NCBI RefSeq assembly: GCF_014192215.1
Contig: NZ_JACHXP010000006.1
Coordinates: 1 to 64,000 of the forward strand
Direction: 5' to 3'
Source: Halomonas cerina
GTDB lineage: Bacteria; Pseudomonadota; Gammaproteobacteria; Pseudomonadales; Halomonadaceae
DNA length: 64,000 bases
Numbering within the stretch: position 1 is the stretch's first letter; each line of letters begins with the position of its first letter. A model generated the notes under the pieces. That model saw only the letters and a program-made list of their open reading frames with translations, searched no databases and had not been told where the DNA came from. Of the stretch, positions 1-64,000 are shown one piece after another. The position numbers and the translations under genes are program-made.

Positions 1-1136
1 GCACGGGCCTGCTCGACCAGTTCGCCGTCCGGGTTGGCCCGGGCGTCGGCGATGGCCACCACCTCGCGGCCGCTCTCGACCCAGTCCAGGGCGGCGCGAT
101 AGGCATGGTCGTTGCTGGTGGAGAGCACCAGCTTCTGGCCCGGCACCACCCCGTAACGACGGATATAGGTCGAGACCGCACCGGCCAGCAGGTTGCCCGG
201 CACGTCGTTACCCGCATAGACCAGCGGGCGCTCGTGGGCGCCAGTGGCCAGCACGACGCGACCGGCACGCACCCGGTGCAGGCGCGAGCGCACCTGGCGA
301 CGGCCGTCCTTGAGCGGCGCGGTATCCGCCAGGTGCTCGGTACGACGCTCGTGCAGGGTCACGAAGTGGTGGTCGTGATAGCCATTGGCGGTGGTGCGGG
401 CCAGCAGGGTCACATTGTCGAGACTCGCCAGCGCCTTGAGCGTCTCGGCCACCCAGGTGTCCGCCGGCTGGTCATCGAGCCGCTCGCGGGAATCGAGCAG
501 CGAGCCACCCATCTCCTCCTGCTCGTCGGCCAGGATCACCCGCGCCCCGCTGCGTGCCGCGGCCAGCGCCGCGGCGAGGCCCGCCGGGCCGGCCCCGACC
601 ACCAGCACGTCGCAGTGCTGATGCAGGTGGTCGTAGCTGTCCGGGTCGTTCTCCATGGGGCTGCGACCCAGGCCAGCGGACTTGCGGATGTACTTCTCGT
701 AGGTCATCCACATCGAGGCCGGGGCCATGAAGGTCTTGTAGTAGAAGCCCGGCGGCATGAACTGGCCGCCCAGCTTGCCCACCAGGCCCATCAGGTCGCG
801 CTGGACGTTGGGCCAGCCGTTGGTGCTGCGGGCCTCGAGACCGTCGTAGAGCGCCTGCTGGGTGGCCCGCACGTTGGGCACCTGGCCGGCCTCGGTCTTG
901 CCGAGCTGGACCACCGCATTGGGTTCCTCGGCGCCGGCGGCGACGATGCCGCGCGGCCGCGAGTACTTGAAGCTGCGATTGACCACGTCGACGCCGTTGG
1001 CGAGCAGCGCCGAGGCCAGGGTGTCACCGGCATGGCCCTGATAACGCTTGCCGTTGAAGGTGAAGCTCAGCTGGCGGGAACGGTCGATGCGACCGCCCTG
1101 TGACAGGCGGTTGGACTGCTGTGCATTGCGTGTCAT
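1..1136 (-). CDS. soxA: Sarcosine oxidase alpha subunit, N-terminal part (runs off the left edge)
   Basis: Alpha subunit of cytoplasmic heterotetrameric sarcosine oxidase, which with SoxB, SoxD and SoxG demethylates sarcosine to glycine and passes the one-carbon unit to tetrahydrofolate. About 378 N-terminal residues are visible; the rest is beyond base 1. The first ~100 residues form the usual N-terminal domain (FTFNGKRYQGHAGDTLAS, FKYSRPRGIVAAGAEEPNAV), followed by a dinucleotide-binding fingerprint VLVVGAGPAGLAAALAA near residues 177-193. The start ATG overlaps the soxD stop (ATGA), so the two are translationally coupled. Family identity is firm from sequence and operon order glyA-soxB-soxD-soxA; SoxG is expected next, outside the window. 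Confidence 0.95.
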   Translation of the reverse strand, partial: MTRNAQQSNRLSQGGRIDRSRQLSFTFNGKRYQGHAGDTLASALLANGVDVVNRSFKYSRPRGIVAAGAEEPNAVVQLGKTEAGQVPNVRATQQALYDGLEARSTNGWPNVQRDLMGLVGKLGGQFMPPGFYYKTFMAPASMWMTYEKYIRKSAGLGRSPMENDPDSYDHLHQHCDVLVVGAGPAGLAAALAAARSGARVILADEQEEMGGSLLDSRERLDDQPADTWVAETLKALASLDNVTLLARTTANGYHDHHFVTLHERRTEHLADTAPLKDGRRQVRSRLHRVRAGRVVLATGAHERPLVYAGNDVPGNLLAGAVSTYIRRYGVVPGQKLVLSTSNDHAYRAALDWVESGREVVAIADARANPDGELVEQAR

Positions 1137-1525
1137 ACCTTGGCCCCCTTGGAGTCTTTCACCGCGCTGTCGCTTGCGCCCACCGTCTGCTGGCCGCCGT
1201 TGGCGACCTGCACGCCTGCCGACTTCTCGGCGCGTGCCAGGCTCTCGGCAGTGATGGTCGGCTGCTCGCCCATCCTGTAAGTCTCAAGGATCTCGTAGGT
1301 CACCGTGTGGCGGGTGATGTTGAAGAACTTGCGGCAACCCACGGCGTGTACCCACAGCTCGTGGTGGATGCCACGCGGGTTGTCGCGGAAGAACAGGTAG
1401 TCGCCCCATTCCTCGTCGCTGCAGGCCGCGGGATCGGCCGGGCGGGCGATGTGCGCCTGGCCCTTGGGATGGAATTCCTCTTCCTCGCGGTGTTCGCCGC
1501 AGTAGGGGCAATGGATATAGAACAT
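1133..1525 (-). CDS. soxD: Sarcosine oxidase delta subunit
   Basis: Small zinc-binding subunit of heterotetrameric sarcosine oxidase, 130 residues. The start chosen is the ATG giving MFYIHCPYCGEHREEEEF, which matches the family N-terminus; an upstream in-frame extension reads into the spacer and is not family-like. Cys6 and Cys9 (CPYC) together with His60 and Cys64 (HAVGCRKFF) fit the four zinc ligands known for this subunit. The C-terminal ~30 residues are low-complexity and variable, as in other halomonads. It lies 22 bases after soxB and overlaps soxA by 4 bases. Confidence 0.95.
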   Translation of the reverse strand: MFYIHCPYCGEHREEEEFHPKGQAHIARPADPAACSDEEWGDYLFFRDNPRGIHHELWVHAVGCRKFFNITRHTVTYEILETYRMGEQPTITAESLARAEKSAGVQVANGGQQTVGASDSAVKDSKGAKV

Positions 1526-1547
1526 GTCGGCTCTCCTCTGCGGTGGA

Positions 1548-2798
1548 TCAGTGCGCCACGCCGGCGGCACCATGCTCGTCGACCAGCGCGCCGGTATTGA
1601 AGCGGTCGATGGAGAACGGCGCGGCGATCGGATGCATCTCGCCCTTGGCCAGGCTGGCGGCGAACACGTGCCCCGAGCCCGGGGTGGCCTTGAAGCCGCC
1701 GGTGCCCCAGCCGCAGTTGAAGTAGAGGCCCTTGACCTTCGTCTTGGAGAGGATCGGGCAGGCGTCCGGGCAGGTGTCGACGATGCCGCCCCACTGGCGG
1801 TTCATGCGCACCCGGGAGAAGATCGGGAACATCTCGACGATGGCCTGCAGGGTGTGCTCCACGGTGGGGTAGCTGCCGCGCTGGCCGTAGCCGTTGTAGC
1901 CGTCGATGCCCGCGCCGATGACCAGGTCGCCCTTGTCGGACTGGCTGATGTAGCCATGCACGTGGTTGGACATCACCACGGTGTCGAGCACCGGCTTGAG
2001 CGGCTCGGAGACCAGCGCCTGCAGCGGATGTGACTCCAGCGGCAGCTTGATGCCGGCCATCTTGGCCAGCACGCCGGAGTTGCCGGCAGTCACGCAGCCC
2101 ACGGTCTTGGCCTCGATGTCACCGCGGTTGGTGTGCACCCCGTAGACCTGGCCATCGCGGATCTTGAAGCCGGTGACTTCGGTCTGCTGGAGGATGTCCA
2201 CGCCATGGGCGTCGGCGCCCCGGGCGAAGCCCCAGGCCACGGCGTCGTGGCGGGCCACGCCGGCACGCGGCTGCCAGGAGGCGCCCATCACCGGATAGCG
2301 GGCATTCTTCGAGCAATCCATGATCGGCACCAGTGCCTGGACGCCCTTGGCGTCGAGCACCTCGCCGTCGATGCCGTTCAAGCGGTTGGCGTTGACCCGG
2401 CGCTGGATGTCGCGCATGTCCTGCAGGGTGTGACCGAGGTTCAACACGCCACGCTGGGAGAACATGACGTTGTAGTTGAGGTCCTGGGACAGCCCTTCCC
2501 ACAGCTTCATGGAATGCTCGTAGAGCGCCGCGGCCTCGTCCCACAGGTAGTTGGAGCGGACGATGGTGGTGTTGCGCGCGGTATTGCCGCCGCCCAGCCA
2601 GCCCTTCTCGATCACCGCCACGTTCCTGACGCCGAACTCCTTGGCCAGGTAGTAGGCGGTGGCCAGGCCGTGGCCGCCGCCGCCGACGATGATGACATCG
2701 TAGGCCTTCTTGGGCGTGGGATTGCGCCACTGACGCTCCCAGTTCTCGTGGTGGCTGAGCGCGTGCTTGACCAGCCCGAAGCCGGAATAACGTTGCAT
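1548..2798 (-). CDS. soxB: Sarcosine oxidase beta subunit
   Basis: FAD/FMN-carrying catalytic subunit of heterotetrameric sarcosine oxidase, 416 residues, usual length. It oxidises the N-methyl group of sarcosine in the cytoplasm. The FAD-binding fingerprint [19 protein letters not shown] spans residues ~34-52; the segment [15 protein letters not shown] (~176-190) is highly conserved in the family, and the C-terminal half shows [14 protein letters not shown]. The ATG at 2798 is preceded by a strong GAGGAGAT ribosome site; an upstream in-frame extension (to 2891) would run into the glyA end and is rejected. It sits 46 bases after glyA. Confidence 0.96.
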
Positions 2799-2844
2799 AG
2801 GGATCTCCTCGAGGATCCCGCCGGAGGTGCCGGCGGGAACGGGC

Positions 2845-4146
2845 TCACGCGATGGACGGGGCGGATTCGGTGCTCGATGCGGCCACGCCATAGACCGGGT
2901 GACGCTCGCACAGCTCGGCCACCTTCTCGCGCACCTCGTCCTCGACCGCGTCGCTGTTGCGGCGCTCGGTCAGCACGTCGAGGATGTCGCAGATCCAGCC
3001 GGCCAGGGCCTCGCACTCATCGACACTGAAGCCGCGGGTGGTCACCGCGGGAGTGCCGATGCGCAGGCCCGAGGTGACGAAGGGGCTTTCCGGGTCGTTG
3101 GGCACGGCATTCTTGTTGACGGTGATGTGGGCGCGGCCCAGGGCGGCATCGGCGTCCTTGCCGGTCACGCCCTGCTTGATCAACGAGACCAGGAACAGAT
3201 GGTCGTCGGTGCCGCCGGAGACCACCTCATAGCCGCGATCCATGAACACCCCGGCCATGGCACGGGCGTTATCGATGACCTGCGCCTGGTAGCGCACGAA
3301 GTCCTGGCTCATGGCCTCGCGGAAGGCCACCGCCTTGGCGGCGATGACGTGCATCAGCGGCCCGCCCTGCTGGCCCGGGAACACCGCGCCATTGAGCTTC
3401 CGATAGAGCGCCTCGTCGCCGGTGGCGGAGAGGATCAGGCCGCCGCGCGGACCACGCAGCGTCTTGTGGGTGGTAGTGGTCACCACATGGGCATGGGTCA
3501 GCGGGCTCGGGTAATGCCCAGCAGCCACCAGGCCCGCGACATGCGCCATGTCGACCATCAGCCAGGCGCCCACAGCGTCGGCGATGGCACGGAAGCGCTT
3601 CCAGTCGACCACCCGCGCGTAGGCCGAGAAGCCAGCGATGATCAGCTTGGGCTTGTGGCTTTTCGCCAGGCGCTCGACTTCCTCGTAATCGATCTCGCCG
3701 GTCTCGGGGTTCAGGCCATACTGCACGGCATGGTAATGCTTGCCAGAGAAGTTGGGCGCCGCCCCATGGGTCAGGTGACCGCCGTGGGCCAGGCTCATGC
3801 CCAGTACGGTGTCGCCCGGCTTGATCAGGGCCATGAAGGCTGCGGCATTGGCCTGGGCGCCGGAGTGCGGCTGGACGTTGGCGTAGTCGGCGCCGAACAG
3901 GTCGCAGGCGCGATCGATGGCCAGCTGCTCGACCACGTCGACGTGCTCGCAGCCGCCGTAATAGCGTTTGGCCGGATAGCCCTCGGCGTACTTGTTGGTC
4001 AACTGGGTGCCCTGGGCCTCCATGACCGCACGGCTGGCATAATTCTCGGAGGCGATCAACTCGACGTGAGCCTCCTGGCGGGTCACCTCGTCGGCGATGG
4101 CGGCAGCGATCTGGGGATCGAAGGCGGTGAGACCAACCTGATTCAT
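2845..4146 (-). CDS. glyA: Serine hydroxymethyltransferase
   Basis: PLP enzyme converting glycine plus 5,10-methylene-tetrahydrofolate to serine; 433 residues, close to the usual ~417-430. The Schiff-base lysine is Lys228 in [24 protein letters not shown] near residue 29 and the C-terminal [15 protein letters not shown] are signature segments. As first gene of the glyA-soxBDA operon it is placed to use both products of sarcosine oxidation (glycine and the one-carbon unit), so this copy is probably a catabolic, sarcosine-dedicated SHMT and not the housekeeping one; that last point is an inference from context. Confidence 0.95.
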
Positions 4147-4433
4147 GACGGACTCCTATTGTTATCGGTAGTGGGCAGGGTGTGTCTCCGAATCTATCGG
4201 CAACCTGCCAGTGGGAAAAATTTGAAATCCTTATGCGCGGATAACCACCGCGCAGCGCATCCAGCTCACGCTTCGATTAAAGGCGACAAGGCGGGACGAA
4301 GATTGAATAAATGCGACAGACTTCCTGAACGCGCGATGCGATCGAGAGCGTCGACCGAGTCGGTCGGCGAACATCGAGACGTTTGAAGAAGAAGGCCTGA
4401 TGCCGCTTGAAGCGCGGGAAAAGGCAAGGTGGT

Positions 4434-4547
4434 TCAGAGCACCGGCCAGCCCTCGACATGCAGAAAGCAGGGGTCGAACCGGTTGCTGGCACGCTTGTGC
4501 ATTTCCGACGGCGTCATGCCGACGGTGCTGAGGAAGTGGCGAGATAA
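4434..4547 (-). pseudogene. C-terminal remnant of a GlxA-family AraC regulator
   Basis: The minus strand encodes 37 residues running LSRHFLSTVGMTPSEMHK ... DPCFLHVEGWPVL to a stop. They align closely with the end of the intact GlxA-type regulator at 13050-14144 (FSRHFRSTFGVTPSEMRK ... DPFFLHVEGHPAL). Nothing upstream in this frame resembles the rest of the protein: the reading frame enters the terminator hairpin of the next operon. So this is the last part of the second AraC helix-turn-helix plus tail, left from a lost gene. GlxA-type regulators such as GbdR and SouR control sarcosine/betaine genes in pseudomonads, so a lost sox regulator is plausible. Confidence 0.75.
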
Positions 4548-4599
4548 CGCTCGCTGTAGAAAGCTGACCACCGCTCGCATCATAAAAGGAAAGAAAAAA

Positions 4600-4617
4600 G
4601 GCGGCCCGCAGGCCGCC
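4600..4617 (-). terminator. Intrinsic terminator of the glucarate operon
   Basis: Stem GGCGGCC - loop CGCA - GGCCGCC, followed on the minus strand by a T-rich tract (complement of the A-run at 4591-4599). It lies about 30 bases after the stop of the semialdehyde dehydrogenase gene. Confidence 0.85.
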
Positions 4618-4649
4618 AAAACCGTCCATCACTTACTCGGCTTCGGACA

Positions 4650-6224
4650 TCACTCACGCTTGCCGTCGACCAGGCGGCTTACGTCCAAGGGGTTGTTGTC
4701 TTGGAGCGCTTCAGGCAGCAAGCCCTGCGGCAGGTTCTGGTAGCACACTGGACGCAGGAAGCGGAAGATCGCTGCGCTGCCCACCGAGGTAGTACGCGAG
4801 TCGGAGGTGGCCGGGAAGGGCCCGCCGTGGACCATGGCGTGGCACACCTCGACACCGGTGGGCCAGCCGTTGGCCAGCACCCGGCCGGCCTTGCGCTCGA
4901 GCACTGGCAGCAGTGTACGGGCGGCCTCGAGGTCGCCGTCGTCCATCTGCAGGGTGGCGGTGAGCTGGCCTTCCAAGGCCGCGGCCACGCGCTGCATTTC
5001 CTCAGCGTCGGCGCACTCTACCACCAGGCCGCTGGCGCCGAACACTTCGGCCTGAAGGGCCTCATCGGCCAGGAAGTCGGCGCCGCGGGTAGCGAACAGC
5101 GCGCTCTGGCACTGGTGCGGCCCCTTACCGGCCGGGCCGCGGGCGATCTCGCGTACCTTGGAATTGGCGGCCAGGGCGCCAACGCCGTCCTGGTAGGCGC
5201 CGTGAATGCCCGGCGTGAGCATGGTCTGGGCGGCGCTGTCCTTGACCGCCTCGCCGGCGGCCGCGAGGAAGGCATCCAGCGCCTCGCCCTTGACGGCGAT
5301 CACCAGACCGGGGTTGGTGCAGAACTGCCCGGCGCCCATGTTGAGCGAGCCGATGAAGGCCTCGGCGATCGCCTCACCGCGCGCCTGGAGTGCCTCGGGC
5401 AGCAGGAATACCGGGTTGATGGAGCTCATCTCGGCGTAGACCGGAATCGGCTGGGGGCGATTCTGCGCCGTGGCCATCAGGGCCAGGCCGCCGCCGCGCG
5501 AGCCGGTAAAGCCCACCGCCTGGATATGCGGATTCGCCACCAGCGCCTGACCAATCTCCTTTCCTGACCCGAACAGCACCGAGAAGACGCCCTCGGGTAG
5601 GCCGCACTGGGCTACCGCGGCCTGCACGGCCCGGCCCACCAGTTCCGAGGTGCCGGGGTGGGCGGAGTGGGCCTTGACCACCACCGGGCAGCCGGCGGCC
5701 AGCGCCGAGGCCGTATCGCCGCCGGCCACGCTGAACGCCAACGGGAAGTTGGAGGCGCCGAACACCGCCACCGGGCCCAGGGCCACATGGCGCTGGCGCA
5801 GGTCGACGCGCGGCATGGGCTCGCGCTCGGGCAGCGCCGGGTCGATGCGCACGTCGAGCCATTCGCCGGCGCGGACCACCGAGGCGAACAGGCGCAGTTG
5901 GCCACAGGTGCGGCCGCGCTCGCCCTCGAGGCGCGCCCGGGGCAGGCCGGTCTCGGCCATGGCGCGCTCGATCAGGGCATCGCCCAGGGCTTCGATCTCG
6001 GTGGCGATGGCCTCCAGAAACGCGGCGCGGTCGTCCAACGAGGATTCGCGGTAGGTCGCAAAGGCGTCCTCGGCCAGCTGACAGGCCTGAGCGACGGCGC
6101 TGCGATCCAGGCCCGGATACTCGGGCGCCAGCGCCTCGCCGGTGGCAGGGTCGATGGCGCGAATGGTGGCCTGGTCGCCGGTGATGGCCTGCTGGCCGAT
6201 CAGGGAAGTGCCTTGTGGAGTCAT
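4650..6224 (-). CDS. 2-oxoglutarate semialdehyde (2,5-dioxovalerate) dehydrogenase
   Basis: Aldehyde dehydrogenase of 524 residues in the NADP-dependent ketoglutarate-semialdehyde dehydrogenase subgroup. It would oxidise 2,5-dioxovalerate, the product of KdgD, to 2-oxoglutarate, the last step of D-glucarate breakdown. Visible: [20 protein letters not shown] (Rossmann region, ~155-175), catalytic Glu265 in YAEMSSINP and nucleophile Cys302 in [10 protein letters not shown]. It is the last gene of the operon, 24 bases after the GntR gene, and is followed by a terminator. The substrate is inferred from the kdgD-gudD context, which makes it strong. Confidence 0.9.
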
Positions 6225-6248
6225 GCTGTCTCCCTTGGTTTGCCGGAT

Positions 6249-7007
6249 TCAGTTTTCCTGATACTGCAGGTACAGGTTCCGCGACCGATTGAGGTGCTGG
6301 AACATGGTCTCCTTGGCCGCCTCGGCGTCACGCGCGAGGATCGCCTCGAGAATGAAGGCGTGCTCCTCCTGGACGCGCTCCAGATAGCGCGCCGCCGCGG
6401 CGGGATTGATATCGATGCTGAGCAGCTTGGCCCGGGGGATACCGCTGGGGCTGAGCTGCTCGTAGAACTGCTCGAACACGGGGTTGTGGGTGGCCCTAGC
6501 AATGGCGCGGTGGAACTCGTAGTCCTCCACCCGGGCCAGGCTGCTCTCGGCGTGCGCCTTGATGAAGGCGGCATGCTTGGCCTCGAGACAGCGGCGGTCG
6601 TCGGCATCGTGGCGCAGGGCCGCGAGTTCCGCCGCCACCGGCTCCATGGCCAGGCGCAGTTCGAGGACGTGCAGGATATCCTTCACCGTGGTCGGGTTGA
6701 TGCGCTCCGCCGGGCGCGCCTCGACGGCCGTCGAGCGCAGTACGGTGGTGCCCACGCCACGACGCGTCTCCACCAGCCCGAGCGACTTGAGATGGGTCAT
6801 CGCCTCGCGGATCACGGTGCGGCTGACGCCGAAGGAGTCGCACAGCTGGCTCTCGGTGGGCAACTTTTCGCCCACCTTGACCTTGCCCTCTAGGATCAGC
6901 GCCTCGAGCTGATCCGCGACATGAGCGGAGAGACTGCCCTGCCTCACCACCCGACGCACATCCAACCGCGCGATTTCTGCTGCTGGCATTTCTTTACCCT
7001 CTGCCAT
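6249..7007 (-). CDS. GntR-family (FCD/FadR-type) regulator of the glucarate operon
   Basis: 252 residues. The winged helix-turn-helix occupies ~25-95 (QLEALILEGKVKVGEKLPTE, FGVSRTVIREAMTHLKSLG), and the C-terminal FCD ligand-binding domain runs ~105-245 with the usual Arg/Glu/His pattern (LELRLAMEPVAAELAAL, FHRAIARATHNPVF). It sits inside the operon between gudD (80 bases) and the dehydrogenase (24 bases), so it is probably autoregulated. Effector unknown; a hexarate or pathway intermediate is the natural guess. A candidate operator is described at 12673-12697. Confidence 0.88.
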   Translation of the reverse strand: MAEGKEMPAAEIARLDVRRVVRQGSLSAHVADQLEALILEGKVKVGEKLPTESQLCDSFGVSRTVIREAMTHLKSLGLVETRRGVGTTVLRSTAVEARPAERINPTTVKDILHVLELRLAMEPVAAELAALRHDADDRRCLEAKHAAFIKAHAESSLARVEDYEFHRAIARATHNPVFEQFYEQLSPSGIPRAKLLSIDINPAAAARYLERVQEEHAFILEAILARDAEAAKETMFQHLNRSRNLYLQYQEN

Positions 7008-7086
7008 GAACGACGTCCTCGAGCAAAAGTATGACTTTTAGTCTAGCAGCCGAGAGACACTTAACATACCGCCTGGAATGCCCGGA

Positions 7087-8412
7087 TCAGCGCACCAGCG
7101 CCGGCCGCTTGGGATCGAACTCCCAGCCAGAAATCAGGTACTGCATGGCCATGGCGTCGTTGCGCTGGGTCACGTCGAGGCTCTGGTAGAGGCGGTGAGC
7201 CTCCATCAGCTTCGCCTCGTCCAGCTCGACCCCGAGCCCGGGTACCTTTGGCACCGTGAGCTTGCCATCGCGGATCTGAAAGGGCTCCTTGGTGATACGC
7301 TGCCCGTCCTGCCAGATCCAGTGGGTATCGATGGCGGTGATCTCGCCGGGGCAGGCGGCAGCCACGTGGGTCATCATCGCCAGCGAGATGTCGAAGTGGT
7401 TGTTGCTGTGCGAGCCCCAGGTCATGCCCCACTCATTGCACAGCTCGCCCACCATCACGGCGCCCTGCATGGTCCAGAAATGGCAGTCCGCCAGGGGGAT
7501 ATCCACCGAATTGAGCTGCACGGCGTACTGCAGCTGCTTGAAGTCGGTGGCGATCATGTTGGTCGCCGTAGGCAGACCGGTGCGCTTCTTGAACTCCGCC
7601 ATGGTCTCGCGGCCCGAGTAGCTCTCCTCCTGACCGCAGGGATCTTCGGCGTAGCTCAGCAAGTGCTTGATCGGCTCCAGCACCCGCACCGCCTCATCGA
7701 GTTTCCAGGCACCGTTGGGGTCCAGAGTCAGGCGTGCCTCGGGGAAGGCCTCGTACAGCGCGCGGATGCAGTCGGCTTCCTCCTCGCCATGCAGCACCCC
7801 GCCCTTGAGCTTGAAATCCTTGAAGCCGTATCGGTCATAGGCCGCCCTGGCCAAATTGGCCACCGCCTCGGGGGTCAGCGCCTCACGGCAGCGCACCTCG
7901 TCCCAGGCATCCTGCGGGTCGCTCGCCCGAGGGTAGGGCAGGTCGGTCTTCTCCGGATCGCCGAGCAGGAAGAGATAGCCCAGTGCCTCGACCTCGTCGC
8001 GCTGTCGGCCGTACTGGCCCAGCAGGTCCGCCACTGGCATCTGCAGCGCCTGACCGAAGAGATCAAACAGTGCCGACTCGATGGCGGTGATGACGTGAAC
8101 CGCCACGCGCAGGTCGAAGGTCTGGCGGCCGCGCTCTTCCCGTCCGTTACGGGCCAGCACATGGCGCGCCTGGTTCAGGGTCTGCTTGACGTCGTTGACG
8201 CGCGACCCTTCGACCAGAGAGCGGCACTGCTCCAGCCCCTTGAGGATGCCGTCACTCGAGGGAATCTCCCCGACCCCCTGGTTGCCGGCATCATCTTCGA
8301 GAATCAACACACAGCGGATGAACCAAGGGGCATGGCCACCGCTGAGGTTCAACAAGAAGCCGTCATAGCCGGCCACAGGAACTACACGCATGCTTTTGAT
8401 TTTCGGAAACAT
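7087..8412 (-). CDS. gudD: Glucarate dehydratase
   Basis: Enolase-superfamily enzyme, 441 residues from the chosen ATG ([20 protein letters not shown]), matching the ~440-residue family. It dehydrates D-glucarate (often also L-idarate) to 5-dehydro-4-deoxy-D-glucarate. Visible: [13 protein letters not shown] near the start, [16 protein letters not shown] carrying the KxK-type base segment (~205), LDPNGAW (metal ligand Asp, ~235) and the acidic EDPCGQEE (~260). A GTG 27 bases further upstream (8439) is an alternative start but adds a non-conserved MDNSRGKRL. It lies 115 bases after tctA. Confidence 0.93.
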
Positions 8413-8527
8413 CAGTCTCTTGCCTCTTGAATTATCCACCCAGGAGGGACGCCTCCCTGCCGGAGTAAGATCACGGGTGCCGGATGAACGTTAGTCACCA
8501 ACTTCAATGTCGTCCCAACGACGTTGT

Positions 8528-10036
8528 TCAACTGAGCACATTCTCACGTCCCTTGGCACGGCTCTTCAGGCTCATCACGATCGAGAACACCACCGACGCC
8601 AGAATCAGCAGCCACAGCACCACGGCGATAGGACTCTTGGTAAAGAAGATCGACAGGGTCCCGAACGACTCGAGGCTCTTGACGAAGTAGATCTCCGCCT
8701 GACCGCCCAAGATGAAGCCGATGATCAGGGGTGCCACTTCAAGACCGATCTTCTGGATCAGGTACCCCAGAACACCAAAGATCAGCAGCGTCCAGACGTC
8801 GAACATGATGCCGTAGTTGATCGCATAGGCGCCCACCACACACATCATGGTGATTAACGGATAGAGGATATGCTTAGGCACCATCACTACCTTAGCGATA
8901 TGCTTGATGGCGAAGAACATCAGGAAAAACATCACGAAGTTGGCAAAAACCAGCGCCGTCATCATGATGTACCAGGTATTGGCATTTTCGGGGATGAACA
9001 GCGGACCCACCTGGATGCCCTGGAGCGTGAAAGCACCGATCAGCACGGCAGTGGTGGAATCACCGGGAATACCCAGAGAAAGCAGCGGAATCAGAGCACC
9101 GCCGGTCAAGGCGTTGTTGGCCGACTCCGAGGCCATGAGCCCCTGAGGCGCACCCTTTCCCATCTCCGAGGAATCCTGCGACAGGTTCTTCTCCTGAGTG
9201 TAGGCGAGCACCGAGGCAGCACTGCCACCCACGCCGGGCAGCATGCCCACGAAGGTACCGATAAAGGACGAGCGCACCAGGTTGGTAAAACGTCCTTTGA
9301 AGATGGAGAAAGCAAACGCTCCTCCCTTGCCCAGTTTCACTCGGTCGTTAGTGAGATCGCTTTTCACGCCTTTTTCGGCCTCGAGGAGAATGGTCGAGAT
9401 ACCAAAGATACCAATCAGCACGGGCAGCAGAGAAAAGCCTTCATACAGGTAGGGCTCCATGAAATCGAACATCAGCCGGGTCTTGCCGTTCCCGCCATCG
9501 GAGATGCTGTAGACACCCACCAGACTCAGCCAGATGCCGATCACACCACTAAATATGCCCACCAGCATGTTGCTGGAGAGAGATGCGATGACAGACAGCG
9601 CTAGCAGGATGATCAGGAACTTCTCCACATAGGAGAACTTGATGGAGAAGTCCGCCAGCATGGGAGCGAACAGGAAAAGCACGGCAGCACTGATCAATCC
9701 ACCAAAGACGGAGGCAATGACACAGACTCTCAGGGCCTTCTCACCTTCGCCCTTCTGGGCCATGGGATAGCCATCGAAGGTCGTCGTGATCGAGGATGGC
9801 GTTCCCGGTATATTGAGCAGAACGGCCGGGACCATCCCGCCGGAGATCCCACCCACATATAGCCCCAGCAACAGGGCAAGGCCATTATTCAGGCCAAGAG
9901 CATAGGTCAGCGGCAAGCACACGGCCACGGCCATCGTGGCCGTCATACCGGGGATCGCACCGAAGATGATGCCCACCAACGCGCCAAAAGCGGCTAGCAG
10001 GAAAAACGTTACATCGAGAAGTGACAAGAATTCCAT
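8528..10036 (-). CDS. tctA: Tripartite tricarboxylate-type transporter, large membrane subunit (TctA family)
   Basis: 502-residue polytopic inner-membrane protein with about 11-12 hydrophobic segments. TctA hallmarks: FGAIPGMTATMAVAVCLPLTY at the first loop, LLNIPGTPSSITTTFDGYPM, and the internally repeated counterpart LLSLGIPGDSTTAVLIGAF. With TctB and the periplasmic TctC it forms a sodium- or proton-driven importer. Its place between kdgD and gudD says the substrate is D-glucarate/galactarate. The ATG (MEFLSLLD) is used, 18 bases after the tctB stop; a GTG four codons upstream is possible. Confidence 0.92.
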   Translation of the reverse strand: MEFLSLLDVTFFLLAAFGALVGIIFGAIPGMTATMAVAVCLPLTYALGLNNGLALLLGLYVGGISGGMVPAVLLNIPGTPSSITTTFDGYPMAQKGEGEKALRVCVIASVFGGLISAAVLFLFAPMLADFSIKFSYVEKFLIILLALSVIASLSSNMLVGIFSGVIGIWLSLVGVYSISDGGNGKTRLMFDFMEPYLYEGFSLLPVLIGIFGISTILLEAEKGVKSDLTNDRVKLGKGGAFAFSIFKGRFTNLVRSSFIGTFVGMLPGVGGSAASVLAYTQEKNLSQDSSEMGKGAPQGLMASESANNALTGGALIPLLSLGIPGDSTTAVLIGAFTLQGIQVGPLFIPENANTWYIMMTALVFANFVMFFLMFFAIKHIAKVVMVPKHILYPLITMMCVVGAYAINYGIMFDVWTLLIFGVLGYLIQKIGLEVAPLIIGFILGGQAEIYFVKSLESFGTLSIFFTKSPIAVVLWLLILASVVFSIVMSLKSRAKGRENVLS

Positions 10037-10053
10037 GATGGCATTCACCTCAG

Positions 10054-10497
10054 TCACGGCAGGGTGATTCTGAACAGCTTGGCCAGGACAAACCAAACCA
10101 CGCTGGGGGCGACGATGGCATTGATCAGCACGATGACCACAGCTTTCTTCGTCCACTCATGCAGGTACATGAGTGCCATTAAAAAGACGAAGGGCACCGA
10201 GACGAACAAGAAACCATACCCCGTATAGGGGAACATATTGCCCACTACCGCCATGAGGTAAAAATACGCGGCGATAAGGGCAAGGGTGCCGAAGAAACGA
10301 AAGCCATCCATGGATTCGCCCACGATGGGCAGAGTACGTTCTCCTCGCTTCACCGCAGCCAAAAAGGGAATCACCTTGGTTACCAGGATAATGGCGAACA
10401 GCACCGCCAGGATCCAGTGAATGATTGTCGGGAAAACCAGGTGAGAGGTCTCGAAATCAATCGAGACACTGAGCAGACTAGACAGACCTGATTCCAT
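10054..10497 (-). CDS. tctB: Tripartite tricarboxylate-type transporter, small membrane subunit (TctB family)
   Basis: 147 residues with four predicted membrane helices (IIHWILAVLFAIILVTKVIPFL; FFGTLALIAAYFYLMAVV; YGFLFVSVPFVFLMALMYL; AVVIVLINAIVAPSVVWFVL), the normal size and layout for TctB. It pairs with TctA in the membrane. It follows tctC after 106 bases containing a strong hairpin (10566-10596) and precedes tctA by 17 bases. Identification rests on topology and position, since TctB sequences are poorly conserved. Confidence 0.9.
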   Translation of the reverse strand: MESGLSSLLSVSIDFETSHLVFPTIIHWILAVLFAIILVTKVIPFLAAVKRGERTLPIVGESMDGFRFFGTLALIAAYFYLMAVVGNMFPYTGYGFLFVSVPFVFLMALMYLHEWTKKAVVIVLINAIVAPSVVWFVLAKLFRITLP

Positions 10498-10565
10498 AGC
10501 GGCTCCGACGAAGGGCAGGTAGCCCTGCCCGTCAATTTTCTATGTCGATAAATGCCAGATAGCAA

Positions 10566-10596
10566 GAGCATCGGCGGCTTGCCACCGCCGATGCTC
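10566..10596 (-). terminator. Strong hairpin between tctC and tctB, no T-tract
   Basis: Perfect 12-bp stem GAGCATCGGCGG / CCGCCGATGCTC with a 7-base loop, 8 bases after the tctC stop. No T-run follows on the minus strand, so it is better read as an RNA-stabilising or partial-stop element that keeps tctC mRNA more abundant than tctBA. That arrangement is common after binding-protein genes. Confidence 0.65.
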
Positions 10597-10603
10597 GTAG
10601 CGG

Positions 10604-11659
10604 TTACTGGATGTTTTCGATAATCGCTTCGTAACGCGACATCTTGTTTTTCAGGTACTCAGAGGCTTCATCGGAGGGTTTGAAATTCGGAATGAAGAAA
10701 GACTTCTTCTGTGTTTCCTGAATCTCGCCCTCGGCATAGATCTCTGCCAGGGCCTCATCAATCTGATCGACGATGCCGGAATCCATCTCCTTGTTGTAGA
10801 GGAAGAAGAATTCCTTATCGAAGGTAAAGTTCTCATCGCCGCCCATGGTGACGGTCACATTGGGCTCGACATACTCCAGCAGCTGCTCACGGCTGGTCTG
10901 CCCCATACCTTCTTCCGGCGACTGCTCGATGGTACCTTGGCGAGCCGTCAGCCATACAAAGCGCATAGCTTTCTGATCGTCTTCCGGCAGGCGAGTGAAC
11001 TGCTCGTTGGCCTGCACGGACCCATGGATCATGTCGACCTGGTCATCGTAGAGCTGCTGGTTCTTGTCCGCCTGTGAGCCAGTGTTCACAGCGACCAGGT
11101 TGTCTTCCTGCCCCGGATGCTCGATGGAGATGGCGTTCTTCAAGGCACTGAAGCCGATCTCGGACACACCGCCCGGCTGGATCGCCACGCGCACCTCTTC
11201 GCCCTCACCAACTGCCGCGATGATCTCGTCAAGGTTCTCGTACGGCGAGTCCTTGGGCACCAGGTAGGCATTGCCCGGATTAATCGCCACGGTCGGTCCG
11301 ATGGTGTATTTTTCGAAAATATTCTCGTACCCCTGAACACCATAGAGGTAGCCCAGGTAGGACTGATCATGGAAGATCATCAGGGTATTGCCGCGCGAAT
11401 CGCGATCCAGCGTGCGGAAAGCGGAACTTGCACCGACCGCATCGACCTTCATGTTGAGGTCTAGCTTATTGGCCAACTTGTCCACCACGATGCTGGAATT
11501 TTGGTAAGTGTCACCGCCAGTGGACGTGGAGCCGATGACCACGCGGATATTGCCACGCAGCTGGCCATCCTGTGCCATGGCGACGCTGGCACCGAAGGTC
11601 ATCGATGCCATGAGGACGGCGGAACCCAGTCCTGCCAGGGTCTTCTTGGACACGTTCAT
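10604..11659 (-). CDS. tctC: Periplasmic hexarate-binding protein of a TTT transporter (TctC family)
   Basis: 351 residues with a signal peptide (MNVSKKTLAGLGSAVLMASM ... cleavage after AMA near residue 29). The mature protein has the TctC/Bug fold with IRVVIGSTSTGGDTYQNSS in the first binding loop and IQPGGVSEIGFSALKNA in the second. It captures the substrate for TctAB; in this operon that should be D-glucarate or galactarate. It lies 27 bases after kdgD. Binding preference is inferred from neighbours only. Confidence 0.88.
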   Translation of the reverse strand: MNVSKKTLAGLGSAVLMASMTFGASVAMAQDGQLRGNIRVVIGSTSTGGDTYQNSSIVVDKLANKLDLNMKVDAVGASSAFRTLDRDSRGNTLMIFHDQSYLGYLYGVQGYENIFEKYTIGPTVAINPGNAYLVPKDSPYENLDEIIAAVGEGEEVRVAIQPGGVSEIGFSALKNAISIEHPGQEDNLVAVNTGSQADKNQQLYDDQVDMIHGSVQANEQFTRLPEDDQKAMRFVWLTARQGTIEQSPEEGMGQTSREQLLEYVEPNVTVTMGGDENFTFDKEFFFLYNKEMDSGIVDQIDEALAEIYAEGEIQETQKKSFFIPNFKPSDEASEYLKNKMSRYEAIIENIQ

Positions 11660-11686
11660 GCTTTACACCTCGTTGCTGTTGTCGAT

Positions 11687-12604
11687 TTATAGTTGCTTGG
11701 CGATATCTACCAGCGTCTCGAGCTGCTGGCGCTCCTCGGACGAGGGCATGGTCAGGGGCGCACGTACGCTGCCCGCCGGACGACCGATGATCTCGGCGCC
11801 GGCCTTAATCAGGCTGACGGCATACCCTTTCTTCCGATCCCTGAGATCCACGAAGGGAATGAAGAAGTCGTTGGTGATCTGATTAACGACCTCGCTGTTA
11901 CCCTTGCGGAGTTCCTTGTAGAAGGTCACAGCCATATCCGGCACGAAGTTGAACACGGCTGATGAATAGGTGTTCACTCCGATGGACAGGTACGCCTCGG
12001 CGAAGATCTCGGCGGTCGGCACGCCACCGATGTAAACGAGCCGGTCGCCCACGGTCTTGACGATCTTGTTCAGGGCCTGGATGTCGCCCTTGCCATCCTT
12101 GAGGCCAACTAGGTTGGGGCAGGCCTCGGCCAGTGCCTTGACGGACCCGGCATCGAGAATCCCGTTGCCGCGGTTGTAATAGATGACGTTGACGCTCGTG
12201 GAGTCGCAGATTTGGCGGGCATACTCCACCAGTCCGTCCTGGGGACACTCGGTCAGGTAGGGCGGCATCAGCAGGATACCGTCGGCGCCGGCTTCTTCAG
12301 CCGCCTGGGCGAAGGCTTTGCCGCTTTCGACGCTCAGCCCGGCACTGGCGATCACCGGCAGCTTGCCATCCACCGTGTCCACAGCGACGCGCACCACCTC
12401 GCGGAACTCGTCGAGCGACAGGTTGAAGAACTCACCGGTACCACCGGCCACGAACACCGCGGAGATGTCGTGGCTGACGAACCACCCCAGCCGACGGCGA
12501 TAGCTCTCGGCGTCGAATCGGCCCTCCTGGTCGAAATCCGTGATGGGAAACGACAGCAGGCCGTCACCGATGGCGTTCACCACTTGTTCTCTGGAAAACT
12601 TCAC
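11687..12604 (-). CDS. kdgD: 5-dehydro-4-deoxyglucarate dehydratase
   Basis: DapA/NAL-superfamily TIM-barrel lyase, 305 residues. It dehydrates and decarboxylates 5-dehydro-4-deoxy-D-glucarate to 2,5-dioxovalerate. Visible: FVAGGTGEFFNLSLDEF (~50-66), the catalytic tyrosine in VNVIYYNRGNGI and the Schiff-base lysine in NLVGLKDGKGD. The start is a GTG (VKFSREQ) with a GAGGGA ribosome site about 8 bases upstream. As first gene of the operon it follows the long spacer with the candidate GntR operator. Confidence 0.93.
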   Translation of the reverse strand: MKFSREQVVNAIGDGLLSFPITDFDQEGRFDAESYRRRLGWFVSHDISAVFVAGGTGEFFNLSLDEFREVVRVAVDTVDGKLPVIASAGLSVESGKAFAQAAEEAGADGILLMPPYLTECPQDGLVEYARQICDSTSVNVIYYNRGNGILDAGSVKALAEACPNLVGLKDGKGDIQALNKIVKTVGDRLVYIGGVPTAEIFAEAYLSIGVNTYSSAVFNFVPDMAVTFYKELRKGNSEVVNQITNDFFIPFVDLRDRKKGYAVSLIKAGAEIIGRPAGSVRAPLTMPSSEERQQLETLVDIAKQL

Positions 12605-13049
12605 GCAGATTCCCTCTCTCTGGCGCGGGCAGGTGCGCCTGCCTCACGGGCGGATAACCGACAACACCGCGGTTGTCATACATCATACGTATGGCAAATT
12701 AATCGTCACGCCATGGGTGTGCAACAGCCTTTTGCTCAAATTTCGACCAAAGTTCAAGATCTCGATGTGCTGAGACACCACCACTCTGGGAAGCTTCCTG
12801 CTGAGCTGGTGGGCCCAGCTGATAACACACATCGCCGATCGCGGCGCTTGCAGTCAGGGCACCTTTCCCGGCAGCTGCGGGAGCGTCGGCCTGGAACTCG
12901 CGGCTGGGGTGTAGGGTCGAGTGAGGAAGAAAGACCTGTGGAATCAAGAAGCAAGCGAGGGCGCGAGCAACTTGATGCAATCTTTGGACGAGGCATCGCC
13001 TAGATAGCGCATCCTGCTCGTGAGCTTGATCAATCGTGACATGAACGAC
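12605..13049. other. Gap holding the glucarate-operon promoter
   Basis: Carries the palindrome at 12673-12697 near kdgD. The stretch 12700-13049 has open frames without recognisable similarity or good ribosome sites; I see nothing else in it. Confidence 0.5.
12673..12697. promoter_or_regulatory. Candidate GntR/FCD operator upstream of kdgD
   Basis: Inverted repeat TTGTCATAC - 7 bases - GTATGGCAA (8 of 9 positions symmetric) with a perfect inner palindrome CATACGTATG at 12684-12693. It begins 69 bases before the kdgD start, where a repressor would act. FCD-type GntR regulators bind short palindromes of this GT...AC kind; assignment to the regulator at 6249-7007 is inferred. Confidence 0.5.
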
Positions 13050-14144
13050 TCAGAGGGCGGGATGACCCTCAACATGCAGGAAGAAGGGATCGACCCGGTC
13101 GCCGCCGGGCTCACTGGCACGTTTGCGCATTTCCGATGGCGTCACACCGAAGGTGCTACGGAAGTGGCGGGAGAAGTGGGCCGTATCGGCGAAACCGCAG
13201 CGCTCGCCGATCTCGGTGATGCTTTTGCCGGTATAGTGCAGCAGCCAGAGCCCGTAGCGCAGGCGCAGGTCGCGCGCGAACTTCTGAGGACCGACGCCGA
13301 GCGTTTCGCGAAAGCGGCGCTCCAGGTTGCGACGTGACGTCCCGACTCGCTCGGCCAGCACGTCCATGGCGATGGCCTCGCCCAGGTGCTGCTCGAGCAG
13401 GGTGATGGCGCGACGCACCAGACGGTCCTCGATCTTGCCGAATACCACTGGCTGGGGCTGGGGATGCGCGCCGCGTCGGGCCTCGTCGATGAGCATGATA
13501 TGCAGGCTCTTCATGGCCCAGGCCTTGCCCAGGTGACGTTCTACCAGGTGTGCGGCCAAGTCGGCGGAGGCGATGCCCCCCGCACAGGTAAGCAGGTGAC
13601 CATCATCGATGAACAATCGGTCGGCCACCGGCTCGATGTCGGGGAAGCGCCGGGTAAGGTCGCCATGGTGGTACCAGCTGACACAGCAGCGCCGCCCGGA
13701 CATCAGGCCAGCCTGGATCAGGGCGAAGACACCGGTGCATAGCCCCACCAGCGGCACCTGGGCGTCGGCTGCCTGCCGTAGATAGGCCTGGGTCGTGGTA
13801 TCGACCCGATCTCGCTCATCCTGGACCCCACCGATCACCACGATGTAGTCGAACTCCGCGGGGTCGCGGAAGGCCGTGCAGGGGGTGACGGCCGCCCCAC
13901 AGCTGGAGATGGCGTCCTGGCCGGCGCTGGTCATGAAGACCCAGTGGCAGCGCAGCTGTCGGCTGCGGTCGCCCTCGTCGGCAGCCAGGCGCAGGCAGTC
14001 GACGAAGGCGGCGAAGGGCAGCATGGTGAAACGACGCAACAAGACAAAGCCGACAGACAGCGACGCATCTGAGGCCTTCTCAATCATTAAGGAGTGCTTT
14101 CGAGCTCGAACTGCAATGCGGGCAGGATCTTCGATGTTGTTCAT
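13050..14144 (-). CDS. GlxA-family AraC-type regulator (DJ-1/PfpI plus HTH)
   Basis: 364 residues. The N-terminal DJ-1/PfpI-like ligand domain covers ~20-190 (FDYIVVIGG, VPLVGLCTGVFALIQAGLMS with the nucleophile-elbow-like Cys); the C-terminal AraC DNA-binding domain covers ~245-345 (MDVLAERVGTSRRNLERRF, ITEIGERCGFADTAHFSRHF). This is the layout of GbdR, SouR and CdhR, regulators of betaine, sarcosine and carnitine genes. Neighbours (demethylase, creatinine island) fit an N-methyl amino acid signal, but its target is not shown. Its C-terminus is paralogous to the remnant at 4434-4547. The ATG at 14144 (MNNIEDP) is chosen; a start 18 bases upstream is possible. Confidence 0.88.
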   Translation of the reverse strand: MNNIEDPARIAVRARKHSLMIEKASDASLSVGFVLLRRFTMLPFAAFVDCLRLAADEGDRSRQLRCHWVFMTSAGQDAISSCGAAVTPCTAFRDPAEFDYIVVIGGVQDERDRVDTTTQAYLRQAADAQVPLVGLCTGVFALIQAGLMSGRRCCVSWYHHGDLTRRFPDIEPVADRLFIDDGHLLTCAGGIASADLAAHLVERHLGKAWAMKSLHIMLIDEARRGAHPQPQPVVFGKIEDRLVRRAITLLEQHLGEAIAMDVLAERVGTSRRNLERRFRETLGVGPQKFARDLRLRYGLWLLHYTGKSITEIGERCGFADTAHFSRHFRSTFGVTPSEMRKRASEPGGDRVDPFFLHVEGHPAL

Positions 14145-14457
14145 GGCACGACTCCAACACATTCGCCACGACAGGCGACAAGTATAAGCTGCAAGAGATT
14201 TGCCATGCTATGCCGGCATAGCGCTTTTCCTCGCCTCATCCGATCAGGCGGTGATACACCAAACCCGCTGCAGGGTATCAGCATATGGCGTTGCCGAGAC
14301 GATGCGCCAACCGATTACGGGGGCCTCCACTCCAATTGGACCCGTTTAGGTTGGCCCCCGCAGCGAGACAGGCCTGCTCGACGAGTCGCCTGGCCTCGTG
14401 GGCGGACAAGGTCTGCTGATCCAAGATGTTCCTCCTATCGATGGATGTGGTCGGGGA
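14145..14457. other. Gap with the remains of a dehydrogenase gene
   Basis: No intact gene. Bases 14278-14424 carry the short minus-strand frame described separately; 14145-14277 should hold the promoter of the GlxA-type regulator but shows no clear motif. Confidence 0.4.
14278..14424 (-). pseudogene. Possible N-terminal remnant of an Ldh_2-type dehydrogenase
   Basis: A 48-codon frame starting at TTG, 3 bases after a strong GGAGGAAC ribosome site, 33 bases beyond the demethylase stop. It reads LDQQTLSAHEARRLVEQACLAAGAN and then loses similarity before a stop. The opening resembles the malate/L-lactate dehydrogenase (Ldh_2) family, which includes pyrroline-2-carboxylate/piperideine-2-carboxylate reductases; such enzymes are ~330 residues. 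The good ribosome site and truncation suggest a gene destroyed by deletion. Similarity rests on only ~25 residues, so this is tentative. Confidence 0.4.
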
Positions 14458-16509
14458 TCACAGATCCTTGACCAGCCGTAGGGCATCGTAGATGGCGGCG
14501 TGGGTATTGCGCGACTCGACGGCATCGCCGATGCGGAACAGTTGGAACCCAGCATTGGCGTTATGGACAACCGCCTGGGGCCGGCCGACGATCAGGTCGT
14601 CGTAGTTCACCTCGCCGCCATTGCGGGAATGCGCTTTGAGCTCGAAATAGAGGTCGGCCATCGGCGTGATGCCGTAATTGACCACCACCTGGTCGACATG
14701 CCGCCCATGATCCCGGTCCAGCCGATCTTGAGAGACATAGTCACTGGTGATGCTGGCGAGCAACTCGCCGCCCTCCCGCTGCACGGATCTCAACCGGTAG
14801 GTGGGCGTGAAGGTGACGTTGGGCCGCTGCAGGGAGCGCATGTAGGGCACCAGGTTCATGGCCATGATCTCCGCCGAGAAGGTGCGATCCGGCGTCATGA
14901 TCTCGAGCGTTGCCCCGGTGGCGGCGATGATCTCGGCGGCCTGCATGGCGGCATGATCGCCGGCCTCATCGAACAGCAGCACCCGCTTCCCCGGCGCGAC
15001 GTGGCCGGACAGGATATCCCAGGTGTTGACCACCAGGTCGTGCCCGACCGCGGGCTGGTCGTCCAGGGGGTAGCCGCCGGTCGCCACGATCACCACGTCC
15101 GGCTGCTCGGCGAGCACGTCATCGACCTCGGCCCAGACGTTGTAGCGGATCTCGACGCCGAGGGCCTCACAGCGTGCCAGGCGCCAATCGATGATGCCCA
15201 TCATCTCGCGGCGGCGCTCGCTCTGCGCCGTGAGCCGCACCTGCCCGCCGGCATCGCTGGCGGCTTCCAGCACCACCACCGCATGGCCCCGCTCGCCGGC
15301 GACCCGGGCGGCCTCCAGCCCCGCGGGACCGGCGCCGATGATCACCACCCAACGCTTCTGCGCTGCCGTGGGGATGGTGTGGGGCATGGTGGTTTCCCGG
15401 CCGGTGGCGGCGTTGTGGATGCAGTAGGCCGCGCCGCCTTGGTAGATGCGATCGAGGCAGTAGTTGGCACCGACACAGGGACGGATCTCCTCCTCACGCC
15501 CCGCCATGATCTTGCGCACGATGTGCGGGTCGGCCATGTGGGCGCGGGTCATGCCGATCATGTCGACCTTGCCCGAGGCGATGGCATGGCGGGCGGTGGC
15601 GACGTCCTGAATCTTGGCGCCATGGAAGGTGGGGAAGTCCACCTCGCGACGGATCTCGCCGGCGAAATCCAGGTGCGGGGCACTGGGCATGCCCTGGATG
15701 GGGATGACGTCGGTGAGCCCTGCGTCGGTGTCGATATGACCGCGCACCACGTTGAGGAAGTCGACCAGGCCACTGTCCTTCAGGCGCCGTGAGATCTCCA
15801 TGCCATCGCTGGCCGTCAGCCCGCCCTGCAGCATCTCGTCGCCGGTGTAGCGCACGCCGACGATGAAGGCCTCGCCGACCCGCTGACGAATGGCGCGCAG
15901 CACGTCGAAGGTGAACCGCAGCCGGTTGTCGAGGCTCCCGCCGTAAGGCGTCTCGAGGGTATTGGTCAGCGGCGACCAGAACTGGTCCAGCAGGTGGCCA
16001 TAGGCCTGCAGCTCGATGCCATCCAGGCCGGCGGCGTGCATGCGCTCGGCGGCATCGGCGTAGTCGCGGATCAGGCGCTCGATATCCCAGTCCTCGACCT
16101 GCTTGGGAAAGGCCCGGTGGGAGGCTTCGCGGCGGTGAGAGGGCGACACCGTCGGCAGCCAGTCCCCCTTGTCCCAGCGGGTGCGCCGGCCCAGATGGGT
16201 CAGCTGGATCATCACGGCGGTGCCATGCTCGTGACAGGCATCGGTCAGCTCGCGCATCCAGGGCACCACCTCGTCCTTGTAGGCCAGGATGTTGTTGAAC
16301 ACCGGCGGGCTGTCCTTGGCCACCGCTGCGGACCCGGCGGTCATGGTCAGGCCAAGGCCGGCCCTGGCGCGCTCGACGTGGTAGGCGCGGTAGAGCGCCT
16401 TGGGCATGCCGTCCTCGGGGTAGGCGGGCTCGTGGGACGTCATCATGATCCGGTTCTTCAGGGTCAGGTGCTTGAGCTGGAAGGGCTGCAGCAGCGGGTC
16501 GGTCGCCAT
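14458..16509 (-). CDS. FMN/FAD/4Fe-4S demethylase, N-methylproline or dimethylglycine demethylase type
   Basis: 683 residues, trimethylamine-dehydrogenase/old-yellow-enzyme layout. The N-terminal FMN TIM barrel (~1-330) has LKNRIMMTSHEPAY and ETPYGGSLDNRLRF; a cysteine cluster CVGANYCLDRIYQGGAAYC (~345) would bind the 4Fe-4S centre; the C-terminal FAD/NAD domain starts WVVIIGAGPAGLEAARVAG (~390). The variant cluster C-VGANY-CLDRI is the one I associate with StcD/HpbA-type N-methylproline demethylases; DgcA-type dimethylglycine demethylases are close relatives. The product would be proline (or sarcosine). The ATG at 16509 fits the conserved N-terminus; longer in-frame readings pass through operator repeats and are rejected. 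Confidence 0.85.
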   Translation of the reverse strand: MATDPLLQPFQLKHLTLKNRIMMTSHEPAYPEDGMPKALYRAYHVERARAGLGLTMTAGSAAVAKDSPPVFNNILAYKDEVVPWMRELTDACHEHGTAVMIQLTHLGRRTRWDKGDWLPTVSPSHRREASHRAFPKQVEDWDIERLIRDYADAAERMHAAGLDGIELQAYGHLLDQFWSPLTNTLETPYGGSLDNRLRFTFDVLRAIRQRVGEAFIVGVRYTGDEMLQGGLTASDGMEISRRLKDSGLVDFLNVVRGHIDTDAGLTDVIPIQGMPSAPHLDFAGEIRREVDFPTFHGAKIQDVATARHAIASGKVDMIGMTRAHMADPHIVRKIMAGREEEIRPCVGANYCLDRIYQGGAAYCIHNAATGRETTMPHTIPTAAQKRWVVIIGAGPAGLEAARVAGERGHAVVVLEAASDAGGQVRLTAQSERRREMMGIIDWRLARCEALGVEIRYNVWAEVDDVLAEQPDVVIVATGGYPLDDQPAVGHDLVVNTWDILSGHVAPGKRVLLFDEAGDHAAMQAAEIIAATGATLEIMTPDRTFSAEIMAMNLVPYMRSLQRPNVTFTPTYRLRSVQREGGELLASITSDYVSQDRLDRDHGRHVDQVVVNYGITPMADLYFELKAHSRNGGEVNYDDLIVGRPQAVVHNANAGFQLFRIGDAVESRNTHAAIYDALRLVKDL

Positions 16510-16533
16510 GGTCGGGTCTCTCTTGTTATTCGC

Positions 16534-16591
16534 TTGACAGCGGTCATGGCGAATGTACACACTCGTTGACTGAATGTACATAGATGTACAT
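16534..16591. promoter_or_regulatory. Divergent promoter with three ATGTACA repeats
   Basis: Three copies of ATGTACA at 16553-16559, 16574-16580 and 16584-16590, the last two within a near-palindrome (TGTACATAGATGTACA). On the plus strand TTGACA (16534-16539), 16 bases, then TACACA could serve the ProC-like gene, with the repeats covering the -10 region. The same element is found before the TetR gene at 18184-18211, so that regulator is the likely binder. Confidence 0.6.
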
Positions 16592-16651
16592 CGATATCGA
16601 AACGCTGCCGCCAGGCCGGCCTCGCCGCCTGGTCGAGAGGAGGGCCAAGCG

Positions 16652-17446
16652 ATGCATGACGATGCCGTGGTGGGGATCATCGGGGGGCAGGGCTGGATGG
16701 GGCGCTCGCTGGGGGTGGCCTGGCTGGAGCAGGGGCTGCTGCCCCCCGAGCGGCTGGTGATCTCCTCGCGTTCCGGCCGCAACGAGGCCTATCGCGACTG
16801 GCCCGAGGTCCGTTGCGTCGAGGACAGCCGTGAGCTGGCCGAGCTGGTGGATGTCATCGTGCTCTCCGTGCGCCCGCAGGATCTTCCCTGCGTCGATATC
16901 GATGCCGGTGACAAACTGGTCATTTCCCTGCTGGCCATGGCGTCCTGTGAGGAGGTGGCCAATCGGGTGGGAAGTCGCCGGGTCGTGAGGGCCATGCCGA
17001 ATGCCGCGGCGGAAATCCGCCGCGCCTATTTCCCCTGGTACGCCTCGGAAGGGGTGAGTGACGCCGACCGGCGGCTCGTGCAGGCGGTGCTGGCGAGCTG
17101 TGGCGCGGCACGGGAGCTGCCCACGGAGGGGGCTCTCGACTACCTGACCGCCCTGAGCGGTGCCGGGCCGGCCTATCCCGCCCTGCTGGCCCAGTCGATG
17201 CTGGACCATGCCAGGCAGATGGGCATCGCCGACGACGTCGCCCGTGAGGCCGTCATGCAGACCCTGGTGGGCGGCAGCCTGCTGCTGGAAAGCCTGGATG
17301 CCGACCCCGGTGAGATGGTGGAGCGGCTGGTCGCCTATGACGGCACCACGGCCAAGGGGCTGCGCGCGATGATCGACGGGGGCATGGTCCAGGCGATTCA
17401 CCAAGGGCTCGAGGCGGCCCACCAGGCGGCGAGTGAATCACGGTAG
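16652..17446 (+). CDS. Pyrroline-5-carboxylate reductase-like (ProC family) protein
   Basis: 264 residues, usual ProC length. The Rossmann start is VVGIIGGQGWMGRSLGVAWL (residues 6-25) and the C-terminal dimer/active-site segment is LTALSGAGPAYPALLAQSM with MQTLVGGSLLLES and AYDGTTAKGLRAM, all ProC hallmarks. The fingerprint GGQGWMG differs from the usual GxGNMA of biosynthetic ProC. It is divergent from the N-methylproline-type demethylase and shares its operator region, so it may act on a cyclic imino acid in that pathway and not in proline synthesis. The ATG at 16652 has GAGAGGAGGG upstream; the frame open before it crosses the operators. Confidence 0.82.
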   Translation: MHDDAVVGIIGGQGWMGRSLGVAWLEQGLLPPERLVISSRSGRNEAYRDWPEVRCVEDSRELAELVDVIVLSVRPQDLPCVDIDAGDKLVISLLAMASCEEVANRVGSRRVVRAMPNAAAEIRRAYFPWYASEGVSDADRRLVQAVLASCGAARELPTEGALDYLTALSGAGPAYPALLAQSMLDHARQMGIADDVAREAVMQTLVGGSLLLESLDADPGEMVERLVAYDGTTAKGLRAMIDGGMVQAIHQGLEAAHQAASESR

Positions 17447-17449
17447 GGT

Positions 17450-18121
17450 TCACACCTCCTGATGGATATCGTCACCCTGCCGGACAGCCTTCTCCGGCAC
17501 GTAACCGTGCCGGGCGTGGAAGCGCTGAAGTTCGTGCCGTTGCGGCGCCTGCCCGGTGAAGATCTCGACATAGGCGGGCATGCGCCGCATGCGGACCTCG
17601 AGGGCTTCCTGGGTGTTCATCGAGATATAGCCGATCTGGGTGAGGTAGATGGTGCGCCCCCGCACGTTGGCCGCCAGCGCCTCATAGCCGTGTTGCACAA
17701 ACATCCGAGTCAATGCCTCGATACGTTTCTCATCGGCAGCATCGACCTCCCTGGCCACCTGGTCCGACTGCAGCGCCCAGCTGCGTATCGCGAATTCCAG
17801 TTGCGAGTCGAACAGATCGGGATCCAGCCAGCAGTCGAAGACGTTGAGGATCGCTTCGACGATGCTGTCGGCATAGGCCTCGGTCTGCCGGATTAGGCAC
17901 TGGGTGTTCTTCTCGCGCCAGCGGTCGATCAAGGCCTCCAGCAGCGCCTCGCGGTCCTTGAAGAACCAGTAGAAGCTGGTGCGCGAGACATTGAGCCGCT
18001 TGGCCAGTGGCAGGATCCGTACGCTGTCCACGCCGGATTCGAGAAGCAGCGCGAAGGCCGCATCGAGCCAGGCCTCGCGGGAGCCTTTCCATTTGGTGTC
18101 GGGGGTATCGGCAGTTGGCAT
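17450..18121 (-). CDS. TetR-family transcriptional regulator
   Basis: 223 residues from ATG 18121 (MPTADTPDTKWKGS). The TetR helix-turn-helix lies at ~15-60 (REAWLDAAFALLLESGVDSV, LAKRLNVSRTSFYWFFKDRE); the remainder is a helical ligand domain of unknown specificity. It is convergent with the ProC-like gene, 3 bases apart. The ATGTACAT repeats upstream match those in the demethylase/ProC-like promoter, so it likely controls itself and that divergent pair. An in-frame upstream extension runs through the operator and is not coding. Confidence 0.85.
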   Translation of the reverse strand: MPTADTPDTKWKGSREAWLDAAFALLLESGVDSVRILPLAKRLNVSRTSFYWFFKDREALLEALIDRWREKNTQCLIRQTEAYADSIVEAILNVFDCWLDPDLFDSQLEFAIRSWALQSDQVAREVDAADEKRIEALTRMFVQHGYEALAANVRGRTIYLTQIGYISMNTQEALEVRMRRMPAYVEIFTGQAPQRHELQRFHARHGYVPEKAVRQGDDIHQEV

Positions 18122-18183
18122 CGAGATGCAGTCTCCGGGCCGGGAATGCAGTGCGGCAAGAAAAACACTGACCAGAAGCGGAG

Positions 18184-18211
18184 AGTACATTAGTGTCGAT
18201 TTTATGTACAT
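18184..18211. promoter_or_regulatory. ATGTACAT inverted repeat before the TetR gene
   Basis: AGTACAT - 14 bases - ATGTACAT, 63 bases upstream of the TetR start. It has the same core as the three repeats at 16553-16591, consistent with autoregulation. Confidence 0.55.
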
Positions 18212-18281
18212 CTTAACTAAAAGCCGCGCCAGGGCCCGGCGTGTGTCGGGCCTGGTCCTTCGAGACATCATGCTGCGCGCA

Positions 18282-18302
18282 TCGAACCTCGAACCTCGAA
18301 CC
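18282..18302. repeat. Short tandem repeat, three units of TCGAACC
   Basis: Three perfect 7-base units followed by a partial fourth, in the non-coding stretch upstream of the TetR gene. No function is apparent. Confidence 0.8.
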
Positions 18303-18396
18303 TCGAGCATCGGCTTGTGCTGATCGCGGCTGTTGCCGGCTGAAGCGGACAGATTCTTGCCGCTGTGGTGATCCAGGTCGGTGTCACGACAAAAAA

Positions 18397-18416
18397 GCGA
18401 GCCCGGGTAGGCTCGC
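18397..18416 (-). terminator. Terminator of the first carbamoylsarcosine amidase gene
   Basis: Stem GCGAGCC - loop CGGGTA - GGCTCGC with an A6 run before and T4 after on the plus strand, so it can work in both directions. It lies 28 bases after the minus-strand amidase stop. The stem is identical to that after the second copy at 19381-19399. Confidence 0.85.
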
Positions 18417-18443
18417 TTTTGGTGCGATTTCGTGCCGACAGAA

Positions 18444-19145
18444 TCAGGACTGGGTGTGCGCCACGGTATTCACGTAGTCGACGCAGCGATCCACGGACTC
18501 GACATCGCCGAACTTGGCGTCGATATCGAACAGGTTCCAGGCCACGGCCCCCGGCACCCGGTCGCCGATGCACTCCTTGACCGCGATAGGACGGAAGCCG
18601 TCGGCGATGCCGTCACAGATGGTCTGGCGCACACAGGCGCAGGCCGTCACCCCTGTCACGAGGATGGTGTCGACACCATTGGCCCGCAGGATGCCGGCCA
18701 GTTCGGTACCGTGGAAGGACGAGGCGCGCTTCTTGAGCAGCGTATATTCGCCCTTGACCGGGGCGATGCGCGAATCGATGGCCCAGAGCTCCTCGTTGGC
18801 CAGATCGACGACATCGACCGGAATCTTGTTGTGCCACAGCCCCATGTCGGTGAAAGGCGCGTCGCGGTCGGTGATCTCATAGGCCGTGGTCACATGGATC
18901 ACCGGCAGGTTGGCGGCGCGGAAGGCCTCGAGGAGTTTCTGCATACCCGGAATGATCTCGTTATCCATCTTCTCCTGGTCGCAGGTGAAGGGATTGCCCG
19001 GGCGGGTCCAAGCATTGGCAAGGTCGACGCTCACCAGCGCCGGTTTCTTGCCGAAACCGACACGGCGCTGGAAGCCGCGCTCCTGGTAGAGCTTGGTGGA
19101 TTCGTCGAAGGCCTGCTCCAGCATGGTCATGAGATCTTGGGACAT
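18444..19145 (-). CDS. N-carbamoylsarcosine amidohydrolase (isochorismatase fold), copy 1
   Basis: 233 residues. It hydrolyses N-carbamoylsarcosine to sarcosine, CO2 and ammonia, the last step of the N-methylhydantoin route from creatinine. The isochorismatase-fold triad is visible: Asp41 in LVSVDLANAW, Lys138/139 in LLKKRASSFHGTEL, and nucleophile Cys171 in GVTACACVRQTICDG. It is almost identical to the next gene upstream (19429-20124): differences are confined to residues 3, 7, 14 and the last eight (NTVAHTQS). Linked hydantoinase A/B and NCS1 genes support the substrate. It has its own 283-base upstream spacer and terminator, so it may be transcribed separately. Confidence 0.88.
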   Translation of the reverse strand: MSQDLMTMLEQAFDESTKLYQERGFQRRVGFGKKPALVSVDLANAWTRPGNPFTCDQEKMDNEIIPGMQKLLEAFRAANLPVIHVTTAYEITDRDAPFTDMGLWHNKIPVDVVDLANEELWAIDSRIAPVKGEYTLLKKRASSFHGTELAGILRANGVDTILVTGVTACACVRQTICDGIADGFRPIAVKECIGDRVPGAVAWNLFDIDAKFGDVESVDRCVDYVNTVAHTQS

Positions 19146-19380
19146 GGTCTGGGTCCTTTTTGTTGCTGTGAAGTGTTATCGGGGTAGCGAATGGCTTGCG
19201 GTTATTAGCGCTTTCTGCCGGTTGGCACGTTCAAGGTTAGTGCTGCCGACTATTAACAACAAATTCATTTTTTTATTTCTTTGATGCATTTTTTGGTATA
19301 AATAAAGTCGCCGTATTCGGGTCGTGACTACCCCAGCAACATATTGATAAAAAAGAGTTATTAAAAAGAAAAATAAAAAA

Positions 19381-19399
19381 GCGAGCCTTGCGGGCTCGC
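19381..19399 (-). terminator. Terminator of the second carbamoylsarcosine amidase gene
   Basis: Stem GCGAGCC - TTGCG - GGCTCGC, then on the minus strand a T-rich run (complement of AAATAAAAAA at 19371-19380). It lies 30 bases after the stop of copy 2. The stem equals that of copy 1, as expected if the duplicated unit included its terminator. Confidence 0.85.
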
Positions 19400-19428
19400 T
19401 TGGAAATCTCAGTTTCCGGCGCGTCGGA

Positions 19429-20124
19429 TCATACCTTGCCGATGGTGGTCACGTAGTCGACGCAGCGATCCACGGATTCGACATCGCCGAACTTGGCGTC
19501 GATATCGAACAGGTTCCAGGCCACGGCCCCCGGCACCCGGTCGCCGATGCACTCCTTGACCGCGATAGGACGGAAGCCGTCGGCGATGCCGTCACAGATG
19601 GTCTGGCGCACACAGGCGCAGGCCGTCACCCCTGTCACGAGGATGGTGTCGACACCATTGGCCCGCAGGATGCCGGCCAGTTCGGTACCGTGGAAGGATG
19701 AGGCGCGCTTCTTGAGCAGCGTATATTCGCCCTTGACCGGGGCGATGCGAGAATCGATGGCCCAGAGCTCCTCGTTGGCCAGATCGACGACATCGACCGG
19801 AATCTTGTTGTGCCACAGCCCCATGTCGGTGAAAGGCGCGTCGCGGTCGGTGATCTCATAGGCCGTGGTCACATGGATCACCGGCAGGTTGGCGGCGCGG
19901 AAGGCCTCGAGGAGTTTCTGCATACCCGGAATGATCTCGTTGTCCATCTTCTCCTGGTCGCAGGTGAAGGGATTGCCCGGGCGGGTCCAGGCATTGGCAA
20001 GATCGACGCTCACCAGCGCGGGTTTCTTGCCGAAACCGACACGGCGCTGGAAGCCGCGCTCCTGGTAGAGCTTGGTGGACTCTTCAAAGGCTTGCTCCAG
20101 CATGCTCATAAGATCGTGAGACAT
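19429..20124 (-). CDS. N-carbamoylsarcosine amidohydrolase (isochorismatase fold), copy 2
   Basis: 231 residues with the same Asp41, Lys138/139 and Cys171 triad as copy 1. Residues 15 to ~224 are identical between the copies, and the DNA differs at only a few, mostly synonymous, positions; the C-terminal tail is TTIGKV in place of NTVAHTQS. Such identity in the body with divergent ends points to recent tandem duplication or ongoing gene conversion. It sits between the NCS1 permease (173 bases upstream) and its own terminator. Expected role: N-carbamoylsarcosine to sarcosine in the cytoplasm. Confidence 0.88.
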   Translation of the reverse strand: MSHDLMSMLEQAFEESTKLYQERGFQRRVGFGKKPALVSVDLANAWTRPGNPFTCDQEKMDNEIIPGMQKLLEAFRAANLPVIHVTTAYEITDRDAPFTDMGLWHNKIPVDVVDLANEELWAIDSRIAPVKGEYTLLKKRASSFHGTELAGILRANGVDTILVTGVTACACVRQTICDGIADGFRPIAVKECIGDRVPGAVAWNLFDIDAKFGDVESVDRCVDYVTTIGKV

Positions 20125-20297
20125 TATATTTTCTCCAATGTGGCGAAATACGTTATTGTGTCAGATGGCTATCGGGAGCGTTCTGTCTTAATATCAGCTC
20201 CAAGACTAATTGCTGACTCTGGTGTTTTCCAATTACGTTTTAAATGGATTTGATCTCTTAGAGTGCATCAATGTCTATGAAAAAACATCAGCCAGTA

Positions 20298-21815
20298 TCA
20301 TAAATCTTCTCGTGATGCCTCCGTATCCAACTCATCAGAACGCAGGCGCAAGAAACTGCTGCTGGCCTCATCATAGACCCAGTTATAATCGACACTGGTG
20401 CCCAGATAGTCGTCCGAGGGGGCGTCGCCACACTCTTCCTGTGAGAAGCGCTTCATCACGTACAGCTTCATGATGGCGAAGTAGATCAGGGCACCGAGAA
20501 CGAAGCCCAGCAGGAAGGCCCACTGCCCCGAGAAAAACGCGACAGAGCCGGCCACCAGCCAGGCAATGATGCCAGCTGGGTTGAAGCCCTTGAGATAATG
20601 AAACTGGCCACGCTCACGATAGAGATGGGGAACATTGAGGCGCCGTTTTCTTATAAAATAATAATCGGACACCATGATCCCACCAATGGCAGAAAGATAG
20701 GCCCCATAGGAAAAGAGGAAGGAGAAAAGGTTGTCGAGGATCGCCCAGGGCATAAACAGGGTCCCCACGGTTGCCGCAATCGCCACGGCGACAGGGTAAG
20801 AGACCTTGGGGGCCCCGGCATTGACAAACGCGAGTGCAGCCGGAATCAAGTTGGCCGCGTTGTTGGTTGACCACTGAGCCAGAATGACGAGCACCAGGAG
20901 CACAATCAGACTCAGTCCTTCCCCTTGTCCCTGAATGACGGTCACGGGATTCCAGTCGCCCGCGGCGATGAACGATACCGCACCGATCAGGGCGATCCAG
21001 GCCTGAGTGGCAGGCAATGCCAGAAGCTGTGCCAGCAGCACATTCTTGTTACGAGAGAAGAACCGCCTTTCTCCTGAGGGGGCTTTGACAAAGCGGGTGA
21101 TGTTCGGGATATCAATGGCCAGCGTGGACCAGAACGCCACATTGGCGAGAAAGAGGGTAAGGATGGTCACATCTTGCTCGCCCACAAACCTCCAGATATT
21201 GATACCCTGAGTCTGTGCCAGCACATCCAGGGTAAAATACATCCAGATCGAGATGGCAAGAATGGCAGGGGCGGCGATCGCGGCCAGTCTCTCGACCGCC
21301 TTGATTCCCATCGCCGTATTCGCCACCTGAACCAGAGCAAATACCCCATACCACACGGCCCAGTTCGAGAACCCGGTCAGGTATTCGAAGATACCGTTGA
21401 GCGCCAGGGCCCCGAGGTATGTTTGAATCCCGAACCATATCGCGGCCACGATACCACGAAAGACCGATGGAAAGTGGGTGCCATAGACGCCAAAGGGGGC
21501 ACGGAGATAAACCGAAAACGATAGTCCATGCTCGGTGCCAATATCGGCGGTCAGCAGCATCAACAGGGCCAACACCATATTAGCAAAAAAGATGACTGAT
21601 ACCACTTGCCAGAGGGGTACCCCTGTAATGCCATTCGCCCCCAGCTGGAACGTCGCGATCATTACCGCGATGCCGACCCAGATCCAGACAAAGCCGAGAG
21701 CGGTAATGGGTCTTTGCGTATTGACAACAGGAAGTATGGATTCTTCTAGAAGATGATTCTTGTGGGATGCTATAGGCGAAGCCTTATCGGCGACACCGGA
21801 TCCTGAGACAGACAT
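20298..21815 (-). CDS. NCS1-family permease, probably hydantoin/N-methylhydantoin or creatinine uptake
   Basis: 505-residue inner-membrane protein with about 12 hydrophobic segments. NCS1 (nucleobase:cation symporter-1) features: LGFVWIWVGIAVMIATFQLGA in helix 1, FGVYGTHFPSVFRGIVAAIWFGIQTYLG around helix 3, and FWSTLAIDIPNITRFVKAPSG in the middle. It is more like the Mhp1/allantoin-permease branch than the cytosine branch. Placed between the carbamoylsarcosine amidase and the hydantoinases, it probably imports a hydantoin or creatinine; the exact ligand is an inference. Confidence 0.85.
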   Translation of the reverse strand: MSVSGSGVADKASPIASHKNHLLEESILPVVNTQRPITALGFVWIWVGIAVMIATFQLGANGITGVPLWQVVSVIFFANMVLALLMLLTADIGTEHGLSFSVYLRAPFGVYGTHFPSVFRGIVAAIWFGIQTYLGALALNGIFEYLTGFSNWAVWYGVFALVQVANTAMGIKAVERLAAIAAPAILAISIWMYFTLDVLAQTQGINIWRFVGEQDVTILTLFLANVAFWSTLAIDIPNITRFVKAPSGERRFFSRNKNVLLAQLLALPATQAWIALIGAVSFIAAGDWNPVTVIQGQGEGLSLIVLLVLVILAQWSTNNAANLIPAALAFVNAGAPKVSYPVAVAIAATVGTLFMPWAILDNLFSFLFSYGAYLSAIGGIMVSDYYFIRKRRLNVPHLYRERGQFHYLKGFNPAGIIAWLVAGSVAFFSGQWAFLLGFVLGALIYFAIMKLYVMKRFSQEECGDAPSDDYLGTSVDYNWVYDEASSSFLRLRSDELDTEASREDL

Positions 21816-21922
21816 ATCGTCACCCTTGAGTTATCTTGTTGGCGTTGTTTTTAAGCGCTGTATTACCGCTAGGCTGTAGGGAAGGGGGAGGAGCGATACC
21901 CCACCCCCAAGCGGCTGGGCAA

Positions 21923-23683
21923 TCAAGCGCCCATTTCGCTGCGCCTTGCGGCAGTGGCTAGACGATCAATCTCGAGATTTTTATCGAGTACTACGCCATA
22001 GGCTTCATAGGCGTGCTGCACGGTGCAGAAGTCATCGAGCACATCTTCCCTTACCTGCTCAGGAGAGCGTTCGAGCGGGTTGCCATAGCCTCCACCACAG
22101 GGTGCATAGAAAGCCATGACATCATTGGCCTTTGTCGCATACCCAGAAAACTTTGAAGGCATGTTGTTAACAGTATCTTGTGAGTCATAGTTATAAATCT
22201 CACATTTGCCGACGGCTCCATCCGAGCCCCCAAACGCCCCCCAGGGAACATGATAGTGCCTCTCACTTTCGTGAGTAATGAAACCGGGTGACAGGACGCG
22301 CTGAGCCTTGACGACCCCGATACCCCCCCGATGTTTTCCCGCACCAGGCATGACATCGTCTCTCAGTTCATACCGGTCACAAATCATCGGGAGGTGCATC
22401 CCCAGATCCTCGATAGGATTGTTCCGGGTGTTAGCCATCAGATTGTCGATGGAGTCGGGACCGTCCGAGTTTGGCCGTCCGCCATAGGCTCCCTCGTTCA
22501 CTTCCAGGAAGACCCAGTAATCGCCGTCATCCTTCATGCCAGCATAGGAAGCAAAGGAAATGGCAGCCGAACTCCCGGCAATAACTTTTTCGGGCATGAC
22601 GGGAGACAGCGCCTTGATGATCAAGTCAATCATCATGTTGCACTGCGTAAACCTGGCCTCGGCGGCGGCCGGGAAGATGGGATTAAAGATGGAGCCCTCG
22701 GGAGCCACCACATTGATGGGGCGGAAGGAACCCTCGTTGGAGGGGATGGGGACATCCAGTTGGCTGGCATCCAGCAGTAACTTCCTGAATCCGGCAAATG
22801 CCGCCACCTTGCACGAACCTTCGAAAGGCACGTTGTAGGCGGTAGGCGTTTGCTTGGCAGATCCCGTTAGATCGACGGTGACCGAGTCACCCTGCACCTT
22901 TACCGTCACCACGACGGGGAGGCGTTCTTCACGGTTCCTGCCATCATCGTCCAGGAAGCCTGTCGCCTGGTACTCACCATCGGGAATCTCAGCGATTTTA
23001 TTCCTCAGCATCTGCTCTGAGTAATCAATCAGCTGGTCGATCGCCGTAAAGGTCCGTTCCATGCCGTACTTGTCGAGCAGCTGCGTGAACCGCTTGACCC
23101 CCAGCTGGGCCGAGGCCACCTGTGCTTCGATATCGCGCATGAGCTGCTGCGATGCACGACTATTGGCCGTGATCATCTTCTCCAGGCCTTCGTTCTTCTT
23201 GCCCTTCTCGTAGAGCTTCAGGCCAGCGAACAGCATCCCCTCGGCATAGACATCGCCGACATCGATGATCAGCCCCGGAGTGGCGGCCCCGATGTCGATA
23301 TGGTGCGCGGTGTTGGCAGAGAACCCGACCAGCTCCCCCTCGTAGAAGACGGGAATGATGATGGCCAGATCGGGGGTATGGCTGGATCCGTAATAGGGGT
23401 GGTTATGTACCACCACGTCTCCTTCATGCCATTCACCACCCTGCAGGGTCTTCTCGACGCCGCGCAGGTAGGCGGGAATCGAGCCGATGTGCATCGGGGT
23501 CGATTCCGACTCGCAAATCGTCTGGTAATTCCTGTCGAACAGGCCGGCCCCCAGGTCCTGTGACTCGCGAATGATGGAGGAAAAGGACATCCGGTAGAGC
23601 ACATGACCCATTTCCTCGGCAATGGTGTCGAGTGCACCACTGATGACCTGCATTGTGATTGGATCGACTTTCTTGTTTTCCAT
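21923..23683 (-). CDS. hyuB: Hydantoinase B / N-methylhydantoinase subunit B
   Basis: 586 residues, full-length HyuB-type subunit of the ATP-dependent hydantoinase/5-oxoprolinase/acetone-carboxylase superfamily. With HyuA it should open N-methylhydantoin to N-carbamoylsarcosine at the cost of ATP, feeding the adjacent amidases. Visible: VDPITMQVISGALDTIAEEM at the start, HNHPYYGSSHTPDLAIIIPVF (~95-116), and near the end PGAGKHRGGIGVVKAQRVL and APCGGGYGNPLERSP. The ATG at 23683 has AGGTG upstream; a GTG 9 bases earlier is possible. It is 21 bases after hyuA. Confidence 0.9.
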   Translation of the reverse strand: MENKKVDPITMQVISGALDTIAEEMGHVLYRMSFSSIIRESQDLGAGLFDRNYQTICESESTPMHIGSIPAYLRGVEKTLQGGEWHEGDVVVHNHPYYGSSHTPDLAIIIPVFYEGELVGFSANTAHHIDIGAATPGLIIDVGDVYAEGMLFAGLKLYEKGKKNEGLEKMITANSRASQQLMRDIEAQVASAQLGVKRFTQLLDKYGMERTFTAIDQLIDYSEQMLRNKIAEIPDGEYQATGFLDDDGRNREERLPVVVTVKVQGDSVTVDLTGSAKQTPTAYNVPFEGSCKVAAFAGFRKLLLDASQLDVPIPSNEGSFRPINVVAPEGSIFNPIFPAAAEARFTQCNMMIDLIIKALSPVMPEKVIAGSSAAISFASYAGMKDDGDYWVFLEVNEGAYGGRPNSDGPDSIDNLMANTRNNPIEDLGMHLPMICDRYELRDDVMPGAGKHRGGIGVVKAQRVLSPGFITHESERHYHVPWGAFGGSDGAVGKCEIYNYDSQDTVNNMPSKFSGYATKANDVMAFYAPCGGGYGNPLERSPEQVREDVLDDFCTVQHAYEAYGVVLDKNLEIDRLATAARRSEMGA

Positions 23684-23704
23684 CTTGCCCACCTGTACGA
23701 GTAC

Positions 23705-25798
23705 TTAGCTGAATTTCGTGATCATGAGGTTGCCGTGGTCCGACACCAGGGCCTTCCAATCGGGCGGCACCAGGGAGGTCGAGTCGTGCTGCATGACCAG
23801 GGCCGGCCCGGAAATTTTGTGACCACACAGCAGCTTGCTACGGTCATAGCGAGGGGTCATGTGAGTCGTGCCATCATCGAAGGTGGTTTCTCTTTCATAC
23901 ATGAAGGCCTCTTCCAGCCCACCGCCCTCCGCCGACGCAAGCGGTTTCCACGCCAGCTTCGTCGATTGCGACTCGCCGACCACGCGCAGCGTCACTAGCT
24001 CGACTTCGGCATCGTCATAGCTATACCCGTAGTCGGTCTTGTGCTGTCGATGGAAGTTCTCCACTACCTGGCGGACGTTCTCCCGGGTCAGCTCACCATC
24101 GGGGATTTCCGCACGCAGCTCGAAGCCCTGACCGTGGTAGCGACACTCGGCGAAGCGGGTCAGCTTGATATCGGCAGCCTCCACACCGTCCTTGGCCAGC
24201 TTCTGCATGGCCTCCCCATCCAGGTCGTGCATCAGCCCCTGCACGGTCTCGTAGTCCTGGTTGCTGATCGAGGTCAGCTCGCAGAGGTGCGACCGGGTGA
24301 CCTCGTACTGCAGGTTGGTGGTCAGCAGCCCGGCGGCTGACGTGATCCCCGGCGCAGGCGGAGCGATAACCCCCTTGGCGTTGACTTCCGCGGCCAGGGC
24401 CGGGCCATGCACCGGGCCGGCACCACCGAAGGGCATCAGCATGAACTCCCTGGGATCGACGCCTTTGGCCACGGAGTTGGAGCGAATCGCCAGCGCCATG
24501 TTGTTGTTGACGATCCTGATGATGCCCAGAGCGGCTTCCGTAACGCTTAATCCAAGAGGATCGGCAATCTTGGTTTTGATCGCGTCATGGGAAAGCTGAG
24601 GATCAACCTTCAGGTCGCCACCCAACATTTGGTCGGCATCTAGGCGCCCGAGCAGGATGTTGGCATCGGTGACGGTGGGTTCTTCGCCCCCACGGTTATA
24701 GCAGGCCGGTCCCGGCATGGACCCCGCCGAGCGAGGCCCGACCTGGAAGCCACCGGCTTCATCGACATAGGCGATCGATCCGCCACCGGCCCCGATGGTG
24801 ATCAAATCGATCATCGGCACCATCACGGGATGACCGCCAACATAGGAGTCCCGTGGGTTCATGATCTTGATATCACCATCCGCCAGCGTCGAGATATCCG
24901 CTGACGTTCCGCCGATATCCACGGTGATAATATTTTTTTCATCATCGAGCCCGGCAAAGAAGTGCCCCCCGATAACCCCCCCGGCAGGTCCCGACATCAG
25001 AATATTGACAGGCTTTTCACAGCAGCTGTCTACCGTGGCAAGACCGCCATTCGACTGCATGATGCGCAAATCGGCGTCGATGCCATTCTCTTTAAGCTGA
25101 CGCTCCAGGTTGTTCAGGTAAAGTGAAGTCTTCGGCCCCACATAGGCATTCATGGCTGTCGTCGAGAAGCGCTCGTATTCGCGCATGGCATCGACGACTT
25201 CGCACGAACAGCAGACGTAGGCATCCGGCATCTCTTCCAGGATAATTTCCTTGGCACGCAGTTCATGGCTCTTGTTAAGGAAAGAGAAAAGAAAGCCCAC
25301 AATAACGGACTTGATGCCGGAATCTTTAAACTTCTTGGCCGCTTGCCTGACCTCATCTTCTGCTAGCGCAACCTCCACCTCGCCCGAGGGCGGAAGCACT
25401 CGCTCGGTAATGGGAATTCGATGCCTTCTCTTGATCAGGGGCTTGGACTGCCACGGCACGTCGAAGTGGAGTGAGAAGTTATGGGGACGCTTGTGTCGGC
25501 CAATGTGCAGGATATCTCGGAAGCCTCGTGTGGTCAGCATCCCGACTTCTGCACCATTGTGCTCAATGGAAATATTGGTCGCTACCGTCGTGCCATGCAC
25601 GATGGTACCCACTTCACTTCTCTTGATGCCGGCCTTGTCACATACTTCCAGCACACCTTGCAACACGCCAATCGACTGATCTTGAGTGGTGCTTGGCACT
25701 TTGTGTCGGTATGTGCCAGCGCCGACAGAATCTGTGGAAAAAGTCTCCAGAATGATGTCTGTGTTAGTGCCGCCAACATCAACTCCAATACGAGCCAT
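23705..25798 (-). CDS. hyuA: Hydantoinase A / N-methylhydantoinase subunit A
   Basis: 697 residues, ATP-binding HyuA-type subunit. The ASKHA-like phosphate loop starts at MARIGVDVGGTNTDIILE; later come GTIVHGTTVATNISIEHNGA (~68-87), NIITVDIGGTSADISTLADG and FMLMPFGGAGPVHGPALAAE, all standard for the family. With HyuB it catalyses ATP-driven ring opening of a 5-membered cyclic imide; the flanking N-carbamoylsarcosine amidases point to N-methylhydantoin. First gene of the hyuA-hyuB-NCS1-amidase run, divergent from a LysR regulator. The region is visibly less GC-rich than its flanks. Confidence 0.9.
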   Translation of the reverse strand: MARIGVDVGGTNTDIILETFSTDSVGAGTYRHKVPSTTQDQSIGVLQGVLEVCDKAGIKRSEVGTIVHGTTVATNISIEHNGAEVGMLTTRGFRDILHIGRHKRPHNFSLHFDVPWQSKPLIKRRHRIPITERVLPPSGEVEVALAEDEVRQAAKKFKDSGIKSVIVGFLFSFLNKSHELRAKEIILEEMPDAYVCCSCEVVDAMREYERFSTTAMNAYVGPKTSLYLNNLERQLKENGIDADLRIMQSNGGLATVDSCCEKPVNILMSGPAGGVIGGHFFAGLDDEKNIITVDIGGTSADISTLADGDIKIMNPRDSYVGGHPVMVPMIDLITIGAGGGSIAYVDEAGGFQVGPRSAGSMPGPACYNRGGEEPTVTDANILLGRLDADQMLGGDLKVDPQLSHDAIKTKIADPLGLSVTEAALGIIRIVNNNMALAIRSNSVAKGVDPREFMLMPFGGAGPVHGPALAAEVNAKGVIAPPAPGITSAAGLLTTNLQYEVTRSHLCELTSISNQDYETVQGLMHDLDGEAMQKLAKDGVEAADIKLTRFAECRYHGQGFELRAEIPDGELTRENVRQVVENFHRQHKTDYGYSYDDAEVELVTLRVVGESQSTKLAWKPLASAEGGGLEEAFMYERETTFDDGTTHMTPRYDRSKLLCGHKISGPALVMQHDSTSLVPPDWKALVSDHGNLMITKFS

Positions 25799-26025
25799 AT
25801 CAAACCTCACAACCATTTATGTATATTTGTTTATTGCTTAATGAGTGTTGTAACCAAGTTATATTTATCTCAGCTCACCTCCATGGAGTGAAACATGGCC
25901 ATTTACAATATCTTTCTGAAACTTAAATGGCCCAAGTAGTGTTTATTTTTTATGCCAGTTACATTTGAAAATAGCCCCTGAAAATAATACAGTCTAATGC
26001 CTATTTCTCAAGGATTGATTACAAA
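25799..26025. promoter_or_regulatory. Divergent promoter region hyuA / LysR
   Basis: AT-rich 227-base spacer between divergent genes, the usual site for LysR control and autoregulation. I could not settle on a single T-N11-A box or promoter hexamers. Confidence 0.4.
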
Positions 26026-26928
26026 ATGAGCAATAGTCTTCGCTTCGACCTGCGCCACCTCCGGGCCTTCATGGCGGTGGCCGACACGCTGCACTTCAAG
26101 AAGGCGGCGGAGGCACTGCACATGACCCAGCCGGCCCTGAGTCGCCTGATCAAGGGGCTCGAGGAAGGAGTAGGCGCCGATCTCTTCGAGCGCACCACGC
26201 GTCAGGTGGCCCTGTCCCGCTCGGGTCGACTGTTCCTGGACGAGTGCAGGGCGGCGCTGAGCCACCTCGAGCGCGGGGTCCAACTCGCCGGAAGGGCCGC
26301 CCAAGGCGACATCGGGCGCATCACCATCGCCTACAACGACTTCTCCATCAACGGCGTGCTGCCGCAGATCCTCGAGACCTTCAAGGAGGCCTATCCCGAC
26401 ATCGCCGTGGAGCTGATCTACATGCCCTCGCATCACCAGCATGAGGCGCTGCTGGATCACCGCATCGATATCGGCTTCATGATCGGCCCCGTGGATCTTC
26501 CGGGGATCGAGACCCATCGCGCGGCTATCGAGAACCTGGTGGTCATCCTGCCCCGACGGCATCCGCTGGCCGATCGTGCCCGACTGACGCTCACCGAACT
26601 GGCCGAGGAGAAATTCATTCTCGGCACCGAGGAGGGCTGGAGCACCTTTCGGGCTCACGTCTTCCGTCTGTGCCTGCAGGCCGGCTTCCAGCCGGACATC
26701 ATCCAGGAAGCCTCGACCAGCAGCGGGATCTTCGGGCTGGTGGCGGCCAATATGGGTATCTCGCTGTATTCCGACTGCGTCAGCCGCTTTCGCCGAGACG
26801 ATATCACCGTGGTGCCACTGGCGAGCCCCCATGAGCGCCTCGAGACCATCGCCGCCTGGCACAGCGCCTATATCACGCCCAGCTGCCGGCTGTTCCGTGA
26901 TCTGCTGAGCCGCGAGCTCGAGGGCTGA
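26026..26928 (+). CDS. LysR-family regulator, probably of the N-methylhydantoin genes
   Basis: 300 residues. The winged helix-turn-helix is at ~8-68 (LRHLRAFMAVADTLHFKKAA, MTQPALSRLIKGLEEGVGADLFERT), followed by a substrate-binding-protein-like effector domain (~95-297). It is divergent from hyuA with a 227-base spacer, so it most likely controls the hyuAB-permease-amidase genes. The effector is unknown. It is convergent with the SSS symporter gene. Confidence 0.88.
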   Translation: MSNSLRFDLRHLRAFMAVADTLHFKKAAEALHMTQPALSRLIKGLEEGVGADLFERTTRQVALSRSGRLFLDECRAALSHLERGVQLAGRAAQGDIGRITIAYNDFSINGVLPQILETFKEAYPDIAVELIYMPSHHQHEALLDHRIDIGFMIGPVDLPGIETHRAAIENLVVILPRRHPLADRARLTLTELAEEKFILGTEEGWSTFRAHVFRLCLQAGFQPDIIQEASTSSGIFGLVAANMGISLYSDCVSRFRRDDITVVPLASPHERLETIAAWHSAYITPSCRLFRDLLSRELEG

Positions 26929-26935
26929 AACGCAA

Positions 26936-26965
26936 GCGGGCCGCGGCAGTGATGCCACGGCCCGC
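26936..26965. terminator. Hairpin between convergent LysR and SSS genes
   Basis: Stem GCGGGCCG / CGGCCCGC with a partly paired 14-base interior, 8 bases after the LysR stop and 19 bases beyond the SSS stop. No T-run on either side, so termination strength is uncertain. Confidence 0.5.
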
Positions 26966-26983
26966 GCTCATGTTGCCTCGTGG

Positions 26984-28441
26984 TCAGTGAGCCGGGGTCC
27001 CGACCAGCTGGGGACGCCGGGTGCACAGCGACACCCCCACGTAGCAGGCCGAGGACACCGCGCAGCCGGTCAGGGGTCCAATCAACCAGCCCACATCGGC
27101 GAACAGCATCATATAGCCGCTGGTGAAGAAACCGACCAACATGGCGACCAGCGCGCCCCAGGCGGAGCCCTGCCAGAAGGTAGAGATGAACACCGGACCG
27201 ATCATGCTGGCCAGCAGGGTGCCGGTGCCGAGGATGCCCAGCCAGGAGAGCATGAAGGGCGGCGCGTAGAGCATCATCAGCAGCGCCACGACGCCCAGTA
27301 CCATGACCGCGCCGCGATTGATGAACAGGGCACGGCGGGAACTCGTCGCGCCATCCTTGAACAGCGCCAGGCGCAGGTCATGGGAGGTTGCCGAGGCTAC
27401 GGTGTGCAGCAGCGAGTTGGCCGTGGACTTCATGGCGAAGATGATGAACAGGGTGATGACGCCCTGGATGGCCGGGTGCATGAACTGCTCCAGATAGACC
27501 GGCATGGCGTTGTCGGGGTCGGCCAGGTCCGGCACCTGCATCCGCACGTACAGGCCGACCAGTGGGATCAGGCTCAGCAGGCCGCCGAGGATGGCCACAT
27601 AGACCCCCACCTTGTGCAGCTTGACCTCGGGCTTGAAGGCCAGGAAACGCACGGCCATGAACGGCAGCACCGCCGTGAACAGGAAGGCATAGGGCAGCAC
27701 CAGGAACACCGTGCCCTGGTGATCACCGTAGTGCGCTCCTGTGGTGGGATTGAGCAGCTCGGGGTCGGCGGCATTCAACGCCGTCTCCCATTCGCTGAGA
27801 TCCACCGAGGTCAGGATCTGCACGATGATGATCACCGCCGCCAGCGCCATGCCACAGACCATCACCGTATCCGTCCAGGCCACGGCCGCCAGTCCACCCA
27901 GCATGGTGTAGATGATGATGACCCCGACCATCAGGGTCGCGCTCTGGTCCAGCTCGATACCCAGCCAGCTCGCGCCCAGCAGGCCGACGGCCTTGATCTG
28001 GCTGGTCAGGAACACCAGTAGCAGGATGATGGTGATGAGCCCCGCAACACCCTGCACCACGCGCCCCATGGTTCCGCCACCGTGGCTCTGGGCGATATAC
28101 TCGGGAATGGTATTGCTGCCCATGTCCGCCGCCTTGCGTTGCAGGAAGCTGGCGAAATAGAGCACAGCGATCACCATCGCCGGGGCGAAGAAGAAGTTAC
28201 CCAGCACCTCGATGGCGCCGAACTGGTAGGTCACACCCGGCGAGCCCATGAAGCCCCAGCCGCTGAAACCGGTGGCGACGATGGTCCCGGCGCCGACGAA
28301 GGCGCCGAGCGAGCGCCCGGCGACCAGAAAGCCCGACTCGTCGCTCTTCTTCATCATCTTGGAAGAAAGATAGCCGAGATAGATCAGCAGACCGAAGGTG
28401 AGGAGCAACAGTCCCCAGTTGAACATCTTGTAGGAATCCAT
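26984..28441 (-). CDS. Sodium:solute symporter family (SSS) transporter
   Basis: 485 residues, about 13 membrane helices. SSS features: ESGFLVAGRSLGAFVGAGTI (~39-58), ATGFSGWGFMGSPGVTYQFG, and PLVGLYVRMQVPDLADPDNAMP. The ATG at 28441 gives MDSYKMFNWGLLLL; it follows the stop of a 36-codon membrane-peptide gene by 7 bases, so the two are coupled. The surrounding creatinine/creatine genes suggest uptake of creatinine, creatine or sarcosine with sodium, which suits a halophile; the substrate is inferred only. A LysR gene is divergent upstream. Confidence 0.87.
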   Translation of the reverse strand: MDSYKMFNWGLLLLTFGLLIYLGYLSSKMMKKSDESGFLVAGRSLGAFVGAGTIVATGFSGWGFMGSPGVTYQFGAIEVLGNFFFAPAMVIAVLYFASFLQRKAADMGSNTIPEYIAQSHGGGTMGRVVQGVAGLITIILLLVFLTSQIKAVGLLGASWLGIELDQSATLMVGVIIIYTMLGGLAAVAWTDTVMVCGMALAAVIIIVQILTSVDLSEWETALNAADPELLNPTTGAHYGDHQGTVFLVLPYAFLFTAVLPFMAVRFLAFKPEVKLHKVGVYVAILGGLLSLIPLVGLYVRMQVPDLADPDNAMPVYLEQFMHPAIQGVITLFIIFAMKSTANSLLHTVASATSHDLRLALFKDGATSSRRALFINRGAVMVLGVVALLMMLYAPPFMLSWLGILGTGTLLASMIGPVFISTFWQGSAWGALVAMLVGFFTSGYMMLFADVGWLIGPLTGCAVSSACYVGVSLCTRRPQLVGTPAH

Positions 28442-28448
28442 GGCGGCG

Positions 28449-28559
28449 CTACCCCTCTTCCCTGTTTCTCTTGAGTTCTCGACGCAGGTAGGTCGCACCG
28501 GCATGCACCAGCATGGCAATTGTCAATATAAGAAAAGTGGTTAATACCCAGGAATTCAT
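28449..28559 (-). CDS. 36-residue single-helix membrane protein, likely symporter small accessory protein
   Basis: Reads MNSWVLTTFLILTIAMLVHA then a charged tail (GATYLRRELKRNREEG). One hydrophobic helix (~4-20) is followed by a strongly basic cytoplasmic end. The start is supported by an excellent ribosome site AAGAGGG 6 bases before the ATG, and the stop lies 7 bases before the SSS start. Small one-helix proteins encoded directly before SSS genes are known as presumed accessory subunits. There is no direct evidence of function here. Confidence 0.75.
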   Translation of the reverse strand: MNSWVLTTFLILTIAMLVHAGATYLRRELKRNREEG

Positions 28560-28702
28560 TCAGTACCCTCTTGTTCTTGGTGAGCCCAGGGGCGGAGGAC
28601 GTGGCATGTGGCCGCGTCCGCTACCACCAAGTTATTTTACGTGCATTATCTCCACCAATTTGTATACTTAATGGCTGCATTGCAGAACATAATGGACAGA
28701 AA

Positions 28703-29566
28703 ATGACCAACATTCCCACCGACCTTCTGAGAACCTTTGTCACGATAAAAGACCTGGGAGGCTTCACCAGTGCAGGCGAGCTCCTTGGCCGCTCACAGCC
28801 GGCGATAAGCCTTCAGGTCAAGAAGCTGGAAGAGATATTGAATACCAAGATATTTCTTCGAGGCTCCAGCCTCGAGCTGACCGAGGATGGTGAATACCTC
28901 TATGAGGCGGCTCGCCAGATCCTTGAGATCAATGATCAGGTCATTGCCAAGGTCAGAGGCGACAATGTCTCCGGCAAGGTCAGGCTCGGTATCCCCAACG
29001 ACTTCGAGCTGGCGTTCCTTCCCAAGGCGCTGAGAAACCTGTCCCGGGTCTATCCCAACATCATCGTGGAAGTCGACTGCGAGATCAGCAAGGTCATCCT
29101 TCAGCGCTATCAGAAAGGCCATTACGACATCGCCCTGGCCATGGAGCGCGCCAAGGATAATGAAGACAGGGATTCACGCGACTACCGGCTGGAAAAACTG
29201 GAGTGGGTTTACAAGGACAGTCGGCTTATGGGTGACTATGACGATCCCATACCGCTGATCGCCTACCCGCAGGGGTGTGTCTACCGCTCCATCATGGAAG
29301 AGGCCCTGAAAGGGCAGCAGCATCCTTACCGCTTCATGTACACGAGCACCAGCCTGCTCGGCATTTTCTCTGCCGTCGAGGAGGGGCTAGGAATTACGGC
29401 AATGGCCAGCTCGGTCATTCCCGACCATCTGAAGCATACCGGGAGTACCGACAGCCTTCCCAGCCTGGAGAAGGTGTGCATCGGACTCTACTATAAGGAA
29501 CGTGAACTGAACGTGGCTTCCCGGCATGTGCTGGACTTCCTTCGCTCCGGGATTGCCAACATGTAA
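28703..29566 (+). CDS. LysR-family regulator, probably of the SSS and creatininase side
   Basis: 287 residues. The helix-turn-helix is at ~1-62 (DLLRTFVTIKDLGGFTSAGE, GRSQPAISLQVKKLEEIL, FLRGSSLELTEDGE); the effector domain spans ~90-285 (VRLGIPNDFELAFLPKALRN). The ATG at 28703 is preferred; the frame open from 28571 has no LysR-like sequence before it. It is divergent from the SSS small-protein pair (144-base spacer) and convergent with creatininase, so it is a candidate regulator of the creatinine/creatine genes. Confidence 0.86.
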   Translation: MTNIPTDLLRTFVTIKDLGGFTSAGELLGRSQPAISLQVKKLEEILNTKIFLRGSSLELTEDGEYLYEAARQILEINDQVIAKVRGDNVSGKVRLGIPNDFELAFLPKALRNLSRVYPNIIVEVDCEISKVILQRYQKGHYDIALAMERAKDNEDRDSRDYRLEKLEWVYKDSRLMGDYDDPIPLIAYPQGCVYRSIMEEALKGQQHPYRFMYTSTSLLGIFSAVEEGLGITAMASSVIPDHLKHTGSTDSLPSLEKVCIGLYYKERELNVASRHVLDFLRSGIANM

Positions 29567-29630
29567 GGTCGTAAAGACCAGGGCTTAAGGACACTGCCAC
29601 CCATCATGGATGGCAATGCCCGTTACCGGT

Positions 29631-30386
29631 TTAGCAAAATGTCGTGGCAATCTTCTCGATGCACTCATCGAGAATCCATTCGCCTTTCTCGGCAGTGGCC
29701 TTTGACGGTGATGAGAGGGTGCCCGATTCGGGAACCCAGGAGGGGTCCGGCGGGAAGACGTCATACGGAGGAAACGCCGCGGGTGGAATATCGACCGCTC
29801 TTGACATGTCTACCAGCTCGGGGTGGATCTTAAGCATGATGGACGTCTCGAGCACGCCTCCATGCTCGACGGCCCAGCCCGAGAACCCCTCGGGAAAGAC
29901 TTTCCCGATGGTGGCCTCGCTGATGAAGTCCCAGTAGGAGAGAAGGATCACCTTGACCTCCTTCCCTGACAGCCTGGCCTGCTTCACGACGCGATCCGCC
30001 GCCTCGACAAGGCACATGGAGTTTTCGAAGTGCCCGTTGATCAGGATGAACTCCCGATTTCCATGCTCGACAAAGGCCAGGATAATGTCATAGACATATT
30101 CCTCCAGTGAGCGACTGCTGACACAGGTCGTACCCGGGAAGAAATTTCCGCCCCCTGACTTCACCTGGGACTTGTAGCCGTAGGCGATCGATGGCGCCAC
30201 CAGCATTCCCCCCGCGTGCTCCGCCACCTGGCAGGCGATATGCTGAGGAATCAGCACATCCGGATTGAGAGACATATGCGGCCCATGCTGCTCGATGGCG
30301 CCCACGGGGATCAGAATCTTGGACTTGCCGTTCTCGACAAGCTCTCGATATGACATCCAATCCAGATTTTCAATCTTCACGCTCAT
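29631..30386 (-). CDS. crnA: Creatininase (creatinine amidohydrolase)
   Basis: 251 residues, the same length class as Pseudomonas creatininase and clearly similar along its whole length. It interconverts creatinine and creatine. Two-metal site ligands are all visible: Glu32, His34 and Asp43 in VGAIEQHGPHMSLNPD, and His119 and Glu121 in LINGHFEN. Other signature segments are YGYKSQVKSGGGNFFPGTT, VILLSYWDF and HPPAxFPPYDVFP-like IPPAAFPPYDVFPPDP. The ATG at 30386 has CAGGGGG 7 bases upstream and starts just after the BCCT stop; an ATG 6 bases upstream overlaps that stop. The BCCT-crnA pair is an operon. Confidence 0.95.
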   Translation of the reverse strand: MSVKIENLDWMSYRELVENGKSKILIPVGAIEQHGPHMSLNPDVLIPQHIACQVAEHAGGMLVAPSIAYGYKSQVKSGGGNFFPGTTCVSSRSLEEYVYDIILAFVEHGNREFILINGHFENSMCLVEAADRVVKQARLSGKEVKVILLSYWDFISEATIGKVFPEGFSGWAVEHGGVLETSIMLKIHPELVDMSRAVDIPPAAFPPYDVFPPDPSWVPESGTLSSPSKATAEKGEWILDECIEKIATTFC

Positions 30387-30388
30387 TG

Positions 30389-31975
30389 TCATGCCCCCTG
30401 ACAGGATTGCTGCGGCTTAAGGCCAAGCTTTTTTTCCTGGCTGACCGCCTTGTAGATCGAGAAGGCCATCATCACCATGATGATCGAGAACGGCAGGGCG
30501 GCCAGGATGGCGGCCGTCTGAAGTGTCGTGAGCGCCCAGGCGCCTCCCGCCACCAGCAGCACCGCCGCAATGACCCCTTCGATGATGCCCCACATCAACC
30601 GGTGACGGGAGAGGGGATGCGGATCGCCTTCACTGAGGATGGTGGTGACCACCAGGGTGCCGGAGTCGGATGAGGTAATGAAGTAGGTCGAGACCAGCAC
30701 GGTACCGAGCACACCTGCGATAAGCCCTATGATGCCTGAGTCGATCGCCTCGAATGTGGCATAGAGCGCCAGTGAGACATCGTTGGCTACCATCTCCGTG
30801 ATACCGCCACCCCCGAAGAGCTCCACATAAATGGCAGAGCCACCATAGGCCGACAGCCAGACAAAGGAGAGGATTGAGGAAACCCCGACCACACCGAAGA
30901 TAAACTCTCGAATCGTACGGCCGCGTGAGACCCTGGCCACGAAGACACCGACGAAGGGCGCCCAGGACATCCACCAGCCCCAGTAGAAGATGGTCCACCA
31001 GCCCTGCCATACGTCTTTCCAGGATCCACCTCCATTGCTGGCCACCTCATTCGCGCCAGCGTAGAAGCTTAACGGAATCAGGTGAACGAAGTAGTCGCCG
31101 ATGGAATCCAGGAAGTTGTTGATGATATACCGAGTCGGGCCGAACACCAGGAAGAAGCCAAGTATGATAAAGGTCAGCCACATATTGGCTTCAGAGAGAT
31201 ACTTTATCCCTCTCTTGAGCCCTGTCAAAACGGAGATCAAGGCAAGCACGGTAATGGCCGCGATAAGTACCATCTGGACGTTCACAGAAATCGGAACATC
31301 CCACACAAAGTTAAGCCCCGAATTGATTTGCTGAACACCAAGCCCAAGCGAGGTGGCGATACCAAAGAGGGTGGCGAAGAGCGCAATGATATCGATGAGG
31401 TTGCCGATCCAGCCATTGACCTTCTCTCCGAGGATCGGGTAAAGCGTGTGCCGAATGCTCAAGGGTTTACCGTAGCGGTATGCCATCAGGGCGAGGGACA
31501 GCGCCACGATACAGTAGATACCCCAGGCATTGAGCCCCCAATGGAAATACGCCAGACGCATCGCGACCGTGGCGGCTTCCGGTGAGTTCGTGGCGTCAGA
31601 GAAGGGGGTCCCCTGAGAAAGGTGCATCATCGGCTCGGCAATGGACCAGAAGATGATACCGATCCCTTGTCCGGCGGCATATAGCATGGCAAACCACGCA
31701 AAATAGCCGAACTCCGGTCTTTCATCATCCTTGCCTAGCCTAAGCTTTCCATAAGGGCTGATTGCCAAACCAATCAGAAAGAAAAGAAAACAGGCTGCCA
31801 ACGCCACATACCACCAGTTGAAATAGTAGGTGATGTAGCTTCTCCCAACATCCGTCGCTGCCGTAAGTTCCTCTGGAAAGAAGACTGCCGCCGCAATCAC
31901 CAACCCTATGATCACGAGGGTGAGTGATGCCACAAGGGGGTTGATACCTCTAAATGGCCCTGAGTGTAGAATCAT
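30389..31975 (-). CDS. BCCT-family transporter, probably creatine/creatinine or sarcosine carrier
   Basis: 528 residues, 12 membrane helices. The BCCT signature WGWWMSWAPFVGVFVARVSR and the helix-3 motif AAGQGIGIIFWSIAEPMMHL are present. The N-terminal tail is short and the C-terminal tail (~25 residues, QEKKLGLKPQQSCQGA) lacks the long osmosensing extension of BetP-like proteins, so a catabolic uptake role fits better than osmoprotection. It is directly followed by creatininase and preceded by creatinase and a terminator. The substrate is inferred from neighbours. Confidence 0.88.
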   Translation of the reverse strand: MILHSGPFRGINPLVASLTLVIIGLVIAAAVFFPEELTAATDVGRSYITYYFNWWYVALAACFLFFLIGLAISPYGKLRLGKDDERPEFGYFAWFAMLYAAGQGIGIIFWSIAEPMMHLSQGTPFSDATNSPEAATVAMRLAYFHWGLNAWGIYCIVALSLALMAYRYGKPLSIRHTLYPILGEKVNGWIGNLIDIIALFATLFGIATSLGLGVQQINSGLNFVWDVPISVNVQMVLIAAITVLALISVLTGLKRGIKYLSEANMWLTFIILGFFLVFGPTRYIINNFLDSIGDYFVHLIPLSFYAGANEVASNGGGSWKDVWQGWWTIFYWGWWMSWAPFVGVFVARVSRGRTIREFIFGVVGVSSILSFVWLSAYGGSAIYVELFGGGGITEMVANDVSLALYATFEAIDSGIIGLIAGVLGTVLVSTYFITSSDSGTLVVTTILSEGDPHPLSRHRLMWGIIEGVIAAVLLVAGGAWALTTLQTAAILAALPFSIIMVMMAFSIYKAVSQEKKLGLKPQQSCQGA

Positions 31976-32005
31976 TGTTATTCACCTCGGTGCTTGGACA
32001 AAAAA

Positions 32006-32021
32006 GGGGGCGCCAGCCCCC
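32006..32021 (-). terminator. Intrinsic terminator after creatinase
   Basis: Stem GGGGGC - GCCA - GCCCCC with a T6 tract on the minus strand (complement of 32000-32005), 15 bases after the creatinase stop. It separates creatinase from the BCCT-crnA operon, or attenuates read-through into it. Confidence 0.85.
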
Positions 32022-32035
32022 TTTCCCGTATGTTG

Positions 32036-33244
32036 TTATTTAATGATATTGTGCTCCGGCCCGTACGGGAAGCCGGTGATGTTCTCGGCCCCATGCTCAT
32101 TGACCACCAGGATATCATGCTCACGGTAGCCACCGGCTCCGGGACGTCCTTCCGGCACCATGATCATCGGCTCCATGGAGACGACCATGTTGGGCTCGAG
32201 CACCGTCTCGATGTCCTCGCGCAGTTCGAGGCCCGCCTCGCGGCCATAGTAGTGGCTCAGGGTGCCGAAGGAGTGGCCATAGCCGAAGGTGCGGTACTTG
32301 AGCAGGTCATGCTTGGCGAAGATCTCGTTGAGCTCATGGGCGATATCGCAGCAGCGCACCCCGGGCTTGATCAGCGCCTGGCCACGCTCGTGGACCTCGC
32401 AGTTGGCCTGCCAGAGGCGCAGGTGCTCGTCGGAGGCATGCTCGCAGAACAGGGTGCGCTCCAGGGCGGTGTAGTAGCCCGAGATCATCGGGAAGGTGTT
32501 GAGGCTCAGGATATCGCCCGGTTGAACGCGGCGGCTGGTCACCGGGTTGTGGGCGCCGTCGGTATTGATGCCCGACTGGAACCAGACCCAGGTATCCATC
32601 AGCTCGCTGTTCGGGTAGGTCTTGGCGATCTCGCGCACCATGGCGGCCTGACCGGCCAGTGCCACCTCGTACTCCGGCACGCCGGCCGCGATGGCATCGC
32701 GTACCGCCACCCCACCCACGTCGGCGACCCGTGCACCCTGGCGAATCAGGGCGATCTCCTCGGCGGACTTGATCATGCGCATCTGCATGGTCGGCACGCC
32801 GATATCGACCAGTTCCACGTCGCCCAGGGCGGCCAGCAGCTTCTGCTGATTCTGCAGGGTCAGGTGGTCGAACTCGACGCCGACGCGACGACGGCCCTCG
32901 CAGAGCTGCTTCACCGCCTTGAAGAAGTTGTCCTTCTGCCAGTCGGTATAGACGATGTTGTCGCCCAGCCGGTTGCGGCGATAGGGCTGACCGCCATCGA
33001 TATTGGCCGTCACGGTGGTGAAGCGATCCTGGGTGACGACCAGGCCATAGTCACGGCCGAACTTGCAGTAGACGAAGTCGCTGAAGTAGTTGATGTTGTG
33101 GTAAGACGTCAGCACCACCGCATCGATAGCCTGCTGCGCCATGTAGTCGCGCAGGCGTGCCAGGCGGCCCTGCATCTCGCTATCCGAGAAGGTCGGCACG
33201 ACTTTTTCACCATTGGGAATCTCGATCAGTGACGGCAGTTGCAT
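32036..33244 (-). CDS. creA: Creatinase (creatine amidinohydrolase)
   Basis: 402 residues, same length as the Pseudomonas putida enzyme and similar throughout. It splits creatine into sarcosine and urea. It has the pita-bread (M24) fold without the metal site; the catalytic His232 is present in FQSGINTDGAHNPVT. Other matching segments are SYHNINYFSDFVYC (~47-60), ANIDGGQPYRRN, MRMIKSAEE and FGYGHSFGTLSHYYGREAG. It works with creatininase to turn creatinine into sarcosine, which the sox operon at the left end can consume. No urease is in the window. Confidence 0.96.
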   Translation of the reverse strand: MQLPSLIEIPNGEKVVPTFSDSEMQGRLARLRDYMAQQAIDAVVLTSYHNINYFSDFVYCKFGRDYGLVVTQDRFTTVTANIDGGQPYRRNRLGDNIVYTDWQKDNFFKAVKQLCEGRRRVGVEFDHLTLQNQQKLLAALGDVELVDIGVPTMQMRMIKSAEEIALIRQGARVADVGGVAVRDAIAAGVPEYEVALAGQAAMVREIAKTYPNSELMDTWVWFQSGINTDGAHNPVTSRRVQPGDILSLNTFPMISGYYTALERTLFCEHASDEHLRLWQANCEVHERGQALIKPGVRCCDIAHELNEIFAKHDLLKYRTFGYGHSFGTLSHYYGREAGLELREDIETVLEPNMVVSMEPMIMVPEGRPGAGGYREHDILVVNEHGAENITGFPYGPEHNIIK

Positions 33245-33437
33245 TTTGTTGTCTCCTCACTTCATTCAAGGGAATCGCTGTACCAGCCTGGCCGGAATCT
33301 GCATGACCCGCGCCGGTGCCTCGTCCTCATCGGTGTCGATGAATCGCGTTCTTTGCTGCTGGTGAGAACGAATATGGCCAGGGTCATTTTCCAGCACCAA
33401 TGACTAGTGCAAATGCCCCCATTGGCACAGGAAATGC

Positions 33438-33452
33438 CATTGAAATTCAATG
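33438..33452. promoter_or_regulatory. Palindrome in the creatinase / small-protein divergent spacer
   Basis: CATTGAAATTCAATG, a perfect 15-base odd palindrome in the 292-base divergent spacer 33245-33536, which holds no gene. It lies 85 bases before the plus-strand start and ~190 bases before the creatinase start. The regulator is unknown. Confidence 0.4.
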
Positions 33453-33536
33453 TATTGTGCATCAGATGCTGTAAGCTTTCCGGGGTCGGTCTGGCACCTT
33501 GCTGCCGTCAACGGAACGCTCGGGAGTACCCAAGAC

Positions 33537-33710
33537 ATGACAGACGATTCGTCCCCTGACATTCCCGTGCCGAGCCTGCCGTTGGCCTTGACCCCCTTCG
33601 TGCCGACCATCGCGCGGCTCGGCGTGCAGAGTGTCTCCTTCGACGCCTTCACTCCGCCTATCCCGCTAGCCATCGGCGTCGGCATCACCACCCAGGTGGA
33701 GGCACGCTGA
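33537..33710 (+). CDS. 57-residue protein of unknown function, coupled to the DadA-like gene
   Basis: I do not recognise it. It reads MTDDSSPDIPVPSLPLALTP and ends PIPLAIGVGITTQVEAR; it is proline- and hydrophobic-rich with no clear membrane helix or motif. Its stop overlaps the next ATG (TGATG), which argues that it is really translated and coupled to the DadA-like gene. It might instead be the residue of a longer protein, but no remainder is seen upstream. The ATG at 33537 is preceded by a weak AGTACCCAAGAC region. Confidence 0.5.
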   Translation: MTDDSSPDIPVPSLPLALTPFVPTIARLGVQSVSFDAFTPPIPLAIGVGITTQVEAR

Positions 33711-34981
33711 TGACCGACGTCGACCTGTGCTCCCGGATCGCCGTGGTGGGCGCCGGCGTGGTGGGCATGACCACTGCGCTGGCCTTGCAGCGCCAGGGCT
33801 ACGGGGTCAGCGTGTATGACCCCCAGGCACCTGGCCTTGGCGCCTCCTACGGCAACGCTGGCTTTCTCGCGACCGAGTTGATCGAACCGCTGTCGACGCC
33901 GGCCACCCTGCGCTTGGCACCTCGCCTGCTGATCGCACCTCACGGGGCGCTGGCCCTGCCGCTGCGCTACCTGCCGCAGTTGGCACCCTGGCTGGCACGC
34001 TTCATCGCCGCCGCCCGTCCCGCCCAAGTAACGAAAGGGCGCCAGGCACTGGCGGCCCTCAACAGTGCGGCGGTGGCCGCCTGGCGGCGCTGCCTGGCCG
34101 ATATTGGTGCCGAGGAGGAGCTTGTGCCCTCGGGCTACCTGCTGGTCTGGGAGTCGGCGAGGGGGAGGGCGAAGGCCAAGGCTCAGATGGCGCACCTGCG
34201 CCAATGGGGGCACGAGGTGGAATGGCTCGAGGCGGCGGCGTTGCGCGAGCGCGAGCCGGGGCTGACGGAGGCGCTGAGCCACGGGCTCTACTTCCCCGGC
34301 GCCCACCAGGTGCGCGACCCCTATGCCTTGGTGCGGCGTCTCGTCGAGGCCTTCGTGGCTCGGGGCGGGACGATTCATCAGGCCCGAGTGGAACGCCTCG
34401 CGCCACAGGGCGAGGGTGTGTGCCTGCACACCGATCAAGGCCCCGTCATGGCCGGGCAGGCGGTGGTTGCGGCCGGGGCCTGGAGCCATCGGCTGGCCGC
34501 CGGGCTCGGCCTGTCGATCCCGCTGGAGACCGAGCGGGGCTATCACCTGACCCTGCCCGAGCGAGGGCAGGCCCTGCGCCAGCCGGTGGGCTCGGCGGAG
34601 CGTCGCTTCGTGATGACGCCGATGCGTTGCGGCCTGCGGGTGGTCGGCTTCACCGAGCTCGGCGGGCTCGCGCTGTCCCCGGTCAAGCGCCGCTACGCCT
34701 CCCTTCGGCATCATGCCGAGGCGCTGCTACGCGACCCCGCCGGCCTCGATGACACCGCCGAGGAGTGGATGGGCTTTAGGCCGACCCTGCCCGATTCCCT
34801 GCCGGTGATCGATACCCATCCGGACGTTCCGGCGGTGCACTTCGCCTTCGGCCACCAGCACCTGGGGCTGACCCAGGCGGCGATCACCGCCGAGCTGCTT
34901 GCCGCGCGAATGGCGGGGGAGGCCCCGGCCCTGGACCTTGCCCCCTACCGGGTGACTCGCTTCCGGCGAGGCCAAGGATAG
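33710..34981 (+). CDS. FAD-dependent D-amino acid dehydrogenase-like oxidoreductase (DadA/DAO family)
   Basis: 423 residues. The FAD fingerprint IAVVGAGVVGMTTALALQRQG is at ~10-30, then YGNAGFLATELIEPLSTP typical of DadA, and the C-terminal FAD motif with GHQHLGLTQAAITAEL. It would oxidise a D-amino or imino acid (D-proline, D-hydroxyproline and similar) to the 2-oxo or cyclic imino acid. Its first base overlaps the stop of the 57-residue protein. It precedes putA by 209 bases. Substrate unresolved; a role near proline/betaine breakdown is reasonable but unproven. Confidence 0.85.
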   Translation: MTDVDLCSRIAVVGAGVVGMTTALALQRQGYGVSVYDPQAPGLGASYGNAGFLATELIEPLSTPATLRLAPRLLIAPHGALALPLRYLPQLAPWLARFIAAARPAQVTKGRQALAALNSAAVAAWRRCLADIGAEEELVPSGYLLVWESARGRAKAKAQMAHLRQWGHEVEWLEAAALREREPGLTEALSHGLYFPGAHQVRDPYALVRRLVEAFVARGGTIHQARVERLAPQGEGVCLHTDQGPVMAGQAVVAAGAWSHRLAAGLGLSIPLETERGYHLTLPERGQALRQPVGSAERRFVMTPMRCGLRVVGFTELGGLALSPVKRRYASLRHHAEALLRDPAGLDDTAEEWMGFRPTLPDSLPVIDTHPDVPAVHFAFGHQHLGLTQAAITAELLAARMAGEAPALDLAPYRVTRFRRGQG

Positions 34982-35190
34982 GGGCAGGAGACCGGCCGCC
35001 GTTCGGTCTAGCCCCGCCGCCATCAGGGTCTTGCGGGCCAGCATTTCATCGCGTGAGTGCAGCGTGATTGCAGACAGGGGGCAACCCCGGCCAGGACGCC
35101 TACGCTATATGAGCGACTTTTAACAATAACGACGGCGGCATCCGAGCCTGACCATCGACGAAACGATGCGCGTCGCTAGGGAGAACAACG

Positions 35191-38100
35191 ATGAACGAAG
35201 CCAACCTTCACCCGCAGGGCGCCGTGAGCGAGCTGCGGGCGCGCATCCGCGCCCACTATGACGCCGATGAGGCAGCGGTGCTGCATGGGCTGGTTGAGCA
35301 GATCAAGCTGTCGGAGGACGACCGCCGCAAGGTGGCCGACGTCGGCGCCAACTATGTGGCACGGGTGCGCAAGGAGACCTCGCCCAGCATGATGGAGGCG
35401 TTCCTGGCCGAATACGGGCTCTCGACCGCCGAGGGCGTCGGGCTGATGTGCCTGGCAGAAGCCCTGCTGCGTGTGCCCGATGCGGAAACCATCGACGATC
35501 TGATCCACGACAAGATCGAGCCGTCCGACTGGGGCGCGCACCTGGGCAAGTCCTCCTCCTCGATGGTCAACGCCTCGACCTGGGCGCTGATGCTGACCGG
35601 CAAGGTGCTGGAGGAGGATCCCAAGGGGCCGGTGCGGGCGCTGCGCGGCCTGGTACGCCGCATGGGCGAGCCGGTGGTGCGCACCGCGGTCGGTCGGTCG
35701 ATGAAGATCCTCGGCCGCCAGTTCGTGCTCGGCCAGACCATCGAGGAGGGCATGAAGAATGCCCGCGAACTCGAGAAGCAGGGCTATACGTACTCGTACG
35801 ACATGCTGGGCGAGGCGGCGCGTACCGACGCCGATGCGCTGCGCTATCATGAGGCCTACGCCAAGGCGATCACGGCGATCGCCAAACAGGCCAAGGGCGA
35901 CGTGCGTTCCAGCCCCGGCATCTCGGTGAAGCTCTCGGCGCTGCACCCGCGCTACGAATACACCCACCGTGACACGGTGATGGCCGAGCTCGTGCCGCGC
36001 GCGCGGGAACTGGCGCAGCAGGCGGCCAAAGCCAATATCGGCTTCAATATCGACGCCGAGGAACAGGATCGGCTGGACCTGTCGCTCGACGTGATCGAGG
36101 CGCTGCTGTCCGATCCCGGTCTCGCCAATTGGGACGGCTTCGGGGTCGTGGTGCAGGCCTATGGGCGCCGCGCCGCCCCGGTGATCGAGACGCTCTACGA
36201 CCTCGCCGAGCGGCTCGACCGCAAGATCATGGTGCGGCTGGTGAAAGGCGCTTATTGGGACACCGAGATCAAGCTGGCCCAGGAGATGGGCGTCAAGACC
36301 TTCCCGGTCTTCACCCGCAAGGTCAACACCGATGTCAGCTACATGGCCTGCGCGCAGATGCTGCTCGACCGGCGCGACCGCATCTATCCGCAGTTCGCCA
36401 CCCACAACGCGCATACCTGCGCCGCCGTCATCGCCATGGCGGGCGACGACAAGGACAGCTTCGAGTTCCAGCGCCTGCACGGCATGGGCGAGTCACTGCA
36501 CCACATCGTCAAGCAGTCGGAGGGCACGCGTTGCCGTATCTACGCCCCGGTTGGCGCGCACCGTGACCTGCTGGCCTACCTGGTACGCCGCCTGCTGGAG
36601 AACGGGGCGAACTCCTCGTTCGTCAACCAGGTGGTGGACGAGTCGATTCCCCCGAGCGAGGTCTCGAAGGACCCAGTGGCCGAGATGCAGCGTCTGGGCG
36701 ACGCCCTCGCCAGCCCGCTGATCCGCCAGCCTGGCGAGCTGTTCGCCCCCGAGCGCAAGAACTCCCGCGGCTATCGGATCAACGAACCCGCCTCGATCCT
36801 GCCCCTGCTGGCGGCGCGCGAGGCGTTCGCCGACACGACCTGGACCGCCAGGCCCATGCTGGCGGGAAGCCCGGCGCCGCAGGGGCCGGCGCGTGATGCC
36901 ATGTCGCCCGCCGACGGCGCGCGGGTGGTCGGCCAGGTGCATGAGGCGACCCCGGCCGAGGTGGCCGCCGCCCTCGACGCCGCCGAGGAGGGCTTTCGCG
37001 AGTGGTCGGCGCGCCCGGTGGCCGAGCGGGCCGAGGTGCTGCGGCGGATCGCCGATCTCTACGAGGACCACATCGCCGAGCTGACCGTGATCGCCACCCG
37101 CGAGGCCGGCAAGATGATCCTCGATGGCATCGCCGAGGTGCGCGAGGCGGTGGATTTCCTGCGCTTCTACGCCAACGAGGGCGAGCGGCTGGAGACGGAA
37201 GCGCCCGGCAGTGCACGAGGCATCTTCGTCTGCATCAGCCCGTGGAACTTTCCGCTGGCCATCTTCACCGGTCAGATCGCCGCGGCGCTGGCGGCCGGTA
37301 ACGCGGTGCTCGCCAAACCTGCCGAGCAGACGCCATTGATCGCCGCCCGGGCCGTCGAGCTGATGCGCGAGGCCGGCCTGCCGGAAGCGGCGCTGCAATT
37401 GCTGCCCGGCGACGGGCCCACGGTGGGTGGGCCGCTGACCAGCGATCCGCGGATCGCCGGCGTCTGCTTCACCGGCTCGACCGAGGTGGCGCAGATCATC
37501 CACAAGGCCCTGGCGCAGAATGCGGGGCCGGATGCGGTGCTGATCGCCGAGACCGGCGGGCTGAATGCCATGATCGTGGACTCGAGCGCGCTGACCGAGC
37601 AGGCGGTGCGCGACATCCTGATCTCGTCCTTCCAGTCGGCCGGCCAGCGATGTTCGGCGCTGCGGATGCTGTATGTCCAGGAAGAGGCGCGAGAGCGGCT
37701 GCTGACGATGCTCGACGGTGCAATGGACGCGCTCTCCATCGGCGATCCGTGGAACACCGACACCGACGTCTCGCCGGTGATCGATGCCGAGGCTCAGGCT
37801 GACATCGGCGCCTATGTGACGGCGCAGGAAAAGGCCGGCAAGGTACTGAAGACGCTGCCCGCGCCGGACGACGGCACCTTCGTCACCCCGGCCGTGGTCG
37901 AGGTCGGGGGCATCGACGACCTCGAGCGCGAGATCTTCGGCCCGGTCCTGCACGTGGCCACGTTCAAGGCGCGGGACCTCGATGGGGTGGTCGATGCGAT
38001 CAACGCCAAGGGGTATGGCCTGACCTTCGGCCTGCATACCCGGATCGACGACCGCGTGCAGCAGGTCGTCGAGCGACTCCATGTCGGCAACATCTACGTC

Positions 38101-38856
38101 AACCGCAACCAGATCGGCGCCATCGTCGGCTCCCAGCCCTTCGGGGGCGAGGGCCTCTCGGGCACCGGGCCCAAAGCCGGTGGTCCCCTGTACGTCAACC
38201 GGTTCCGCCGGACCGCCGCCGTCGAGCGCTTTGAGGCGCCCCAGGGCGATGCCGTGACCCGCGAGGATCTCCAGTCGGCCCTCGACGGGCTGGATCCGCG
38301 CAACTGGGCGGCGCGGCCCGATCGGGTCGAGGTGCTGCGCAAGGCCCTCTCCGGCAAACGCGGCGTGATCCGCAAGGCGCTCGCCGAGACCGCGGCCCTG
38401 GACATGACGCCGCAGACGCTGCCGGGGCCGACGGGGGAAAGCAACCGGCTGGCGTTGTACCCGAAGGGCCCGGTACTCTGCCTCGGGCCGACGCTCGATA
38501 TCGCGGTCGCCCAGGCGGCACAGGCGCTCGGCGCGGGCTGTGCGGCGGTGATCGTCGCCCCCGGTGCGGACGGGGACGTGCGCTCGCTGAGCGCGGCCGG
38601 GGCGCCTGTCGCCGCGCTCGACGGCCGCGTCGCGGCCGAGACGCTGACCGCGGTCGAGGGCATCACGGCGGTGGCTGCGGCCGGTGCTAGCGACTGGACC
38701 CGCGAGCTACGCCTCGCGCTCGCCAAGCGCGACGGCCCCATCGTGTCGCTCGAGACCCAGACCATCTTGCCGGAACGCTACGTGGTGGAACGCCATCTGT
38801 GCATCGACACCACCGCCGCGGGCGGTAACGCCAGCCTGCTGGCCACGGCTGAATAA
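35191..38856 (+). CDS. putA: Bifunctional proline dehydrogenase / pyrroline-5-carboxylate dehydrogenase
   Basis: 1221 residues. Oxidises proline to glutamate at the membrane face. Domains: helical arm (~1-60), FAD-binding proline dehydrogenase barrel (~60-460; RKIMVRLVKGAYWDTEIK, RLHGMGESLHH, YAPVGAHRDLLAYLVRRLLE), NAD-linked P5C dehydrogenase (~550-1000; CISPWNFPLAIFTG, VCFTGSTEVAQ, nucleophile Cys821 in SAGQRCSALRM), and the C-terminal aldehyde-dehydrogenase-like tail domain (~1050-1220). The N-terminal ribbon-helix-helix DNA-binding domain of trifunctional PutA is absent, so it should not repress its own gene. Ribosome site AGGGAGAACAACG before the ATG. Confidence 0.96.
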   Translation: MNEANLHPQGAVSELRARIRAHYDADEAAVLHGLVEQIKLSEDDRRKVADVGANYVARVRKETSPSMMEAFLAEYGLSTAEGVGLMCLAEALLRVPDAETIDDLIHDKIEPSDWGAHLGKSSSSMVNASTWALMLTGKVLEEDPKGPVRALRGLVRRMGEPVVRTAVGRSMKILGRQFVLGQTIEEGMKNARELEKQGYTYSYDMLGEAARTDADALRYHEAYAKAITAIAKQAKGDVRSSPGISVKLSALHPRYEYTHRDTVMAELVPRARELAQQAAKANIGFNIDAEEQDRLDLSLDVIEALLSDPGLANWDGFGVVVQAYGRRAAPVIETLYDLAERLDRKIMVRLVKGAYWDTEIKLAQEMGVKTFPVFTRKVNTDVSYMACAQMLLDRRDRIYPQFATHNAHTCAAVIAMAGDDKDSFEFQRLHGMGESLHHIVKQSEGTRCRIYAPVGAHRDLLAYLVRRLLENGANSSFVNQVVDESIPPSEVSKDPVAEMQRLGDALASPLIRQPGELFAPERKNSRGYRINEPASILPLLAAREAFADTTWTARPMLAGSPAPQGPARDAMSPADGARVVGQVHEATPAEVAAALDAAEEGFREWSARPVAERAEVLRRIADLYEDHIAELTVIATREAGKMILDGIAEVREAVDFLRFYANEGERLETEAPGSARGIFVCISPWNFPLAIFTGQIAAALAAGNAVLAKPAEQTPLIAARAVELMREAGLPEAALQLLPGDGPTVGGPLTSDPRIAGVCFTGSTEVAQIIHKALAQNAGPDAVLIAETGGLNAMIVDSSALTEQAVRDILISSFQSAGQRCSALRMLYVQEEARERLLTMLDGAMDALSIGDPWNTDTDVSPVIDAEAQADIGAYVTAQEKAGKVLKTLPAPDDGTFVTPAVVEVGGIDDLEREIFGPVLHVATFKARDLDGVVDAINAKGYGLTFGLHTRIDDRVQQVVERLHVGNIYVNRNQIGAIVGSQPFGGEGLSGTGPKAGGPLYVNRFRRTAAVERFEAPQGDAVTREDLQSALDGLDPRNWAARPDRVEVLRKALSGKRGVIRKALAETAALDMTPQTLPGPTGESNRLALYPKGPVLCLGPTLDIAVAQAAQALGAGCAAVIVAPGADGDVRSLSAAGAPVAALDGRVAAETLTAVEGITAVAAAGASDWTRELRLALAKRDGPIVSLETQTILPERYVVERHLCIDTTAAGGNASLLATAE

Positions 38857-38928
38857 ATAGACGTGCCGGTCCGAGAGGGCTGGCACTGTTTATGGTTGGC
38901 TATCCCCACCAGCAGGAGAACCATACCC

Positions 38929-40419
38929 ATGGACAGCGACGAAACTCCTTCCCCCAAGAAGCCCAGCTTGCTCATGGCGATCCTACCGATCGCCCTGACC
39001 ATCGCCCTGCTGATGCTGCAGCTGTTCGTATTCGATGACTTCACGCCCCACATTCCCCTGGTGCTGGGCATCATGATCGTCGGCGCTCTGGGCTGGTTCC
39101 AGGGCTATCGTTGGTCGCACATGGAGGCGGGTCTCTACAAGGTGGTCAGCGTCGGTCTGCCCTCCATGGCCATCCTGATGACGGTCGGCATGATCATCGG
39201 GGTGTGGATCCTGAGCGGCACCGTGCCACTGCTGATCTACTACGGCCTGGCGATTCTCAGCCCCGGGATCTTCCTGTTTGCCACTTGTCTGATCTGCGCC
39301 GTCATCTCGCTAGCCACCGGCACCTCCTGGGGAACGGTCGGCACCGTGGGGCTGGCTCTGATCGGCATCGGCGAGGGGTTGGGCATTCCGCTCTACCTGA
39401 CCGCCGGCGCGGTGGTCTCCGGGGCCTTCTTCGGCGACAAGATGTCGCCGCTGTCGGATACCACCAACCTGGCCCCGGCGGTCTGCGGTACCGATCTCTG
39501 GAGCCACATCCGTGCCATGATCGCCACGACCGGACCGGCTATGCTGGTGGCGCTGGCCCTCTATGCCTGGATCGGCACGGGGTACGCCACCGACGCTACC
39601 CTGCCCAGCGAAAGCGTGGCGCAGATCAACACCACGCTGCAAGAGACCTTCGCGCTTACCTTCTGGCTACTGATCCCGCCGATCGTGGTGGTGGTCCTTG
39701 CGGTCCGGCGCTTTCCCGCCCTGCCTTCGATTTTCGCCGGCGTGGTGCTGGGGGGCATCATGGCCGTGGTCGTGCAGGGGGTGTCGGTCCACGATGTGTT
39801 CAACGCGATGCAGAGCGGCTACACCAGCGATACCGGCATCGAGGCGGTCGATTCGCTGCTCAGCAAGGGCGGCATCCAGTCGATGACCTGGGTCATCACC
39901 CTGGTACTCATCGCCCTGGGCTTCGGCGGCATGCTGGAGCGGACCCGCTGCCTAGAAGTGGTGCTGGAGCACGTCCTCAAGATTGCCAAGAGCCGCTTCG
40001 GGCTGGTCGCCGCCAGCACCGGCTCGGCCATCGGCACCAACATGGTCACCGGCGATGTCTATCTGTCGGTCGCCCTGCCGGGCCGGATGTTTGCTCCCGC
40101 CTACCGTGGCCGTGGCCTGTCGGTCACTAATCTCTCGCGCTCGGTGGAAGACGGCGGCACCCTGGTCTCGCCACTGATCCCCTGGAACGTGGGCGGTGCC
40201 TTCGTGGCCGGTACCCTGGGCGTCGACACCCTGGCCTACGCTCCGGTGGCCTTCGCCTGTTGGATGTCATTGCTGTTCGGCCTGTTGTGGGCCGCCACCG
40301 GCTGGTTCGTGCCCAAGGCCAGCGACCAGGAACGCCAGCGCTGGAAGGATCTGGGTGAAGCGGTGATGGATGAGACCGGTCGCCACGACGCTGTACCTCC
40401 GTCCACCGCCAAAGCCTGA
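38929..40419 (+). CDS. NhaC-family Na+/H+ antiporter-like membrane protein
   Basis: 496 residues, ~11-12 membrane segments after a short Pro/Lys-rich N-terminus. NhaC features: FGDKMSPLSDTTNLAPAVCG (~163-182) and the related SAIGTNMVTGDVYLSVALPG in the second half. The family exchanges sodium for protons or, in some members, organic substrates (arginine/lysine, malate/lactate). It follows putA by 72 bases and leads an nhaC-uspA-binding protein run, so a simple housekeeping antiporter is not assured. The ATG at 38929 follows AGCAGGAGAACC. Confidence 0.85.
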   Translation: MDSDETPSPKKPSLLMAILPIALTIALLMLQLFVFDDFTPHIPLVLGIMIVGALGWFQGYRWSHMEAGLYKVVSVGLPSMAILMTVGMIIGVWILSGTVPLLIYYGLAILSPGIFLFATCLICAVISLATGTSWGTVGTVGLALIGIGEGLGIPLYLTAGAVVSGAFFGDKMSPLSDTTNLAPAVCGTDLWSHIRAMIATTGPAMLVALALYAWIGTGYATDATLPSESVAQINTTLQETFALTFWLLIPPIVVVVLAVRRFPALPSIFAGVVLGGIMAVVVQGVSVHDVFNAMQSGYTSDTGIEAVDSLLSKGGIQSMTWVITLVLIALGFGGMLERTRCLEVVLEHVLKIAKSRFGLVAASTGSAIGTNMVTGDVYLSVALPGRMFAPAYRGRGLSVTNLSRSVEDGGTLVSPLIPWNVGGAFVAGTLGVDTLAYAPVAFACWMSLLFGLLWAATGWFVPKASDQERQRWKDLGEAVMDETGRHDAVPPSTAKA

Positions 40420-40431
40420 AAGGTGATCCTC

Positions 40432-40857
40432 ATGTTCAAGAACCTGCTCGTCCCCCTCGACCTGGCCCACGAGAGCTCCTGGCGCAAGGTGCTGCCGGTG
40501 GCTATCGATCAGGCCCGCCATTACGGCGCCATGCTGCACGTGATGACGGTGATCGACATCAATCTCGACATTACCGCCGTGCGTCTGCCCGAGGACTTCA
40601 ACGACCAGTATCGCCAGGAAACCGAACAGCGTCTGGCCGATCTGGTCAAGCAGCACGTGCCGGGCGATATCTCGGTCAAGTATCTGGTCCGGGAGGGCCG
40701 CACCTATCAGGAGATATTGAAAGTCGCCGACAAGATTCCGGCCGATCTGATTATCCTGGCCTCGCACCGACCGTCGCTCAAGGACTACTTGCTGGGTGCC
40801 AATGCCGCCCGGGTGGTCCGCCACGGTAGTTGCTCGGTAATGGTTGTACGCGAATAA
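40432..40857 (+). CDS. Universal stress protein (UspA family)
   Basis: 141 residues, one Usp domain. LLVPLDLAHESSWRKVLPVA forms the first strand and loop, and the nucleotide-binding end LLGANAARVVRHGSCSVMVV gives the G-x2-A-x9-GS type motif, so ATP binding is likely. It starts 12 bases after the NhaC stop and is 24 bases before a solute-binding protein gene, implying co-transcription. UspA proteins are often paired with transporters as nucleotide-sensing partners; that role here is an inference. Confidence 0.9.
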   Translation: MFKNLLVPLDLAHESSWRKVLPVAIDQARHYGAMLHVMTVIDINLDITAVRLPEDFNDQYRQETEQRLADLVKQHVPGDISVKYLVREGRTYQEILKVADKIPADLIILASHRPSLKDYLLGANAARVVRHGSCSVMVVRE

Positions 40858-40881
40858 CCGTGAATGGAAGGGAGACCCGTC

Positions 40882-42000
40882 ATGCCAATGTCAATGCGAA
40901 CCCTGGTACGGTTGTTGACCGTTGTCGCCCTTGTGCCGCTCGGCAGCACGGTGGCCCGGGCGCACGGCGATCTCACCGTGACGTCATGGGGGGGTGCCTA
41001 TACCCGCAGCCAGATGCTGGCCTATGTCATCCCCTACGAACAGCAGAGCGGCCTGACCCTCAACATGGAACGCTACAACGGCGAGCTGGCCGATGTGCGC
41101 GCTCAGGTGGCGGCCTACAACGTGACCTGGGACGTGGTGGATATGGAACTCAGCGATGCCATTCGCGGTTGCGAGGAAGGCCTGCTCGAGAAGATCGACC
41201 ATTCCGTGCTGCCGCCCGCCCCCGATGGCACGCCGGCAGCGGAGGACTTCCTGTCCGGCATGCTCACCGAATGCGCCGTCGGTCAGGTGATCTGGTCCAC
41301 GCTGGTGGCCTACGACCCCGGCCGGTTCGATGACAATGCACCCACGGCACTGGCCGATTTCTTCGACCTGAGCCAGTATCCCGGCAAGCGCGGCATGCGT
41401 CGCACCCCCAGGGTCAACCTGGAATGGGCGTTGCTGGTGGATGGGGTCGCGCCGGAGCGGATCTATGAGGTGCTGGAGACCGACGAGGGCCTGCAACGTG
41501 CCTTCGAGAAGCTCGACACCATCAAGCAGGACATCGTCTGGTGGGAAGACGCCGATGCTCCCGCCCGGTTGCTGGCCGATGGCGAAGTGGCCATGAGTGC
41601 GGTGTTCAACGGTCGCCTCTACGCCGCAATCGAGGATCAGGGGCACGATTTCGGTGTGATCTGGGATGGCCAGGGCTGGGACTACGACATGTGGGTGATC
41701 CCCAAGCGCACACCCAAGACCGCCAGCATGGACGCGGCTATGGCGTTCATCACCTTCGCCACCGACACGCAGCGGTTGGCCGATCAGGCCCGCTACATCT
41801 CCTATGGCCCGGCCCGTCGATCCTCGCTGGCGCTGATGGACGAGGCGATCAAGCCGCATCTGCCGACCGCCCCCGCCAATGCCGAAGGCGCCCTGCGCAT
41901 TGACGCCGAATGGTGGGCACGCAATCAGGCGCGCGTCGAGCAACAGTTCGAGCACTGGCTGGCCCGCAAGGAGCCCTTCCAGCTCTGGCATGTGCGATGA
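40882..42000 (+). CDS. Orphan periplasmic solute-binding protein (PotD/family 1 type)
   Basis: 372 residues with a signal peptide (MPMSMRTLVRLLTVVALVPL, cleavage after ARA near residue 27). The mature protein begins LTVTSWGGAYTRSQMLAYV, characteristic of polyamine/opine/spermidine-type binding proteins, with VVDMELSDAIRGCEEGLLE and PGKRGMRRTPRVNLEWAL further on. No ABC permease or ATPase is adjacent. It is the third gene after NhaC and UspA with good ribosome site GAAGGGAG. Either it serves a distant permease or it acts with the NhaC-type carrier; neither is shown. Confidence 0.85.
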   Translation: MPMSMRTLVRLLTVVALVPLGSTVARAHGDLTVTSWGGAYTRSQMLAYVIPYEQQSGLTLNMERYNGELADVRAQVAAYNVTWDVVDMELSDAIRGCEEGLLEKIDHSVLPPAPDGTPAAEDFLSGMLTECAVGQVIWSTLVAYDPGRFDDNAPTALADFFDLSQYPGKRGMRRTPRVNLEWALLVDGVAPERIYEVLETDEGLQRAFEKLDTIKQDIVWWEDADAPARLLADGEVAMSAVFNGRLYAAIEDQGHDFGVIWDGQGWDYDMWVIPKRTPKTASMDAAMAFITFATDTQRLADQARYISYGPARRSSLALMDEAIKPHLPTAPANAEGALRIDAEWWARNQARVEQQFEHWLARKEPFQLWHVR

Positions 42001-42066
42001 GGCCGTCCGGCACCCTTGACTCCAGAGGCGGGAGTGCCTTTACCGCACCGAGGTGAGCCGCGGTCG

Positions 42067-42084
42067 CCGATGGCGAACCATCGG
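42067..42084. terminator. Hairpin between convergent binding-protein and SixA-CHAD genes
   Basis: CCGATGG - CGAA - CCATCGG, a 7-bp stem with a stable tetraloop midway in the 92-base convergent spacer. No T-run, so it is a weak candidate terminator. Confidence 0.4.
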
Positions 42085-42092
42085 TGCCTACT

Positions 42093-43481
42093 TCAATTAG
42101 AGGGTAGGCTACCCGTCAGCGGTTCTAGTGCCACGATCCTCTGGCGCAGTTCCTTTTTGTGTCGTTCGATTGTCTCGATCCAGGCACGGCACTCCAACTG
42201 GATCGTCTCTTCCCCAGCAGAAGCTGTCCCTGCGTTGGCGAAGGCCTTGATCCAGGCCTGTCGCGTACAGAGATCCTGAAAGTCGCCCAGCAGGGTCTGG
42301 CGCTGCTTCAGCCCCGCCAGGAATGCCTTGTTGCGCACAGGGTCCAGCTCGGCCAGGTAGCGGATGCGTTTCACGGTCTTGCGCAGCGTGTGGAGCGTCT
42401 CGTCGGGCGCCATGGAGGTGAGCGCCCTCAGGTCGTGATCGTGCTGCGAGATGCGTTGGGCCAGCACCGCCTCGATCTCATCCGACGAGAGCGCGCGTAA
42501 TGCCTTACGAAAGCGCTTGGTCGCGAGAAAGTCTTGCCACTTCTTCATATCGCGGGCGTAGGCCGGCTGCGCCAGTTCCTGGCACAGGACCGAATGCTGC
42601 TCCCGTGCCTGGGCGCTCAGCCAGTCGCACACGGCGCTCAGGGTCGTGTCCGATAGCGATGGCGGTGTGTGATCCAGGTGGTCCAGGAACACATCCAGGT
42701 CGCGTAGGTCACTGGTGGCCTGTGCGCGGCGCTTCAGTCGCTTCAAGGCCTTCTTGAGGCCGGGAGTGTCGCTGGTGGCCCGCACGGACTCGCCGATCGC
42801 CCGGCTACGGCGCAAGTTCACGCGATACTGGTGCAGGAACTCCGGGTCGACGCCGGCGATCACCCCGGGCTCCAGGGCCCTGACCAGATGGTATTGATGG
42901 GTCAGTAACCCCAGGGCCCGCTTGGCCAGGCTGGCCTTTTTGAGGTCGGGCGCCTTGGGGGCCCGGCGCTTGAAGAAGGCATGGCTCGCCTCGGTGGGAA
43001 CCAGGCGGGTCACCAGCTCGGCCTGGTGCCGGCCCCGATCCTGCCAGTGGCCGTCAGGAAGCGAGAGATGCAGAAGGCCGGCGGTGGGCAGAGAGGGGGG
43101 AGCCTGCTGGCAGAGCCAGCGGGCGAGATCCCGCAGGGCCGGATTGTGGCCGATCAACAGGACACTGCCGGTCTCGGCGGGGTGGGTCATCAGCCACTCA
43201 AGCAATGCCGTCCTGTCGAAGGTATAGAGCGCCTCCCGGGTGTGAGCCCGCTTGGCCAGGGAGTACGCCGCCAGATTTTCATCGAGGCCCAGCAGGGTCT
43301 GGCGCGTGCGGGTCGCGGGGCTGACATGAATCTCTCCTGCCAGGGCGCCCAGCCGCTGCAGCGGCCGGGCCATGGCGGCCACTTGCCGTCTGCCACGCTT
43401 GCTCAACGGACGATGACGATCGGCCATGTCACCACCGTCGTGCTTCGCCTTGGCATGGCGCATCAAGTAGAGGTCCAGCAT
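42093..43481 (-). CDS. SixA-type histidine phosphatase fused to a CHAD domain
   Basis: 462 residues. The N-terminal ~155 residues form a histidine-phosphatase domain: LYLMRHAKA with Arg8-His9, and second histidine in VLLIGHNPALRDLARWL (~112). From ~185 to 455 it is a CHAD (conserved histidine alpha-helical) domain rich in basic helices: FLHQYRVNLRRSRAIGE, LKRRAQATSDLRDLDVF, LHTLRKTVKRIRYLAEL. CHAD domains bind inorganic polyphosphate, and SixA removes phosphate from phosphohistidine, so a polyphosphate-linked phosphatase is a fair reading. It has no functional link with its neighbours. Confidence 0.9.
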   Translation of the reverse strand: MLDLYLMRHAKAKHDGGDMADRHRPLSKRGRRQVAAMARPLQRLGALAGEIHVSPATRTRQTLLGLDENLAAYSLAKRAHTREALYTFDRTALLEWLMTHPAETGSVLLIGHNPALRDLARWLCQQAPPSLPTAGLLHLSLPDGHWQDRGRHQAELVTRLVPTEASHAFFKRRAPKAPDLKKASLAKRALGLLTHQYHLVRALEPGVIAGVDPEFLHQYRVNLRRSRAIGESVRATSDTPGLKKALKRLKRRAQATSDLRDLDVFLDHLDHTPPSLSDTTLSAVCDWLSAQAREQHSVLCQELAQPAYARDMKKWQDFLATKRFRKALRALSSDEIEAVLAQRISQHDHDLRALTSMAPDETLHTLRKTVKRIRYLAELDPVRNKAFLAGLKQRQTLLGDFQDLCTRQAWIKAFANAGTASAGEETIQLECRAWIETIERHKKELRQRIVALEPLTGSLPSN

Positions 43482-43833
43482 GGGGCGGCTCCGGATCGGG
43501 ACCTGTCCTGCGCAGACTAGTACAGCCCGATGGTGTTCTCGTCAACGCCACTCCCGGGCACCGCCTCCGGCTCGATGTCAGCAGGCGGCCCTCTCGTGAA
43601 CGGTGGTGGGCCGGTTCACTGATCTTGCTGCTACCTCACCCAGCTCGAACATCCGCCACAGCATCGCCTGTTGGATGGGTGCCAGGGCGAGACAGCCCCT
43701 CTCCATCTGCTTCTCATCATCCAGCCGGCATGCCCCGGCCCGAGCCAACAGCCGCTCTTCGCACGACTCGTCATCCGTTACCAGGGGCTCAGGGCTTTTG
43801 GCCGAGGGCTGTCATGAAAAGCTGAAGGTAGTT

Positions 43834-43847
43834 GGAATAATAGTTCC
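43834..43847. promoter_or_regulatory. GGAA-N6-TTCC site, distal, ABC importer promoter
   Basis: GGAATAATAGTTCC, 59 bases upstream of the proximal copy and just before the shared element ATACCAAAGTATAGAA (43852-43867). The form matches rhizobial IolR (RpiR-family) sites. Confidence 0.6.
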
Positions 43848-43875
43848 ATTTATACCAAAGTATAGAATAATTTTT

Positions 43876-43906
43876 TTGATAAATCATAAAATGGAATCTA
43901 TATTCC
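43876..43906 (+). promoter_or_regulatory. Promoter of the ABC importer with GGAA-N6-TTCC over the -10
   Basis: TTGATA (43876-43881), 17 bases, TATATT (43899-43904). The palindrome GGAATCTATATTCC at 43893-43906 covers the -10 box, so a bound regulator would block polymerase. The binding-protein gene starts ~108 bases downstream. The whole region aligns without gaps with the NCS1 promoter at 51003-51061. Confidence 0.7.
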
Positions 43907-44013
43907 AATGACGGTTCAGGCAGGAGGCTCGTCGCCACATCCTGCCAGCCGACGCCTCCCACCCCGCCTGGGAGGCCGAACAAACACAACAAGCCCGCTA
44001 AGGAGTCTGCCCA

Positions 44014-44928
44014 ATGAAACGCGTACTGTTCGGTGCCGCCATCTTTGCCACCTGCACGTCCTCTGCCATGGCCGCCACCCTTGGCGTATCCGTGGCCTGG
44101 TTCGACGACAACTTCCTGACCTCCATGCGCAACGCCATGCAGGCCGAGGCGGAGGCGCAGGGCCACAATATCCAGTTTTTGGACGCCCAGGGTGATATCG
44201 GCCGCCAGCTGAGCCAGACGCAATCCCTGGCCGCCCAGGACGTCGACGCCATCATCATCAACCCCGTCGACACCGCCGCTACCGGCAAGATGACCGAGGT
44301 TGCTGTGCAGAACGGTATCCCGCTGGTCTATGTGAACCGCCAGCCGGAAGGCAAGGACCTCGAAAACGACAACGTGGTGTTCGTCGGCTCCGACCAGAAG
44401 CTCTCGGGCACCCTGCAGATGGAGGCGCTGGCTGAACGCATGGGTGGCGAAGGCAACGTCGCCATCATGCTCGGCGAGCTCTCTTCAGGCGCCACTCATC
44501 AGCGCACCGAAGGGGTGAAGGAAGTCATCGCGGAATACCCCGGTATCGAGATCATCGCGGAGCAGCCGGCCGACTATCTGCGTACCGAGGCCATCAACCT
44601 GATGAACAACTGGATCGTCGGGGGGCAGCAGATCGATGCCATCGCCGCCAACAACGACGAGATGGCCCTGGGTGCTTTGATCGCCATGCAGCAGTCGGGC
44701 ATTTCTCCGGACGAGATACTGGTCGGTGGTATCGACGCCACTCGCGATGCCCTCGAGGCCATGCAGCGTGGTGAGCTCGCCGTCACCGTCTTTCAGGATG
44801 CCCAAGGGCAGGGCGGCGGTGCCGTCAAGTCCGCTCTCGGCCTGATCAATGGTGAAGAGGTGGAGAAGCGCACCATGGTGCCCTTCAAGCTGGTGACCCC
44901 CGAGAATCTCGACAACTTCCTCAACTGA
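44014..44928 (+). CDS. Periplasmic sugar/inositol-binding protein of an ABC importer
   Basis: 304 residues with a signal peptide ([20 protein letters not shown]). It has the periplasmic-binding-protein type 1 (RbsB-like) fold: [20 protein letters not shown] at the mature start, [15 protein letters not shown] (~80), [19 protein letters not shown] (~210) and [14 protein letters not shown]. Together with the ATPase and permease that follow it forms a CUT2-type importer. The GGAA-N6-TTCC sites tie it to the inositol regulon, so myo-inositol or a related cyclitol is the best guess for ligand. Confidence 0.88.
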
Positions 44929-44989
44929 TGCCGCCTGGCCTGCCCGATGTGTCGGGCAGGTCGCGTCGCGAGCCATTGGAGCGTGCGTT

Positions 44990-46543
44990 ATGGCAACGAT
45001 GACCGCAGAAAAGCCCGCCACCGAGGCTGCCACTCAGTACTTGCTGGAAGTGGTCGATGCCCGCAAGACCTTCCCGGGCGTGGTGGCATTGGACAATGTT
45101 CAGCTCAAGATACGGCCGGGTACCGTGCATGCCCTGATGGGCGAGAACGGTGCCGGCAAGTCCACCCTGATGAAGATCATCGCCGGTATCTACATTCCCG
45201 ATCAGGGCGAGGTCCGCCTGAATGGCAAGCCGCTGCAGTTGCACGGCCCGTTGGATGCCCTGGAAGCCGGCATCGCCATGATCCATCAGGAACTCAACCT
45301 GATGCCCTACATGAGCATCGCCGAGAACATCTGGATCCGCCGTGAGCCGCTCAATGCCTTCGGCATGGTAAACCACGACAAGATGAACCAGATGACCGAG
45401 GCGTTGTTCGAGCGTCTGGGCATCGACATGGACCCGGAAATGGAGGTTCGCCATCTTACCGTGGCCGGCCGCCAGATGATCGAGATCGCCAAGGCCGTGT
45501 CCTACGAGTCCGATGTTCTGATCATGGACGAGCCCACCTCATCACTGGCCGACCGTGAGGTGGAACACCTTTTCCGGATCATTAACGACCTACGGACCCA
45601 GGGTAAGGGAATCATCTACATCACCCACAAGATGGACGAAGTGTTCGAGATCGCCGACGACATCTCCGTGTTCCGTGACGGCCAGTTCATTCACTCCACT
45701 GCGGCCAGCAACATGACATCCGACGAGATCATCAAGCTGATGGTCGGCCGCGAGGTTACCCAAATGTTCCCCAAGGAAGAGGTGCCGATCGGGGAGGTGG
45801 TGCTATCGGTGGACAACCTCTGCCTGGAAAGTGTCTTCGAGGACATCAGCTTCGAGGTGCGTGCCGGTGAGATCCTCGGTCTCGCCGGCCTGGTGGGGTC
45901 GGGACGTACCAATGTCGCCGAGACCCTGTTCGGTGTGACGCCGCCCACGTCGGGTCGGATCGTCATCGATGGAAAGGAAGAAATCATCAGCTCACCGCAT
46001 CAGGCGATGCTGCGTGGTCTTGCACTGCTGACCGAAGATCGCAAGGAAACCGGCCTGTTTCTCGGCCTCTCGGTCGTCGAGAACATGGAAATGGCCGTCC
46101 TGCGGGATGGTTATACACGGGCCACCTTCGTCGAGCAGGATCGACTTGATCAAGAGTGCGATTCGATGAAGGAGCGGTTAAGGGTCAAGACACCCTCCAT
46201 GGAAGAGCGCATCGGCAATCTTTCCGGCGGCAACCAACAGAAGGTGCTGATCGGCCGTTGGTTGATGACCAAGCCGCGCATCTTGATCCTCGACGAACCC
46301 ACCCGCGGGATCGATGTGGGCGCCAAGGCCGAGATCCATAAGCTGATCACTGAACTCGTCAAACAAGGCGTAGCCGTGATCATGATTTCCTCCGAATTGC
46401 CGGAAGTCCTCGGTATGAGCGATCGCATCATGGTCATGCACGAAGGGAGGGTCACCGGCTTCCTCGACCGCAGCGAAGCTAACCAGGTCAACATCATGCA
46501 ACTCGCATCGTCACCGGTGGAACCGCCGGTCGTCGAAGGCTGA
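44990..46543 (+). CDS. Sugar ABC importer ATPase, double-domain CUT2 type
   Basis: 517 residues, two fused ATPase halves as in RbsA/MglA. Half 1: Walker [10 protein letters not shown] (51-59), Q-loop [10 protein letters not shown], Walker [16 protein letters not shown]; its signature is altered (LTVAGRQM). Half 2: degenerate Walker [10 protein letters not shown], intact signature [10 protein letters not shown] and Walker [19 protein letters not shown]. This asymmetry is normal for the family. It lies 61 bases after the binding protein and 39 bases before the permease, and energises uptake at the cytoplasmic face. Confidence 0.92.
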
Positions 46544-46582
46544 TCTTTCCCCCAGCCACGGGCACCAATGAGGTAGAAGACA

Positions 46583-47611
46583 ATGAGCAAGACAATGGAA
46601 ACTACCGACCACCTGGAGGTGGTCCGGAAACGCCGCAAGAAACTGCCCACCGAGGTGAGCATCTTCCTCGTCCTAGTGGGCATCGCGATCCTCTTCGAGA
46701 TTCTCGGCTGGATCGTGCGCGGCGATTCCTTCCTGATGAACCCCCAGCGCCTGCTGATCATGATCCTGCAGATGTCGATCATTGGCATCATCGCCATCGG
46801 CGTCACGCAGATCATCATCACCGGCGGCATCGATCTCTCGTCGGGCTCGGTACTGGCCTTGACGGCCATGGTCACGGCCAGCCTGGCCCAGCAGTCCGAC
46901 TACGTGCGGGCCGTCTACCCGGCACTGACCGATATGCCGTGGATCATTCCACTTATCGCCGGTGTTCTGGTCGGCGCCCTGTGCGGGCTGATCAACGGTG
47001 CTCTTATTTCCTTCGCGATGATTCCGCCGTTCATCGCCACTCTGGGCATGATGGTCAGTGCCCGCGGTGTGGCTCGCGCCTACACCGACGGCCAACCCGT
47101 CAGCATGCTGACCGATCAGTTTACCTGGATCGGCTCCGGCGCCAACCCGGTGATCATCTTCCTGGCCGTGGCCGTGATCTTCCATATCGCCCTGAAGTAC
47201 ACCCGCTACGGCAAGTACACCTATGCGATCGGCGCCAACCCCCAGGCGGCTCGTGTGTCGGGCATCAACGTACGCCGTCACCTGGTACTGGTCTACACCA
47301 TCGGTGGCCTGTTGGCCGGCCTGGCCGGTGTGGTTGCCTCGGCCCGTGCCGGCACCGGTCAGGCGGGCATGGGGTTGATGTATGAGCTCGATGCCATCGC
47401 GGCAGCCGTCATCGGCGGCACCAGCCTGGCCGGTGGGGTTGGCCGTATTGCCGGCACCGTGATCGGGGCGCTGATCCTTGGCGTGATGCTCAGCGGTTTC
47501 ACCTTCCTCGGTGTCGACGCCTACTACCAGGACATCGTCAAGGGCGCGATCATCGTCGCTGCCGTGGTGGTCGATCAATACCGCCAGCGCAAGCGCAACA
47601 AGGCGGCCTGA
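46583..47611 (+). CDS. Sugar ABC importer permease, CUT2 (RbsC) type
   Basis: 342 residues with ~9-10 membrane helices after a basic N-terminal tail. RbsC-family features: TQIIITGGIDLSSGSVLALT (~74-93), MIPPFIATLGMMVSARGVAR and GANPQAARVSGINVRRHLVL, the cytoplasmic loop that contacts the ATPase. ELDAIAAAVIGGTSLAGGVG near the end is also standard. It is the third gene of the importer operon and ends 9 bases before a strong terminator, so the porin that follows needs its own promoter or read-through. Confidence 0.92.
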   Translation: MSKTMETTDHLEVVRKRRKKLPTEVSIFLVLVGIAILFEILGWIVRGDSFLMNPQRLLIMILQMSIIGIIAIGVTQIIITGGIDLSSGSVLALTAMVTASLAQQSDYVRAVYPALTDMPWIIPLIAGVLVGALCGLINGALISFAMIPPFIATLGMMVSARGVARAYTDGQPVSMLTDQFTWIGSGANPVIIFLAVAVIFHIALKYTRYGKYTYAIGANPQAARVSGINVRRHLVLVYTIGGLLAGLAGVVASARAGTGQAGMGLMYELDAIAAAVIGGTSLAGGVGRIAGTVIGALILGVMLSGFTFLGVDAYYQDIVKGAIIVAAVVVDQYRQRKRNKAA

Positions 47612-47619
47612 CCCCTCCT

Positions 47620-47656
47620 CCACCTGGCTCCTCCAGAGCCAGGTGGACCTTTTTTT
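47620..47656 (+). terminator. Strong intrinsic terminator after the importer operon
   Basis: 11-bp stem CCACCTGGCTC / GAGCCAGGTGG with a 5-base loop (47620-47646), followed by ACC and a T7 tract. Confidence 0.92.
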
Positions 47657-47802
47657 CCATCATGCTTACCGACCGGAAGAGGCATCGATCGCCCTTTTCC
47701 ACGTACTGTCACGCATCAAGAAAGGAGATTGTCCAGAGAAAAATTCACTGCCACGAACCATATAACAAGTCCAAACAACCTACTTAATCATAGGGATATC
47801 AA

Positions 47803-48930
47803 GTGAAAAATCCGTTACATATTACCGCAGGCCTTTTGGCCCTTTTTTCAGCCTCTTCCGCATATGCTGAGATTGTCTACGAGGGTGAGCCGGGGAAGTT
47901 GATGTTCGGTGGTGATGTCGAACTGGACATCAACTCCTACAATACCCAGTCGGGCCCGATCTTTACCGAAGACAACATCGAGACGAACGACGAATACAAC
48001 CAGAGCGGGCGTATCCTTCTGGATGTGAGTGGTGAACGCACTCACAGGGGCAACTTCGCACGCTTCAAGGTACAGCCGCTCATGCAGACGGATGGCACCT
48101 TCGGACTGGATGATTCCTGGTTCGCCTTCGGCAACGACACTGGCCTTGAGGCCAAGGTTGGCCGCTTCGAGGCCTTCGACCTCTTCCCACTAGGGCAGGA
48201 TGTGTTCGTGGAGTACAACGGCGACACCTCCGACAGCCTGTACAGTGACGGTCAGGGATATATCTATCAGGCCAAGGAGGGCCGTGGCCGGTCGGGTGAC
48301 GCCGGTCAGGTCCTGGTCAGCAAGGCAAGTGGAGATCTTTATGCCGAAGTCTCCACGCTGTTCGGCGATCGCACCGATCTCTTCCAGGGCGGTACCTATC
48401 ACGGCTTTACCATCCAGGAAGACAGCAAGAACGCCTTCATTATTCGTCCGGTACTGGCATGGACGCCGGGGTCCTGGACATTGGCGGCGGGTGCCGAGAC
48501 CAACCTGGTCGACGATGCCATCGTCGATGAAAGGGGACAGGATATCAGTGAGCGAGACGGTTACGGGACGCGCCTTTCCTATTCCGAGGGCGCCTGGTCA
48601 CTCAATGCCAACCTTGCCTACATGGACGCTCATGATGAAGAGAACCTGACGCTGGGCCTGAACATGCTCTGGCACAACTTCGGCCTGGGCTACATCCATG
48701 CCCGCAACGAGATCCAGAATGTCAAGGTCGGCAGTAGCGTCGAGTTCGCCTCCGGTGACTATGACGTCGATACCCTCTACACCTCCTACCGCTTTCCGGA
48801 GGTGCTGGGCATCGAGGGCTTCGATATCTATCTCGGTGCCTACTACAGCCAGATTGACCACGAGGAAATCAGCAACCTGGATGAGGCCGACCGCTATGGG
48901 GGACGCCTGAGATTCAAGTATTTATTCTGA
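47803..48930 (+). CDS. Outer-membrane carbohydrate porin-like protein
   Basis: 375 residues starting at GTG, with a signal peptide (VKNPLHITAGLLALFSASSA, cleavage after AYA near residue 22). The mature protein is acidic and rich in alternating beta-strand patterns, ending in the porin-type C-terminal Phe (GGRLRFKYLF). It resembles RafY/ScrY-like porins in style. It lies 147 bases after the importer terminator and is the likely outer-membrane entry for the same substrate. Family assignment is by architecture; exact type is uncertain. Confidence 0.75.
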   Translation: MKNPLHITAGLLALFSASSAYAEIVYEGEPGKLMFGGDVELDINSYNTQSGPIFTEDNIETNDEYNQSGRILLDVSGERTHRGNFARFKVQPLMQTDGTFGLDDSWFAFGNDTGLEAKVGRFEAFDLFPLGQDVFVEYNGDTSDSLYSDGQGYIYQAKEGRGRSGDAGQVLVSKASGDLYAEVSTLFGDRTDLFQGGTYHGFTIQEDSKNAFIIRPVLAWTPGSWTLAAGAETNLVDDAIVDERGQDISERDGYGTRLSYSEGAWSLNANLAYMDAHDEENLTLGLNMLWHNFGLGYIHARNEIQNVKVGSSVEFASGDYDVDTLYTSYRFPEVLGIEGFDIYLGAYYSQIDHEEISNLDEADRYGGRLRFKYLF

Positions 48931-49202
48931 TCCCGAGTGATTGCGATAGCGCCTTTCTTGCCCCGCCTCGGCGGGGCCTGTTGCGTTCAAGGGGGCTCTT
49001 AACGAGGGGCCAGGTCCTTCCTATTGGCCGAGCGCGCGGTAGCAACCATGCTGGCGTCGCTGGAGACGAGCGATGCCGATGCCCCCTGGGCTCGCCGGAT
49101 CAGGTAGTGGATGGGCCAGGCGTTACACATGATCTGCCGGTAGGCCCCAATGGAAACGGGCTGGCCAATGGCCAGCCCGTCTCAAGCCAGATGTCGGCTC
49201 TC
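48931..49202. other. Convergent spacer with two hairpins
   Basis: Holds GCCCCGCC-TC-GGCGGGGC at 48960-48977 (after the porin, no T-run) and an 11-bp stem ACGGGCTGGCC-AAT-GGCCAGCCCGT at 49156-49180. The latter is placed to end the minus-strand permease transcript and is followed there by TTTCC. No gene seen. Confidence 0.55.
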
Positions 49203-50921
49203 TTAAGCTGTCTGCGGCTCACGGCGGTTCTTCATCCACAGTGTGGCGGCGATGAAGTAGATCCCCGTCAGCGGCACGACCAGCCACTGGTAGGTCTCGA
49301 GATAGTCGATGGCGCCGCCGCTCTCCCCGCTCCAGGCCCAGAAGCTCGCCAGCAGGATCACCACCAGGCAACCCAAGGCCAGGAAGTACCAGGGATCGCG
49401 GCGGTTGACCGGGGAGTGGGGCGGGGCGGTGACACCGGCCAGCTCGGGCGGTTCCACCGGACCGTAGGCCGCTGCGTGGTAGTCGATACCGGACTCGGTT
49501 TCGACCCCCATGACGCGACACAGCAGCGGATAGACGAGGAAGGCCGTCAGCCACACCGGGATGAACACCGTGAACAGGTGGACCTGGGGCAGGCCGATCA
49601 TGAGGATACCCACCCCCACCCCGGTGATCCAGGTCAGGATGGCGGGGCGGTTGTCCTCGAGGCCCTTGTGCTCACGCCACAGCGGACGGATGCCGAGCCG
49701 AGGCAGCACGAAGTGTTCGGCGGCGATGATGGCGCCGATGGGCGCCATGGCCATGATCAGGTAGGACATGACGTCCAGGAGCGAGGTAAAGGCGAAGGGG
49801 AAGCAGGCGATCACGGTGGTGGCGGCGCCCACCGTCAGGCTGACATTGAAGGGCTTGTGGCGATGGAACACCGATTGGAAGGCGAGACCCGCCCGATAGA
49901 GGCTCGGGATCGAGGTGGTCCAGCCGGCGACCACCACGGCCACCAGGCCCATGGTGCCGAGGATGCGATAGGCGATGGCGCCCGGGTCGAGACCGATCAG
50001 CTGTTCCTTGAGCAGGAGTGCCGCGGTCGCCCCCATGATGCCGGCGCAGACCCAGGCCATGAAGTGGCCGATGTACATGCCGGCCGCGGAGAAGTAGCCA
50101 TAGGAAGACTTGCGCGCGAAACGCAGGATGCTCATGTCGCTCATGCCCAGGTGCATCGGCAGATTGACGCCCCAGGCCCAGGCGGCGATGACCCAGATGC
50201 TGATCCCCGCTTCGCCGTCCGGCGTCTGCCCGGTCCAGACCAACCCGTCAAGCACCGCGCCAAGGCCGCTCAGTCCCTGCTGGTCGCCCAGGTGGGTGAC
50301 GATCGGCACGGATAGTATGCCGCTGACCAGGAACATGGTCGCCATCCAGGGCGCGCAGACCGTGGAAAAATTGGCGATCAGCTTGAAGCCCTTCAGGGTC
50401 AGGAAGACGGTGAAGGCCCCCACGGCAAGCGCCAGCAGCACGAAACTGACGCTGGTCGGGTAGAGACCGGTCTGGGGCGGAATATCGGTCATGGCCCGAA
50501 ATGCCGAGGCCGACACCGTGATCATGGCGCCGGCCACCACGGCGTAGAAGATGCCGTTGACGATGTTGTAGATGTAGGAGACCTTCTTGCCCGCGAGACG
50601 GGCCAGATACCAGTAGACGGTCATGCGCGAGCGTGTCGCCACCGGGCTGCAGACCCAGGCCCAGGACAACACCGCCATGAGATTACCGAGAATCAGGCCC
50701 CAGATCAGGTCGCTGGTCGAGACGCCCAGCGATACCAGGGCGGCACCGATGACGAACTCGGTGCCCGCCACGTGCTCCCCGGAATAGGCTCCAAGAAAGT
50801 ATTTGCCGCTCAACTGCTTGCTGGGCGGAATGCGTTGGTACTCGAGCTCATCGCTCTGGGCAACGTCATCCCCGGCCGGGGACGTCGTCGCGCTGGTCGC
50901 TTGTGTGCTCATGACGCTCAT
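49203..50921 (-). CDS. NCS1-like permease under GGAA-N6-TTCC control
   Basis: 572 residues, ~12 membrane helices, longer than usual through a ~40-residue polar N-terminus. It fits the purine/cytosine permease branch of NCS1: YFLGAYSGEHVAGTEFVIGA in helix 1, WVCSPVATRSRMTVYWYLA, and WAWGVNLPMHLGMSDMSILRF around helix 6. Nucleobases or vitamins are usual substrates, yet its promoter is a near copy of the ABC importer promoter and carries the inositol-type palindrome, so a cyclitol or related polyol is possible. Start ATG 50921 has a weak AAGAGC site; ATG 50912 is an alternative. Confidence 0.82.
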   Translation of the reverse strand: MSVMSTQATSATTSPAGDDVAQSDELEYQRIPPSKQLSGKYFLGAYSGEHVAGTEFVIGAALVSLGVSTSDLIWGLILGNLMAVLSWAWVCSPVATRSRMTVYWYLARLAGKKVSYIYNIVNGIFYAVVAGAMITVSASAFRAMTDIPPQTGLYPTSVSFVLLALAVGAFTVFLTLKGFKLIANFSTVCAPWMATMFLVSGILSVPIVTHLGDQQGLSGLGAVLDGLVWTGQTPDGEAGISIWVIAAWAWGVNLPMHLGMSDMSILRFARKSSYGYFSAAGMYIGHFMAWVCAGIMGATAALLLKEQLIGLDPGAIAYRILGTMGLVAVVVAGWTTSIPSLYRAGLAFQSVFHRHKPFNVSLTVGAATTVIACFPFAFTSLLDVMSYLIMAMAPIGAIIAAEHFVLPRLGIRPLWREHKGLEDNRPAILTWITGVGVGILMIGLPQVHLFTVFIPVWLTAFLVYPLLCRVMGVETESGIDYHAAAYGPVEPPELAGVTAPPHSPVNRRDPWYFLALGCLVVILLASFWAWSGESGGAIDYLETYQWLVVPLTGIYFIAATLWMKNRREPQTA

Positions 50922-51002
50922 CCGTTGCTCTTGAAAGGGTTTTGGGACCGGCTGTCGGGGCAGCGCCCCTCCGGTCTCGGCTGGTGTGAATCTCTGATCA
51001 TG

Positions 51003-51061
51003 TATTGGAATATATATTCCATTAATGTTTTATTCAAACCAATCGTTCTATACTTTGGTAT
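51003..51061 (-). promoter_or_regulatory. Promoter of the NCS1-like permease, twin of the ABC importer promoter
   Basis: Minus strand: ATACCAAAGTATAGAA (51061-51046), TTGAAT as -35, 17 bases, TATATT as -10, with GGAATATATATTCC (51007-51020) covering the -10. Positions, spacing and both elements equal those at 43852-43906 without any gap; only the filler bases differ. Confidence 0.75.
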
Positions 51062-51218
51062 GAAACGTAAGTGTGTTCCTTCGCCGTCTTCCTCAGCGAA
51101 CCACTCGGGGAGCGGGCTTGGCGCGTGGCGTTGTGCCTAGGGCAGGAGAGGAGGGGAGATCAGGGGGAAGCGTTGTCTCGAGCCAGGCGCCTGAACCGCT
51201 CGTTCGACGGTGCAACGC

Positions 51219-51398
51219 TTAGTTGCGTCGCAGGTAAGCCTCTATGTTGTCGGGGGTCACCAGTTCGAAGGGAATCCATACGGCGTTGTCGACCTCCTCG
51301 CCGTCGATCAGGCGGTGCAGGGTGTCGATGGCGCCCTCGCCCTGGGCGGGGCCGGCCATCAGGGCGGCGGTGAGGGGGATCAGGCTGAGCTTGTTCAT
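51219..51398 (-). pseudogene. Internally deleted sugar-binding protein remnant
   Basis: 59 codons: a signal-peptide start MNKLSLIPLTAALMAG runs straight into GEGAIDTLHRLIDGEEVDNA and ends FELVTPDNIEAYLRRN. The second part matches the C-terminus of the binding protein at 44014-44928 ([20 protein letters not shown] ... [14 protein letters not shown]). About 240 central residues of an RbsB-type protein are missing while the frame is kept. It lies 44 bases after the isomerase gene in the LacI-controlled operon, so an importer that once belonged there has been lost. Confidence 0.8.
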
Positions 51399-51441
51399 GG
51401 TTGGCTCCGTCGTTGTTGTTGATATCGCGCGGGCGTGCGCC

Positions 51442-52383
51442 TCAGCGGCTGATGGTCTGCTGCAGGGCGTCGATGGAGGTCTGGATGCCGGCCTCGGTGG
51501 ACATGGTGAAGTCTTCCATCTCCAGGCTGACCCAGTCGTTGTAGCCCTGCATGCGCACCACCGAGAAGAACTCCTTCCACCACTGCAGGTCATGACCGGC
51601 GCCCACAGCGACATAGTTCCAGGCGCGGTTGGCCACGTCGGTGACCTCGCGCAGCTCGAGCAGGCCGTTGACATCGGCGAGGCCGCGCTCGATGCGGGTG
51701 TCCTTGCCGTGGCAATGGTGGATCGCCTCGCCCAGCGCCCGGGCCCCGGCGATCGGGCAGGCGCCCTTCCAGAACAGGTGCGACGGGTCGAGGTTCATGC
51801 CGACCTTGGGCCCCACCGCGTCGCGCAGGCGGAACAGGGTCTCGGGGTTCCACACCAGCATGGCGGAGAAGTTTTCCAGCGCGAATGTCTCGACGCCCAC
51901 TTCCTCGGCGAGCCGGACCAGCTTGTGCCAATAGGGGAAGGCGCAGTCTTCCCACTGGTAGCGGTCGTGCTCGGGCATCTCCTCGGGCCAGCTCTTGGTG
52001 TACACGAGCCAGTTGGGCACGCTGTCGCCCGGCGCTGCGGCCGGCAGGCCGGACATGGCGACGATCTTCTTGACGCCGATTTCCCCGGCCAGGCGGAGGG
52101 TCTGGTCGATCTCCTGGCGGTGGCGCTCGCCGAGCGCGCCGGGATCGAGCGGGTTGCCGGAGCAGTTGAGCGCGGCGATCTCGAGGCCGCGGGCCTCGAT
52201 CTCCTTGAGCCGGGAGGTGAGCAGACTCTTGTCGGCCAGCAGTTCGTCGGCGCGGAAGTGGGGCGCCGGCGACCAGCCGCCGCCGGTCATCTCGATGCCC
52301 TCGACGCCGAGCTCCACGCATTTGTCGAGCATCTCCGTGAAGGAGAGATCGCCCATGACATCGGTACAGATGGACAACTTCAT
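51442..52383 (-). CDS. Sugar phosphate isomerase/epimerase-family TIM-barrel protein
   Basis: 313 residues of the AP-endonuclease-2/xylose-isomerase-like family that includes IolE and IolH. It begins MKLSICTDVMGDLSFTEMLD; likely metal ligands are Glu in FALENFSAML, Asp/His in GMNLDPSHLFWKG, His in IHHCHGKDTRIE and Glu in WVSLEMEDF. It lies 45 bases after the Gfo/Idh gene and would act on its keto product. Substrate unknown; a cyclitol or aldose derivative is likely from context. It is not IolE itself, which is at 58638. Confidence 0.85.
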   Translation of the reverse strand: MKLSICTDVMGDLSFTEMLDKCVELGVEGIEMTGGGWSPAPHFRADELLADKSLLTSRLKEIEARGLEIAALNCSGNPLDPGALGERHRQEIDQTLRLAGEIGVKKIVAMSGLPAAAPGDSVPNWLVYTKSWPEEMPEHDRYQWEDCAFPYWHKLVRLAEEVGVETFALENFSAMLVWNPETLFRLRDAVGPKVGMNLDPSHLFWKGACPIAGARALGEAIHHCHGKDTRIERGLADVNGLLELREVTDVANRAWNYVAVGAGHDLQWWKEFFSVVRMQGYNDWVSLEMEDFTMSTEAGIQTSIDALQQTISR

Positions 52384-52428
52384 CGTGGTGGTCTCCAGGT
52401 TGAGTCAGTGTATGAATCGGTAAATGGC

Positions 52429-53604
52429 TTATTGGTAGTCGACCCAGGTTGCGCCGGCGTCGGCCGAGCGCACGCAGTTCTCGAGCCAGCGAACGCCCTC
52501 GGTGCCGGCCGCAATGCCCGGGTAATGGTGGGTCTTCAGGAAGGCCTCGTCGCCGCGCCGCTTGGCGTCGATGGCCTGGGCGATCCACAGGTAGATGTTG
52601 GCCCAGCTATCGCCGAGGCCCTCGGTGTGCAGCGCGCCCATGCGATCGATCGCCAGGCTTTCCTCTTCGAGGTAGGGCATGCCGTGGTGCAGGGTACGGG
52701 GCGGCTCGCCCTGCACCTCGTACATCAACTGATCGGGATGGGCATCCGACCACTCGACGGAGGCCTTGGAGCCGACGAAACGGTAGCGCTGGGACCCCAT
52801 GTGGCCGGTATTCACCGACGACACCCAGAGACGCCCGCGGGCCCCATTGTCGTAGTGGGTGAGCACGGTCGCGTGGTCCTCGAGCGGCTCACGGGTCGGA
52901 ATGAAGGCCTTGCGGTCGCACAGCAGCTTGTCGATCCTCAGGTGCGGCAGTACCACCTCGGAGAGGTAGTGGAGGTGGGTGCCGATATCGCCCAGTACGA
53001 AGGTGGGGCCGGCGGTTTCGGGGTTGGTACGCCATTTCACGGCCTCGCCGGCGTTCACATCGTCGCCCGAGTTGAAGCCATGGGTATATTGCATGTCGAC
53101 GATGCGAATCTCGCCCAGCATGCCCTTCTCGACCATGGCGGCCATCTGGCGAACCAGCGGGTGACCGCTGAAGCCATAGGTGACGCCCACGATCAGGCCC
53201 TTGTCCTCGGCGATTTTTGCTACCTCTTCACACTCGGCGACGCTGAAGAACAGCGGCTTCTCGCAGATCACGTGCAGTCCCGCTTCCAGGCACGCCTTGG
53301 TGATCTCGAAGTGGGTGAAGTTGGGCGTGGCGATCGACACCACCTCGACGCCGTCGTCGCGCTCGGCCTCGCCGGCGATGAGCTCCTGATAGGTTGCGTA
53401 GCAGCGATCCTCGGCGATACCGAGGTTAGTGCCGAAATCGCGGCCGCGCTCGGCGTCGAGGTCGAAGGCGCCCGCTACCAGGCGATAGGCCGTGTTGTCG
53501 CGCAGGGCACCGGTGCGATGCTTGTAGCCCACCTGACCGGTGCGGCCGCCGCCCACCATGCCCCAGCGCAGGGGACGTGCGATTTGCTTTTCACCGTTGA
53601 GCAT
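52429..53604 (-). CDS. Gfo/Idh/MocA-family NAD(P)-dependent dehydrogenase
   Basis: 391 residues. The N-terminal Rossmann start LRWGMVGGGRTGQVGYKHRT is at ~13-32; the family motif EKPLFFSVAECEEV gives the catalytic Lys (~120), and the second domain carries GDIGTHLHYLSEVVLP with the conserved Asp/His. It oxidises a sugar or cyclitol hydroxyl. First gene of the LacI-controlled operon, divergent from the LacI gene with three CAACCGGTTG-type operators between. Exact substrate not visible. Confidence 0.88.
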   Translation of the reverse strand: MLNGEKQIARPLRWGMVGGGRTGQVGYKHRTGALRDNTAYRLVAGAFDLDAERGRDFGTNLGIAEDRCYATYQELIAGEAERDDGVEVVSIATPNFTHFEITKACLEAGLHVICEKPLFFSVAECEEVAKIAEDKGLIVGVTYGFSGHPLVRQMAAMVEKGMLGEIRIVDMQYTHGFNSGDDVNAGEAVKWRTNPETAGPTFVLGDIGTHLHYLSEVVLPHLRIDKLLCDRKAFIPTREPLEDHATVLTHYDNGARGRLWVSSVNTGHMGSQRYRFVGSKASVEWSDAHPDQLMYEVQGEPPRTLHHGMPYLEEESLAIDRMGALHTEGLGDSWANIYLWIAQAIDAKRRGDEAFLKTHHYPGIAAGTEGVRWLENCVRSADAGATWVDYQ

Positions 53605-53643
53605 GTCGGATTTCCTTTATTGGCTGTTGTGAGTCGCGGGGTT

Positions 53644-53657
53644 TACAACCGGTTGCA
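53644..53657. promoter_or_regulatory. LacI-type operator O1
   Basis: TACAACCGGTTGCA, 40 bases before the Gfo/Idh start. One of three related palindromes in the divergent spacer. Confidence 0.75.
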
Positions 53658-53733
53658 AACATGATGCAAAGAAGGTCGCGAGTCGCGCGATCTGTGGCGC
53701 TTCTCTGCGTCGAGAAGGCCCTTCCGGCGTTTA

Positions 53734-53747
53734 TGCAACCGGTTGCA
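53734..53747. promoter_or_regulatory. LacI-type operator O2
   Basis: TGCAACCGGTTGCA, a perfect 14-base palindrome with the central CG pair typical of LacI/GalR operators, 90 bases from O1 and from O3. Confidence 0.8.
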
Positions 53748-53823
53748 ATCGGGTTGGTAAAAAAGCGCATGAGGCCATGCGCTGCGTCATTCACCGGGTG
53801 CCATCGAGGGATAAACACCGCAT

Positions 53824-53837
53824 TGCACCCGGTTGCA
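53824..53837. promoter_or_regulatory. LacI-type operator O3
   Basis: TGCACCCGGTTGCA, 43 bases before the LacI gene start, so it probably mediates autoregulation. The equal 90-base spacing O1-O2-O3 would suit looping. Confidence 0.75.
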
Positions 53838-53879
53838 AATAAGATAGAATGGGGGCAGAAAACCTGTCAAGGAGCCACC

Positions 53880-54902
53880 ATGCGCAAAAGGTCTAAGACG
53901 TCCAACGGCCAGCGCGTCACCGCCAGTGATGTGGCCGAGCGAGCGGGCGTTTCCAAGTGGACCGTCTCCCGTGCCTTCACCGAGGGCGCCTCGGTGTCCC
54001 CCCAGGCGCGGGAGCGGGTGCTCGCGGCCGCCGCGGAACTCGGCTATCGCCCCAACCTGCTGGCCCGTGGCCTGACCAAGCACCGCACCCAAATCGTCGG
54101 CCTGGTGGTCGACGAGATGGACAATCCCAACCTTCTCTCGCTGATCAACACCACCACCTCGCAGCTGCAGCGCCAGGGGTACCTGGCCATGCTGCTCAAC
54201 ATCAGCTCCGAGCACGATCATGGCGCGGCCATTTCGCTGGCCGACCAGTTCCAGGTGGATGGCCTGATCTTCCTGGGTACCGTCTTGACCGACGAACTGG
54301 TGCACCTGGCGCAGCAGATCCGCCACATCCCGCTCGTGGTGCTCTATCGCAACAGCGACAATCCCAATATCCAGGTCGTCTCCACCGACGGTTATCGGGC
54401 GGGCCGAGAGATCGCGGGCCTGCTCCTCGAGCAGGAGTATCGCCGCATCGGGTACATGACCGGCCCGGTCAGCGGATCCACCCGACTCAGTCGACTGGAT
54501 GGCTTTCGGGATGGCCTCGCCGAGCAGGGCCTGGCCGTCGACGAGGTACTGGAGGCGGGGCATTACCGACGCGAGTGCGGGTTCCGTGCCCTGGAGCACT
54601 ATCTGGCCACCACGGCGCCGGCCGAGCGGCTCGAGGCGCTGTTCTGCGAGAACGACATCCTGGCCATCGGTGCTCTGGATGCCCTCAAGGCGCGAGGCGA
54701 GTCGGGCAGCATGGGGATCGTCGGCTTCGACGACATCAAGCAGGCGGCGTCACCCGCCTACGCCCTGACGACCTACCGCCAGCCGCTGGAGTCGCTGGTC
54801 AATGAGGCGATTCGGCGCATCCGCTTCGACGAGGCGCAGCCCCGACGTCACCTGCTACCGGGCGAATTGATCCAACGCGACTCCCATCGCCGGACAAACT
54901 AG
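53880..54902 (+). CDS. LacI-family transcriptional regulator
   Basis: 340 residues. The LacI helix-turn-helix is at ~12-36 (VTASDVAERAGVSKWTVSRA) with hinge helix LGYRPNLLARGL; the periplasmic-binding-protein-like effector domain spans ~68-335 (VGLVVDEMDNPNLLSLINTT, DGLIFLGTVL, MGIVGFDDIKQA). The hinge and the CG-centred palindromes upstream fit each other. It is divergent from the Gfo/Idh-isomerase operon and surely controls it. The ATG at 53880 follows AAGGAGCC; the frame open upstream crosses operators and is rejected. Confidence 0.93.
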   Translation: MRKRSKTSNGQRVTASDVAERAGVSKWTVSRAFTEGASVSPQARERVLAAAAELGYRPNLLARGLTKHRTQIVGLVVDEMDNPNLLSLINTTTSQLQRQGYLAMLLNISSEHDHGAAISLADQFQVDGLIFLGTVLTDELVHLAQQIRHIPLVVLYRNSDNPNIQVVSTDGYRAGREIAGLLLEQEYRRIGYMTGPVSGSTRLSRLDGFRDGLAEQGLAVDEVLEAGHYRRECGFRALEHYLATTAPAERLEALFCENDILAIGALDALKARGESGSMGIVGFDDIKQAASPAYALTTYRQPLESLVNEAIRRIRFDEAQPRRHLLPGELIQRDSHRRTN

Positions 54903-54947
54903 ATCGCCCCGGGTAGGCAGGCGCTCCCTGGAGGCACGGGCGGTGGG

Positions 54948-55874
54948 CTACAGGGTAAACGCCGGGCCTGGGGCCTCCGGCTCAGGTCCTTCCAGCCTGG
55001 ATACGACGGATCTCAGGGTGGTGCTGAGTTCGCGCGAGAGGAAATCGGCGAACTTGGCATTGCGCAGCGTGCGATCGAGGGTCGCGGCCGGCAGGAAGCG
55101 CGTCATCTCGTTGTGGAAGGCTTCACCGGCGATGATCCCGGGCAACCGCTCGATCATGTCGTGGGTCTTCCCAACGTAGTCCTGCACGTTGTAGTCATGG
55201 ATCTTGTGTTTCACCAGCTCCAGGTCGGGAGTTGCTCCCTGTTGCTTGAGCCACTGCAGATCCCAGATGTCCCGGTGGCGAACATAGCGTTGTGTGTTCA
55301 CCAGAGAGATGAGTTTGTCGGCCAGGATCTCGTCGAGGCTCTCGGTGATCACGAGAAGGTCGCTGTACCCATCCGGCAAGAAGGGGTAATGCACTTGCAC
55401 GCTGTGCGCCTCGCGCGAATACGCCGGGATATTGGCGATCTCCAGCTTGATTCGCTGCTTGGGCAGGTCGGGCCGAGCGGGGGATGTCACGACGGCTACC
55501 TGCCACTTATCGACGCGGATCTCCGCATAGGTCGGGTCGCGACGAAGTTCACTGGGTGGCTTGACGGTGACATCGAGCCGATATCGACGACTCACATAGT
55601 CTTCGATGCATTCCTTGAGGTGCGCGACATCCTGGCGCTTGAAATCCCGGTCGCCGACGAAGTCCAGATCCTCGCTGAATCGCGGTGCACCATGACACAG
55701 CCGGAGCGATGTCCCTCCCTGGAACGTCAACGTGTCGAGCAGGCCTTCTCTGTCCAGGGCGAACAGGATGTCGAAGTGGAGCAGCTCCTTCTCGATGACC
55801 GGCCGCATGGCCTGTCGTCCGGGATCGGCCATGGCTTGGGCAACCAGCCGCTCGAAGTCTGCGGGTTCAATCAC
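54948..55874 (-). CDS. abiEii: AbiEii/AbiGii-type nucleotidyltransferase toxin
   Basis: 308 residues from a GTG start. Toxin of a type IV toxin-antitoxin/abortive-infection pair. The nucleotidyltransferase motif is plain: FQGGTSLRLCHGAPRFSEDLDF (~48-69) with the G-S and D-x-D residues, then a conserved lysine in DEILADKLISL (~183). AbiEii-type enzymes inactivate tRNA by adding nucleotides. It overlaps the antitoxin gene by 8 bases. Confidence 0.92.
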   Translation of the reverse strand: MIEPADFERLVAQAMADPGRQAMRPVIEKELLHFDILFALDREGLLDTLTFQGGTSLRLCHGAPRFSEDLDFVGDRDFKRQDVAHLKECIEDYVSRRYRLDVTVKPPSELRRDPTYAEIRVDKWQVAVVTSPARPDLPKQRIKLEIANIPAYSREAHSVQVHYPFLPDGYSDLLVITESLDEILADKLISLVNTQRYVRHRDIWDLQWLKQQGATPDLELVKHKIHDYNVQDYVGKTHDMIERLPGIIAGEAFHNEMTRFLPAATLDRTLRNAKFADFLSRELSTTLRSVVSRLEGPEPEAPGPAFTL

Positions 55875-56406
55875 GCTTCAGCACCTGGGTATCGACGAGA
55901 TGGGTATTCCGCCCCACACGCTTGAGATCGGCCCAGGCGGCCTGGGGGGTCGCCAGACGTAGGGGCCGGCCGACATCGCGCATGCGCTCCATCAGCTCGC
56001 TGACCGGGCGGCTGGTGTGGGTGAACTCGATCGTGCCGTAGGGTGTGCGGTAGGTTCCCTTGCGCCCGGTGGTCATGATCGTCAGGCGATCCACGGGAAT
56101 CTGGGAGATGGCACCGTACTCGGACAAGGCCGACTCGAGGCTGACATAGCTGAATTCTCCGCGACGCATGGCCCTGGCGATCCGTTCCAGTCGATACGGA
56201 TCGCTCGTTGTGGCGAGGGGGTAGAGGTAGATTCCCCGGGCGACGCCTTGCAACAGGCCATGTCGCCGGAGACGGTTGATCCCCTCCTGAAGCGTCTTGC
56301 GGCTGTCCTCAGGAAAGACCTTGGCCATATCGCGGAGGGTGAAAATATACCGTCCTTCGCGGCGGTCCCACTCATCCAGCCGCCGTCGAGCCGTCATTTG
56401 ATCCAT
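55867..56406 (-). CDS. abiEi: AbiEi-type antitoxin and transcriptional repressor
   Basis: 179 residues. N-terminal winged helix-turn-helix (~15-60; YIFTLRDMAKVFPEDSRKTL, RRHGLLQGVARGIYLYPLA) and a C-terminal antitoxin domain with SYVSLESALSEYGAISQIP. It neutralises the AbiEii enzyme and represses the operon. A perfect 16-base palindrome lies 15 bases upstream of its ATG. Confidence 0.9.
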   Translation of the reverse strand: MDQMTARRRLDEWDRREGRYIFTLRDMAKVFPEDSRKTLQEGINRLRRHGLLQGVARGIYLYPLATTSDPYRLERIARAMRRGEFSYVSLESALSEYGAISQIPVDRLTIMTTGRKGTYRTPYGTIEFTHTSRPVSELMERMRDVGRPLRLATPQAAWADLKRVGRNTHLVDTQVLKRD

Positions 56407-56420
56407 AGGTGCACACCAAA

Positions 56421-56436
56421 ACTATTTATAAATAGT
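56421..56436. promoter_or_regulatory. Palindromic operator of the AbiE operon
   Basis: ACTATTTATAAATAGT, perfect and AT-only apart from the outer C/G, 15 bases before the abiEi ATG. AbiEi proteins are known to bind inverted repeats in their own promoter. Confidence 0.7.
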
Positions 56437-56484
56437 CTAAGTGTCTACTTGCTGGCTTGCAAGGTGCTCCGCCATCATCGGACG

Positions 56485-56558
56485 AGAGATTGACATCCTC
56501 CTCTCCCTCAACGTTTCAGGACGTTGCCGCCTGCGGCGGGAAGGAAGAGGATTTCTAC
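56485..56558. mobile_element. Probable IS200/IS605-type right-end remnant
   Basis: GAGATTGACATCCTCCTC ... GGAAGAGGATTTCTAC, enclosing two small hairpins (CAACG-TTTCAGGA-CGTTG and CCGCC-TG-GGCGG). The block TTGACATCCTC...GAGGATTCCTAC is what typically follows tnpB genes at the ends of IS605-group elements. No tnpB or tnpA is present, so this is a solo end or a non-autonomous relic. Confidence 0.45.
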
Positions 56559-56562
56559 GGCG

Positions 56563-56591
56563 CTCAACGGCAGACATGGTCTGCCGTTGAG
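56563..56591. repeat. Perfect 13-bp hairpin
   Basis: CTCAACGGCAGAC - ATG - GTCTGCCGTTGAG, directly beside the IS605-like end. It may be part of the element or a target-site structure. Confidence 0.6.
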
Positions 56592-57039
56592 TCGCTTCGG
56601 TGGGTTCCTGCTGCTGGCGGCCTTGCTGCACCGCTCACTTCAGCATACAGCTCTTTTTCGCAATCCCCCTGTAGCTTCTTGTCAACAGGGCTGTGCATGA
56701 GACAGTCAGGATTTTGTAAAACCCGTGTAGGCATCTTGTGGCGTTGATGAGGTTTGAGCTGACCCTCGGCACCCATGAAAGCTTCCACTACTGTTAGCAG
56801 TCAACTTTATGATACTTTGGTCATAGCAAGATAACTTCTTCATGAACAGTCAGTTATCGATTTCCATACGCCAAGTCTGCGACCAAAGGCTAAGGCCTAG
56901 ATTCAGACCGTGCACGCGTCAGACGGGACAGGAAGTGAGTGCGTGTCGGGGACCCTTTCCCACGTCCTTCCGAAACATCATCCTTGGAATCAGCCCCGTC
57001 AGGCGCTGCGCGCCATGCCTGGCACTCCCATAAAAAAAT

Positions 57040-57062
57040 GCCGGAGCCTTAGGGGCTCCGGC
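57040..57062 (-). terminator. Intrinsic terminator of the iol operon
   Basis: GCCGGAGCC - TTAGG - GGCTCCGGC, then a T7 tract on the minus strand (complement of 57032-57038), 33 bases after the mmsA stop. Confidence 0.92.
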
Positions 57063-57094
57063 GTTCACTGTCGCGTGATCTGCGTTGTGCGAGA

Positions 57095-58597
<1,503 letters not shown>

Positions 58598-58637
58598 GTC
58601 AGATTACCTCTTGGTTGTCGGGGCTCTCGATGGTCTG

Positions 58638-59537
58638 TTAGGGGGTGACGCTCAGGCCGGCCTCGGCACAGAAGCGCTTGAGGTTGTCGCAGCCCAGCCG
58701 GGCATAGGTCAGCGGATGCGCCACGGCGGGGTCCTGTTCGGCCTCGACGACTATCCAGCCTGCATAACCGCTCTCATTGAGCCCCTTGAAGAGCGTGACG
58801 TAGTCGATGAAGCCATCGCCCGGCACGGTGAACATGCCGTTGAGCACACCGTCCAGGAAGCTCAGGTCACGGTTGCGGGCGTCCTGCAGCACTTCCTGGC
58901 GGATGTCCTTGCAATGCACATGCACGATGCGTTTGGCGTAGCGCTTCTGGGCGGCGACGGGGTCGCCACCCGCACCCACTAGGTGGCCGGAATCGAGCAG
59001 CAGGCCGACGGAAGGCCGAGTCTCGGCCATCAATCGCGCGATCTCTTCCTCGGTCTCGATCACCGTGCCCAGGTGGTGGTGGTAGGCGATCTGCACGCCC
59101 TGCTCGAGGCAGTAGTCGGCCACCTGGTTGAGGCGCGGGATCAAGGTCTGCCACTCTTCCTCGCTCATGGTCGGCGAGTGGGAGAGCGGCACATCGCGCT
59201 GACCGTGCACGCAATGGGTGACCTCGCAGAACACCATCGCCTTGGCACCCAGCGACTTGAGCAGGTGCAGGTGCGGCTTGATCGCCTCGATTTCCTCCTC
59301 GGCGCTGCGGGTCAAAAGCTCGCTGCTGTACCAGCCGGAGACCAGCGACAGGTCGTGCTTGTCGAGGATCGGACCCAGCACCTCGGGATCGCGGGGGAAC
59401 TTGTGGCCCAGCTCGAAGCCGGAAAAGCCGGCCTCTCGGCCCTCGGAGAGACAGGTTTCCAGCGGGGTATCACCGCCCAGCGACGGCATGTCGTCGTTGG
59501 TCCAGGTGAGGGGGTTGATGCCCAGTCTAACGCTCAT
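58638..59537 (-). CDS. iolE: Myo-inosose-2 dehydratase
   Basis: 299 residues. Dehydrates scyllo-inosose (2-keto-myo-inositol) to 3D-trihydroxycyclohexane-1,2-dione. TIM-barrel fold: LGINPLTWTNDDMPSLGGDT at the start is the IolE hallmark, with FSGFELGHKFPRDPEVL, the metal-site Glu/His in AYHHHLGTVIETEEEI, LLLDSGHLVGAGGDP, and WIVVEAEQDP. It lies 54 bases after iolD. Its product is the IolD substrate. Confidence 0.95.
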   Translation of the reverse strand: MSVRLGINPLTWTNDDMPSLGGDTPLETCLSEGREAGFSGFELGHKFPRDPEVLGPILDKHDLSLVSGWYSSELLTRSAEEEIEAIKPHLHLLKSLGAKAMVFCEVTHCVHGQRDVPLSHSPTMSEEEWQTLIPRLNQVADYCLEQGVQIAYHHHLGTVIETEEEIARLMAETRPSVGLLLDSGHLVGAGGDPVAAQKRYAKRIVHVHCKDIRQEVLQDARNRDLSFLDGVLNGMFTVPGDGFIDYVTLFKGLNESGYAGWIVVEAEQDPAVAHPLTYARLGCDNLKRFCAEAGLSVTP

Positions 59538-59591
59538 GACGTACTCCTGAGTGCAAGTCTTGTGGTCGTGGATTCGTGATGGTGAATGGCG

Positions 59592-61442
59592 TTACATGTT
59601 CTGCCACTGGCGTGCCTTGTAGGCCTCGTAGCGGCTTCGGGCCTCATTGACCTCGGCGCGCGCAGAGACCTCGGGCACCGCCACGTCCCACCAGGCGCCA
59701 CCGTCCTGGGTATCGGCCAGCGGGTCGGTGTCGATGGCGATCACGTAGCTCACATCGGAGGCCTTGGCGCGCTCCAGGGCCGCTTCCAGCTCGCGAATAT
59801 TGCCCACCTTCTCGGCCTTGGCGCCGAGCGCGGCGGCATGAGCGGCGAAATCGGTCTTGGGGGCGCCGCCTTCCACGGTCAGGCAGTCGTCGAGCAGGTT
59901 GTTGAAGCCCGGGCCACCGCAGAACTGCTGCAGGCGGTGGATACAGCCATAGCCGCGGTTGTCGAGCACCACGGCGACGATCTTGTGGCCCAGCATCACC
60001 GAGGTGGCGATCTCGGAGTTGAGCATCAGGTAGGAGCCGTCGCCGACCATCACGAAGACTTCGGAGTCGGGCAGCGCCATCTTGGCGCCCAGGCCGCCGG
60101 CCAGCTCGTAGCCCATGCAGGAGTAGCCGTACTCCATGTGGTAGCCACGATGGAAACGGGTGCGCCACAGCTTCTGCAACTCGCCGGGCAGGCCGCCGGC
60201 GGCGCACACCACGATGTCGCGTTCGCCGGCGGCGCGGTTGACGGCGCCCACGACCTCGGCATCGCAGGGCAGGTCGGTACCGCGATCGGCGGTGACCCGA
60301 TCGACGGTCTGGTTCCAGTCGGCACGCAGCTCGGCCACCTGCTCGACCCAGCCGCCTGAGGGCTGCCAGTCGCCGAGGCCCGCGGCCAGTTCCGGTAGCG
60401 TCAGCCGGGCGTCGCCGACCAGCGCCTGGCCCTTGTGCTTGACCGCGTCGAAGGAGGCCACATTCACGCATAGCAGCTTGGCCTCGGGGTTGATCATCGC
60501 CCGAGAGCCCGAGGCGAAATCGCCCAGCCGGGTGCCCACGGCGATGATCAGGTCGGCCTCGGCGGCCAGGGCGTTGGCGGAGGCCGCGCCGGTGACCCCC
60601 ATGGTGCCCAGGTTCTGGGCGTGATCCCACGGCAGCCCCCCCTTGCCGGCCTGGGTCTCGCCCACCGGCAGGTGGTAGGTGGAGACGAAATCGTCGAGCT
60701 CGGCCAGGGCGCCGGAGTAATGCACCCCGCCTCCGGCGATCACCAGCGGCTGCTTCGCCTGGCGGATCAGGGCGATGGCGTCTTCCAGTTCTCGCCGGTC
60801 GGCGGCCTGGCGACGCAGGCGGTGGACCTTCTCGGCGAAGAAGTGCTCGGGATAGTCGAAGGCGAAGGTCTGCACGTCCTGGGGCAATGCCAGGGTGACC
60901 GGACCGCACTCCACCGGGTCGGTGAGCACGCGCACCGCCTGCGGCAGCGAGGTCAGCAACTGCTCGGGTCGGGTGATGCGATCGAAGAAGCGGCTGACCG
61001 GCTTGAAGCAGTCGTTGGAGGTCAGGGTATGGTCGTGGTAGTTCTCGACCTGCTGCAGCACCGGGTCCGGCAGGCGGGTGGCGAAGGTATCCCCCGGCAG
61101 CAACAGCACCGGCAGGCGGTTGACATGGGCCACGGCAGCGGCGGTGACCATGTTGGTGGAGCCGGGACCGGCCGAGGCGGTACAGGCCATGACCTGCTGA
61201 CGGTTGAGCGTCTTGGTATAGGCGATGGCGGCATGCGCCATGCCCTGCTCGTTGTGCGCGCGGTAGGTGGGCAGCGCGTCGCGTGCCTGGTAGAGCGCCT
61301 CGCCGAGCCCGGCGACATTGCCGTGGCCGAAGATCGCCCAGACCCCGGGAAACAGCGGCTTGATCTCGCCGTCGATGTCGACCTTCTGGGCCATCATGTA
61401 GCGGACGACGGCCTGGGCCATGGTGAGTCGGATGGTGTTCAT
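59592..61442 (-). CDS. iolD: 3D-(3,5/4)-trihydroxycyclohexane-1,2-dione acylhydrolase
   Basis: 616 residues, thiamin-diphosphate enzyme of the acetolactate-synthase fold that hydrolytically opens the cyclohexane-dione ring to 5-deoxy-glucuronate. The N-terminal pyrimidine-binding domain has the catalytic Glu in YRAHNEQGMAHAAIAYT; the central domain follows; the C-terminal pyrophosphate domain has the motif VGDGSYLMLNSEIATSVMLG. Length agrees with IolD. Its ATG overlaps the iolC stop by 4 bases (ATGA). Confidence 0.95.
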   Translation of the reverse strand: MNTIRLTMAQAVVRYMMAQKVDIDGEIKPLFPGVWAIFGHGNVAGLGEALYQARDALPTYRAHNEQGMAHAAIAYTKTLNRQQVMACTASAGPGSTNMVTAAAVAHVNRLPVLLLPGDTFATRLPDPVLQQVENYHDHTLTSNDCFKPVSRFFDRITRPEQLLTSLPQAVRVLTDPVECGPVTLALPQDVQTFAFDYPEHFFAEKVHRLRRQAADRRELEDAIALIRQAKQPLVIAGGGVHYSGALAELDDFVSTYHLPVGETQAGKGGLPWDHAQNLGTMGVTGAASANALAAEADLIIAVGTRLGDFASGSRAMINPEAKLLCVNVASFDAVKHKGQALVGDARLTLPELAAGLGDWQPSGGWVEQVAELRADWNQTVDRVTADRGTDLPCDAEVVGAVNRAAGERDIVVCAAGGLPGELQKLWRTRFHRGYHMEYGYSCMGYELAGGLGAKMALPDSEVFVMVGDGSYLMLNSEIATSVMLGHKIVAVVLDNRGYGCIHRLQQFCGGPGFNNLLDDCLTVEGGAPKTDFAAHAAALGAKAEKVGNIRELEAALERAKASDVSYVIAIDTDPLADTQDGGAWWDVAVPEVSARAEVNEARSRYEAYKARQWQNM

Positions 61443-63379
61443 GACACAGATTCCTCGGTGGTGGGCTGGGCTGCGCGCAGCCGCTGCCATTCCTCGATCA
61501 GTTCGGCGTAGTTAGCCGCGACCTTGTCGACCAGCTGGGCATCATCGATGTCGCCGGCGAGCCATTCGCGGCTGGGGCCGGCGAACAGGGTGCGCCCCAC
61601 GGTGAAGCCCTTGCACTGGCCATTGCGGGCGGCGGCGCCGAAGCCGCGTTTCATGTCATCCATGGGGGCGTCCAGGCCCAGCAGTACCACGCCGCGGCAA
61701 TGCGGATCCTGCTTCTCGATCGCGCGGCTCACCTCGTCCCAGGCGGCATCCGGCATCGTCGGCAGCTTCCACCAGTCGGGGCGGATGCCCAGGTTGTAGA
61801 GCCGTTGCACGGCGCGCGCCAGGGTGTGGTCATCGACGTCCTGGTGATTGGGCGGAATCACCTCGATCAGTAGCTCCAGGCCGTTGGCGCAGGCTGCCTG
61901 GTAGAGCTGGCGCAGGTGAGCCTCCTGGTCGGCGCGCAGCGCGGCCGGGTCGTCCGGGTGATAGAACACCAGGCACTTGATGATGTGCTCGCGCGGCCAC
62001 TGACGCAGGTGGCTGCCCAGGTCGTCGCCGTGCTGGAAGCGCAGTGGCCGGGAGCTCGGTAGCTCCACCGGGCGACCGATCCACCAGCCCTTGCCGGTGG
62101 CGTCGTTCAGCGCATCCTGGCCGAAGACGTCGTCGACCAGGATCGCCGGCTTGGTGAGCCCGGTGCGGCGCGCACCTTCCTCGGCGGCCTGGACCAGCAG
62201 CTGCTTGAGGGCCGGGATGCGCGCCGGGTTGGCCTTGACGTCGCGGGCCATGTCGGTGAGCTGGCGGCGATGATCGAAGGCCAGGCCGCAGACCCGGGGC
62301 CATTCCCTGGGGGTGCGGGTGGTCACCCGGTGCAGGTGGTTGAGGCGCACATCTTGGTCGGGACGCGGCAAGGTAGCGCGACGGCCCAGGTAGTCGAACA
62401 GCTCCTCCTCGGTGGGCATGGCCGGGGCGCAGCCGTGGCGCGAGACCACCAGGGCGCCACAGGCATTGGCGTAGCTCGCACTGGTCTCCCAGTCTTCGTC
62501 ACGTAACCATCCCCTGAGAAGACCGCTCATGAAGGCGTCGCCGGCACCCAGCACGTTGAGCACTTCGACCTTGACGCCTTCCACCAGGATGCCGTCCTCG
62601 AGGCGCGCGGGGATCTCGCCCTCGAAGACCACGCAGCCCAAGGCGCCCAGCTTGCACACCAGGGTGGCGTCGCTGACCTCACGCACTGCACGTAGCGATG
62701 CCAGGGTGTCGGTGCTGCCGCCGGCAATATGGAACTCTTCTTCGGTGCCGACGACCAGGTCGAAGTCGGCAAGCCAGGCCTTCAGGTCGTCGGTCACCTT
62801 GTCGTCGGCGATGAAGCGGGTCTCGCCGTCGCCGGGGGTGGTCAGGCCCCACAGCACCGGGCGGTAGTCGATGTCCAGCACGCGCTTGACGCCATGCTCG
62901 ACGGCGGCGTCGAGCGCCTTGCGACAGGCGCGGGCGGTGGTGTCGGTGGACAGGTGGGTGCCGGTGATGGCCAGCGCCTTGGCGCGGGCGATGAAGGTCG
63001 GGTCAATGCTCTCGGCGTCGATGGCCATGTCGGCGCAGTCGCGGCGATAGAACAGCAGCGGGAAGCTGTCGCGATCCTTTAGCGCCAGCAGCACCAGGCC
63101 GGTATGACGCTCGGGATCGGTCTGCAGGGCGCTGGTATCGACGCCGGCGCGCTCGAGTTCCTCGCGCACGAAGTTGCCCATCTGCTCGTTGCCGACCCGT
63201 GACAGCATGGCCGATTTCAGGCCTAGGCGGGCGGTGCCGTAGGCCATGTTGCCGGAGCTGCCACCCAGGTACTTGGCGAAGCTCGCGACGTCTTCCAGGC
63301 GACTGCCGATCTGCTCCGCGTAGAGGTCGACGGCGACGCGGCCGAGACAGATCAAATCCAGGGGCTTGGCATTGTTCAT
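61439..63379 (-). CDS. iolC: 5-dehydro-2-deoxygluconokinase fused to a DUF2090 aldolase-like domain
   Basis: 646 residues. Residues 1-~325 are a PfkB-type kinase (LGGSSGNMAYGTARLGLKSA at ~39-58; GAGDAF at 278-283 with catalytic Asp281) that phosphorylates 5-dehydro-2-deoxygluconate. Residues ~345-640 form a DUF2090 domain (FDHRRQLTDMA, VLLGLDAPMDDMKRGFGAA), widely present as an IolC fusion in proteobacteria and thought to supply the IolJ-type aldolase step. No separate iolJ is in the window, which fits. The gene has its own spacer with GGAA-N6-TTCC sites. Confidence 0.94.
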   Translation of the reverse strand: MNNAKPLDLICLGRVAVDLYAEQIGSRLEDVASFAKYLGGSSGNMAYGTARLGLKSAMLSRVGNEQMGNFVREELERAGVDTSALQTDPERHTGLVLLALKDRDSFPLLFYRRDCADMAIDAESIDPTFIARAKALAITGTHLSTDTTARACRKALDAAVEHGVKRVLDIDYRPVLWGLTTPGDGETRFIADDKVTDDLKAWLADFDLVVGTEEEFHIAGGSTDTLASLRAVREVSDATLVCKLGALGCVVFEGEIPARLEDGILVEGVKVEVLNVLGAGDAFMSGLLRGWLRDEDWETSASYANACGALVVSRHGCAPAMPTEEELFDYLGRRATLPRPDQDVRLNHLHRVTTRTPREWPRVCGLAFDHRRQLTDMARDVKANPARIPALKQLLVQAAEEGARRTGLTKPAILVDDVFGQDALNDATGKGWWIGRPVELPSSRPLRFQHGDDLGSHLRQWPREHIIKCLVFYHPDDPAALRADQEAHLRQLYQAACANGLELLIEVIPPNHQDVDDHTLARAVQRLYNLGIRPDWWKLPTMPDAAWDEVSRAIEKQDPHCRGVVLLGLDAPMDDMKRGFGAAARNGQCKGFTVGRTLFAGPSREWLAGDIDDAQLVDKVAANYAELIEEWQRLRAAQPTTEESVS

Positions 63380-63498
63380 AGAGTCAAATCCTGCGTGAGG
63401 CCGAAACGCGAGCGCCTTGGTTCCTGCGGGTCGGTCGATGGGCTCTGTCGGCCATGGGTCCGTGGTACGTCTGCTGTCATTCCAATACTAGAAGATAT

Positions 63499-63512
63499 GG
63501 AATATAAATTCC
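63499..63512. promoter_or_regulatory. GGAA-N6-TTCC site, iolC proximal
   Basis: GGAATATAAATTCC on the plus strand, ~120 bases before iolC. On the minus strand TATATT lies inside it at the same place as in the importer and NCS1 promoters. Confidence 0.7.
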
Positions 63513-63527
63513 AATAATACGATAGTT

Positions 63528-63541
63528 GGAATAACGGTTCC
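63528..63541. promoter_or_regulatory. GGAA-N6-TTCC site, iolC middle
   Basis: GGAATAACGGTTCC, centre 29 bases from the proximal site (close to three helical turns), so two dimers could sit on the same face. Confidence 0.65.
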
Positions 63542-63673
63542 TGGTTCATCAGCATCCTTGGCGAAGGCATGACAACTCCCACCACGTCCTAGCTTTGGGG
63601 CTCCTGCGCGGCAGGAGGCGTGCCGAGAGCCACTACGGCATCCCCAGGGCACGACGCCATTCCTAGAAGCAGC

Positions 63674-63687
63674 GGAATGTACGTTCC
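63674..63687. promoter_or_regulatory. GGAA-N6-TTCC site, iolC distal
   Basis: GGAATGTACGTTCC, 146 bases from the middle site, between it and the iolG terminator. Confidence 0.55.
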
Positions 63688-63752
63688 ATGGTGGCGATGA
63701 CACGGCCACTTGGCCGATCGCAGGCGGGGCAGGCGGCCCCACCATGAAAAAT

Positions 63753-63787
63753 GCCCTGGCGCCGGCATCAAAGGCGGCCTCCAGGGC
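63753..63787 (-). terminator. Intrinsic terminator after iolG
   Basis: GCCCTGG / CCAGGGC outer stem with a further partly paired interior, followed on the minus strand by ATTTTTC. It lies 33 bases after the iolG stop. Confidence 0.8.
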
Positions 63788-63820
63788 AAGTCTTCAGTAG
63801 GTGGAGATCATGATGGTGCC

Positions 63821-64000
<180 letters not shown>

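What the first reader, a model, noticed from the sequence alone, without database searches (positions are those of the whole stretch)
43834..63687. Six GGAA-N6-TTCC palindromes tie the ABC importer, an NCS1-like permease and iolC into one regulon
Seen: GGAATAATAGTTCC (43834), GGAATCTATATTCC (43893), GGAATATATATTCC (51007), GGAATATAAATTCC (63499), GGAATAACGGTTCC (63528), GGAATGTACGTTCC (63674). All are in intergenic promoter regions, and three overlap a TATATT -10 box at the same offset. Known: IolR (RpiR family) of Sinorhizobium was reported to act at GGAA-N6-TTCC sites before iol genes. Inferred: an RpiR-type IolR encoded outside the window represses all three transcripts.
Basis: partly seen in the sequence, partly recalled or inferred. 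Interest (0 to 1): 0.75.

Follow-up and report, generated by a model that had tools for sequence, protein, structure and literature searches.

The report
Inositol repressor sites with fixed spacing
A salt-loving bacterium appears to switch on its inositol uptake and breakdown genes through one repressor that sits on short mirrored DNA sites, and around the transporter promoters these sites keep a strict spacing around a second, unexplained 16-letter DNA element.

Summary
Chance does not explain them: 9 matches in the window against 0.73 expected. The predicted RpiR-type IolR gene exists, 3.0 kb past the window's end, and two more operators lie before iolB. In 151 family genomes IolR and IolC were found in exactly the same 48. 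So this is an IolR regulon of the kind published for Caulobacter and rhizobia.

At importer, permease and iolB promoters, and at iolR promoters of relatives, an operator stands 4 nt from a 16-bp element, TTCTATACTTTGGTAT; a second operator lies 25-26 nt away on the other side. In 51 composites from Halomonadaceae-type records the second operator, not part of the search pattern, sits at 25 or 26 nt in 47. iolC promoters behind iolG use a 29-bp pair instead (8 of 8). The 16-bp element occurs almost only in genomes with IolR (37 of 48 against 2 of 103); its binder is unknown. The permease belongs to this regulon and is only distantly NCS1-like. Nothing was tested at the bench.

The parts
43834..43847 (+). 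operator GGAATAATAGTTCC, upstream site of the importer composite
   Evidence: TGGAA-N6-TTCCA form
43852..43867 (+). 16-bp element ATACCAAAGTATAGAA (reverse strand TTCTATACTTTGGTAT), 4 nt from the upstream operator and 25 nt from the downstream one
   Evidence: 3 places in the genome at <=2 mismatches, reversed control 1
43876..43881 (+). -35-like TTGATA of the importer promoter
   Evidence: read from the sequence; 17 bp before TATATT
43893..43906 (+). operator GGAATCTATATTCC covering the -10-like TATATT (43899-43904) of the importer promoter
44014..44928 (+). sugar ABC importer, periplasmic binding protein (RbsB-like)
   Evidence: Pfam Peripla_BP_4 2e-57
44990..46543 (+). sugar ABC importer, ATPase
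   Evidence: Pfam ABC_tran; NCBIfam MglA/RbsA-like but below cut-off
46583..47611 (+). sugar ABC importer, permease
   Evidence: Pfam BPD_transp_2
47803..48930 (+). outer-membrane porin of RafY type, probably same operon
   Evidence: Pfam Porin_8 4e-94; operon membership inferred
49203..50921 (-). divergent permease, distantly NCS1-like, behind the 51007 composite
   Evidence: no Pfam/NCBIfam/PDB hit of its own that is credible; of 25 aligned members 9 hit CytX, 7 cytosine permease
51007..51020 (-). operator GGAATATATATTCC covering the -10-like TATATT (51009-51014) of the permease promoter
51046..51061 (-). 16-bp element ATACCAAAGTATAGAA, 25 nt from the operator
51066..51079 (-). degenerate upstream operator GGAACACACTTACG (one good half) in the expected register, 4 nt from the element
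   Evidence: read from the sequence
61439..63379 (-). iolC (5-dehydro-2-deoxygluconokinase fused to aldolase); iolD 59592-61490, iolE 58638-59537 and iolA 57095-58597 follow
   Evidence: NCBIfam NF047869, TIGR04377, TIGR04379, TIGR01722, all above cut-off
63499..63512 (-). operator GGAATTTATATTCC of the iolC 29-bp pair, covers TATATT
63528..63541 (-). operator GGAACCGTTATTCC, second site of the iolC 29-bp pair
63674..63687 (-). third operator GGAACGTACATTCC farther upstream of iolC (lacks one flanking T/A)

Best explanation
These are operators of an IolR-type (RpiR/SIS) repressor encoded 3 kb past the window's end. Without inositol, IolR dimers hold TGGAAT-N4-ATTCCA sites that cover the -10 (importer, permease, iolC) or the -35 region (iolR in relatives, iolB) of sigma-70-type promoters. 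When inositol is broken down, a pathway sugar phosphate (in S. meliloti proposed to be DKGP) binds the SIS domain and releases the repressor. At importer, permease, iolB and iolR promoters the sites form a composite: operator, 4 nt, TTCTATACTTTGGTAT, 25-26 nt, operator. In most relatives it lies between two divergent promoters. At iolC promoters behind iolG two operators lie 29 bp apart. Shown by computation: the sites, the gene, co-occurrence and geometry. Inferred: binding, repression, effector, and that IolR itself contacts the 16-bp element next to one operator.
For: Sites far above chance. RpiR gene with HTH_6 and SIS domains inside the iol cluster. IolR and IolC in the same 48 of 151 genomes. 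Composite in 38 of 48 IolR genomes and 1 of 103 others; 16-bp element in 37 of 48 and 2 of 103. Site at <=1 mismatch in the upstream stretch of iolR in 29 of 31 loci (reversed control 3; one of the 29, L147, only by a match inside the gene), of permease orthologues in 7 of 7 (control 1), of 40% permease paralogues in 1 of 19 (control 2). Second operator, not in the search pattern, at 25 or 26 nt in 47 of 51 composites. iolC 29-bp pair in 8 of 8 loci where iolC follows iolG and 0 of 21 where it follows other genes. Published precedent: PMC2597717, PMC8877191.
Against: No binding or expression data. This genome's own iolR promoter has no perfect site, only a weak version of the composite. 10 of 48 IolR genomes lack the composite at <=1 mismatch. 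21 of 30 iolC loci have no site at <=1 mismatch upstream, and the reversed control reaches 6 of 30 there; explains this by gene order. Exact double sites were not enriched at any spacing in a 398-genome phylum sample. Named IolR homologue stretches without a perfect site: Azospirillum (<=1 mismatch 7, reversed control 11) and Salmonella (6 against 0). A LacI-type regulator at 53661-54902 is nearer to the permease than IolR is.
Confidence: 0.85

Rival explanations
1. The 16-bp element TTCTATACTTTGGTAT is bound by a second, dedicated protein (for instance an activator at about -47 to -50 of both divergent promoters), and IolR binds only the two palindromes.
For: The element has its own inverted repeat (ATAC-N4-GTAT) unlike GGAAT-N4-ATTCC and an asymmetric centre, mostly TTTG; iolC promoters with a 29-bp pair do without it.
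Against: At <=2 mismatches it occurs only 3 times in the genome, always beside IolR operators; in 151 genomes it tracks IolR (37 of 48 against 2 of 103). No partner gene was looked for.
Confidence: 0.35
2. The local LacI-family regulator (53661-54902) controls importer and permease, and the GGAA palindromes are its sites.
For: It is the regulator gene closest to the permease among the ORFs scanned and sits beside a Gfo/Idh dehydrogenase and a TIM-barrel gene.
Against: A separate CCGG-centred palindrome of LacI type (type recalled) lies before the LacI gene itself (53730-53761). The GGAA motif tracks iolR promoters in relatives, and among the 51 composites a LacI hit is listed for one stretch (L104).
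Confidence: 0.06
3. The palindromes are chance matches in AT-rich promoter DNA.
For: The bare motif is only twice the reversed control across the genome; the sites sit in AT-rich spots.
Against: First-order resampling of five upstream regions gives 0.03 sites on average, maximum 2, against 8 seen; conservation and spacing in relatives.
Confidence: 0.01

Closest known systems
IolR regulon of Caulobacter crescentus and rhizobia (RpiR-like IolR; PMC2597717; Kohler et al. 2011 known here only through PMC8877191)
   Same: RpiR-type regulator, GGAA-N6-TTCC palindromes before iolC and a sugar ABC importer; the two Caulobacter iolC motifs, at 104 and 45 bp upstream, are also 59 bp apart.
   Different: Here the 59/60-bp pair with the 16-bp element serves importer, iolR and iolB promoters and a 29-bp pair serves iolC; no such element is mentioned in the passages read; iolG here has no perfect site of its own; a permease is added to the regulon.
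IolR of Salmonella enterica (autoregulated repressor; PMC10783015, start of abstract and passages)
   Same: An annotated IolR on a Salmonella plasmid is 44.7% identical; it represses iol genes.
   Different: No perfect GGAA-N6-TTCC in the part of that stretch scanned, though 6 sites at <=1 mismatch against 0 for the control; MFS importers and the activator ReiD are annotated there, no ABC importer in the stretch.
NCS1 nucleobase/hydantoin/thiamine transporters (CytX, CodB; substrates recalled)
   Same: Some of its relatives match CytX or cytosine permease models; 12 partly overlapping hydrophobic segments on a crude scale.
   Different: The window protein matches no such model; 0 of 25 aligned members match Pfam's NCS1 family; 3 relatives on Alteromonadales plasmids lie in rhamnose or pectin/kdu-type sugar clusters.

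Membership tests
RpiR-type IolR regulon | regulator with RpiR helix-turn-helix and SIS domain | tested here: met
   HTH_6 2e-11 and SIS 3e-20, both above cut-off; PDB RpiR-type hits
RpiR-type IolR regulon | regulator gene linked to iol catabolic genes | tested here: met
   iolR between iolG/TIM-barrel genes and iolB; same 48 of 151 genomes as iolC
RpiR-type IolR regulon | GGAA-N6-TTCC before iolC and the inositol ABC importer | tested here: met
RpiR-type IolR regulon | GGAA-N6-TTCC before idhA/iolG | tested here: inconclusive
   no perfect site in L005:6672-7083, between the iolG-side genes and iolR, only AGAATTTTTATTCT
RpiR-type IolR regulon | repression relieved by an inositol pathway intermediate | not testable with these tools
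   needs expression or binding assays
NCS1 transporters (the permease) | match to NCS1 family models | tested here: not met
   window protein: none in Pfam or NCBIfam; of 25 aligned members 0 match Pfam NCS1, 1 ncs1, 9 CytX, 7 cytosine permease
NCS1 transporters (the permease) | LeuT/Mhp1-type fold (recalled) | tested here: inconclusive
   two-sequence model useless, mean pLDDT 34; no profile hit in the PDB
Inositol ABC importer (IbpA-IatA-IatP) | sugar-binding protein, ATPase and permease of ribose/galactose type near iol genes | tested here: met
   substrate not testable here

The most novel reading that the evidence does not exclude
IolR of Halomonadaceae reads two different DNA words: GGAAT-N4-ATTCC and the adjacent TTCTATACTTTGGTAT. 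It assembles on a fixed three-site composite (17 bp and 42-43 bp between centres) that holds importer and iolR promoters in one complex, whereas the 29-bp pair at iolC forms a simpler one. With this it controls a permease of an unassigned, distantly NCS1-like clade that carries inositol or a related polyol.
Probability: 0.3. Interest if true: 0.65.

Novelty: new variant of a known kind. Interest (0 to 1): 0.45.

Why it matters
It extends the alphaproteobacterial type of IolR control to a family of salt-loving gammaproteobacteria and gives a regulon whose operator spacing depends on promoter type. The strict 25-26 nt and 29 bp spacings make the assembly of RpiR-type repressors testable with short DNA fragments. 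The permease gets a physiological assignment that no sequence family gives it. The 16-bp element is a clear, regulon-specific unknown.

Tried and rejected
Exact double palindromes with 30-60 nt between them in 398 genomes of the phylum: 21 genomes with a match, this one included; spacings scattered and sequences mostly unlike the iol sites; no support for deep conservation of the pair. The composite outside the family: 25 non-family RpiR homologues show pair spacings of 30, 58 and 64, one each, none at 59-60. The scan of genome contigs gave 55 stretches: 49 from Halomonadaceae-type records and 6 from Firmicutes/Bacteroidales MAGs, taken as chance. One of the 49 (MFB021) is unclassified Gammaproteobacteria in the taxonomy. 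I looked up four genera (all Halomonadaceae) and filed the other genus names under the family from recall.

TATACT inside the 16-bp element as a -10 box: no conserved -35 lies at the right distance. A global regulator for the element: made unlikely by its scarcity. Permease structure: model of mean pLDDT 34, so no fold search was made. One search stopped half-way on a missing file and its rest was repeated; its two printed probabilities are used.

Limits of the samples. Searches use loci chosen by a pattern that holds the element and one operator, so only the other operator, the TTC before the element, the CAAA/-35 and the TAGACT/-10 are independent evidence there; the reversed control for the second operator gave 6 of 51 at any offset. 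Loci were capped at 30 a search: one search saw 31 of the 49 iolR matches in the family, 30 of the 49 iolC matches, all 26 permease matches, and 25 of the non-family RpiR matches. A Halomonas plasmid stretch (L262) has no perfect palindrome near iolR but does carry the composite with one mismatch in each of its three parts.

Full report
All six GGAA-N6-TTCC sites are exact at the stated places, and the window has 9 matches where shuffles give 0.73; the three others lie in ORFs. In the genome (4.17 Mb, 53 contigs) the bare motif is only twice as frequent as its reversed control, 70 against 35, so it does not define a regulon by itself. The fuller form does: 6 of the 10 exact TGGAA-N6-TTCCA sites and all 4 GGAAT-N4-ATTCC sites fall in one 24-kb stretch. 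Of the eight intergenic sites there, two lie just past the window, at C6:68045 and 68104, in front of iolB.

The regulator exists. Of four RpiR-type HTH genes in the genome one lies at C6:67014-67961, between iolG/TIM-barrel genes and iolB. It has an RpiR HTH and a SIS domain. Its homologues were found in 48 of 151 family genomes, and IolC in exactly the same 48. An annotated IolR of Salmonella is 44.7% identical. GGAA-N6-TTCC is the published motif of the IolR regulon of Caulobacter and four other alphaproteobacteria (PMC2597717: passages and section 19 read). In Ensifer the regulator is described as an RpiR-like repressor released by the pathway intermediate DKGP, after Kohler et al. (PMC8877191: passages; the original paper is not held).

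How it probably works. In importer and permease promoters TTGATA / TTGAAT and TATATT are 17 bp apart, and TATATT lies inside the palindrome; iolC has TATATT at the same offset but no clear -35. A repressor on these sites would block RNA polymerase. Release by a sugar phosphate at the SIS domain is inferred from the published system.

A second element. ATACCAAAGTATAGAA occurs exactly in the importer and permease promoters and with one mismatch in the iolB promoter, and nowhere else in the genome at up to two mismatches (reversed control 1). The arrangement is fixed: operator (14), 4 nt, element (16), 25 nt, operator (14). The importer promoter reads one way and the iolB promoter is its exact mirror image, both with 59 bp between operator starts. 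The permease promoter has the same register with a half-degenerate upstream operator. The genome's own iolR promoter carries a weak version, TTCTATACTAACGTTT-4-AGAATTTTTATTCT.

Relatives explain the mirror image. The composite (<=1 mismatch) is found in 39 of 151 family genomes, with 3 hits for the reversed control in all; 38 of the 39 have IolR. A scan of one genome per species for 84,980 species found 55 stretches, 49 from Halomonadaceae-type records and 6 from unrelated MAGs. The 49 hold 51 composites; 41 have iolR on the rightward side and 42 have a leftward importer-type gene within 4.2 kb (6 loci too short, 3 without). So the composite is most often the divergent promoter between an ABC importer and iolR. 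The second operator, not in the search pattern, lies 26 nt from the element in 39 and 25 nt in 8 of the 51; 4 lack it (reversed control 6 of 51 at any offset). By the sequences the four are L113, L115b, L118 and L124b; three of them have a TIM-barrel gene instead of the importer on that side, which suggests that this operator serves the importer promoter. The leftward -35 (CAAA on the strand shown, each letter in at least 46 of 51), a leftward TTTG-to-TATA spacing (44 of 51) and a rightward TAGACT-like -10 at 7-8 nt from the operator (40 of 51) are conserved too.

Two operator layouts. In loci fetched by protein, not by motif, a site at <=1 mismatch lies in the upstream stretch of iolR in 29 of 31 (reversed control 3; one of the 29 only by a match inside the gene), of permease orthologues of at least 65% identity in 7 of 7 (1), of 40% permease paralogues in 1 of 19 (2) and of non-family RpiR homologues in 13 of 25 (2). 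For iolC it is 9 of 30 (control 6). This resolves by gene order: where iolC follows iolG, as here, a pair 29 bp apart (at most 3 mismatches over both sites) is present in 8 of 8; in 21 loci where iolC follows other genes (an ABC ATPase is the nearest reference hit in 14) no pair is present; and one iolC divergent from iolR has a 60-bp pair. Spacings of 29, 59 and 60 bp are 2.8, 5.6 and 5.7 helical turns, a similar phase. The Caulobacter iolC motifs are 59 bp apart as well, as computed from the positions in the paper; that is one case and may be coincidence.

What binds the 16-bp element is open. At <=1 mismatch it occurs in 39 of 151 genomes, 37 with IolR and 2 without, with 5 hits for the reversed control. 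In five of the seven permease promoters (L062-L066) the operator at the -10 is degenerate while the upstream operator is kept (perfect in four, one mismatch in one) together with the element (0-1 changes; one has a 1-nt insertion); L061 is the reverse, with the -10 operator kept and the upstream part eroded, and the window's promoter has its upstream operator half lost. This loosely ties the element to its neighbouring operator, and I favour IolR itself as the binder; a dedicated second regulator is not excluded.

The permease. It has no credible match of its own in Pfam, NCBIfam or the PDB. Of 25 aligned members 9 match CytX, 7 cytosine permease and 1 the ncs1 model, and none Pfam's NCS1 family, so NCS1-like is a distant resemblance. 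A two-sequence structure model was useless. By coordinates, the window permease and its six 65-68% orthologues lie within about 11 kb of iolR or iolC in 7 of 7 genomes. Of 10 plasmid records with a relative I looked at three, 43-48% identical, from Alteromonadales: they sit in rhamnose or pectin/kdu-type sugar clusters under the name nucleoside transporter. A sugar or polyol permease, here for inositol, is the best guess.

Novelty. Searches for the element's sequence, for Halomonadaceae with inositol and regulon, for Halomonas with IolR and for NCS1 with inositol listed no paper whose title or start of abstract describes it; only listings were seen for these, except for one survey that names Halomonas among likely inositol users (PMC9430895, passages). 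The library holds openly licensed papers only. The regulon is a new member of the IolR kind, with an operator architecture that I did not find described.

Noticed in passing
window 51219-51398 (-): A 59-residue ORF looks like the remnant of a sugar-binding protein: a signal-peptide-like start run straight into the C-terminal end of a binding protein (42-55% identical over 37-39 residues to stretches in other loci, importer binding proteins among them). An importer may have been lost here.
   Followed up: partly
window 54948-56406 (-): AbiEii toxin and AbiEi-like antitoxin pair between the LacI gene and iolA (the AbiEi match is just below cut-off).
   Followed up: no
window 53730-53761: Palindromic stretch TTTATGCAACCGGTTGCAA... 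before the LacI-family gene, a possible site of that regulator.
   Followed up: no
G000 C6:1471 and C12:1270: The same GGAATTCCTCTTCC 14-mer near the start of two contigs; perhaps a repeated element at contig ends.
   Followed up: no
L259, L260, L261: Relatives of the permease annotated as nucleoside transporter lie inside rhamnose or kdu-type sugar gene clusters of Alteromonadales plasmids, so that annotation is doubtful.
   Followed up: partly
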